Below are positions 1 through 33,088 of a stretch of 33,088 nt of DNA, piece by piece. The translations under genes and the position numbers were made by a program. Location of the stretch: positions 1,816-34,903 of the forward strand of contig PMFA01000020.1 of the NCBI GenBank assembly GCA_003155915.1, given 5' to 3'. This DNA comes from Acidimicrobiaceae bacterium. GTDB lineage: Bacteria > Actinomycetota > Acidimicrobiia > Acidimicrobiales > RAAP-2. Within the stretch, counting starts at the first letter, position 1. Every line of letters starts with the position of its first letter. The notes beneath the pieces are model-generated. The model was not told the DNA's origin, searched no databases, and saw nothing but the letters and a program-made list of their open reading frames with translations.

Positions 1-581
1 TGGATCGTGGTGGTGAGGTTGTCAATGTCGTTGGTGACCCGGCTCAGGACGTCACCGTGGGGATGACTGTCGAAATAGCGCAACGGCAATCGACTGAGTT
101 TCGCCTCGACGTCGCGCCGCAGGCCGGACATCACACGCTGGGTGAGCCCGGCCATCGTGAAGCCCTGGAAGTAGCTGAAGGCCGCGCCCAAGAGGTACAC
201 CAGCGCGGCCAGGCCGAGTACCAAGCCGAGGTCGTCGATGTTGACACCGATCCCCGGCGTGAGTTTCATCCCGCCAATCATCGAAGCGATCTGGGAGTGG
301 CCCTCGCGGCGCAGCATCGCAATCGCCTGGGCCTTGGTGGTGCCGGGCTTCAGGCGCGCGCCGATGAGGCCATCAAAGAGCACGTTGGTCGCGTTGCCGA
401 GGATCTCGGGTCCGGACACCATGAAGGCGACCGACGTGACCCCGAGGCCAATCGCCATCGCCAGCTTGGTCCGTTCGGGACGCAGCCGTTCGAGCAGGCG
501 GTGCAGGGTCGCGCGCAGGTCTTTGCTCTTCTGGGGCGGCACGCCGCCGCCACGCATCGCGCCCATGGGTCCCATGCTCAT
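1..581 (-). CDS. ABC exporter half-transporter, permease/ATPase (canonical-site partner), 3' end outside window
   Basis: The minus-strand frame is open from the window edge to an ATG at 581, giving the first ~193 residues of an exporter-type ABC protein. It starts with a Gly/Met-rich tail, then a basic stretch and membrane segments. The end visible here contains the RLPLRYFDSHPHGDVLSR-type intracellular-loop motif, typical just after the second transmembrane helix of MdlB/LmrA-class exporters. The ATPase domain lies outside the window. The ATG overlaps the TGA of the upstream ABC gene by 4 bp (ATGA), so the two are translationally coupled and very likely form one heterodimeric exporter. Because the upstream protein has a degenerate ATPase site, this partner is expected to carry the canonical Glu and His; that is inference. 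Substrate cannot be told. Confidence 0.9.
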   Translation of the reverse strand, partial: MSMGPMGAMRGGGVPPQKSKDLRATLHRLLERLRPERTKLAMAIGLGVTSVAFMVSGPEILGNATNVLFDGLIGARLKPGTTKAQAIAMLRREGHSQIASMIGGMKLTPGIGVNIDDLGLVLGLAALVYLLGAAFSYFQGFTMAGLTQRVMSGLRRDVEAKLSRLPLRYFDSHPHGDVLSRVTNDIDNLTTTI

Positions 582-2311
582 ATCGCGGCGTCCTCGCCGA
601 GCTGGGAGACGACGATCTCGTGGTACGGCTCGCAATTCTCGAGAAGCTCGTTGTGCGAGCCCATACCCACGACCCGTCCGTCGTCGAGCACGATGATGCG
701 TTCCGCGTGCATGATGGTGCTGACGCGCTGGGCCACGATGACGACCGAGGCGTCTTGGGTTCCGGACTTCAAGGCGGCGCGTAGGCGCGCGTCGGTGGCG
801 GCGTCGAGGGCCGAGAAGCAGTCGTCGAAGAGGTAAACACTCGGCGCCTTGACGAGTGCCCGGGCGATCGAGAGTCGCTGGCGCTGGCCCCCCGAGACGT
901 TGGTGCCGCCCTGGTCGATCGGTGCCTCGAGCATGCCCGACATGGCCGAGACGAAGTCGCTGGCCTGGGCGATCTCCAACGCCCGCCAGAGTTGCTCGTC
1001 GGTCGCGTCAGGACGACCGAAGCGCAAGTTGGAACCAACGGTGCCCGTGAAGAGGTAGGCCGCCTGTGGTACCAATCCGATCGAAGCCCACAGCGTCTCT
1101 TGGCGCTGGTCGCGCACATCGACGCCGTTGACGACGATGGCGCCGCTCGTGGCGTCAAAGAATCGCGGGATGAGATTGAGCAGTGTCGTCTTGCCACTGC
1201 CGGTGCCGCCGATGATAGCGCTGGTCTGGCCGGGTTCGAGAGTGAAGGTGAGGTCCTCCAGCACCGGCCGCTCGCTGCCGGGGTAGGAGAAGGTGACGTG
1301 CTCGAAGCTCACGAGGCCGCTCCTCAACGTGGGGTTGATTGGATGCTCGGGGTCGGCGACGACCGGCACGGTGTCGAGCACCTGCTCGACGCGCTCGGCG
1401 CTGGCCGCTGCGCGCGGCAGCAAGATGGCGACCATCACTGCCATCATCACCGAGAGCAGGATCTGCAATATGTAGGTGAGAAAGGCCGTCAGGTTCCCGA
1501 TGGGCATCGAGCCTTCGCTCACCAGGCGCCCGCCGAACCACAGCACGGCGACGCTCGAGAGGTTGAGGATCATCATCATCGCCGGGAGTGCCAGGGCGAA
1601 GACGCGGTTCACTCGTAGGGCGGTGCCGGTGAGGTCGGCGTTCGCGACCGCGAAGCGCTCGGCCTCGGAGTTGTTGCGCACGAAGGCACGGATCACCCGC
1701 ACGCCGGTGATCTGCTCGCGCAACACCTCGTTGATGCGGTCGATCTTGACCTGCATGGAGCGAAACTGCGGGATCACTTTCACCATTACGGTGCCGATGA
1801 CGATGGCCATCAGCGGTACGGCCACCAGTAGCAGCGTGGAGAGTTGGGCGCCCTCGTGGATCGCGAGGATGATGCCGCCAACGCACATAATCGGGGCGAT
1901 GACCATCATGGTGAGGGCCATCTGCAAGAAGAGCTGGATCTGTTGGATGTCGTTTGTATTGCGCGTGATCAGTGAGGCCGTACCGAATTTGTTCATGTCG
2001 CGCGTCGAGAAGGCCTGCACGCGAGTGAACACTGCCTCGCGGATGTCGGCGCCCGCGCCCATCGCCACGCGCGAAGCCCAGTAGACAGCAATGACCGCAC
2101 AGACACTGACCACGACCGTGAAGGCGAGCATCACTTCGCCGGTGGAAAGTATGTAGTGCAGGTTCCCCTTAATGACGCCGTTGTTGATGATGTCCGCGTT
2201 GAGGTTTGGCAAGTAGAGGTTCCCGACCGTCTGGGCCACCAGCAGCACGATCAGGAAGGCGATCTGACGCCGGTAGGGGCGAAGGTATCGGCGTAGCAGA
2301 CGAACAAGCAC
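578..2311 (-). CDS. ABC exporter half-transporter with degenerate ATPase site (TM287/BmrC-like)
   Basis: 577 residues, the normal length for a fused membrane/ATPase half-exporter. Residues 1-310 hold six membrane segments, with the FSTRDMNKFGTASLITRNTNDI-type loop in short form near residue 110. The nucleotide-binding domain follows: Walker A GGTGSGKTT near 366-374, signature NVSGGQRQR near 470, Walker B VYLFDDCFSALD near 490. The catalytic Glu after Walker B is Asp, and the switch His is Gln (IVAQRVST). Known heterodimeric exporters such as TM287/288 have exactly this pair of changes in the subunit with the degenerate site. The start is GTG at 2311 with GGAGGG ten bases upstream. It precedes and overlaps the partner gene by 4 bp. 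Likely exports a drug or lipid-like compound; the substrate is not visible. Confidence 0.93.
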   Translation of the reverse strand: MLVRLLRRYLRPYRRQIAFLIVLLVAQTVGNLYLPNLNADIINNGVIKGNLHYILSTGEVMLAFTVVVSVCAVIAVYWASRVAMGAGADIREAVFTRVQAFSTRDMNKFGTASLITRNTNDIQQIQLFLQMALTMMVIAPIMCVGGIILAIHEGAQLSTLLLVAVPLMAIVIGTVMVKVIPQFRSMQVKIDRINEVLREQITGVRVIRAFVRNNSEAERFAVANADLTGTALRVNRVFALALPAMMMILNLSSVAVLWFGGRLVSEGSMPIGNLTAFLTYILQILLSVMMAVMVAILLPRAAASAERVEQVLDTVPVVADPEHPINPTLRSGLVSFEHVTFSYPGSERPVLEDLTFTLEPGQTSAIIGGTGSGKTTLLNLIPRFFDATSGAIVVNGVDVRDQRQETLWASIGLVPQAAYLFTGTVGSNLRFGRPDATDEQLWRALEIAQASDFVSAMSGMLEAPIDQGGTNVSGGQRQRLSIARALVKAPSVYLFDDCFSALDAATDARLRAALKSGTQDASVVIVAQRVSTIMHAERIIVLDDGRVVGMGSHNELLENCEPYHEIVVSQLGEDAAI

Positions 2312-2314
2312 GCT

Positions 2315-2575
2315 CTAGAGGCCCTCCGTTAATCTGCCCGACGGCGTAGAGGATGTCAATCCGCCGTCGGCTTCGACACGAGCGAGCCCCGCGCCAATCA
2401 GCTGAGAGGTTGCGTCGAAAAGGGAAGTCTGAGCAGGCGAATCGCCGACCGTGACCGAATGGTCTAACTCGCCGAGCGCTCGCACGTCAGTACTGGCGCA
2501 CACCTTCGTGAGGTCATCCGTTCGAATAATGGCGTCGGCCGTGCCGTTGGCAGTATTTCGAAAGGGTTCGACCAT
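2315..2575 (-). CDS. Small hypothetical protein upstream of the ABC exporter, possible regulator remnant
   Basis: 86 residues from ATG 2575, ending 3 bp before the GTG of the ABC gene and in the same direction. I do not recognise the family. The middle and C-terminal parts (LGELDHSV..., SQLIGAGLARVEADGG) have the rhythm of a winged-helix recognition helix and wing, and exporter pairs of this type are often preceded by a MarR-type gene. At 86 residues it is too short for an intact MarR protein (about 140-160), and it has no convincing ribosome-binding site. It may be a decayed regulator or a small unrelated protein. The tight spacing suggests co-transcription with the exporter if it is real. 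Confidence 0.4.
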   Translation of the reverse strand: MVEPFRNTANGTADAIIRTDDLTKVCASTDVRALGELDHSVTVGDSPAQTSLFDATSQLIGAGLARVEADGGLTSSTPSGRLTEGL

Positions 2576-2882
2576 TTTTGAATCTTAAGTTTGGCGTGAG
2601 GGGGCAATTCGACTTACCTAGAGTAGAAGGTCATTTGGTCGCGCCGAAGGGTCGGATATTTACCTGACCGGATCACTGTTTGATGACATGAGGACGTTGA
2701 GGAGTACACGAGCCCTTCGTGCGGCGACTGCGGGAGACCGAAGGTGGCAGTTCCAGCGCCGATGCCGAGAGACACAACGTCGACAGTTTCTTGCGACGGC
2801 GGAGTCGACAACACGTCGTTCACGGTCTGCGCCGCGAGGGCCAGTGGAAAATACCGCTCGCGCGCGCGGTTAGCATCCGGTC
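2576..2882. other. Intergenic region, divergent promoter region
   Basis: About 307 bp between the minus-strand ABC operon and the plus-strand dehydrogenase. Both transcripts should start here. I see no convincing hexamer pair, inverted repeat or ORF; the short frames in it have no family resemblance or ribosome-binding site. Confidence 0.4.
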
Positions 2883-5423
2883 ATGGACGGTGACGATGGT
2901 TTGAAAAGTCGAGTTCGAGAAGTCACTGTGCAGGTCAACGGCGTTGCCCGGACCTTGACCGCCACGGCGCCGCTGCTGTCGGTATTGCGGGGCGAACTGG
3001 GTCTTACCGGGGCCAAGCCGGGCTGCGGTGAGGGGGCGTGCGGTTCGTGCACGGTGCTGATTGACGGAGCACCGGATCACGCCTGTCAGCGTCGAGTGAG
3101 CGACGTAGCGAGTCGCGAGGTCACGACGATCGAGTCCCTCGCGCGCGCCGGCGCGCTGCACATTGTCCAGCAAGCGTTCGTCGAGATCGGCGCCGCCCAG
3201 TGCGGCTACTGCACACCGGGCATGGTCTTATCGGTGGTGGCCCTCTTGGCCCGCGACTCGAATCCGGACGACGCGACCATCGACGACGCCCTGAACGGCA
3301 ACATCTGTCGCTGCGGCACCTATCCGCGAATCCGACGGGCCGTGCATCGCGCGGCGCAGCTGGTGGCGCAGCCGGGCACCGAACCATTGGACGCCACAGC
3401 GGCGACGGACCGTTGGGCACTCGGGGATCCGCAGAATCCGCCGCCACGTCCTTCGCGCCCCTGGGACCTGACCGAACCCGAGGACCGTGACTGGTTCGAG
3501 GTGCTCGGCGACGGTCTGGTCGTGGTCCTGCCCACGCCACCCCTCGCGCCCGGCAGTTGGACGACTGGCGCGAGCGCGTGGCTCCACGTGGATGCCGACG
3601 CCAAGGTGACCGCTTTCACCGGCAAGGTCGATGTCGGACAGGACAACTGCACGGCGTTACGTCTCTTGGTCGCCGAGGAACTGCGTGTTCCCCTGGCGAA
3701 CGTCCGATTGGCGATGGGGGACTCCGATCTCTGCCCCTACGACATGGGAACCTTCGGGAGCCGTTCGATGCCCGACGCCGGTCACGCGCTCGCCCAGGCG
3801 GCGGCCTACGCGCGGACCTTGCTGCCGATGCGAGCTGGTCTGCGCCAGGTCGAAATCGTCACTGGCGAACCAGCTGTCCTGGCGGGCACCGAGTGGCATT
3901 TGGCCGGCACGCCGCACGTGCCCGAAGGAATGATTGACGCGGTCACGGGCGCGCGACGTTTCGTGTCGGACCTCACCGTTCGCGGCCTGCGCTACGGCGC
4001 CGTGCTGCGACCCCCGGCCCTCGGCGCGACGCTTCGTGATCTCGACGCCAGTGCCCTGGACGATCGTGACGACGTGGTCTTCGTGCGCACGCACGCGCTG
4101 GTTGGCGTCGTGGCCGGCGACCCGATCATGGCGCGCACGGCACTCGCCAGTCTGCGACCCACTTGGGACGTACCCCCCGCACCATCGAACGACGATCTGG
4201 AAGAGTTCCTGCGTGACCACCCGATGGCTGACGCTGGTGGTTGGCCCAGTCCGGTCCACGTCGAGCAGGGAGATCCCAACGGGGCCTTCGCGACGGCGGT
4301 GCTGCGCCGTGAGGCCACGTACACGACCGCCTACATCGCGCCCGCGCCCCTTGAGACCCGTAGTGCACTGGCGGTCTGGGACGACGATGGGCGACTCACG
4401 GTGTGGGTCGGGACCCAGACCCCCTTCTCGACGCGCGCCCAGGTCGCGGCGTCGCTCGACCTCAACGAGGAGCTGGTGCGGGTCATCGTACCGCCGACCG
4501 GTGGAGGCTTCGGCGGTAAACACGGCGGTGGCGTCGCGAGCGAAGCGGCGATTTTGGCCCGAGAGGTCGGCGGACCCGTCAAGGTCACGTGGTCGCGCCA
4601 CGAGGAGTTCACGGTCGGCACGTTGCGTCCCGCGGCGATCGTTGACGTGTCGAGCGCCGCGGGACGGAGCGGCGAGCTCATGGCCTGGACGTTCACCAAC
4701 TTCAACGCCGGACCCGCGGCGATCGCGACCCCGTATCGCGTGGCGAACCTTCGAATTGACTACCAGCCTTCGACGAGTCCGCTCGCCCAGGCGTCGTATC
4801 GGGCGCTCGCCGCGACCGCCAACAACTTCGCGCGCGAGTCGCAGATGGACGAGCTCGCCCGCGAACTCGGGCGCGACCCGGTCGAGTTCCGCGTCGATAA
4901 TCTCGACGACGAGCGACTCGTCACGGTGCTGCGCGCGGCGGCTGAGCGATTCGGCTGGGTACGTGACGGCTCCGGCGTGGGCCAGGGCATCGCGTGCGGT
5001 GTCGAGAAGGGTGGGCGTATCGCTACCGTCGCGCAGGTTCGCGACGTCGAGGGGAGCCCGCGCGTGCTTCGACTCGTCACCGCCTACGAGTGTGGCGCCG
5101 TCGTCAATCCCGACACCGTGATCAACCAGATCGAGGGCGCCACGGTCATGGCCCTGGGCGGCGCGTTATTCGAAGCGATTCGCTTTCGTGAGGGTGTGAT
5201 CACGAACGGATCCTTTAGCGATTATCGCGTGCCGAGGTTCCGAGACGTCCCCGCCATCGAGGTGGTCCTATTGGACCGGCCCGACCAGGCGTCGGCCGGT
5301 GCGGGCGAAACACCAATGATTGCGTTGGCGCCAGCCATCGCCAACGCGATTTTTGATCTGACTGGTCGACGATTGCGGACGCTGCCATTGAACACCGAAA
5401 GTTCGGTCGCGAAGAGCCGGTGA
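2883..5423 (+). CDS. Fused 2Fe-2S / molybdopterin dehydrogenase (xanthine dehydrogenase superfamily, isoquinoline 1-oxidoreductase-like)
   Basis: 846 residues joining two usually separate subunits. The N-terminal ~160 residues form the iron-sulfur subunit: plant-type 2Fe-2S cysteines C48, C53, C56 and C68, then the helical 2Fe-2S domain with CGYC (C107, C110) and ICRC (C142, C144). The rest is the molybdenum-cofactor subunit: FTGKVDVGQDN and FGSRS early, a hammerhead-like segment near 360-430, GGGFGGK near 540 and GAGE near 806-809, whose Glu is the catalytic base in this superfamily. There is no FAD domain and no neighbouring FAD subunit, which matches the IorAB type rather than xanthine dehydrogenase. 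It would hydroxylate an N-heterocycle or aldehyde, but the substrate is not readable. The ATG at 2883 has no clear ribosome-binding site; a GTG at 2929 is an alternative start. Confidence 0.9.
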   Translation: MDGDDGLKSRVREVTVQVNGVARTLTATAPLLSVLRGELGLTGAKPGCGEGACGSCTVLIDGAPDHACQRRVSDVASREVTTIESLARAGALHIVQQAFVEIGAAQCGYCTPGMVLSVVALLARDSNPDDATIDDALNGNICRCGTYPRIRRAVHRAAQLVAQPGTEPLDATAATDRWALGDPQNPPPRPSRPWDLTEPEDRDWFEVLGDGLVVVLPTPPLAPGSWTTGASAWLHVDADAKVTAFTGKVDVGQDNCTALRLLVAEELRVPLANVRLAMGDSDLCPYDMGTFGSRSMPDAGHALAQAAAYARTLLPMRAGLRQVEIVTGEPAVLAGTEWHLAGTPHVPEGMIDAVTGARRFVSDLTVRGLRYGAVLRPPALGATLRDLDASALDDRDDVVFVRTHALVGVVAGDPIMARTALASLRPTWDVPPAPSNDDLEEFLRDHPMADAGGWPSPVHVEQGDPNGAFATAVLRREATYTTAYIAPAPLETRSALAVWDDDGRLTVWVGTQTPFSTRAQVAASLDLNEELVRVIVPPTGGGFGGKHGGGVASEAAILAREVGGPVKVTWSRHEEFTVGTLRPAAIVDVSSAAGRSGELMAWTFTNFNAGPAAIATPYRVANLRIDYQPSTSPLAQASYRALAATANNFARESQMDELARELGRDPVEFRVDNLDDERLVTVLRAAAERFGWVRDGSGVGQGIACGVEKGGRIATVAQVRDVEGSPRVLRLVTAYECGAVVNPDTVINQIEGATVMALGGALFEAIRFREGVITNGSFSDYRVPRFRDVPAIEVVLLDRPDQASAGAGETPMIALAPAIANAIFDLTGRRLRTLPLNTESSVAKSR

Positions 5424-5776
5424 CCGACCGCCTTCCGATTCGAACACTCTCATCCAGGTCGCGTCCTCACCGATTACTCGGATGAACCGACAACAGGTTC
5501 GACGTCTCCGGACTCGGCCTGGTTGTGGCCAATTCATACGAGGCGCGTTCGATTCCATTTTGCCGACGTTCACTGTCATCAAGTGGGCTTCTAAAGCAGA
5601 CTGATGGTTGACGAATCGGTTCCGTAATTCAAGGCAGGTGAAGCGGATAGTGACCTCCCGAGAAGAAAGACGAAGTGGTGACGGATGGAGCTCGGGCGAT
5701 TCGCTGACGGCGTCACCGGTGTGGGAGGGTTGACAATGGGTGGCGTGGTTGCAGTTTCTGAGAGAAGAGAGTACTG
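5424..5776. other. Intergenic region with no recognised feature
   Basis: About 350 bp between two plus-strand genes. I see no gene, repeat-family member or terminator hairpin with a T-run. The last 20 bp contain the purine-rich ribosome-binding site (GAGAAGAGAG) of the next gene. Confidence 0.4.
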
Positions 5777-6277
5777 ATGGCTGAACTGATAATGCTGAAA
5801 TTTGACAGCACCTACGGAGCGCAAAGTGCGATGGCGTCGGTGCGAGCACTCGAGGAGTTGGACTATGCCTGGACCGATGATGTCGCGATAGTCGAGAAGC
5901 ACAAGGGCGGCCTCGTGTCGATCCACACTCCTCACGGTTCAGTCGCGCTCGGCGCTTTCTACGGCAGTCTTTTAGGTCTTCTTCTGTTTTGGTGGTTTCC
6001 TCCAGCGTGGTTCTTGGGCGGATGGCTCGGCGGTATGGGCGGGGGAGCGCTGATCGGCGAAGCGATGAAGAGAACGGGGCTCGACGAGGAACTCGTCGAC
6101 CAAGTGAAGTCTGAATTGACCCCGGGGACCTCAGCGCTCTTGTTGATCGGTGCTTCCGGTGACGCCGAGCAGATGACGAGAGCCTTCGAACAACATCATC
6201 CCGTCAGCGTGATTCGTCAACTTCTGGCAGATGACACACTCGACAACCTCAAGAAGGAAGTCGGAACTCAGGACTGA
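5777..6277 (+). CDS. DUF1269-family membrane protein
   Basis: 166 residues. The N-terminal ~50 residues form a small alpha/beta domain (MLKFDSTYGAQSAM...LDYAWTDDVAIVEKHKGG). A Gly/Trp-rich membrane hairpin follows at about 55-95 (GSLLGLLLFWWFPPAW, then GGWLGGMGGG). The C-terminal alpha/beta part contains LTPGTSALLLIG. This order is typical of the DUF1269 family, which has no established biochemical function. The ATG at 5777 is preceded by GAGAAGAGAG at good spacing. The gene stands alone between unrelated genes; similar proteins are often linked to stress genes, but nothing here shows that. Confidence 0.88.
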   Translation: MAELIMLKFDSTYGAQSAMASVRALEELDYAWTDDVAIVEKHKGGLVSIHTPHGSVALGAFYGSLLGLLLFWWFPPAWFLGGWLGGMGGGALIGEAMKRTGLDEELVDQVKSELTPGTSALLLIGASGDAEQMTRAFEQHHPVSVIRQLLADDTLDNLKKEVGTQD

Positions 6278-6477
6278 GCACCGTCGCGGATTCGACATTG
6301 CCTGCTCCACGAATCGCGTGTTGATGAATGAATGAACCGACACGTTCGCGAGAAGGATCGCCGAACGGCGCTCGGCCGCTCATTGCAATTCGTAATGTGC
6401 TCGGTCTCTCTCAAGAGCGGATTGCTTGGCATTGGGAGTTGCATTCGCGCGGCCACCTCAGTGCTCGTGGCCCCGGT

Positions 6478-8028
6478 TCAATTCGGGCTCTCGTGAATTG
6501 TCGTCAGGGTTTCGCCGGCCTTAGAAGGTAGTCGCGCGATCATGATCGTGGCGCCCACGACGGCCGCGATCGCTCCCACGACGAAGGCCACTTCAACTCC
6601 ACTCATGAACGCGCTCCGCGCGGCACGGGCCAGCAGCGCTCCGGTCTCACCGCCGACGCTCCGCGCTACGGCGAGTGCGCCGCCTAAGGATCCCAGGATC
6701 TCTTTTCGTACTGTCAATGAAACGGGATGGCCGTGGAGCGCCGCGGTGAGCCGACTCTGATAGCGCGTCGCCAGTGTGCTTCCGATCACGGCGACGCCGA
6801 GCGCGCCACCAACCTGGAGTGCCACGGCATTGCTCGCCGAACCAATCCCGGAATCTCCCTGAGGGAGCGAGCCGACCACCGAGTTCGTTGCCGTGGGTAG
6901 CAAGAGGCCGGCGCCGAGACCGAGCAACAGCAGGCCGGGTACGACCTGGCCGTACGTGGTCGTGACCGTTGACACTGTCGAGACCTGCCAAAGACCGCCG
7001 GCGATCGACGCGAGGCCCGCGGCGACGGTGAACTTGACGCCGATGAGGCGAACGAAGAACGGCGAGAAGACGGCGACAAGGACCAGCGTGGCGGCGATTG
7101 GCAAGATGCGTAGTCCGGCCTGCAGCGGCGAATAGCCCAGGTCGAACTGTAGGAACTGCGTTTGGACAAACAACGCGCCGAGGAGTCCAAATGTCCCGAG
7201 TGTTTCGCCGAGCGCGGCGATTGAGAACCGGCGATTCGAGAAGAGACTGAGCTTGAGCATCGGGTGAGAGCTGTGAGCCTCCCATCCAACGAATGAGCCG
7301 AGGACCACGAGGCTGGCGGCCAAGACACCGAGAACGGCGCCCGAGGTCCAGCCCATTGTCGGTCCTTCGATGATTGACCAGAGCAGGAGACCTAAGCCGA
7401 CGATCGACAGAGCGGCTCCGACAGGATCCGGAGGCGCCGCGGCGGGGTTTTTCGAATCGGGCACGAGAAAGAGCGCTCCGAGAACGCCGGCGATTACCAC
7501 CGGCACATTGACGAGAAAGATTGAGCCCCACCAAAAGCGCGACAGCAAGAGACCTCCCGCGATCGGGCCGATGGCGATGCCGAGTCCAATAGTCGCGCCC
7601 CAGGCGCCGATTGCCCTCGCTCGTTCACTCGGATCACGAAAGACGTCATTCACGATCGAAAGCGACGCGGGAATCGTGAGCGCCGCACCGAGGCCCATCA
7701 CTGCGCGCCACGTAATCAACAGCGCCACGGATCCCGAAACTGCGGCTCCGATGGATCCACTCGCGAAGATGATTAATCCGAAGAGGAAGAAGCGTTTGCG
7801 GCCGAACCGATCAGTGAAGCTACCTCCAACCAGCAACAACCCAGCGAACACCATTGCGTAGGAATCGACAATCCACTGCAGCGCACTTGAAGTGGCGTGC
7901 AAGTCCTTTACGAGCGTGGGCAATGCAACGTTGAGGATCGTATTGTCGACGTTGATAATGAGAGCCGATACGCATACCACCGCCAGGACCGCCCATCGGT
8001 GGGTGCTCGGCTTCGCAGTAGCTGGCAC
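6478..8028 (-). CDS. MFS exporter, DHA2 (EmrB/QacA-like) family
   Basis: About 516 residues, the size of a 14-helix drug:H+ antiporter. Helix 1 has the DHA2 signature LIINVDNTILNVALP. The loop between helices 2 and 3 carries motif A (GGSFTDRFGRKR). The GLGAALTIPASLSIV stretch and the later hydrophobic blocks fit the family. The frame can be opened at a GTG at 8049, but the GTG at 8028 is preceded by GAGAGGAG at about 7 bp and is the better start. Proteins of this family export cationic or hydrophobic drugs from the cytoplasm using the proton gradient; the substrate cannot be predicted. It has no adjacent regulator and no operon partner. Confidence 0.9.
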   Translation of the reverse strand: MPATAKPSTHRWAVLAVVCVSALIINVDNTILNVALPTLVKDLHATSSALQWIVDSYAMVFAGLLLVGGSFTDRFGRKRFFLFGLIIFASGSIGAAVSGSVALLITWRAVMGLGAALTIPASLSIVNDVFRDPSERARAIGAWGATIGLGIAIGPIAGGLLLSRFWWGSIFLVNVPVVIAGVLGALFLVPDSKNPAAAPPDPVGAALSIVGLGLLLWSIIEGPTMGWTSGAVLGVLAASLVVLGSFVGWEAHSSHPMLKLSLFSNRRFSIAALGETLGTFGLLGALFVQTQFLQFDLGYSPLQAGLRILPIAATLVLVAVFSPFFVRLIGVKFTVAAGLASIAGGLWQVSTVSTVTTTYGQVVPGLLLLGLGAGLLLPTATNSVVGSLPQGDSGIGSASNAVALQVGGALGVAVIGSTLATRYQSRLTAALHGHPVSLTVRKEILGSLGGALAVARSVGGETGALLARAARSAFMSGVEVAFVVGAIAAVVGATIMIARLPSKAGETLTTIHESPN

Positions 8029-8175
8029 GGGGGCACTCCTCTCGTTCACCTACGAAGACTGTCACCGCTGAGTCCTGGCAAATTAGGGGCGATAGTCATC
8101 ACTTCTCGGCGCCGCCATCGTCTGCATTGTTCAAATTGATGAAGGGCGAGTTCAGGGGCCAATTGATTTGCAAGT

Positions 8176-8239
8176 CGGTATTGTCGCTCGTCGAATTGGT
8201 TTTGCAATGTTGCGCACGTTGATGGCCTGAAGTGAGGCC
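8176..8239 (-). repeat. Repeat A, copy 1, in the 8029-8389 gap
   Basis: The plus strand reads CGGTATTGTCGCTCGTCG, then a TTTTGC...GTTGCG core, then GGCCTGAAGTGAGGCCC. The same ordered blocks recur at 15929, 24030, 24871 and, shortened, at 30200. The opening CGGTATTGTCGCTCGTCG is identical to that of the 24871 copy. No copy of the tRNA-like repeat B lies next to this one. The rest of the 360 bp gap upstream of the MFS gene holds nothing else I recognise. Confidence 0.65.
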
Positions 8240-8389
8240 CGGGGCGGTCACGACATTCACAAGTCCGAGACGGCATTGTCCCTCGCAACTAGGAGGAAAG
8301 GATCCTCGCTCGATTGACCCCGTGAACGGTCTTGCCCATCCCCTAACGGAGTAAGTGGCCTGACGGGAGAGACGCGCGGTCGTGCGCAC

Positions 8390-11041
8390 TCAGCGCAGCG
8401 TCGGGCCCTCGTGGCGGATGAATCGGGACGCTCGCCTCATGATCCGACGATTGAGGCGCTGGGAGTCAGTCGTGGTGGTGACCGCGAGACGCGGTGATTG
8501 GGATTGGAAGAACCGGAGCTTGGCATATTCGACCAGTGCGAGGTACACGACGACCATGCCGAACAAGAGGAGGAAGAACTTCGTAGGCAACACGGAGAAG
8601 CCGAAGAGGTGGGCCAACCCCGTGTAGGGAAGCAGGGCGCCTACGATCGCCGCTCCGGTCGGCACGAGGATCATGGCCACGCTCGGACGGCTCTTGAAGA
8701 ACGGAACCCGCCGGGTGCGGATGACGTAGACCACCAAGGTCTGGGTAGCGATGGACTCGACGAACCATCCGGTGCGGAACTCCACGTGGCCGGCGTGAAG
8801 CAGCGAGAGCATGACGTAGAAGGTGACGAAGTCGAAGATTGAACTAATCGGGCCGAAGACGGCCATGAAGCGACGGATGTAGCGCAGGTCCCAGGCGGCG
8901 GGTCGCGCAAGAGCCTCCACGTCGACGCGGTCGGTGGGTATCGCGAGCTGACCTGCATTGTACAGCAGGTTGTTGAGCAGAATCTGCGAGGGCAGCATCG
9001 GGAGGAAGGAGAGAAACGCCGAGGCTCCGGCGGCACTGAACATGTTGCCGAAGTTCGACGACGTGGCCATCAGGACGTACTTCATGGTGTTGGCGAAGAT
9101 CCGTCGGCCCTCCATCACGCCCTCCGCCAAAACGCCGAGGTCCTTGTCCAGTAGCACTACGTCGGCGGCGTCCTTGGCGACGTCGGTTCCTGAGTCGACG
9201 GAGATGCCGACGTCCGCGTGATGCAGAGCGACGGCGTCGTTGACGCCGTCGCCCAGAAAGGCGACATCGCGTCCGGTCCTTCGTGCCACCTTGATGATTC
9301 GTGACTTCTGGTCCGGGCCGATGCGGGAAAATACGGTGGTCGTGGGTATCGCGGCCTCGAGTTCGTCGTCGCTCATGGCCGCTACTTCGGTGCCGTTCAC
9401 GACGCCCGCGCAGGCGACACCAATATCACGACAGACCTTGGCCGCCACCTGCCCGTTGTCGCCCGTGATGATCTTCACATCGATACCGAGCTGTTGGAGT
9501 TTCGCGAGCGACGCGCCGGCGTCGCTCTTGGGCTTGTCGGCGAAGGTGAGGAAACCCTCCAGCGTGAGCTCGACTTCGTCCTTCACGCCCACGGTCAACA
9601 CCACGCCGCGATCTCGACTCGCGACGGCAATCACCCGCTCGCCGTCGGCGAACAGTGCGTCGAGGACGGCGCGAACCGAGTCGTCGACGTTGACGCACTG
9701 CTCGAGCACTACCTCAGGGGCGCCTTTGGTCACGAGTTTGAGGGCGCCATCGGCGCCGCGAACCAGTACCGAGCACATCTGGCGCTCGTGGTCGAACGGC
9801 AGCTCGGCGATTCGCTCAAACGTCGAGGTCTCGTGAACGAGGTCGTCATGTCCAGCAGCGGCCGCGATCCAGAGGGCTTGGTCGAGCGAGTTGCCGCCCA
9901 CCGGGCCCGTCTCGGACATCGTCGACTCGTTGCACACCAGTCCCAGCAGTAGCGGCCGATCGGCGCTCTCCCCGTCGACGTTCAAGGCGTGCTCGAACGT
10001 GATCACGCCTTCGGTGAGGGTTCCGGTCTTGTCCGTGAACAGCAGTTCGATGTTGCCCAGGTCCTCAATCGCTACGAGCCGCTTTACCAAGACCTTCTTC
10101 GCTGCGAGGGCACGCGATCCCGACGAGAGGCTCACCGTCACGATGGCGGGCATCATCTCAGGCGCGATACCTACGGCGATGGCGAGTGAGAAGAGGAGGG
10201 CCTCGATGAGCGGGCGCGACAGGATGATGTTCACGGCGAAGATGAAGATCGTCAGTAGTGCAGCAACGAGGAAGAGGAAGCGCGAGAATTTAGCCAAGCC
10301 GACTTCGAAGGCGCTCTGGCCCTGGTTGTCGGTGACGCCCGTGGCGATCCGACCGAAGGCGGTGCGGGTGCCTGTCTGGACGACGACGGCGAGGGCGGAA
10401 CCTTGGTGGACGATTGTTCCCATGTACGCGCAGTTTGCGAGGCTCGACGCATCAGGTTTGGCGACGGCGATCTCGGATTTTGGCGCTGGCATGGACTCAC
10501 CGGTCAGAACGGCTTCGTCACACTCGAACTCATCGACACTGAGTAGTCGCACGTCGGCCGGGACCAGTGTGCCCAGGTTGAGCGTGACGACATCACCCGG
10601 CACGAGCTCGGTGACCGGTATTTGCGCGACGGTGCCGTCACGATGCACGGTGGCGTTCTGACTGATCTTGGAGCGAAGCGTCGACATGGCCACGGCCGCG
10701 CGAAACTCGTTGAAGAACCCGAGCCCGACGCTCAGTAGGACGATCACGGCGATGATGATCGCGTTGGTTCCCCCGCCGGTGAGTCCTGAAACCAACGCGG
10801 CGCCGAGTAGGAGGATCAGGATCGGATTCTTCAGCTGGCGCCATAGGACGACGCTGGCTCTCACGCGGTGGATCGCGAGCACGTTCGCTCCGAATTCGCG
10901 GACGCGGCAATCGACCTCAGTTTGGCTCAGTCCCTCTAAACCGCTAGCGAGATGTGAGAGCACTTCGGTGGGGGCCAGCGTGGCGGCCTCGGTCAACTCG
11001 AGGGCGGTGAATGACCCCGGTTGGGATTGCTTCTCCTTCAT
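8390..11041 (-). CDS. P-type ATPase, magnesium importer class (MgtA/MgtB-like)
   Basis: 883 residues, the usual length for P3B-type Mg2+ ATPases. In order: an N-terminal cytoplasmic segment; membrane helices M1-M2 near 70-115; the actuator domain with TGES at 180-183; M3-M4 near 255-305 with the ion-binding VGIAPEMMPAI; the phosphorylation site LFTDKTGTLT with Asp337; a nucleotide-binding domain; the hinge GDGVNDAVAL; and six C-terminal helices with the VESIATQTLVVYVIRTRR block typical of MgtA. It acts in the inner membrane and is expected to bring Mg2+ into the cell. No MgtC, PhoP-like regulator or Mg2+-sensing leader is visible upstream. The ATG at 11041 has only a weak GAGAA upstream. Confidence 0.93.
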   Translation of the reverse strand: MKEKQSQPGSFTALELTEAATLAPTEVLSHLASGLEGLSQTEVDCRVREFGANVLAIHRVRASVVLWRQLKNPILILLLGAALVSGLTGGGTNAIIIAVIVLLSVGLGFFNEFRAAVAMSTLRSKISQNATVHRDGTVAQIPVTELVPGDVVTLNLGTLVPADVRLLSVDEFECDEAVLTGESMPAPKSEIAVAKPDASSLANCAYMGTIVHQGSALAVVVQTGTRTAFGRIATGVTDNQGQSAFEVGLAKFSRFLFLVAALLTIFIFAVNIILSRPLIEALLFSLAIAVGIAPEMMPAIVTVSLSSGSRALAAKKVLVKRLVAIEDLGNIELLFTDKTGTLTEGVITFEHALNVDGESADRPLLLGLVCNESTMSETGPVGGNSLDQALWIAAAAGHDDLVHETSTFERIAELPFDHERQMCSVLVRGADGALKLVTKGAPEVVLEQCVNVDDSVRAVLDALFADGERVIAVASRDRGVVLTVGVKDEVELTLEGFLTFADKPKSDAGASLAKLQQLGIDVKIITGDNGQVAAKVCRDIGVACAGVVNGTEVAAMSDDELEAAIPTTTVFSRIGPDQKSRIIKVARRTGRDVAFLGDGVNDAVALHHADVGISVDSGTDVAKDAADVVLLDKDLGVLAEGVMEGRRIFANTMKYVLMATSSNFGNMFSAAGASAFLSFLPMLPSQILLNNLLYNAGQLAIPTDRVDVEALARPAAWDLRYIRRFMAVFGPISSIFDFVTFYVMLSLLHAGHVEFRTGWFVESIATQTLVVYVIRTRRVPFFKSRPSVAMILVPTGAAIVGALLPYTGLAHLFGFSVLPTKFFLLLFGMVVVYLALVEYAKLRFFQSQSPRLAVTTTTDSQRLNRRIMRRASRFIRHEGPTLR

Positions 11042-11135
11042 CTGTTCTCAAGAGTAACCACGCGCCGCGCGATTGATTACGTCTCGAATGCTCACCCAAT
11101 CGTCGCATTCAGGCTCTCGTCGACCCGACCCGGGG

Positions 11136-11333
11136 TCAATCGGGGAGCGTCACCAGGAATCGTTTGCCGGCCGAATTGTGACCTTCATTTTCGTTCGCGA
11201 GTTGGGTGATGACGTCATCGTGGTGAACTCTCAGTTTCAATCGTGCCGTGATAGCGGTGACGGAGAATCCTTCTCTCATCACCATGGTCACGGCGTCACA
11301 ACGTTGGTCCATTTGGCTTACGTCCGTTAGCAC
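11136..11333 (-). pseudogene. N-terminal remnant of an IS481-type transposase
   Basis: A 65-residue frame starting at GTG 11333 (VLTDVSQMDQRCDAVTMVMREGFS...). It resembles the N-terminus of IS3/IS481-class transposases, where a QRYxAVxxVxxGxSVTExA helix-turn-helix precedes the catalytic domain. After about 35 residues the similarity fades, and the DDE domain is absent, so the gene is a relic. The Shine-Dalgarno region has decayed compared with the second copy at 23773, which still has AAGGAGGT. Confidence 0.55.
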
Positions 11334-11473
11334 GTACCACTTCTTCGACGTCCAAACTCGACGCCTAGGAAGGGCGGTGTGTCAAGGATCAGGCGTTATC
11401 GGGTCGCGCATTTGGTGTTTCTGAACAACAGAACCTGCGTTGTCGATCTGTCACGGTTCAACAGAGATAGAAC
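11334..11473 (-). mobile_element. 5' non-coding end of an IS481-like relic, copy 1
   Basis: 140 bp upstream of the relic transposase start. It is clearly homologous, with almost no length change, to 23774-23912. Shared blocks include GTGTCAAGGATCAG, GTCGCGCAT, AACAGAACCT and TCTGTCACGG. Within it the ATCAGSCGTTA-type word recurs, suggesting transposase-binding repeats. The outer end lies 9 bp from repeat B at 11483. Confidence 0.55.
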
Positions 11474-11482
11474 CAATGAAGG

Positions 11483-11518
11483 GTGGGCCGCTCGGGTCTC
11501 GATCCCGACACCTTGGGA
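11483..11518 (-). repeat. Repeat B, copy 1: tRNA-Lys 3'-half-like sequence (diverged)
   Basis: Read on the minus strand this is TCCCAAGG, then a T-arm stem-loop, then GCGGCCCAC. The T-stem differs from the other copies by two substitutions that compensate each other: the outer C:G pair is T:A here, so the stem still pairs. Homology stops near the 3' edge of the anticodon loop. No tRNA 5' half exists next to it, so it is not a functional tRNA gene. Confidence 0.75.
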
Positions 11519-12035
11519 GTCTCTCCAATTGGTCATCGAAATCGTTGGTTCGTCACGACCGCCCCATTACCCGTTGGAGTAACGCTCGGTTCACCGACGG
11601 TCCGCGCTCGCCCGTGATCGCGAACGCGAACTCCCAAGACCACTCGCAGCTGGCGAAGTAAGCGAGTGAAACATCGTTCCTTGACCTGGAAGGCGACACC
11701 GTAGGGGAACTCAGGCGTCGCTCGAAGGCCCATCGGTCGAGCTGGCTTTCATACCACCCCCCTCAGAATGGGTTTCGCACTATTGCGCCCAGCGCCGTGC
11801 CGCCGAGATTTTTCTCGCGCTGTCAGGCGCGGAAAACTTGCCCGCTGCGTTCCCGAGTGATCATTCACGACCTGTGAGGGACGTTGACCAAGACCGATCC
11901 TCAACGGGCCTTATGGAGAGCAATTCATTTCTAGGCGGCCAAGCCTTCGACAACGCCCGGGGCGAATCACTTTTTTTAGTTTGACCGCATGATTCAGGTA
12001 GAAGGCCAAGTGTCCTGGTCGATACCGTCGTAGGC
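11519..12035. other. Intergenic region upstream of the flavin reductase-ada operon
   Basis: About 515 bp with no credible gene on either strand. The promoter of the downstream operon must lie here. A TTGACC at 11981 is present, but no convincing -10 follows at proper spacing. The short open frames in it have unlikely compositions and no ribosome-binding sites. Confidence 0.4.
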
Positions 12036-12644
12036 ATGCACACGGTCATAACCCCAAAAATCCTCTATCTCGGAACCCCGGTTGTACTCATAAGCACTAT
12101 GAATCAAGATGGATCTGTGAATCTCGCTCCCATGTCATCGGCGTGGTGGCTGGGCCTCACTGGTGTTCTAGGCCTTGGAACTCGGGGCCAAACTTTTGCC
12201 AATTTGCAACGAGATGGAGAGTGCGTTTTGAATCTCCCTTCCGTTGACCAAGCAGCGGCGGTGGACCGTCTCGCGCTGACGACGGGAATGGATCCCGTTC
12301 CGGGTTACAAAAAAGAGATGGGCTTTCGGCACGTGAAGGACAAATTCGCCGAGGCGGGTCTGAGCGCGGGTCCTTCGGACCTCGTGCGCCCTTCTCGAGT
12401 GATGGACGTTCCAATTCAACTGGAGGCGAAGGTCACCGCAATTCATTCCGTCGGTGCGATTGAGGACTATTCGGCGTGCATCGAAGTGCAGATTCTTCGA
12501 GTACACGTGGAAGAAGAGTTACTCGACCCGGAGTTTCGACACCATATCTCTCCCGACCGCTGGCGACCGTTGATTATGAGCTTTCTCGACTTCTACGGTC
12601 TTGGAGATCGAGTCCATCCCTCGCGGCTCGCGGAGGTGTTTTGA
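12036..12644 (+). CDS. Flavin reductase-like, FMN-binding split-barrel protein
   Basis: 202 residues. The N-terminal half carries the flavin reductase-like split barrel: TPVVLISTMNQDGSVNLAPMSSAWW, in short form, matches the FMN-phosphate-binding strand-turn, followed by LGLGTRGQTFANLQRDGECVLNLPS. Members bind FMN and reduce flavin or small substrates with NAD(P)H; the actual substrate is unknown. Its TGA overlaps the ATG of ada by one base, so it heads a three-gene operon with ada and a DMT exporter. That linkage to alkylation repair suggests an auxiliary detoxifying role, which is inference. The ATG at 12036 lacks a strong ribosome-binding site. Confidence 0.85.
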   Translation: MHTVITPKILYLGTPVVLISTMNQDGSVNLAPMSSAWWLGLTGVLGLGTRGQTFANLQRDGECVLNLPSVDQAAAVDRLALTTGMDPVPGYKKEMGFRHVKDKFAEAGLSAGPSDLVRPSRVMDVPIQLEAKVTAIHSVGAIEDYSACIEVQILRVHVEEELLDPEFRHHISPDRWRPLIMSFLDFYGLGDRVHPSRLAEVF

Positions 12645-13714
12645 TGACGCGCGTTGTGTTGTCCTCAGCGAGTGAGCTCGAAGACGAACGCTGGCGTGCG
12701 GTGGAGGAGCGGTCCCAACGTGATGACGGACGATTCATCTTCGCCGTGCGCACAACTGGTATCTATTGTCGGCCCTCGTGCTCGGCGCGACGAGCGCGCC
12801 GTGAGAATGTCGAGTTTTTCGGCGACCCACAAAGCGCGCGCGACGCCGGATACCGCGCGTGTCGTCGATGCATGCCCGACGCTGCTGTCAGTGGAGTGAC
12901 CGAGTGGGTGACGAAACTCTGCCGTCGACTCGAGGAGCCCGGCAAGGTTCCCACGCTCTTGGAGTTGGCAGATTTGGTTGGACTGAGTCCGTCACACGTG
13001 CAGCGCACGTTTAGTAGGGAAATGGGCGTCAGTCCACACCAGTACGGGAAAGCTCGTCGCATCGAAGGCCTGCGCTCTGAGCTACGCAGTGGTACTGACG
13101 TGACCTCGGCGGTGTATGAAGTCGGCTTTAATTCCAACAGTGTCGCCTACGCCCAGGCGAAGCCCGGACTGGGCATGACTCCTCGGCGTTGGCGCGACGG
13201 CGGACGCGGCGAACGTATTTACTACACGGTTCTTGCGTCGGATCTTGGCCAGGTCTTAGTGGCGGCAACGAACGCGGGTCTCGTGGCCGTACGCATCGGC
13301 GACGAAGCAGCACTGGTCACTGAAGTGCGCGCCGAGTTCCCGCTGGCCGATTTTCGTCGTGATGACAAATTACTCTCCCAAGAATCACACGCCGTCTTGT
13401 CGCGCACGCTGGGACTCACGAACCCTCCACCAATTTCCCTCGATATCGCCGCGACTGCTTTTCAGGCGCGCGTGTGGAGTGCGCTCCGGGTCATCCCATC
13501 GGGTGAAACCAGGTCCTACGCCGACGTGGCGACGATGATTGGAGAGCCAACCGCGGTGCGAGCGGTGGCTAGAGCGTGCGCCAGTAATCCAGTGGCCCTC
13601 GTAGTCCCGTGCCATCGGGTGGTGCGCTCCGATGGAGCGCTGGGTGGCTACCGATGGGGCCCAGAGGTGAAAGAGACATTGCTCGCGGTGGAAGGCGCTC
13701 ACCGACGCCCATGA
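12644..13714 (+). CDS. ada: Ada: methyl-phosphotriester/O6-methylguanine DNA methyltransferase and AraC-type activator
   Basis: 356 residues with the full Ada layout. The N-terminal zinc domain has C42, C46, C73 and C76 in GIYCRPSC and RACRRCMPD; C42 matches the methyl-phosphotriester acceptor of E. coli Ada. An AraC-type helix-turn-helix region covers about 90-185 (LLELADLVGLSPSHVQRTF, then VGFNSNSVAYAQAK). The C-terminal methyltransferase domain has the acceptor motif VVPCHRVV with C323. Methyl transfer to the first Cys turns the protein into an activator of alkylation-repair genes. The frame is open further upstream to 12476, but GGAGGTG just before the ATG at 12644 decides the start. It overlaps its upstream neighbour by 1 bp and its downstream neighbour by 4 bp, so all three are co-translated. 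Confidence 0.95.
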   Translation: MTRVVLSSASELEDERWRAVEERSQRDDGRFIFAVRTTGIYCRPSCSARRARRENVEFFGDPQSARDAGYRACRRCMPDAAVSGVTEWVTKLCRRLEEPGKVPTLLELADLVGLSPSHVQRTFSREMGVSPHQYGKARRIEGLRSELRSGTDVTSAVYEVGFNSNSVAYAQAKPGLGMTPRRWRDGGRGERIYYTVLASDLGQVLVAATNAGLVAVRIGDEAALVTEVRAEFPLADFRRDDKLLSQESHAVLSRTLGLTNPPPISLDIAATAFQARVWSALRVIPSGETRSYADVATMIGEPTAVRAVARACASNPVALVVPCHRVVRSDGALGGYRWGPEVKETLLAVEGAHRRP

Positions 13715-14676
13715 GGAAATCGCCCACGGCGCTGGGTGTCACGACGGGCCGACGGCACGTCGTCGTGGCGTGGCAGACGTGGTTCGTGCTTCTCGGAGCA
13801 ATCTGGGGTTGTTCATTCTGGTGGATCAAGCTCGGGCTGCGCTCGATGTCGCCCGTGGATGTCGCCTTCGCCCGGCTCGTCGCGGGCGCCGCCACGCTGC
13901 TCTTGATCGCCGTATTTACCCGCACGCCGCTGCCTCGGAATCTGAAGACGTGGGGCCACCTATTCGTCCTCTCGGCGCTGCTGAACAGCGTCCCTTTCAC
14001 CCTCTTCGCTTACGGTGAGACCCACATCTCGGCGGTGCTGGCGGGGCTCATCAACGCCTTCACCCCGCTTGCCACGGTGATTGTCGCCGTGTTTATCTTG
14101 CGCCAAGAGCCGTACAGTTCGACAGTCATTGGCGGGCTGGTCGTCGGCTTGATCGGCGTGGTGGTGGTCATCGGAGCCTGGAACGGCTTCGGCAAGAGCC
14201 AGCTGCTGGGCATTGGCGCATGCCTCGTTGCCGTCATATGTTACGGCTTCGGTTTCTCGTACGCCCGTGGCCACCTCGGCAGGTTGCCCGACAAGCCGGT
14301 CGCCTTGGCCACGGGTCAGGTCCTGTGCGGGACCCTGCAGCTGTTGCCCTTTTCCCTCGTGTTCGGCCACGTCCAGGCACATCGCCCGCTGTCGTCGCTC
14401 ATGGCCTTGGGTGCCCTCGGTATCCTCGGCACCGGCGTCGCCTACATACTTAACTTCCACATTGTTCGCCACGCTCCCGCAACCATCGCCAGCAGCGTCA
14501 CGTACCTCACGCCCATCTTCGCCGTCGCCGTCGGCGTCGCGTTTCTCGGCGAATCGTTGAGTTGGAACGAGCCGGTGGGCGCGTTGCTCATCCTCGTCGG
14601 TGCCGCGCTCGCCCAGGATCGCCTCCGCCGCCCACTGCGCGCAAGCGACGACGTCCGAACCCAGGATCTCGCCTGA
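13711..14676 (+). CDS. DMT-superfamily EamA-type exporter
   Basis: 321 residues from an ATG that overlaps the ada stop as ATGA. The protein has ten hydrophobic segments in two EamA repeats. The first begins WFVLLGAIWGCSFWWIKLG with PVDVAFARL; the second ends SSVTYLTPIFAVAVGVAFLGE. This is the normal size for the family, which moves amino acids, metabolites or toxic compounds across the inner membrane. Its place in the ada operon suggests that it is induced by alkylation and might export a damaged metabolite; that is inference. A clear paralogue lies at 17525-18502. The open frame extends upstream into ada, but the overlapping start is preferred. Confidence 0.92.
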   Translation: MRKSPTALGVTTGRRHVVVAWQTWFVLLGAIWGCSFWWIKLGLRSMSPVDVAFARLVAGAATLLLIAVFTRTPLPRNLKTWGHLFVLSALLNSVPFTLFAYGETHISAVLAGLINAFTPLATVIVAVFILRQEPYSSTVIGGLVVGLIGVVVVIGAWNGFGKSQLLGIGACLVAVICYGFGFSYARGHLGRLPDKPVALATGQVLCGTLQLLPFSLVFGHVQAHRPLSSLMALGALGILGTGVAYILNFHIVRHAPATIASSVTYLTPIFAVAVGVAFLGESLSWNEPVGALLILVGAALAQDRLRRPLRASDDVRTQDLA

Positions 14677-14813
14677 AGCAGGGATGCCGTGACTCGCACA
14701 TGGCCCGTATGACGATGACGTTCAAATTTCACCGCGATGCCGAGTCGTGGGCTACACCAGCGACATCATGGGTCTTGTCGAACATCTAGGTGGGGAAGAG
14801 CGTGGGGACCGGC

Positions 14814-14993
14814 ATGAACGATGAAGAACTTCACAATGTCGCGAACTTTCGTTGGCGAGTCGAGGAATCGATGCGAGAGAGTGATCGCTTGAAAGGCGAG
14901 AGCGCGGGTGTTTTCGATGGGCGCGTCGTCGGGCCAACCAGCAACCCGGTCCCGTCTACCTTTTCTTCGTGTGACTACGCAGCTAGATGCTGA
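14814..14993 (+). CDS. Possible small hypothetical protein
   Basis: 59 codons from an ATG preceded by GTGGGGACC. The first ~36 residues (MNDEELHNVANFRWRVEES...) are charged and amphipathic like a real protein; the last third is less convincing. It converges with the membrane-protein gene on the other strand, overlapping its end by 11 bp. There is no recognised family. It may be the start of a truncated gene or chance. The rest of the 14677-14982 gap shows nothing. Confidence 0.25.
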   Translation: MNDEELHNVANFRWRVEESMRESDRLKGESAGVFDGRVVGPTSNPVPSTFSSCDYAARC

Positions 14994-15528
14994 CCTCTGG
15001 ATCTATTTGAAGGTAGTGGCGGATCCCGAGGAGCACGAGGAAGAGCATCGCCAGGGCCAGCACGAAAGCCGCGATTGCCCCGAAGAGGGCGATCTGGCCC
15101 ATGAAGCCAAAGGCGTAGGCGTTGAGCAACAGGCCGCGCAGCGTGTCGCCGCGGAACACGAGTTCGACCTGGTTCGCAAGGGCTGTGTTGCCCGGGTCGC
15201 TGAGGGACGCGTTGCTCAGTTGGGCGTAGGTCTTGCCTCCGGAGATCGCCATGGTGTCCACGCCGATGATGTCGTTGGCAAAGATCTGCGCCTCGGAGCC
15301 GGTCAACACTTCTTCGCCCGCGTATTGGGTCAGGTGAGCCTTGACCAAGTCCTGGTAGTCCCGCCCGCCAACCTTGGGGAAGAAGACCTTCTGCTCTTGG
15401 AGCTGTGATCGAACTTGGGAAGAGGTGAAGCTATTGCCGATCACCAGGCCCACACCCGCGACAATGAGTACCACGGTGAGCACAGTGCCCACCCAGTTGA
15501 GTAGCAGGTCCAATGTCTTGCGGCGCAT
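14983..15528 (-). CDS. Two-helix actinobacterial membrane protein (of the type often mislabelled LigA)
   Basis: 181 residues. A first membrane helix at about 11-33 (WVGTVLTVVLIVAGVGLVIG) follows a basic start. A ~105-residue outer domain (FTSSQVRSQLQEQKVFFPK, ISGGKTYAQLSNA) lies between it and a second helix near 143-170. The C-terminal tail is short (LGIRHYLQIDPE). This layout and the FFP..QL..YAG wording are familiar from small actinobacterial membrane proteins that databases sometimes call LigA, a name with no experimental basis here. GGGAGTGAACT precedes the ATG at 15528. The function is unknown. Confidence 0.82.
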   Translation of the reverse strand: MRRKTLDLLLNWVGTVLTVVLIVAGVGLVIGNSFTSSQVRSQLQEQKVFFPKVGGRDYQDLVKAHLTQYAGEEVLTGSEAQIFANDIIGVDTMAISGGKTYAQLSNASLSDPGNTALANQVELVFRGDTLRGLLLNAYAFGFMGQIALFGAIAAFVLALAMLFLVLLGIRHYLQIDPEVSI

Positions 15529-15928
15529 AGTTCACTCCCGTTTGGCTCGTCTTGTTTTCAAACAGCCTTCCACCACGAACACGAAGAGCCATAGGGAAGT
15601 AAGTCCCTTTGATGCCCGTCGGCGATCATTTCCATGGCGGGGGGCGCCGGAAACGGCACCCCGCGGGACCAGAGTTCAGGAAGGGTCCTATCGTCGTCGA
15701 GTGACTGACAGAGCGTCCTCTCCACGACACAACGTCTGCCCCCCTGGGATCACAACGTCTCGGCACGCGTCGAGGACCGGATCCGCGCAATCCGGGGGGA
15801 GAAACCTCGACAGTTTGGTATCAAAATGGAGGAGGTAGCTGCAGCGTTGTGTCGCATGGTCTGCCACAATTGCAAAGTGGCTGAATGAATCGTACCGGCA
15901 CAGATGGGGGCTAAGGCAGTTCAAAAAC

Positions 15929-15992
15929 GGCGTTGTCGATTGTCACTCGGGTTTTGCGGTGTTGCGGAAGTATGAGGTCCAAATTGAGGCCC
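15929..15992 (-). repeat. Repeat A, copy 2, in the 15529-16521 gap
   Basis: The plus strand reads GTTGTCGATTGTC, GTTTTGCGGTGTTGCGG and TATGAGGTCCAAATTGAGGCC, the family order. It lies 124 bp before repeat B at 16117, giving an A-B unit of ~230 bp also seen at 24871-25108 and, with a shorter A box, at 30200-30401. Between A and B this copy shares GCGACCGTTG and GAGCGTGAACGTTC-like words with the other two units. The stretch from 15529 to here shows no gene. Confidence 0.65.
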
Positions 15993-16116
15993 ATGGCGTC
16001 GTTGGCGAGGAGCTCCGGACGCTCCAATCCCACTGCGAAGTCTTGGAAGTTGCTCGTTCTCGAGTGATAGTGAGGCGACCGTTGCGGTCCGCGAGCGTGA
16101 ACGTTCGCTCTTCTTA

Positions 16117-16159
16117 GTGGGCCGCCCGGGTCTCGATCCCGGCACCTTGGGATTAAAAG
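16117..16159 (-). repeat. Repeat B, copy 2: tRNA-Lys(TTT) 3'-half-like attachment-type sequence
   Basis: Read on the minus strand: CTTTTAA anticodon loop (anticodon TTT), TCCCA half-stem, AGGTG variable loop, T-arm CCGGG-ATCGAGA-CCCGG, then GCGGCCC and the discriminator A. The sequence before the anticodon loop does not pair with TCCCA and no D-arm exists, so only the 3' half is present. Tyrosine-recombinase elements commonly use exactly this part of tRNA genes as the core attachment site. Confidence 0.8.
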
Positions 16160-16181
16160 AGGGATGCATTTGGTCAGATTC

Positions 16182-16238
16182 GTCCGGTGGTGTCGGAATC
16201 ATCCGAGAATCAAAGAAAATCTGTCCGGTGGTGTCGGA
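16182..16238. repeat. Short direct repeat
   Basis: The 16-mer GTCCGGTGGTGTCGGA occurs at 16182-16197 and again at 16223-16238, 41 bp apart, just beyond repeat B copy 2. A 6-bp inverted repeat (TGTGCG/CGCACA) follows at 16256-16276. The role is unknown. Confidence 0.6.
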
Positions 16239-16431
16239 TTGGTAACGGGATGAAATGTGCGATTTTTGAGCGCACAGTGCCACTTCGCACCGCGTTAATC
16301 CATCAGTGAGTGTTCAACTTCGACATATTCGAAACGCCTGCCACCTCGCGTAAGTCAGTCAAGTTCGTGAGCCATCCTCAGAGGGTTTGGTCTCCAAGTT
16401 TCCCGACACGATTCAGCCAATCAGCAGAGGC

Positions 16432-16460
16432 TTGACAAGCGATGAGGTCTTTGTTATCTT
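16432..16460 (+). promoter_or_regulatory. Sigma-70-type promoter of the secreted protein
   Basis: TTGACA at 16432-16437, exactly 17 bp, then TATCTT at 16455-16460. The -35 is perfect and the -10 differs from consensus at two positions. Transcription would start near 16467, which excludes the upstream start at 16387. Confidence 0.75.
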
Positions 16461-16521
16461 CGAACATCGGCCAGGGCATAATTGGTGTCCCGTTCCGCTA
16501 CGACGAAAACGGGACACTTCT

Positions 16522-17154
16522 ATGACTTCGGCACTGCACTATTCCGTTACAGCTCGGAATCGGACCGGACAAAGGCGGATCACCAGAATGTGCGCACGTC
16601 TTGCGAGTCTGGCGAGCGTTGCCGTAGTGGGCACGCTGATTTGCGCAACGACAGTGGTTTCGCCGGCGGGTGCAAGTGGGTCGTCGATCGGCTCGTTTAC
16701 GTTGACCGGCCAAGTCGTGGCGAAGCTAAAGACCTCCAAAGAAATCAAATTCGTCGAGAATCTTGATGGAACCTCAATCCCGATGACGCTGCATGGCTGT
16801 CAAGTCGGGCAACCAGGCACCAACGCGGACATAATCAACGTTCCCGCCGGAAAAGTTGTCTTGAACGGACACTCAACGAAGGTCACCGCCATCGAATTCA
16901 GTGTGCCTTTCGACGGTAAGAGCGACACACTCTCTACTTCCGGCAGTCAGCTGAGTTTTGGCTTGGAGGCTGGAAAACTGTCCTATTTGTGGGTAAGTAC
17001 CTCGGGAACTCTCACCACGACGGCGAAGGGACAAAGCGGCACATTCAGCGCGACCCTTGTACCTTCGGCGACTGGCACCGCAACGGGCAACGACCATGCC
17101 TCAAAGCCACTGCAAGTGAGTGGATCGTGGGCAAGCTGCACCCCGTGGCCGTGA
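16522..17154 (+). CDS. Secreted hypothetical protein with signal peptide
   Basis: 210 residues. An Arg-rich n-region (RNRTGQRRITRMCAR) is followed by a hydrophobic core (LASLASVAVVGTLI) and a likely cleavage after SPAGA. The mature ~160-residue part is Ser/Thr/Gly-rich and beta-like (GSFTLTGQVVAKL, TLSTSGSQLSFGLEAGKL), ending in SWASCTPWP, with a second Cys in LHGCQVG, so one disulfide is possible. I recognise no family. A strong promoter at 16432-16460 ends 61 bp upstream. The ATG at 16522 keeps the basic n-region; an ATG at 16588 is an alternative start. It is a single-gene unit just downstream of repeat B copy 2. Confidence 0.7.
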   Translation: MTSALHYSVTARNRTGQRRITRMCARLASLASVAVVGTLICATTVVSPAGASGSSIGSFTLTGQVVAKLKTSKEIKFVENLDGTSIPMTLHGCQVGQPGTNADIINVPAGKVVLNGHSTKVTAIEFSVPFDGKSDTLSTSGSQLSFGLEAGKLSYLWVSTSGTLTTTAKGQSGTFSATLVPSATGTATGNDHASKPLQVSGSWASCTPWP

Positions 17155-17387
17155 TTTGGTGCCGCAATGTCGAAATATGAAGTAATTGCATACCAATTGT
17201 GATCATATGTTGATTGGCATTACCGTCTTTCTGAATACGGGCTCTCGATTGCATCCGAGATGGTTGGGCGGGTTCAACCGCTCATCGCAACGGTCCCAAG
17301 CGGTACGCTTTGCAAGCGAGCACCCTTTCGTTGTCCAATGAACATCACTGATTCCGAGCGAACCGGGAAGCTTTTAGTCGCCATTGC

Positions 17388-17421
17388 TTGATTGCAGAAC
17401 TATGTTGCCTAAAATGAGGTC
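17388..17421 (-). repeat. Partial repeat A in the 17155-17524 gap
   Basis: The plus strand reads TTGCAGAACTATG then GCCTAAAATGAGG. This matches the 3' part of repeat A at 24030-24090 (TTGCAGAAATATG, GCCTAAAATGAGG). The 5' part of the repeat is not recognisable. The rest of the 370 bp gap shows no gene. Confidence 0.45.
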
Positions 17422-17524
17422 TATTCTTCCGTGACATTGATCTCCAGACGCACCAGATTTGTCGAAGCTGAGAGGTCTTGCCGCTCTACTTGGTCATTAG
17501 GACCTGCACGAAACCCAGACCGAT

Positions 17525-18502
17525 TCATTCGGGATGCCTGTCGATGGCGGCCTTATTCGAATTGTTCTGAGAAATCGCGGTTCCGAGAAGTATGAGAGCG
17601 CCACCGGCCGGTTCGTACCAAGTGATGGATTCGCTGAGGAAGACAGCGGCGACGATAACGGCGACGATCGGGGTTAGATACGTGACGCTGCTCGCAATGG
17701 CTGCAGAAGTGTGTCCGGCAATGTGAAAGTACAGCACATAGGCGAAGCCAGTTCCAATGAGCCCAAGGGCAAGTAACCCGAGTACCGAGGAAGAATGAGG
17801 ATGGCCGACTGGGCCTCCTATGACAATGGCAAAGGGAAGAAGTTGGCTGACCCCGCAAATCAGCTGACCTGCTGCGAGGGAGACCGGGGAGTCACCCCGA
17901 GCCGCCAGATGGCGAGATGAGTACGGAAACGCTACTCCGAAGCTGATGACAGCGAGTAAGCATGCACCGATACCGAGTAGCTGACTAGTACCAAAGCCAT
18001 TCCAAATCCCGGTTACAAAGAGAACCCCGACGAACCCCACTAACAGACCACCAAGAAGCTTTGCGGTGGGATGTACTTGACGAAATACGAGGAGCGAGAC
18101 GCCGAGGGTGACCATAGGAGTGAGGCCGTTGATGATTCCTGCGAGTGCTGCGTCAATTCGGGTTTCACCGAAGGCGAACAGCGTGAACGGGACGCTGTTC
18201 AGAAGCAGCGCCAGTACGAAGAGATGACCCCACGTTGCCCGATCGTGGGGAAGCGACGTCCTGGTGACCAACGCGACAACGACCAGCGTGACGGCACCAA
18301 GCACGAGTCGGCCAAAGGCTACGTCGACCGGGGAGAACGACCGAAGCCCCAGCTTGATAAACCAGAACGAGCAGCCCCAGATTGCTCCTAGGGCAAAGAA
18401 GGACACCTTCCAGGGAATCGTCATCCCATGTGCCGTACTGATGCCGATTCTCTTCCGGACCGGTGGATACTTCTTCCACTCACTTCGACTAGGTGTTGCC
18501 AT
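17525..18502 (-). CDS. DMT-superfamily EamA-type exporter, paralogue of the ada-operon exporter
   Basis: 325 residues with ten hydrophobic segments in two EamA repeats. It aligns without large gaps to the product of 13711-14676: both have GAIWGCSFW.IKLGLRS.SPVDVAF, WGHLFVL.LLNSVPFTLFA.GET and SQLLGIGACL.AVI (dots mark differences). The two genes are divergent copies, not a recent duplication, since DNA identity is only partial. The start at 18502 has no clear ribosome-binding site; an internal ATG (MTIPWK, residue 27) is another option. It stands alone, 105 bp from the end of the NmrA-like gene, in a module separate from ada. The substrate is unknown. Confidence 0.9.
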   Translation of the reverse strand: MATPSRSEWKKYPPVRKRIGISTAHGMTIPWKVSFFALGAIWGCSFWFIKLGLRSFSPVDVAFGRLVLGAVTLVVVALVTRTSLPHDRATWGHLFVLALLLNSVPFTLFAFGETRIDAALAGIINGLTPMVTLGVSLLVFRQVHPTAKLLGGLLVGFVGVLFVTGIWNGFGTSQLLGIGACLLAVISFGVAFPYSSRHLAARGDSPVSLAAGQLICGVSQLLPFAIVIGGPVGHPHSSSVLGLLALGLIGTGFAYVLYFHIAGHTSAAIASSVTYLTPIVAVIVAAVFLSESITWYEPAGGALILLGTAISQNNSNKAAIDRHPE

Positions 18503-18607
18503 GGGCGTATGACCCCGACGCAGTCCGGAGGCCCGGTCGCTTGCGGTTCGCGTGATTCCTACCGGTAGAGGTTGGTGCGTCCGAGCCTAAAGGACGTAGC
18601 TGAGTTC

Positions 18608-19441
18608 TCACGGCCTCCACATTTCGGCGTTCCGAACTGTGAACTCGTCAAACGAGAGGGGCGGGTTCCCGGTCAGCTGAACCAGATCCGGCGTGGTGCG
18701 GTCCTCCGCACCGTCGGCAATGGTCAAGTCCATGAAGGCGAGTGTCTGGGCGTGCTGTTCGCTTAGACCCTGTGAGCGGTGCCGGGCGACCAACTCGTCG
18801 AACGTCAACGCGAAGTGGGTGATCGTCGAGTCGATGACCTCGCTGATGCGACGGGCGACATCATCGTAGGAAAGAATCTGACTGCCGGTCAGAACGAAGT
18901 CAGTGTTGGACGGCTCCACACTCGTCAGTGTGGTTACAGCTGCCGACGCGATGTCGTCTGCGCTGATGAAGGGAACTCGCCCGTGGCCGGCAGCTGTGTA
19001 GATCGCATGCTCCTCCTGAATCGTCCTCCTATGAATCCCCTCCGTGAAGTTCTCCATGAACCACGTCGGCCTCAGAACGGCCCATTCCGTGCCAGAAGAC
19101 TGGAGGAACTGGTGCACTTGGCCCATAGCCGGGCCACCCGCTGGCAGGAGTGAGGCACTGAGCAGAACAAACCGTCGAACGCCCGCTAGTCGTGCAACCT
19201 CGATGAACTGGATCATCAAGGAGGCCGGGTCAGACGCGCCCATCGGAGCGACGAGGTACGCAGCGTCGACATCGCGAATGGCGTATTCCCAAGTGACTGG
19301 GTCCGACCAGTCGAATGTGACCTCACCAACACCCGAGGAGGATCGGGACGCGGCGACACAAGGAATCTGCCGTCCTCGAAGATCCGCGACGACGCGTCGA
19401 CCGGTTTTGCCCGTCCCTCCGGTTACCAGGATGTGTCCCAT
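18608..19441 (-). CDS. NmrA-like NAD(P)-binding oxidoreductase (atypical SDR)
   Basis: 277 residues. The Rossmann motif LVTGGTGKTGRRV lies at residues 5-17, followed by DWSDPVTW, VDAAYLVAP and RRFVLLSAS. The LRPTWFMENF segment near 147 is typical of NmrA-like and ergot-alkaloid-reductase-like atypical SDRs, and the usual YxxxK pair is absent. It probably binds NADP(H) and either reduces a small compound or senses redox state; which one is not readable. It is the last gene of a three-gene operon: its ATG overlaps the stop of the NTF2-like gene by one base. Likely controlled by the TetR protein at 21152 through the operators near 21.1 kb. Confidence 0.87.
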   Translation of the reverse strand: MGHILVTGGTGKTGRRVVADLRGRQIPCVAASRSSSGVGEVTFDWSDPVTWEYAIRDVDAAYLVAPMGASDPASLMIQFIEVARLAGVRRFVLLSASLLPAGGPAMGQVHQFLQSSGTEWAVLRPTWFMENFTEGIHRRTIQEEHAIYTAAGHGRVPFISADDIASAAVTTLTSVEPSNTDFVLTGSQILSYDDVARRISEVIDSTITHFALTFDELVARHRSQGLSEQHAQTLAFMDLTIADGAEDRTTPDLVQLTGNPPLSFDEFTVRNAEMWRP

Positions 19442-19860
19442 CAGGCGAACGCCTCGGCAGCGATGAGCGGATTCCAGTACTCCCGATAGTGCGCCAGCTT
19501 GCCGTCCTTGGTTTCGGCCACGATGACGTAGCGTTGGTTGTAGGGCCTGCCCGTCTGCGTCGCCGTGCCGCTAATTGTCATCTCCACGACGATGACCCTG
19601 GGATTGACCGTGAGGTGCAGCTGAAGGTCCTCGACTCCGTTGACAGTGAGCTTTCCCGCAGTGGCGGACATGTAGTTCTTGATCTCGACTTTGCCGCATA
19701 GGCGGCTTGGCTGATCGGGCCCGGCATAGGGGAACTCACAGATTCCATCATCGGCCCACAGTTCGATCCACTCGTCCATCCGATGCTCAGTGAGCAACGT
19801 CTGGTACGCGAGCATCAGCGACATGGTCTGATTCCGTATCTCGTCGTCGTTGTCCTTCAT
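19441..19860 (-). CDS. NTF2-like (SnoaL-type) small protein
   Basis: 139 residues. An N-terminal helix pair (MLAYQTLLTEHRMDEWIELWADDGICEFPYAG, abbreviated here as LLTEHRMDEW..WADDG) is followed by strands with VVEMTISGTATQTGRPYNQRY in short form and a closing KLAHYREYWNP. This is the cone-shaped NTF2-like fold of SnoaL, PhzB and related isomerases or cyclases. His and Asp residues in the cavity region are compatible with an enzyme, but the family is also often non-catalytic. Its ATG overlaps the hydrolase stop as ATGA, with AAAGGAA upstream, so it is co-translated with the hydrolase and the NmrA-like reductase. Confidence 0.82.
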   Translation of the reverse strand: MKDNDDEIRNQTMSLMLAYQTLLTEHRMDEWIELWADDGICEFPYAGPDQPSRLCGKVEIKNYMSATAGKLTVNGVEDLQLHLTVNPRVIVVEMTISGTATQTGRPYNQRYVIVAETKDGKLAHYREYWNPLIAAEAFA

Positions 19861-21053
19861 TGGCGTTCCTTTTGCAATTGTGGGGAGCCTGAAAAGGTGT
19901 CAAGCCAGCTCAGGATGTCGAAGTGAGCAGTGAGCGGAGAATCGAGCTGACAGTGAGTGCAGCCCGGTTGGCCTGGCGGGTACACGATGAGTTGCTTGTC
20001 GGCGTGAAGGACCTCCTCGAAGAGGCGCTGGGCATGGGCGAGAGGGACCTGCACGTCGCTTCCGCCGTGGAGAATCAGGATGGGGCTCGTGATTCGTTGC
20101 GCCACTCCCTCAAGATTGAAGTGCTCCACGGCGGCGGCGAGTTCCTGTAAGTCGGAGACGGCGAACATGGCCATCGCTTGTTCAAGCAGAGATGGTGCCC
20201 CGTCGCGAACTGTTGGTGGACGCGTTGCATCGATGCCGTAGTACGCACCCCAAATGACGGTGGCACACAAGCGATGCTCGAATGCAGCTCCGCGGGCGGC
20301 AAAGTAGCCACCCATGCTGCTCCCAATCAGGGCGATGCGCCGGGAGTCGACCTCTGGTCGTTCGCTCAGGTACGTGACGAGAGCCGAGATGGCGACTTCG
20401 TAGTCGTAGCGGGCAGGAATCCTTCGACGACGTGACTCTCCCTGACCGGGTCCGTCGGGAAGCAACACCGTGAATCCCTGGCGCACCAGAGCGCGGCCGA
20501 TCTTGAAGTACATCTCTTCGGCGAAGGCGTCGATCCCTCCCAGGACGATGACGCCCGGTCCCGGTTCCGAGCGTCCGACAGCTGCCACGAGATAGGCCGG
20601 CAGCGTCTGGTCACCATAGGGGATCTCGACCGTCTCGGATTGGATCTGCTCGTCGAGATCCAAGACTGCTCGAAAGCAACGGCGACTGTCTTCGATGAAG
20701 GGAACCTCGGTCTCGCCGCGCATCGACAGGAAGGTTGCGGCGAGTCGGTAGTAGATGCAGGCCCGGGCAGAGGCCGCCAGCGCGGACGCAACGTGACCGC
20801 CAGCGAAGGCGGTGGAAGCCCGCTCGTCAAGTCGTTGGGCAAGTCCCCCGAATCCGACGTGCCAAGCCTGCTCGTCCCCTACCGGCAGCGAGCGAGCGAC
20901 GAATTCGACCTCGCTGAAATCTGCGGCCCCGAGTGTCGAGTAACTGAAGAGCCGAAGGAGTTGCGTCGACCATTCGACATTGTCCGGCCAGTAAAGGAAG
21001 GCATCGAATGCCTCTGAACCCGATGCGGCGGTTACCCGCCAGTCTGTTGTCAT
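19857..21053 (-). CDS. Alpha/beta hydrolase with N-terminal helical domain (2,6-dihydroxypseudooxynicotine hydrolase/FrsA-like)
   Basis: 398 residues from ATG 21053, chosen because GGAGAACTAC precedes it; the frame opens further up to 21203 but would run through the operators. The first ~140 residues are helical, followed by a canonical alpha/beta hydrolase core: VIVLGGIDAF, LLPDGPGQGESRRR, nucleophile motif GSSMG with Ser246, ILHGGSDVQVP with Asp333, and THC with His367. The layout resembles C-C-bond or ester hydrolases of the pseudooxynicotine hydrolase/FrsA type. It is the first gene of the operon with the NTF2-like and NmrA-like genes. It has a near-consensus promoter overlapped by a TetR-type operator. 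Confidence 0.85.
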   Translation of the reverse strand: MTTDWRVTAASGSEAFDAFLYWPDNVEWSTQLLRLFSYSTLGAADFSEVEFVARSLPVGDEQAWHVGFGGLAQRLDERASTAFAGGHVASALAASARACIYYRLAATFLSMRGETEVPFIEDSRRCFRAVLDLDEQIQSETVEIPYGDQTLPAYLVAAVGRSEPGPGVIVLGGIDAFAEEMYFKIGRALVRQGFTVLLPDGPGQGESRRRRIPARYDYEVAISALVTYLSERPEVDSRRIALIGSSMGGYFAARGAAFEHRLCATVIWGAYYGIDATRPPTVRDGAPSLLEQAMAMFAVSDLQELAAAVEHFNLEGVAQRITSPILILHGGSDVQVPLAHAQRLFEEVLHADKQLIVYPPGQPGCTHCQLDSPLTAHFDILSWLDTFSGSPQLQKERQ

Positions 21054-21089
21054 GTAGTTCTCCGTCCTCGCCGTGCATTCGAGTATGAT

Positions 21090-21106
21090 ACGGACTGGTA
21101 GTCCGT
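21090..21106. promoter_or_regulatory. TetR-type operator 1
   Basis: A perfect inverted repeat ACGGACT-GGT-AGTCCGT, downstream of the predicted hydrolase transcription start and upstream of the tetR start. The same half-site recurs in operator 2 at 21123, so both are probably bound by the divergent TetR protein. Confidence 0.7.
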
Positions 21107-21116
21107 TTGATGGACG

Positions 21117-21145
21117 AGTATACGGACTACTGGTCCGGATGTCAA
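21117..21145 (-). promoter_or_regulatory. Hydrolase-operon promoter with embedded operator 2
   Basis: On the minus strand: TTGACA (21140-21145), 17 bp, TATACT (21117-21122). This is close to the sigma-70 consensus. The spacer is filled by the imperfect inverted repeat CGGACTACTGGTCCG (21123-21137), sharing CGGACT with operator 1. A repressor bound here would block RNA polymerase directly. The leader to the hydrolase ATG would be about 57 nt. Confidence 0.75.
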
Positions 21146-21151
21146 GAGGAG

Positions 21152-21754
21152 ATGATCGTGTCAGAAGTTGAACGGGCTGATGCCGCACGAAATCGACAGG
21201 CAATCCTTGAGGCCGCTGACCGGCTGTTCTCGCAGTCCATCTCTCCGGGCGCTATCACAATGGACGACATAGCGCGTGCCGCTGGCGTTGGCAAAGGAAC
21301 GCTGTTCCGTCGGTTCGGCGATCGTTCGAACCTGATTAGGGAGGTCTACGCGCGCAAACTCGCCCCTCTTCGCCGGCTAATCGAGTCTGGACCGGCCCCG
21401 CTCGGCCCAAGTTCGCCACCTTCAGTGCGTGTCGCAGCAATCATTGACGAGATTGCTCAGGTCAAAATGGAGAACACCTACCTCACATCGGCCCTCGAAA
21501 GTGCGGATGACGGAGGCACCGGTGGTGTCTACAGCTCGTCCACCTACCAGGAGGTCCACCACCTACTCACCGATTTGATTATGGAGCGAGCCGATGGAGC
21601 CACTGCCAGCTGGACGGCGCATACGCTCCTCACTATGGTGCGAGCCGACCTCCTTCGTCACCTCACCGAACGTGACGGAATGTCCAGCGAGGAGGTCCGA
21701 CTCCGCCTCAGACAGTTCGTCGGTAGCCTGGTCGGTTCATCTGATATCACTTAG
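21152..21754 (+). CDS. TetR-family repressor of the divergent hydrolase operon
   Basis: 200 residues from ATG 21152, with AGAGGAG just upstream. A frame opening at 21107 would start inside the operator region and is less likely. The N-terminal TetR helix-turn-helix is clear: RQAILEAADRLFSQ, then ITMDDIARAAGVGKGTLFRRFGDRSNL at about 33-60 (given here for position). The C-terminal ligand domain (about 75-200) is divergent, as usual. The gene is divergent from the hydrolase operon and the two share ~100 bp with two CGGACT-type palindromes. Repression of both is expected, relieved by a substrate or product of the operon; the ligand is unknown. Confidence 0.88.
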   Translation: MIVSEVERADAARNRQAILEAADRLFSQSISPGAITMDDIARAAGVGKGTLFRRFGDRSNLIREVYARKLAPLRRLIESGPAPLGPSSPPSVRVAAIIDEIAQVKMENTYLTSALESADDGGTGGVYSSSTYQEVHHLLTDLIMERADGATASWTAHTLLTMVRADLLRHLTERDGMSSEEVRLRLRQFVGSLVGSSDIT

Positions 21755-21776
21755 AACTGAACAAACCGTGTGGCTT

Positions 21777-21819
21777 CTTTTAATCCCAAGGTGCCGGGAT
21801 CGAGACCCGGGCGGCCCAC
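21777..21819 (+). repeat. Repeat B, copy 3, the only plus-strand copy; CCA end encoded
   Basis: Plus strand: CTTTTAA, TCCCA, AGGTG, CCGGG-ATCGAGA-CCCGG, GCGGCCCAC, followed by CA, so the tRNA-like 3' end reads ACCA. This copy is inverted relative to the other five. Upstream bases (GTGTGGCTT) do not supply an anticodon-stem partner, and there is no tRNA 5' half. It lies 22 bp after the tetR stop. Confidence 0.8.
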
Positions 21820-21842
21820 CAGTAAAACACAGGATTATGGGA

Positions 21843-21896
21843 TCTTCGGATATCAGCGGGGTCTGGTGGTCTGCCCACGTCCGTGCTCGCGATAGT
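21843..21896 (+). repeat. Left inverted repeat of the aldo/keto reductase-tetR cassette
   Basis: TCTTCGGATATCAGCGGGGT (21843-21862) and TCGCGATAGT (21887-21896). Both words occur in reverse complement at 23715-23734 (19 of 20 identical) and 23698-23707 (identical). The spacing between the two words differs: 24 bp here, 7 bp on the right. Confidence 0.7.
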
Positions 21897-21949
21897 TACC
21901 TCGCCCGAAGCGTCACTTCAGTCTCACCTGCGGACGAGATGAGCGATAC

Positions 21950-22996
21950 TCAGATCACGGGCACGGGTGAGGTGTCGAGGAGGGAGCGGTCCCCGTCGAA
22001 GCCGTGGCTCAGAGCCGCAATAACGTCCTGATGTGGGGTGCCCAGCTCGACCGCACTGACCTCATCCAAATGTCGATAGTGCGTGTCATCGAGCTCGAGT
22101 TCGAGAGACTGCAAGTATTCCTCCAGTTGGGTAAGTGAGCGAGGACCGGCGATCGGGATTAGGGCCGTCGGGGCCAGCGAAGCCCGATGACGCAACCAGG
22201 CCAGGGAGACCTGCGCCGCGCTACTGCTGATTCCATCGGCGATCGCTAACACCGCGTCGACCACGGCTGTCCGCTGTGCGGAACTCTCCACCGCGTCGCC
22301 ACGAGCACTCAGCCTGCCTTTCTCGCCCTGTCGGTACTTGCCGGTGAGCAGCCCGCCAGCGAGTGGGGAGTACAACATGACGCCCAATCCATGGGCCTCG
22401 GCCATCGGTAACAGTTCCCGCTCGGCGGAACGGTCGGCCAAGTTGTATTCGGTCTCGATACCAGCGACTGGAGTCAGGTTTCGAAGGTCGGCCCGAACTG
22501 CCGCGCCGGCTACCCGCCATGCTGGGAAGTTGGAAAGGCCGCCATAGAGAACCTTTCCCGAGCGGGTAAGGTCATCGAGTCCCGTCAGGATCTCTTCCAT
22601 GGGCGTCGTCCCGTCAGGGAAATGTGGCATGAAAACATCCACGTAGTCCGTGTTGAGACGCTTCAGGCTGCCCTCCAGGGAGCGGATCATGGTCTTGCGG
22701 CTGTTACCGGTCGTCCCGGGGCTAGGTCGGACTTCTCTCGTACCGCTGTACTTGGTGATCACCACGTAGTCGCCTCGGTCTTGGCCGAGCAGCTCACCGA
22801 GGACAGTTTCTGCCTGTCCGTCTTGGTAGATATTGGACACGTCGAACGTCGTACCACCCGCAGCAACAAAGGCATGGAATATCTGACGGGAGGCTTCCAT
22901 TCCAGCGCCAGCCTCGGACGTGCTGAAGTTTGCGGTCCCGAGTGCGTATTCCGACACACGCAGTCCAGTCTTCCTTCCGAAGGTTTTGTAACGCAT
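21950..22996 (-). CDS. Aldo/keto reductase
   Basis: 348 residues from ATG 22996, preceded by AGGAG; an earlier frame opening at 23032 lacks this. The (alpha/beta)8 barrel reductase family is shown by RYKTFGRKTGLRVS at the start, the catalytic tetrad Asp52 and Tyr57 (FDVSNIYQDG), Lys82 (VVITKY) and His125 (VFMPHFPDG), and the NADP-binding region IPIAGPRSLTQLEE near the C-terminus. It reduces carbonyls with NADPH; the substrate is not readable. The gene is divergent from a TetR gene with a palindrome between them, and the pair lies between inverted repeats at 21843 and 23734. Confidence 0.92.
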   Translation of the reverse strand: MRYKTFGRKTGLRVSEYALGTANFSTSEAGAGMEASRQIFHAFVAAGGTTFDVSNIYQDGQAETVLGELLGQDRGDYVVITKYSGTREVRPSPGTTGNSRKTMIRSLEGSLKRLNTDYVDVFMPHFPDGTTPMEEILTGLDDLTRSGKVLYGGLSNFPAWRVAGAAVRADLRNLTPVAGIETEYNLADRSAERELLPMAEAHGLGVMLYSPLAGGLLTGKYRQGEKGRLSARGDAVESSAQRTAVVDAVLAIADGISSSAAQVSLAWLRHRASLAPTALIPIAGPRSLTQLEEYLQSLELELDDTHYRHLDEVSAVELGTPHQDVIAALSHGFDGDRSLLDTSPVPVI

Positions 22997-23025
22997 GGCG
23001 GCTCCTGATGGTGTGAGTAGTGCGG

Positions 23026-23047
23026 GGTACACTGCTATCAGCGTACC
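23026..23047. promoter_or_regulatory. Palindromic operator between the aldo/keto reductase and tetR
   Basis: GGTACACTGC-TA-TCAGCGTACC, an inverted repeat matching at 8 of 10 positions in each arm. It sits midway in the 77 bp between the divergent starts and is the likely binding site of the TetR protein at 23074. Confidence 0.6.
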
Positions 23048-23073
23048 AAAGAAAGTGAAGGGTCATTCATGTT

Positions 23074-23610
23074 ATGCCGAAAGTAGGTCAGAGTTACCTC
23101 GATGCCCGTCGCAAGCAGATCGTGGATGCCGCCCGTACGCGATTCACCAGCGACGGTTTCGCCGGAACCTCAATGGCCGACATCGTCACCGAGGCCGGTC
23201 TCTCCACCGGCTCGATCTACCGGTATTTCGCGAGCAAGAATGAGATTGTCGTCGCGGTCTGTGAGCAGGGAACCGAGGCGTTCCCGACGGCGCTCACCCT
23301 CGAAGCCGTCACGGACTTCCTGGAGCATGTCCGGGCTTTGGCCCGTGACAAGGGCCATGCTCGGCTAGTCGCCCAGATCTACGCCGAAGCGGCACTTTCC
23401 CCGGCGCTGGCGGCAATCGTTGCACAGCAGCTCACCGAGATGCGGAGAGCACTCGCAGGCTTGATTCCAGTCGACAGCCCGAGCGATGCCGGACAGATCG
23501 CCGAGGCCTTTGTGAGCATTTGCATCGGTTATAGCCAGCAACTCGCCGTGCGAGGCGACCTAGATCCAGCGCCCTTCGCCAAAGCGTTGATGGCGATCAT
23601 TCAGGGATAG
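23074..23610 (+). CDS. TetR-family regulator divergent from the aldo/keto reductase
   Basis: 178 residues. The N-terminal domain is a textbook TetR helix-turn-helix: RKQIVDAARTRFTSDGF, then TSMADIVTEAGLSTGSIYRYFASKNEI in positions ~32-58. The C-terminal part is helical with AEAALSPALAAIVAQQL. It probably represses the aldo/keto reductase and itself through the palindrome at 23026-23047; the ligand is likely an aldehyde or ketone handled by the enzyme (inference). It shares no close resemblance to the TetR at 21152 outside the HTH. The ATG at 23074 has AAGTGAAGGG about 15 bp upstream. Confidence 0.9.
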   Translation: MPKVGQSYLDARRKQIVDAARTRFTSDGFAGTSMADIVTEAGLSTGSIYRYFASKNEIVVAVCEQGTEAFPTALTLEAVTDFLEHVRALARDKGHARLVAQIYAEAALSPALAAIVAQQLTEMRRALAGLIPVDSPSDAGQIAEAFVSICIGYSQQLAVRGDLDPAPFAKALMAIIQG

Positions 23611-23697
23611 CCCCATTAGTGGGTTGGGCTCCACCGCAAGTATCTCTGATCGCCGGCTCAGTGGGGCAGATTCCGACCTACCTAGCGTCGGGTGCCT

Positions 23698-23734
23698 ACT
23701 ATCGCGACCGCTGCACCCCGCTGAAATCCGAAGA
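23698..23734 (-). repeat. Right inverted repeat of the aldo/keto reductase-tetR cassette
   Basis: Reverse complement of the words at 21843 and 21887: ACTATCGCGA at 23698-23707 and ACCCCGCTGAAATCCGAAGA at 23715-23734. Its outer edge abuts the point where homology to the IS481 relic at 11.3 kb stops. Confidence 0.7.
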
Positions 23735-23912
23735 GTCATAGCGCTGTTCCATTTTGCTGATGTCCTTTAGCACGGGCCACCTCCTTGACGTCTAAGTCGA
23801 CGCCTCAGAGGGGCAATGTGTCAAGGATCAGCCGTTACCGTGTCGCGCATCAGGCGTTACTGAGTAACAGAACCTCCGGTGTCGTTCTGTCACGGGTCAG
23901 CCGAGACAGAAC
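23735..23912 (-). mobile_element. IS481-like relic, copy 2: 5' end and first codons of the transposase
   Basis: On the minus strand a GTG start at 23773 with AAGGAGGT upstream begins VLKDISKMEQRYD, which parallels VLTDVSQMDQRCD of the relic at 11333. The coding similarity ends at 23735, right at the inverted repeat. The 139 bp upstream of the start matches 11334-11473. Only this fragment is present; the rest of the element is gone. Confidence 0.6.
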
Positions 23913-23922
23913 ATGGGCGTTC

Positions 23923-23965
23923 GTGGGCCGCCCGGGTCTCGATCCCGGCACCTTGGGATCAAAAG
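23923..23965 (-). repeat. Repeat B, copy 4: tRNA-Lys 3'-half-like sequence
   Basis: Identical in the T-arm and acceptor part to copies 2, 3 and 6; the anticodon loop reads CTTTTGA. It lies 10 bp from the outer end of the IS481 relic, as copy 1 does (9 bp). No tRNA 5' half is present. Confidence 0.8.
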
Positions 23966-24029
23966 GAACCTTCCATCGGTTGTTCTCCGTCGGTCTCGTT
24001 GCCCATGTACATTCTTTTCAAGGAACCGT

Positions 24030-24090
24030 GTTGTTTTGAGTCAGTCTCGTCTCGTGGTGTTGCAGAAATATGAGGCCTAAAATGAGGCCA
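24030..24090 (-). repeat. Repeat A, copy 3
   Basis: Plus strand: TTGTTTTGAGTCAGTCTCG, then GGTGTTGCAGAAATATGAGG and CCTAAAATGAGGCC. TGAGGCC occurs twice, 12 bp apart, the hallmark of this repeat. Here A lies to the right of B (copy 4), whereas at 15929, 24871 and 30200 it lies to the left. The 23611-24209 gap contains only this and the preceding repeats. Confidence 0.6.
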
Positions 24091-24183
24091 GTCCGGACCT
24101 AGAAGTTCGCAATCTTCTTGGCGAGTTGGAAGAACGGTTGTTTCAGTTGGTGTGCGGGTTCGCGTCGGGCCTTCGCCACCAAG

Positions 24184-24202
24184 TGATACCGAAGTGGTAT
24201 CA
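24184..24202. promoter_or_regulatory. Operator of the RHH-Doc toxin-antitoxin operon
   Basis: Perfect inverted repeat TGATACC-GAAGT-GGTATCA, ending 7 bp before the antitoxin ATG. TATCAT inside its right arm could be the -10 of a leaderless transcript. RHH antitoxins bind such palindromes to repress their own operon. Confidence 0.7.
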
Positions 24203-24209
24203 TACCTCT

Positions 24210-24416
24210 ATGGCCCTCACAGTTCGCACCGATTCGGTCCTCGAGGAAGCGCTCGCCTCACTCTCCAAACTTGAAGGCATCTCGCGCCAAGAGATCATTC
24301 GGCGTGCTGTCCTCGAGCGCTACGAGCGGTCCGACCATGTCATTCGCACGAACGACTCGACTCAACGCATGGTCGCACGATGGGGAGACGTTTTGGAGCG
24401 GCTTGGCTCTGAGTGA
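24210..24416 (+). CDS. Ribbon-helix-helix antitoxin paired with Doc toxin
   Basis: 68 residues. LTVRTDSVLEEALASLSK forms the expected beta-strand and first helix and EGISRQEIIRRAVLERY the second helix of a ribbon-helix-helix domain; the C-terminal half (RWGDVLERLGSE) is the likely toxin-neutralising part. The frame opens further upstream, but the ATG at 24210 fits the RHH start. There is no ribosome-binding site between the operator and ATG, so a leaderless mRNA is plausible. It overlaps the toxin start by 4 bp (GTGA), the usual antitoxin-first order. It acts in the cytoplasm, binding the toxin and the palindrome at 24184. Confidence 0.85.
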   Translation: MALTVRTDSVLEEALASLSKLEGISRQEIIRRAVLERYERSDHVIRTNDSTQRMVARWGDVLERLGSE

Positions 24417-24796
24417 TCGAAATCGAGTATCTCGACCTCGAGGACGTCGTGGAGATGGTGCGAATTCTAATGGTCGGCCCAATCCGTGACGTGGGACTCT
24501 TGGACTCTGCGGTCAATCGGCCTCGATCAAGCGCCTTTGGTGATGACGCCTATCTAACCCTCGAGCTCAAGGCAGCTGCTCTTCTTCATTCCATGACGAA
24601 GAACCACGCGCTTGTCGATGGCAATAAGAGGCTTGCGTGGCTCTGCACTGTTGTGTTTTGTGATTTAAATGATTTCTCATCGGACCTCTCTGATGATGAA
24701 GCTTTCCAACTGGTGTGGGAGATAGCGAGTTCCGCAATGGACATCGCATTGATTGCGAAACGGCTTCGACTTGTGCCAAGTCAATCCTCGTCATAA
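24413..24796 (+). CDS. doc: Doc-type (Fic-fold) toxin
   Basis: 127 residues, the normal Doc length. IEIEYLDLEDVVEMVRIL opens the fold, RPRSSAFGDDAYLTLELKAAAL follows, and the Fic motif reads HALVDGNKRLAW, equivalent to HxFxDGNKR of Doc. Characterised Doc kinases phosphorylate elongation factor Tu at a conserved Thr and stop translation; the same target is expected here. The Phe usual in the second motif position is Leu. The GTG start at 24413 overlaps the antitoxin stop. This short operon is bounded by repeat A copies at 24030 and 24871, so it looks like the cargo of a small mobile unit. Confidence 0.88.
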   Translation: MIEIEYLDLEDVVEMVRILMVGPIRDVGLLDSAVNRPRSSAFGDDAYLTLELKAAALLHSMTKNHALVDGNKRLAWLCTVVFCDLNDFSSDLSDDEAFQLVWEIASSAMDIALIAKRLRLVPSQSSS

Positions 24797-24870
24797 TTTC
24801 GCGGAGGCGGTGTCAACCAGTGGGCGCGCTGATACGCGTCGAGAGAGCGGGAGACCAAGCAACTTTCCGG

Positions 24871-24936
24871 GCGGTATTGTCGCTCGTCGGTCGTGTTTCG
24901 CAGTGTCGCAGAATACGGCGGCCCAAAATGAGGCCT
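24871..24936 (-). repeat. Repeat A, copy 4
   Basis: Plus strand GCGGTATTGTCGCTCGTCGG, GTTTCGCAGTGTCGCAG, then GGCCCAAAATGAGGCC. It shares its first 18 bp with copy 1 at 8176. It is followed 137 bp later by repeat B copy 5, forming an A-B unit; the interval holds GCGACCGTTGGGATC and GAGCGTCAACGTTC-type words shared with the units at 16.0 and 30.3 kb. Confidence 0.65.
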
Positions 24937-25072
24937 GCAGCGGTGCGCGACGCATTACAGAATCAAAGTAAGGGCGGTTTGCGAAATGGCGAGTCATTCG
25001 AAATTATTCGAATTTTCTTCCTGGACACCGCGACCGTTGGGATCCACGAGCGTCAACGTTCAGAATCATGTA

Positions 25073-25108
25073 GTGGGCCGCCCGGGTCCCGATCCCGGCA
25101 TCTTGGGA
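25073..25108 (-). repeat. Repeat B, copy 5: tRNA-Lys 3'-half-like sequence (diverged)
   Basis: T-stem and acceptor part as in the other copies, with one T-loop change (ATCGGGA) and an altered variable loop. Identity ends at TCCCA, before the anticodon loop, as in copy 1. Confidence 0.75.
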
Positions 25109-25151
25109 GTGTTTCCAGAATCTCCCGGGACGACACCCAGCGTCCAGATCT

Positions 25152-25183
25152 GTTGGCTGGACAGCGTGCACTGTCCAGCCAAC
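25152..25183. repeat. Perfect 13-bp inverted repeat (hairpin)
   Basis: GTTGGCTGGACAG, CGTGCA loop, CTGTCCAGCCAAC. No T-run follows on either strand, so it is not a classical intrinsic terminator. It lies 43 bp beyond repeat B copy 5, in a gap without genes. Confidence 0.7.
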
Positions 25184-25327
25184 GTCCACTGACGACCTCT
25201 CACGTTTGAATTCGTGGCGAGACAGTTGGCTAGACCAGGGATCGTTTCAAGGTCAAACCACTATCCAGTTACGAGGGTCCGACGGTGAGGGGTTCGGGTT
25301 GCGACTGGGCGACCAGTAAACAATTCC

Positions 25328-25462
25328 TCAGACGATCTCGTGACCAACAGACCCGTCAAAATTCAGCCACTCTCCTTTGATAACTTCGCTCCCGTATCGG
25401 AACCAGTCGAAATCCGTTCCGAGACGGGAACAGAATTCTAAGAGCGCTTGTCCGAGTCGATT
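25328..25462 (-). pseudogene. Possible gene fragment downstream of the MBL hydrolase
   Basis: A start-less open frame of ~44 codons on the minus strand ends at TGA 25328-25330. Its translation (GQALLEFCSRLGTDFDW, then FRYGSEVIKGEWLNFDG) has a protein-like composition, and an in-frame TAA precedes it. It may be the tail of a lost gene between repeat B copy 5 and the MBL gene. No family is recognised. Confidence 0.22.
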
Positions 25463-25541
25463 TTATCTTGAACGCCCCGCTGACGGGACTTCTTCTCTCG
25501 GTCAACTGCCAATGTGCGGTTACTCAAGTCGTGCGCCAACA

Positions 25542-26489
25542 TTAGATCCGCTCGAAGGGTGCCCATTCGGCGAGCGCGAATTCCGATCCCACTCGCTGGA
25601 CGGAAAATCCACCGTGACCACCGAAGTGCGCAGCCAGCATCAGAATGTTCTTGTCGGCGGCCTCAGCGAAGAGCTTTCGGCGGGTCGAGCTCGCTTGGAC
25701 GACGTCCTCGCAGAAACAAGAACTGAAGTTCGGAGCGACGATTTGTGCCGGGGTGTGTAACGTGTCGCCAATGAGGAGCACTTCCTCACCCCGTGAACTC
25801 ACTCGCAGAATCGACGATCCGGGAGTATGCCCCGGCGCAGTTTCGAGCACGAGGTTCTCATCGATTCGGTGCGCGCGCGTCCACGGTCGCACTAGGCCCT
25901 CGGCGAGGACCGGGGCGACGCTGTCCTCGAAGGCGTTCTGCGCACCGGGGCCCATAACGGTTTTGTGTCCGTTCGCCGGATTCCAGAACTCGAGCTCCTC
26001 GCTGGGCATGAAATACTCGGCGTTCTTGAAAGTGGGCACCCAGGTTCTGCCGTCGAGGCGAGTGTTCCAACCCACGTGATCGACGTGGAGGTGGGTGTTC
26101 ACGACGATGTCGACATCGTCGGGCGCCACACCAACCGCGGCGAGATTGGCCAGATATCCGGTATCGAGGTGGGACCAACTAGGAATGTAAGGTCGCTCTT
26201 TGTGATTGCCGATGCCCGTATCGAGCAAGATGGTCCGACCTCCGCTGCGCAGTACCCAGGTCTGCATGGCGACTCGACAGGTGTGTTCCATCGTCGTAGC
26301 ACCAGAGGGTATGAGAAAGTCAGGCGTGAGCCAATCCTCGTTTTCTTCCCACACCTCGGTGGTCGAGTCGGGGAAGAACTGCCGTGGCGTCATGCCAACG
26401 CTTCCAACCAGCTCCACCGCTCGGGTGATGGTCACGTCCCCGAACGTCATCTCGTGAACGGTCGGTAGTTTCTCCTGTGTAGCTTCCAT
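25542..26489 (-). CDS. Metallo-beta-lactamase-fold hydrolase
   Basis: 315 residues. The metal-binding motif THLHVDH (His133, His135, Asp137, His138) follows ILLDTGIGNHK; further ligands are expected at APGHTPGS, LIGDTLH and AAHFGGH. This is the layout of lactonase-like and other small-molecule MBL hydrolases with two zinc ions. The extra segment at 35-70 (FFPDSTTEVWEENEDWL) is seen in a subgroup of actinobacterial and proteobacterial members. AAGGAGGAACAC precedes the ATG at 26489. It is divergent from an MmyB-type XRE regulator, which probably controls it; the substrate is unknown. Confidence 0.9.
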   Translation of the reverse strand: MEATQEKLPTVHEMTFGDVTITRAVELVGSVGMTPRQFFPDSTTEVWEENEDWLTPDFLIPSGATTMEHTCRVAMQTWVLRSGGRTILLDTGIGNHKERPYIPSWSHLDTGYLANLAAVGVAPDDVDIVVNTHLHVDHVGWNTRLDGRTWVPTFKNAEYFMPSEELEFWNPANGHKTVMGPGAQNAFEDSVAPVLAEGLVRPWTRAHRIDENLVLETAPGHTPGSSILRVSSRGEEVLLIGDTLHTPAQIVAPNFSSCFCEDVVQASSTRRKLFAEAADKNILMLAAHFGGHGGFSVQRVGSEFALAEWAPFERI

Positions 26490-26623
26490 GTGTTCCTCCT
26501 TAGTAGGTTTTGCGGGTATTGACGGCGCGACTTAGGGCGCCGGATTCACAGCGTATGGTCGTCGTTGCACTTCATCCAGACCCAATCGTTCCTACCCCTG
26601 GCGGGGACAGGCAGCGTTAGCCA

Positions 26624-27586
26624 GTGACCGTGCATACTGAATGGATGCGCACACCTTCGGGCCCAGGACCACTCGGCGAGTTCTTACACGCGTGCCGGAG
26701 CCGTGTCCGTCCAGAAGATCTCGGATTGCCCACTTACGGTGAGCGTCGACGGGTCAGTGGGCTGCGGCGCGAGGAATTGGCAATGCTGGCTGGCGTGAGT
26801 TCGTCGTACTACACCCGCCTGGAGCAAGGGCAGTCCCGCAACGCGTCACCTCAAGTGCTCGACGCTATCGCTACCGCGCTCCAACTTGATGACGCGGAAC
26901 GTCAGCACCTACGCACGCTGGGAGCAGCCATCGACCAGCGTGCGGCCACGAAGCGCCCGGCGACTGAGCGGGTGGCGCCGGCGCTGACTGAACTGCTCAT
27001 CGCGCTAGTTGACGTCCCGGCGGTCGTGCTCGGTCGCCGCAGCGACGTGCTCGCCTGGAACGATCTGGGCCATGCTCTTCTTGCGGGGCACATCGACATT
27101 TCGGACGCGGGCGCGGTGAACCGCCGACCGAACATGGCAGAGTTGGTATTCCTCGACGAACACTGTCGCGATTTGTACGTCGACTGCGTGGCGAAGGAAC
27201 GCGCCGTTGTCGGCAATCTACGACTGGTTAGCGGCCAACACCCCGACGATCCTGCGCTCGCTTCACTCGTCGGCAGGTTAACCATGGCTAGTCCCGACTT
27301 TGCCGCGTTGTGGGCCGATCATCGAGTGCGCGCGTGCGCCAGCGCCCGCTACGAGTTGCACCATCCGCTCGTGGGAACTCTCACCGTGACTCAACAGACG
27401 TTGCGTTCGGTCGACGTACCTGACCAGTCGCTCGTGACCTGCACCACAGAACGTGACTCACCCTCTGCCGAGGCACTGATCCTGCTCGCCCAAATCATTC
27501 GCAACGCGGTTGGTTTACGGGTCGCCCGTATCGGTCAAACGCATGGATCACAACAGGGACCGGCCCGTCTCACCGACGACGCCTAA
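26624..27586 (+). CDS. XRE-family regulator with MmyB-like ligand-binding domain
   Basis: 320 residues. An N-terminal helix-turn-helix (about 20-95) carries GPLGEFLHACRSRV, RVSGLRREELAMLAGVSSSYYTRLEQG and VLDAIATALQLDDAERQHL, the wording typical of MmyB-type XRE proteins. The C-terminal ~200 residues (DVPAVVLGRRSDVLAWNDLGHALL, YELHHPLVGTLTV) match the MmyB-like PAS-type pocket that binds fatty-acid-like ligands in a known structure. Such regulators usually sit divergent from the SDR or hydrolase they control, here the MBL gene 134 bp away. The GTG start at 26624 lacks a clear ribosome-binding site; ATG 26645 is an alternative. Confidence 0.9.
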   Translation: MTVHTEWMRTPSGPGPLGEFLHACRSRVRPEDLGLPTYGERRRVSGLRREELAMLAGVSSSYYTRLEQGQSRNASPQVLDAIATALQLDDAERQHLRTLGAAIDQRAATKRPATERVAPALTELLIALVDVPAVVLGRRSDVLAWNDLGHALLAGHIDISDAGAVNRRPNMAELVFLDEHCRDLYVDCVAKERAVVGNLRLVSGQHPDDPALASLVGRLTMASPDFAALWADHRVRACASARYELHHPLVGTLTVTQQTLRSVDVPDQSLVTCTTERDSPSAEALILLAQIIRNAVGLRVARIGQTHGSQQGPARLTDDA

Positions 27587-27968
27587 AGTCCGTTCAAAGA
27601 GATCCTCACCCAGGCCGAGACGGGGCTTGTCTGCCATTTTTTCCGACAAAGTGATATCTCGCTAGTTTCTCGAATTCGCTCGTTCAAACTGCTGACTTCA
27701 AGGGTTGCTTCTGAAGTTTGTGGGACATGCCTTGCGGTGTCCGGGCTCGAACAATTGGTCCACTCCCATTGCCGGAGACGTACCACTGGCTGGTGAAGGG
27801 GGTTGTAATCGAGCCGCGGTGACGCTGGAATGTGCGGCCTGAAATGATGCTCGTCCAGAAACCTGGGGTTGCGCTCGATACTCGAATAGGTCTAACCGAG
27901 CTGGAGACAAAATGGTCTCTCGTATACCTTTCGTGATTCATAATGACGCGACCATTGAGTGAGGGGCA
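27587..27968. other. Gene-free stretch with a weak repeat A trace
   Basis: 380 bp between the XRE gene and the end of the marR gene. TGTGCGGCCTGAAATGATGC near 27832 resembles the core of repeat A but lacks the rest. A GTGGGACATGCC...GGGCTCGAAC string near 27719 faintly recalls repeat B but does not form the T-arm. No credible ORF is present. Confidence 0.35.
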
Positions 27969-28424
27969 TCACGTCCTGGGTGGTTGAGCTTGGACGAGAC
28001 ATTGCAATAATCGGGTCAGCGTGGCCGACTCTGCGCTAGAGAGAGGAGCGAGAATTTCTTGCTCAGCTTTCTTTACCGCCTTGAGAGTGTCTCGGAGTCT
28101 CTTGCGGCCCGCTTCCGTGGTCTGAAGTAGGTAGGCGCGCCGATTGCTGGGATCCCTGAGGCGGTTGACCAGCCCTTTTTCTTCGAGAGCGTCGACAAGC
28201 GCCACCATTGTCGTGCGGTCTACGCCGACACGGTCCGCGAGTCGCTGTTGGGACGCCGGCCCTTCGGACTCGATGAGTGTTAGCACGGCGAACTCTCGGC
28301 CGCTGATGTTGAGTTGGGTGAGCCCCAGCTCGATGGCGTCCTCCAGCAGAGCGTACGCACGCTTGAGGAGAAACGACATCCGCTCCATTAGCGCCGCCGG
28401 GACCCCTGGAATGATCTCGTTCAT
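27969..28424 (-). CDS. MarR-family repressor
   Basis: 151 residues, the standard MarR length. N-terminal dimerisation helix (LLKRAYALLEDAIE), then the winged helix-turn-helix: GREFAVLTLIESEGPASQQRLADRVGVDRTTMV (positions ~42-75), with the wing at RLRDPSNRRAYLLQTT. The Asp-x-Arg pair typical of MarR wings is present (RDPSNRR). The gene is divergent from an SDR; two identical 13-bp boxes occupy the gap, so the protein probably represses both directions. There is no ribosome-binding site near ATG 28424; the mRNA may be nearly leaderless. The ligand is unknown, but MarR proteins of this kind often respond to quinones or phenolics. Confidence 0.9.
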   Translation of the reverse strand: MNEIIPGVPAALMERMSFLLKRAYALLEDAIELGLTQLNISGREFAVLTLIESEGPASQQRLADRVGVDRTTMVALVDALEEKGLVNRLRDPSNRRAYLLQTTEAGRKRLRDTLKAVKKAEQEILAPLSSAESATLTRLLQCLVQAQPPRT

Positions 28425-28437
28425 GTTGCAAGTGTAG

Positions 28438-28480
28438 CAGGACTACTGATAATCAGTTATACTGATAATCAGTAGTCCTG
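28438..28480. promoter_or_regulatory. Tandem MarR boxes in a 43-bp near-perfect palindrome
   Basis: The 13-bp palindrome ACTGATAATCAGT occurs at 28445-28457 and 28461-28473, separated by TAT. The flanks CAGGACT and AGTCCTG make the whole 43 bp self-complementary apart from one symmetric mismatch. The box centres are 16 bp apart. TTGCAA (28426-28431) with GATAAT inside the left box could form the plus-strand promoter of the SDR, and TATACT spans the middle. A repressor here would block both divergent genes. Confidence 0.85.
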
Positions 28481-28522
28481 AGTAACGGTCTCGATTGACG
28501 AAACACACGAAAGGTTTTAACA

Positions 28523-29236
28523 ATGACGACAATACAAATTGGCACACCGGTGAGCCTGGTGACGGGCGCGAACAAGGGGATTGGGTTGGAAACGGTGCGT
28601 CGGCTTATTGGCGCGGGGCACCGCGTGTACCTCGCCGCTCGAGACGTCGAGCGTGGCCGCACGGCTGCGGAGGCACTCGGTGCACGCTTCGTGGAACTCG
28701 ACGTCACGAGCGACGCGTCGGTGCGACTCGCCGCCAACGTCGTCGAACGTGAAGAGGGTCATCTCGACGTGCTGGTCAATAATGCCGGCATCACCGGTCC
28801 CTTGCGCGACGTTCATGAGTACACCGGTGAAGACGTGGCAGCGGTGCTGCTGACGAACGTGGCTGGCTACGTCAGAGTAATGCACGCATTCCTTCCGCTC
28901 CTCGAACTCTCCGCGGATCCACGAATCGTCAACGTGAGCAGTGGGCTGGGCTCTTTCGCCTTGTTCCACGACTCAAGTCGAATCGAGTCGCGTGCCGGTA
29001 CGCCACTTTATGGAGCCGCCAAGTCCGCAATCAACATGTTGACCGCTCGCTACGCGCAACTACTTCCCGGTATCCGCATCAACAGCGCCGACCCCGGTAT
29101 GACTGCCACCGACCTCAGCGGCGGACAGGGCCACTCAGTGAAAGACGGCACCGACGCGATCATCGCGTTTGCTATTGGCGGACCCGACACTCCGACCGGT
29201 GCCTACCGTGACGGCGACGGCGATCTTCCCTGGTAA
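28523..29236 (+). CDS. Short-chain dehydrogenase/reductase (classical SDR)
   Basis: 237 residues. The cofactor motif TGANKGIG (14-21) follows SLVT; ARD near 39-41 suggests NADP preference; the LDV...NNAG motif lies at 82-89; catalytic Ser140 (NVSS) and Tyr163-x-x-x-Lys167 (YGAAK) are all present. It is close to carbonyl-reductase-type SDRs with LVTGANKGIG. GAAAGG upstream of the ATG is a fair ribosome-binding site. It is the first gene of a two-gene operon with an NmrA-like reductase 49 bp downstream, and divergent from marR. Likely reduces a reactive carbonyl or quinone using NADPH; the exact substrate is not readable. Confidence 0.92.
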   Translation: MTTIQIGTPVSLVTGANKGIGLETVRRLIGAGHRVYLAARDVERGRTAAEALGARFVELDVTSDASVRLAANVVEREEGHLDVLVNNAGITGPLRDVHEYTGEDVAAVLLTNVAGYVRVMHAFLPLLELSADPRIVNVSSGLGSFALFHDSSRIESRAGTPLYGAAKSAINMLTARYAQLLPGIRINSADPGMTATDLSGGQGHSVKDGTDAIIAFAIGGPDTPTGAYRDGDGDLPW

Positions 29237-29285
29237 TCAGCAATTTTTTAAACAAATAAACCAACCGATCTCGAAAGGATCAATC

Positions 29286-30134
29286 ATGTACCTCATCACC
29301 GGATCAACTGGCAACGTCGGCCGCGACCTCGTAGACCAGCTTCATAAAAAAGGCCACCAAGTGAGGGCCCTCGTCCGCGACGCCTCTCGCGCTGACGTGC
29401 TTCCCAAGGGGATCGACGTCGCCGTCGGGAGTCTCGACGACGCTGACAGTTTGGTCGAAGCCCTCCGCGGAGTTGAAAGCGTTTTCCTCATGCACGTCGG
29501 TGCCGGCACCGCCCAGACACAGACCATGATCGACGCCGCGCGCTCCGCAGGGGTGAATCGAGTCGTGTTGCTTTCCTCTATCGGCGCGCGACTCATTCCT
29601 CTCGCTGGTTTCATCCCCGGGACGCTTGCCGCTCGTGAAGATCTCTTGCGTGAGTCGGGACTGGACGTTACCTATCTGCGACCGAACGGATTTATGTCGA
29701 ATGCACTGTCGTGGGTCGATGGCATCCGCGAGAAGAACTGCGTCATTGACGCGACCGACCCGGGTCGCCAGCCAGTTGTCGATCCCTACGACATCGCGCG
29801 CATCGCCGCTCTCGCTCTCACTGAAGACGGCCACGTTGGCCACGGTTACATTCTCAACGGACCCGAGGCGCTCACCGCTCGTGAACAGGTTGGGATTATT
29901 TCCGATGTCCTAGGGCGCGCTATCGACTTCGTCGACGTCACACCCGAGCAGTTCGCACAGGACAGCATCGAACAGGGTACCCCGATACCGCTCGCCGAAG
30001 CCATGAAGAATCTCAACGAGCTTTTCCGTGCGGGCCGAGCCGGTGTGATTGCTGACGACATCGAGAACCTCACCGGCGTCGCGCCGCGAACCTTTCGCGA
30101 ATGGTGCGAGAGTCACGTGGGCGAGTTGCGCTGA
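29286..30134 (+). CDS. NmrA-like NAD(P)-binding reductase (azoreductase/quinone-reductase type)
   Basis: 282 residues from ATG 29286, chosen because GAAAGGATC precedes it; the open frame begins at 29169 inside the SDR. The N-terminal MYLITGSTGNVGRDLV is the atypical-SDR Rossmann motif, followed by LVRDASRADVLP, GSLDDADSL, VFLMHVG, RVVLLSSIGAR and YLRPNGFMSN. Proteins of this shape include NAD(P)H-dependent quinone and azo reductases and NmrA-like redox sensors. It has the same fold as the protein at 18608-19441 but belongs to a different operon. Likely co-expressed with the SDR under MarR control. Confidence 0.9.
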   Translation: MYLITGSTGNVGRDLVDQLHKKGHQVRALVRDASRADVLPKGIDVAVGSLDDADSLVEALRGVESVFLMHVGAGTAQTQTMIDAARSAGVNRVVLLSSIGARLIPLAGFIPGTLAAREDLLRESGLDVTYLRPNGFMSNALSWVDGIREKNCVIDATDPGRQPVVDPYDIARIAALALTEDGHVGHGYILNGPEALTAREQVGIISDVLGRAIDFVDVTPEQFAQDSIEQGTPIPLAEAMKNLNELFRAGRAGVIADDIENLTGVAPRTFREWCESHVGELR

Positions 30135-30199
30135 GAAGTATTCCTCCTTTTGCAATTGGTCGGTGCGTCCGGATCTGCGTATGGTTTGGCACGTGGACG

Positions 30200-30243
30200 G
30201 GGTTGTCGAAGGATTGGGCAAGTGCGGGGCCCAAAAAGAGGAC
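30200..30243 (-). repeat. Repeat A, copy 5 (shortened)
   Basis: Plus strand GGTTGTCGAAGGATTGGGC then TGCGGGGCCCAAAAAGAGG, keeping the GTTGTCG and GGCC-AAAA-GAGG words of the family. Repeat B copy 6 follows 115 bp later, and the interval shares GCGACCGTTG and GATC with the other A-B units. A possible A variant (ATGTTAGGG, AAATTAGGG) follows repeat B at 30500-30523. Confidence 0.5.
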
Positions 30244-30247
30244 TGCG

Positions 30248-30282
30248 ACATGTCATTGACGTGGATTACGTCAATGACATGT
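30248..30282. repeat. Perfect 15-bp inverted repeat between repeats A and B
   Basis: ACATGTCATTGACGT, GGATT, ACGTCAATGACATGT: arms 30248-30262 and 30268-30282, no mismatch. It begins 5 bp after repeat A. No T-run follows, so it is not a standard terminator. The other two A-B units have no such hairpin at this position. Confidence 0.8.
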
Positions 30283-30358
30283 CTCGATTTTCGAATTTCT
30301 TCATCTTCCTACTGGGGAGCCGCGACCGTTGTGATCTTCGAACACGGAACGAACTTTT

Positions 30359-30401
30359 GTGGGCCGCCCGGGTCTCGATCCCGGCACCTTGGGATTAAAA
30401 G
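30359..30401 (-). repeat. Repeat B, copy 6: tRNA-Lys(TTT) 3'-half-like sequence
   Basis: The 43 bp are identical to copy 2 and to the reverse complement of copy 3: anticodon loop CTTTTAA, T-arm, acceptor strand and discriminator A. No tRNA 5' half is adjacent. The remaining bases up to 30667 hold no gene. Confidence 0.8.
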
Positions 30402-30667
30402 GCCACCGAGTTCATTATTCTCTATTCATTAAATTCAGAGAACCCCATATTTATAAGGGTTTGCGTTCAGTGCGTTCAGTGTGTTCCGTGGCTATCGAGA
30501 AATGTTAGGGATGAAATTAGGGATTTTTCCACCCGATCCTGGCGTCCGCAATTCAACAACGGGTAGCGCGCAGCAGGGGATCATTCCTCCGCCGCAGTAA
30601 GAAATCGCCCATCGCGTTGGTTCACTGGCGAAGCGCTACGTCCACATTTTTCACTCGACCGTTTGAA

Positions 30668-31846
30668 TTAGAACTCGACTCGGTATTTGGGAGTAAACAC
30701 AAGCGGCGTCACACTGGCTCCCGCAATTCGATCGATGCGGTAACCGCGTAACAGCCCACGATCGTTGATTACGAAGAGCAAGATATTGCCTTCTGATGTT
30801 CGACGAAGCGAATATGGCTCAACAATCCGTGGTCCGCTCCGGCCTTGCTCGGCACGGTAGTCAATCTCGACCTTGAGGCGGTTTGCACCGGCGTAGCGAA
30901 TGAGTTCGAGTGGAAACCCGACACGCCAGGAGGCGATCGCGTTGGGCGGCTCCCAAGTCTCGTCGAGGCCGCTCTGAGAGGCTCGCTGAAGTAACGGGGT
31001 CTCAAGATCGCCCGTCAGCCAGGCAAAGACCTCGTCGAGTCCTTCCCAGAACTGAGCGAAACCGGGCAAAGGCTTCGGAAGCTGGTGACCCAGCATGTTC
31101 ACCCATTCGAGTTCAATTTCCGAGCGAAACGGAGAGGAATGAATTGACTCACGCGTGGGTACTTCGATGCCTACGTACTCACACTTCTTGGAGAGCGAGG
31201 TGAGCACGTCCTGGGACCTACCGACAAGGTCGGGATGGCGATACATGTGGATCACGTCGTAGAGGTCGCGGGGACGGCAGCGCTCGGCAAGCGCGCGCAC
31301 CTTCTCCGCGAGCAGATCCGATGGCGAGTAGCAGAGCACGCCCGAAATTGGCAGGGGCCCATCGCTGTAGGGATGGCCGACGGTTCGTAACACGGTCGAA
31401 TCCACGATGAGTTCGTCGGAGGTCACGTCAATCTTGATCTTGGGCAGGACCGGTGGAGGGTTAGGCCCTCGGTAACCGACGCGGCCTTGGGTGGTGGGGT
31501 TTCCTCGACGGTTTTGGTGTACCCGGAATGATGATTCATCGATTACGAGTTCCAAGCCTGAGTTTTCACGTACCCACTCGACGATCTCTTTGAAGATTTG
31601 AATCAAGGTTGACGGTTCTTCCGAACCTCCTCTCGTCACAGTGAAATCGAGGTCCTCGGAGAACCGGTAGGTCTCGTAGTAGCACTTGCGAAGACAAGTT
31701 CCACCCTTGAAAATCCACGTCTGCGACAGTGTCTCATGTTGTGCAATGCCGGCCAACAGCCAACCCAGCACGTAGTCCTTTTCAATCACTCCCGACTCCA
31801 GTGACCACTCGCCGCGCAATTGTTCAAGTTCGCGCTGCTCGATCAT
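30668..31846 (-). CDS. AbiEii/MenT-type nucleotidyltransferase toxin with a C-terminal WYL-like domain
   Basis: 392 residues from ATG 31846, which overlaps the antitoxin TGA as ATGA; an earlier ATG at 31891 would overlap by 49 bp. The nucleotidyltransferase core reads FKGGTCLRKCYY, then RFSEDLDFTV (G-G-T and D-x-D metal motif), PKIKIDVT, and EKVRALAERCRPRDLYDV, all as in AbiEii. Known MenT/AbiEii toxins add nucleotides to tRNA 3' ends and are about 290-315 residues. The last ~88 residues are extra: IRYAGANRLKVEIDY, IVEPYSLRR, ILLFVINDRG and GYRIDRI match the strand pattern of WYL ligand-binding domains. This fusion is unusual. The operator lies upstream of the antitoxin gene. Confidence 0.88.
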   Translation of the reverse strand: MIEQRELEQLRGEWSLESGVIEKDYVLGWLLAGIAQHETLSQTWIFKGGTCLRKCYYETYRFSEDLDFTVTRGGSEEPSTLIQIFKEIVEWVRENSGLELVIDESSFRVHQNRRGNPTTQGRVGYRGPNPPPVLPKIKIDVTSDELIVDSTVLRTVGHPYSDGPLPISGVLCYSPSDLLAEKVRALAERCRPRDLYDVIHMYRHPDLVGRSQDVLTSLSKKCEYVGIEVPTRESIHSSPFRSEIELEWVNMLGHQLPKPLPGFAQFWEGLDEVFAWLTGDLETPLLQRASQSGLDETWEPPNAIASWRVGFPLELIRYAGANRLKVEIDYRAEQGRSGPRIVEPYSLRRTSEGNILLFVINDRGLLRGYRIDRIAGASVTPLVFTPKYRVEF

Positions 31847-32655
31847 GAGGGATTCTCTGGTCCCACGTGAACGTTTATTCGCAGTCCCCATTTCATGACC
31901 CGATGGCCGGCGCTCGGGCCGCTTGGGTCAAGTGCGGAGATGCCGGTGGAGACTCGCTCCTGACAGGCCGCGATGACGTCGGGGAATTCTTGGTTAGTAA
32001 CTTCAATGAGATAGCCGAGTCGCTTAAACACGGCTCGATTACCCAGTCGGTCACCGAACTCGATCAGCATTCCTGGGTCGTATTCGTTGAGGTACGCGTT
32101 AAGTATCTCGGCTCCGTTGCGGATACCCCCGCCAATGAATGGTGAATCGAGAATATCGACGATGGTCCGAGCAGGGCTGGCGAAGAGTAGACGAGTTGCG
32201 CCGTGCCATTCAGTATTGAGTCCCCATGTCATTGATTCTTCGCCAACATGAGAGACGAGATAGTCGTGATCGAGCAGCGTGACCGGGGACTCTCGAACGC
32301 GCGCCGTCGTTCTCACTATCGTCGAGCGAAAGACTTGCTCACTCAGGCCCCAGTAGTTCGCCGACGTCCAACCGCTGAAGTAGCAAGGTGGCCAAACTTC
32401 GTTGGCGACGACGAGCGCGTCGTCGGTCCAACTTGACGGATTCGTCACGCCTACGGGTACAGCGATGTACAGTCCGCGGCGGACCCGTCGAAGCCAACCA
32501 TCTTTAGCCCATCGAGCCAGCCTTTTCGCAGCGGTATCGGGATCAACGTTGAGAGCCGTGACGACATCATCAGGGGTGATGAAGTTTTGCGTGGATGACA
32601 GTACGCGCGCCAGATCATTGCGTCGGCGACTGGATATCCCGGCAACTTGTGACAT
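31843..32655 (-). CDS. AbiEi-type antitoxin/autoregulator
   Basis: 270 residues. The N-terminal winged helix (about 10-65: RRRNDLARVL, FITPDDVVTALNVDPDTAAKRLARW, GWLRRVRRGLYIAVP) is the DNA-binding domain of AbiEi; the rest (SPARTIVDILDSP, KRLGYLIE) is the AbiEi C-terminal domain that counteracts the toxin. It is the first gene, overlapping the toxin start by 4 bp, as in known AbiE operons where the antitoxin represses its own promoter through inverted repeats. GGAGAGGTGG lies upstream of ATG 32655. In the described AbiE systems antitoxin and toxin do not form a complex (type IV). Confidence 0.9.
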   Translation of the reverse strand: MSQVAGISSRRRNDLARVLSSTQNFITPDDVVTALNVDPDTAAKRLARWAKDGWLRRVRRGLYIAVPVGVTNPSSWTDDALVVANEVWPPCYFSGWTSANYWGLSEQVFRSTIVRTTARVRESPVTLLDHDYLVSHVGEESMTWGLNTEWHGATRLLFASPARTIVDILDSPFIGGGIRNGAEILNAYLNEYDPGMLIEFGDRLGNRAVFKRLGYLIEVTNQEFPDVIAACQERVSTGISALDPSGPSAGHRVMKWGLRINVHVGPENPS

Positions 32656-32673
32656 TGTTCATCCACCACCTCT

Positions 32674-32725
32674 CCGTTACGTGTATGTAACGGTGTTAGA
32701 ATATCATAAATATCTGAACACCGTT
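32674..32725. promoter_or_regulatory. Nested inverted repeats upstream of the AbiE operon
   Basis: CCGTTAC-(6)-GTAACGG at 32674-32693 and AACGGTGTT-(19)-AACACCGTT at 32689-32725, both perfect and sharing the GTAACGG half-site. The AT-rich 19-bp interval offers TATTCT as a -10 on the minus strand with TTAACG 18 bp upstream. The arrangement fits cooperative autorepression as described for AbiEi. Confidence 0.75.
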
Positions 32726-33088
32726 AACTACTCATAACAGCGAAGTATTGGTATTAGACTATCATGACCGTCGCAGTGGAATCTTTGGAGATCGAAGAAT
32801 GCCTTCCCGAGCGGAGCGGGCTCCGTAATTAGGAAGCAGACAGCCAAATCGCTTCGGGCTTTGTGGGGTGTCCCGGAAACCGTCACGTCTTTCTCAAGCA
32901 CTCGCATGCTCTTACCGGATTCAGCGGAATGCTTGGCGAGGATGCCATTACGTTCGCGCTACCAAATCCGACGTAGAAGTACGTGGCGCCTTGCTCAACT
33001 GCCGATTTTTCCAGTGGCTGGATTACCAGCCATAAATCGGACCTCTTAGACGCCGAGACTCCTCTCTCGAGTAGTTCCGCTCCATTAC
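32726..33088. other. End of window, no assignable gene
   Basis: A 22-codon frame starts at ATG 32764 (MTVAVESLEIEECLPE...) and stops at TAG; frames around 32850-32980 look weakly protein-like but have no start, ribosome-binding site or family. These may be fragments of a decayed gene divergent from the AbiE operon. No repeat A or B copy is visible here. Confidence 0.3.

Follow-up and report, generated by a model that had tools for sequence, protein, structure and literature searches.

Introduction

Accretion arrays are already known, as in the ssrA islands of Dehalococcoides, the CIMEs and the tRNA-Lys repeats of Ca. Methylopumilus. The ssrA islands of Dehalococcoides are described as numerous tandem islands downstream of an RNA gene present in a single copy, whose 3' end is repeated at the border of each island; integration genes are absent from some of them, which were termed possible cis-mobilizable elements (PMC3146451). 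For CIMEs and IMEs, accretion has been reviewed as a three-step process, namely insertion, loss of the integrase with att sites retained, and a further insertion where the gene end has been regenerated; the same review reports unrelated integrases at one site and cites one case in tRNA-Lys (PMC5704250). In the additive flexible island of Ca. Methylopumilus, of 0.3–42 kb, the last 20 bp of tRNA-Lys(ctt) are repeated (PMC10872708).

The locus reported here belongs to an uncultured Acidimicrobiaceae bacterium and was analysed in a stretch of 33,088 nucleotides, hereafter the window. It shares with the Dehalococcoides islands the overlap of the integrase gene 3' end with the attachment site, found here in class A; there, however, serine recombinases and a 20-bp tmRNA repeat are used, whereas here we found tyrosine integrases, 43 bp of tRNA and several classes of flanking arms (PMC3146451). 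The tandems of the CIME/IME review include ICEs and IMEs, whereas here up to 10 sites stand on one contig (counting the intact gene), the median interval is 3 kb, and no conjugation gene was recognised by Pfam among the window ORFs and the annotated subset of recurrent families (PMC5704250). As in Ca. Methylopumilus, a variable island is marked by recurring fragments of the end of tRNA-Lys, but that organism belongs to another phylum and its island, in the description cited, comes without arm classes or integrase assignment (PMC10872708). The marine actinobacteria Ca. Actinomarinales also have islands with tRNA direct repeats; these, however, involve several tRNAs and chiefly one envelope-related island, and the text cited does not mention an integrase (PMC7771536). 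Finally, tycheposons, described in Prochlorococcus, may be comparable; they are elements that carry cargo, sit next to tRNAs and have tyrosine recombinases (as described in PMC10872708). In the literature searched, we found no description of the arm classes reported below or of their integrase-less class C.

Results

tRNA-Lys halves delimit gene segments in the window

A first-pass annotation of the window had reported six copies of a 43-bp repeat, interpreted as the 3' half of tRNA-Lys(TTT), and had proposed that they divide the region into cassettes. All six copies, including the inverted one at 21777, were found, with none further at ≤3 mismatches, and the repeat corresponds exactly to the 3' half of tRNA-Lys(TTT) from the anticodon loop to the discriminator base; in fact, the copies at 16117, 21777 and 30359 are identical to this half of the intact gene. 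The length of 43 bp held for four copies, that at 23923 with one change in the loop, but not for those at 11483 and 25073, which have in common only about 36 bp, from TCCCAAGG to the 3' end, and miss anticodon-loop bases. No repeat copy appeared in dinucleotide shuffles of the window (n = 100), and in mononucleotide shuffles (n = 20) the closest match still had 13 mismatches. All six copies are intergenic, against 20% of the window 43-mers by our own gene list (p ~7e-5, a simple independence estimate). As listed below, the half-sites and the arms of about 200 nt, of several families, that flank them do delimit gene segments. The cassettes are of about 3 kb and carry metabolic, transport, toxin-antitoxin and AbiE genes.

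8168–8294, minus strand: weak class C arm (E=3e-4 with L1, 2e-6 with R0), just past the P-type ATPase gene (8390–11041); possibly a decayed border, at which no tRNA half was recognised
11284–11477: R2-class arm, 3' side of half-site 1
11483–11520, minus strand: half-site 1, anticodon-loop bases lost
11526–16116: segment A (Pfam), with flavin reductase (12036–12644), Ada-type alkyl-DNA repair regulator (12476–13714) and EamA exporter (13609–14676)
15928–16110, minus strand: R0-class arm (class C) of half-site 2 (nhmmer, E=8e-25)
16117–16159, minus strand: half-site 2, full 43 bp
16160–16344, minus strand: L2-class arm of half-site 2 (nhmmer, E=4e-44)
16345–21776: segment B (Pfam), with an ORF without Pfam match (16387–17154), EamA exporter, NAD(P)-binding, SnoaL-like and alpha/beta hydrolase genes, and TetR (21107–21754)
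21777–21819, plus strand: half-site 3, full 43 bp, opposite in orientation to all others; followed by CAGTAAAACA as at R4/R5 sites (weak, E 0.8–6.5)
21820–23922: segment C, with aldo/keto reductase (21950–23032) and TetR (23074–23610); flanked by half-sites facing inward and by a 29-nt inverted repeat (21843–21871 / 23706–23734)
23727–23916, minus strand: R2-class arm of half-site 4 (E=5e-42)
23923–23965, minus strand: half-site 4
23966–24127, minus strand: L1-class arm (class C), distal end of the RHH-Doc cassette (E=1e-47)
24126–24796, plus strand: segment D, 1.15-kb cassette with ribbon-helix-helix antitoxin and Fic/Doc toxin; class C arms matched at both ends
24872–25069, minus strand: R0-class arm (class C), proximal end of the RHH-Doc cassette (E=2e-34)
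25073–25111, minus strand: half-site 5, anticodon-loop bases lost
25117–25313, minus strand: L0-class arm of half-site 5 (E=4e-47)
25314–30358: segment E, with metallo-beta-lactamase fold, MLTR-type HTH regulator, MarR, SDR and NmrA-like genes
27814–27957: weak class C arm match within segment E, which may be a decayed border
30198–30346, minus strand: R0-class arm of half-site 6 (E=2e-10)
30359–30401, minus strand: half-site 6, full 43 bp
30402–30600, minus strand: L3-class arm of half-site 6 (E=2e-62)
30668–32655, minus strand: AbiEii and AbiEi of segment F, which extends past the window to C1:35783

At the three weak arms of the window the core profile recognised no degenerate tRNA half, nor did reading two of the places.

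The array is confined to one locus and probably anchored at an intact tRNA gene

As the first-pass annotation had stated, the window holds neither an intact tRNA (none by ARAGORN, and nothing at gathering score in Rfam) nor an integrase (no Phage_integrase match on its contig, C1). The intact tRNA-Lys(TTT) is at positions 7–79 of contig C21 of the same genome (G000), on the minus strand, and ends at the contig edge. A whole-genome search at ≤3 mismatches gave eight matches, seven on C1 and one in the intact gene, and at this threshold the repeat is confined to the locus; with an extra 4-mismatch copy at C1:36977, C1 carries eight half-sites in total, one of them inverted. The repeat had no exact match in viral contigs. 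Since contigs break at sites, we infer the adjacency of C1 and C21 from genome G036; the array would then run past 30359 and reach a point about 1.3 kb short of the intact tRNA. On this inferred link, the intact target gene lies at one end and its 3' fragments follow behind it in direct orientation, except for the inverted one of the eight. The chromosome past the far end of the array was identified in no genome, 29–58 kb beyond the tRNA having been read in G034, G001, G019 and G036. Two isolated genes, common to G019/G001 and to G019/G013, might be far-side anchors.

Several arm classes and integrases are found at the same site

Arm classes were taken from single-linkage clusters, and their borders are soft. 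In the relatives, an integrase or integrase remnant of the tyrosine type, of the kind that the first-pass annotation suggested looking for, adjoins the R1 sites in 10/12 cases and the R4 sites in 3/4, identified by position at the same tRNA. The L0 profile matches 8/16 R1 flanks and the L1 profile 11/39 R0 flanks; the sole further cross-match of these profiles was L1 on R5 (1/5), and shuffled flanks gave 0. Of the 30 classified intervals, 16 are bounded by L0/R1 or L1/R0 pairs, where 9.4 would be expected (p=0.0007); the arms of the other 14 are unmatched. Several integrase or arm classes, not one, probably use the site. Integrases of at least 250 aa lie inside only two of 52 intervals, a count that includes L075 (discussed below) and intervals on doubtful sites with 7–9 mismatches (L084, L092, L129 and some others); moreover, two contigs, spotted by name, are doubled in some site counts via overlapping loci (L069/L129 and G005:C18/L105).

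In the window's own genome, neither a class A nor a class B integrase was recognised. The best match to these, a C28 protein with 35% identity to class B and 29% to class A, clusters with class B, but it was dropped as a tRNA-Lys integrase because its contig end carries a different tRNA-like sequence.

The commonest arm class is class C (R0/L1 arms), which accounts for four of C1's eight half-sites. It is conceivable, although on balance doubtful, that class C segments are a satellite family never provided with an integrase and moved, like integron cassettes, by a recombinase encoded elsewhere. No integrase was found within 1.3 kb of R0 sites (0/33) or within 1.5 kb of L1 sites (0/21), and the 61 class C arm loci fetched, of about 3 kb or less and many overlapping, gave one clear integrase, which is that of a class A site, besides eight marginal matches (E > 1e-3). 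The 10 R0–L1 intervals measure 1.15–6.75 kb; class C arms are identical or near-identical between species and also flank halves of tRNA-Lys(CTT), and a second toxin-antitoxin segment, of 1.1 kb, is flanked by tRNA-like halves at the C15 end. On the other hand, integrase loss from each element would give the same picture, and no helper recombinase was found. A candidate was the pair of tyrosine recombinases contained in L074, one of the 10 R0–L1 intervals, which was rejected as it sits with an IS3-like transposase; it had no match in 37 genomes, a result that says little because G023–G036, including L074's own genome G028, lie outside that set. As a tentative extension, and a rather unlikely one, class C might be an integron analogue built on tRNA, with cargo-only cassettes (down to the 1.15-kb toxin-antitoxin pair), constant arms, a core swapped between tRNA-Lys(TTT), tRNA-Lys(CTT) and possibly a third tRNA, and the recombinase outside the array.

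Distribution and turnover in relatives

At least one copy was found in 32 of the 37 genus genomes (own included) and at least two in 21, while eight of 24 genomes of other genera had exactly one copy each. All sites share the same orientation in 27 of the 28 loci with at least two sites, the exception being the array of the window. Copy number climbs with genome size (Spearman 0.78, 37 genomes), a trend that may partly reflect assembly quality and binning. In G034, G001, G019 and G011, synteny is kept on the 5' side of the tRNA but not on the 3' side. Loci L121 and L143, of two genomes, have in common a 7.06-kb element with 91% identity, which begins in both at CTTTTAATCCC, exactly at the anticodon loop; this sequence belongs to the intact tRNA in one locus and, in the other, to a half-site behind the L2 arm of another element. 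The P-type ATPase gene adjoining half-site 1 shows 86–89% nucleotide identity to copies in G012 and in a G009/G029 contig, and in each genome it starts 226–379 nt behind a half-site, with other arms or neighbours.

Alternatively, RecA-dependent homologous recombination between tRNA halves and arms could shuffle the segments today, with integrases having only seeded the first insertions. Mixed R0–L0 arm pairs in 6 of the 30 classified intervals and the inverted site fit this explanation, as do arms and cores that offer 100–300 nt at ~70–90% identity between sites. We consider it unlikely, because the L121/L143 identity begins exactly at the core, with the flank on one side unrelated, matched arm pairs are over-represented, and homologous recombination leaves the origin of the halves unexplained.

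An assembly or binning artefact is highly improbable for an array with at least two copies in 21/37 genus genomes, even if some features of these metagenome genomes invite it: the own assembly has 29 contigs, one ending at the tRNA, and Ns stand near one segment. Locus L075, with two tRNA copies 1.5 kb apart, was treated as a likely scaffold duplication because of Ns and a repeated flank. Moreover, G009:C96/C14 and G029:C57 are 99.5–99.98% identical over ~33 kb with no segment gained or lost, the sole difference in spacing being 84 bp between two sites; this pair is probably one organism binned twice, and thus the copy number of G029 may be inflated. Because G029:C57 is near-identical to the G009 contigs and carries the core variant of G009, not that of the intact tRNA of G029, it was probably misbinned and derives from a G009-like organism.

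Discussion

We propose that the region has, very probably, grown by tandem accretion at the 3' end of tRNA-Lys(TTT) from several element classes, mostly integrase-less cassettes. The first-pass annotation had read the borders as serial integration at one tRNA, or as cassettes moved by a recombinase encoded elsewhere, and the intact tRNA, the confinement to one locus, the integrases of the relatives and the one-sided turnover all support that reading. A tyrosine integrase would insert a circular element, whose attachment site consists of the tRNA 3' half between the element's own arms, at the 3' half of the intact gene; a new 3' half supplied by the element would keep the tRNA intact, and the displaced half would end up as the insert's far border. 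Each later element would enter at the regenerated tRNA, pushing older inserts outward, each with one tRNA 3' half, and this would also set the order of insertion. Several classes, distinguished by their arms and, where present, their integrases, would share the site, and most segments, having no integrase, would persist as short cassettes with attachment sites at their borders. Integrases may have acted in the past on these integrase-less cassettes, some of which may still be mobile; no excision, circle or same-species empty site was seen.

A chromosomal integron with attC sites, suggested by the array of short cassettes including a toxin-antitoxin one, is extremely improbable, since the best of the six own tyrosine recombinases, a Xer-type protein, reaches 122.6 bits against an integron-integrase cut-off of 265, the segments are bordered by arm-flanked 3' halves of tRNA-Lys, and the array is anchored by an intact tRNA. 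Intergenic repeats of the usual kind, such as terminators or REP-like hairpins, or tRNA pseudogenes arisen by chance would agree with the intergenic position of all six window copies and a T-arm able to form a hairpin, but are hardly credible given the single locus, the intact-tRNA anchor, the existence of arm classes and the presence of integrases at this same site.

Core and arms together can serve to mark out cargo genes, toxin-antitoxin and AbiE genes among them, where a genome is unfinished. Across the genus, the locus offers a natural record of the growth of a tRNA-anchored island, with several element classes distinguished by their arms stacked at one tRNA gene. If class C cassettes move in trans, these actinobacteria would possess a tRNA-based counterpart of integrons for capturing genes.

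Half-Sites behind a Single tRNA-Lys Gene

The first-pass annotation had read six copies of a 43-bp repeat in the window as the 3' half of tRNA-Lys(TTT), from the anticodon loop to the discriminator base, and an identical stretch was indeed found in the intact gene. The copies lie at 11483, 16117, 21777, 23923, 25073 and 30359; no further one was detected in the window at ≤3 mismatches, and 100 shuffles gave none. The proposed length held for four of them, while those at 11483 and 25073 miss the anticodon-loop end and retain about 36 bp each. The suggested genome-wide search returned 8 places at ≤3 mismatches, 7 on the contig of the window (C1) and one in the intact gene on contig C21; together with a copy showing 4 mismatches at C1:36977, this makes eight half-sites on C1, all oriented toward one side except that at window 21777. 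The features are as follows:

C21:7-79, minus strand, intact tRNA-Lys(TTT) at the contig edge
First window segment (Pfam-annotated): flavin reductase, Ada, EamA
Window segment: second EamA exporter, oxidoreductase and hydrolase genes, TetR
Window segment: aldo/keto reductase, TetR
Window segment: RHH-Doc
Window segment: metallo-beta-lactamase fold, regulators, SDR, NmrA
Window segment: AbiE

The aldo/keto reductase segment is bracketed by the inverted half-site and site 4 (window 21777-23965), which point toward one another and enclose a further 29-nt inverted repeat; this arrangement is possibly an inversion made by a recombinase.

In the compared genome G036, a P-type ATPase and then a PPK2 gene stand behind an intact tRNA-Lys(TTT). 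Position C1:40000 falls within a homologue of this ATPase (80% nucleotide identity, alignment of 927 columns); its counterpart in G036 is ~1.47 kb behind the tRNA core, and C1 continues 179 bases beyond it. From these distances, thus from homology to G036 and not from the assembly, the two contigs are inferred to be neighbours, with C1 behind the C21 tRNA and ~1.3 kb missing between them.

Among the matches listed, those exact to the core belong mostly to metagenome genomes with the titles Acidimicrobiaceae, Acidimicrobiales, Actinomycetes or uncultured actinobacterium, and palsa, bog or fen is the isolate name of many of them. At least one copy was present in 32 of the 37 genus genomes (own included), at least two in 21 and exactly one in 11, with more copies in larger genomes (Spearman 0.78 over the 37, relatives' sizes being rounded). 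Genomes of other genera had a single copy in 8 of 24 cases, and the loci inspected for six of these (L045-L050) are intact genes. The T-loop reads TTCGAG in these six and ATCGAGA in ten intact genus tRNA-Lys(TTT) genes (L008, L055, L056, L058, L060, L062, L066, L067, L068, L073), where we take the A to be tRNA position 54. A variant 3' half, with the core CTTTTAATCCTCAGGCGCTGGG, forms half-sites at G008:C128 (L255; G008 contamination, 6%) and in G035, G029, G005 and G017, and is part of one intact tRNA-Lys gene; this pattern would be expected from elements that, on entering, put a new 3' half in place of the old one.

Arm Classes, Integrases and Cargo

The ~200-nt flanks of the half-sites (arms) fell into four clusters on the distal side (L0-L3; 27, 23, 17 and 6 members) and six on the 3' side (R0-R5; 30, 16, 13, 10, 6 and 5 members). 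They look like arm-type recombinase sites and contain short motifs in several copies, for instance TAGCCA in the L0 and R1 arms. The L0 profile matched 8 of 16 R1 flanks and the L1 profile 11 of 39 R0 flanks; the single remaining match was L1 on 1 of 5 R5 flanks, and shuffled flanks gave none. Of 30 intervals with both ends classified, 16 paired L0 with R1 or L1 with R0, versus 9.4 expected (p = 0.0007), or 17 when L3/R4 and L2/R5, matched by eye only, were included (p = 0.0006). The partner of R1 was L0 in 6/6 intervals; that of R0 was L1 in 10 and L0 in 6 of 18, so that mixed ends are common.

An integrase or its remnant lay within 1.3 kb on the 3' side of R1 (10/12; class A, ~440 aa if whole) and R4 (3/4; class B, ~410 aa), both with a Phage_integrase domain, and of 5/67 unclassified sites, and never within this distance of R0 (0/33), R2 (0/10), R3 (0/7) or R5 (0/5). 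At some R1 sites only a fragment of 81-222 aa is left. On the distal side, integrases were found within 1.5 kb of L2 (1/13) and unclassified sites (2/11), and of no L0 (0/24), L1 (0/21) or L3 (0/6). The class A open frames, taken stop to stop, extend into the tRNA half, and DsiB of Dehalococcoides is likewise described as reaching into the attachment site.

Other recombinases were also observed. An integrase at G000:C28:232791-234021 (L042; G000 is the genome of the window) is 35% identical to class B and has beside it, where the contig ends, the 5' portion of another tRNA-like sequence; one of another family, at G000:C16:69458-70348 (L015, L043), sits directly behind tRNA-Gly(TCC), with short direct repeats CGAGTGACCA in a run between them. 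Inside a class C interval (R0/L1 arms, the class whose sites adjoin no integrase), a pair of tyrosine recombinase genes that overlap each other (407 and 812 aa) adjoins an IS3-like transposase (L074:1716-6730).

The 52 complete site-to-site intervals have a median of 3.0 kb (quartiles 1.9 and 5.2); six contain any integrase match and two an integrase of at least 250 aa. In the annotated subset, the recurrent array-side families are integrase, MFS, P-type ATPase, AbiEii-like, enoyl-CoA hydratase, AMP-binding, ABC ATPase and TOTE primase-helicase, with no conjugation genes and, unless the TOTE protein counts, no replication genes. One TOTE conflict-system primase-helicase lies within a segment of a related array (L156:3873-6269).

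Weak class C arm matches were also seen at window 8168-8294, 17392-17477 and 27814-27957 (E 1e-4 to 5e-4 with L1), with no recognisable tRNA half beside them. They could be decayed borders, in which case the window would perhaps be partitioned more finely than by six sites.

Turnover and Movement

Turnover is one-sided. On the 5' side of the C21 tRNA the ORFs are collinear with those of G034, G001, G019 and G011, mostly at 73-95% amino-acid identity for G034; on the 3' side, the sole stretch common to G000 and G034 in the compared sequences is 209 bp at an L3 arm and half-site (blastn, E 1e-8, ≥120 bp).

A 7.06-kb class A element is common to L121 and L143 (91% identity), starting at the intact tRNA in L143 and at a half-site behind an L2 arm in L121; the identity begins with the first base of CTTTTAATCCC. 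The P-type ATPase gene adjoining window site 1 recurs in G012 and in a contig common to G009 and G029 (86-89% nucleotide identity). Each of these copies starts behind a half-site, at a distance of 226-379 nt, and the arms or neighbours differ. Cargo thus reappears at half-sites with changed neighbours. The class B integrases of G005 and L133 share 99% protein identity. Precise excision was not seen for segments without integrase.

On the other hand, G009:C96 and C14 agree with G029:C57 through several half-sites (99.5-99.98% identity, ~33 kb), which counts against recent movement; these contigs are probably one organism binned twice. Since the half-sites of G029:C57 carry the G009 core variant and the intact tRNA of G029 another core, C57 is probably in the wrong bin.

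Class C at Other tRNA Genes and Relation to Known Systems

R0 arms occur in 11 and L1 arms in 12 of 61 genomes (≤3 mismatches), every one in the genus, and most of those examined are at a tRNA-Lys(TTT) half or a variant of it. At L259 and L270, class C arms flank the 3' half of tRNA-Lys(CTT), a close match to the intact tRNA-Lys(CTT) gene of our genome. In the latter, an R0 arm at C15:112835 stands behind half of an apparent other tRNA. The surrounding locus (G000:C15:112700-113918, L244) is a second small array, with two tRNA-like 3' halves with repeat-rich arms, the second damaged and at the contig end, around a 1.1-kb segment encoding a Gp49-like toxin and an HTH antitoxin. Our search did not locate the intact tRNA for this half, so a third tRNA target of class C is suggested only tentatively.

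The closest described arrays that we met are the Dehalococcoides ssrA islands (PMC3146451) and the Methylopumilus tRNA-Lys repeats (PMC10872708). The literature searched, with few subscription papers, held no account of Acidimicrobiaceae arrays like this, of the arm classes, or of an integrase-free class common to two tRNA-Lys genes. The anatomy of the array matches tandem accretion with integrase loss, as reviewed for CIMEs and IMEs (PMC5704250); class C would represent either decayed elements or cassettes moved in trans.
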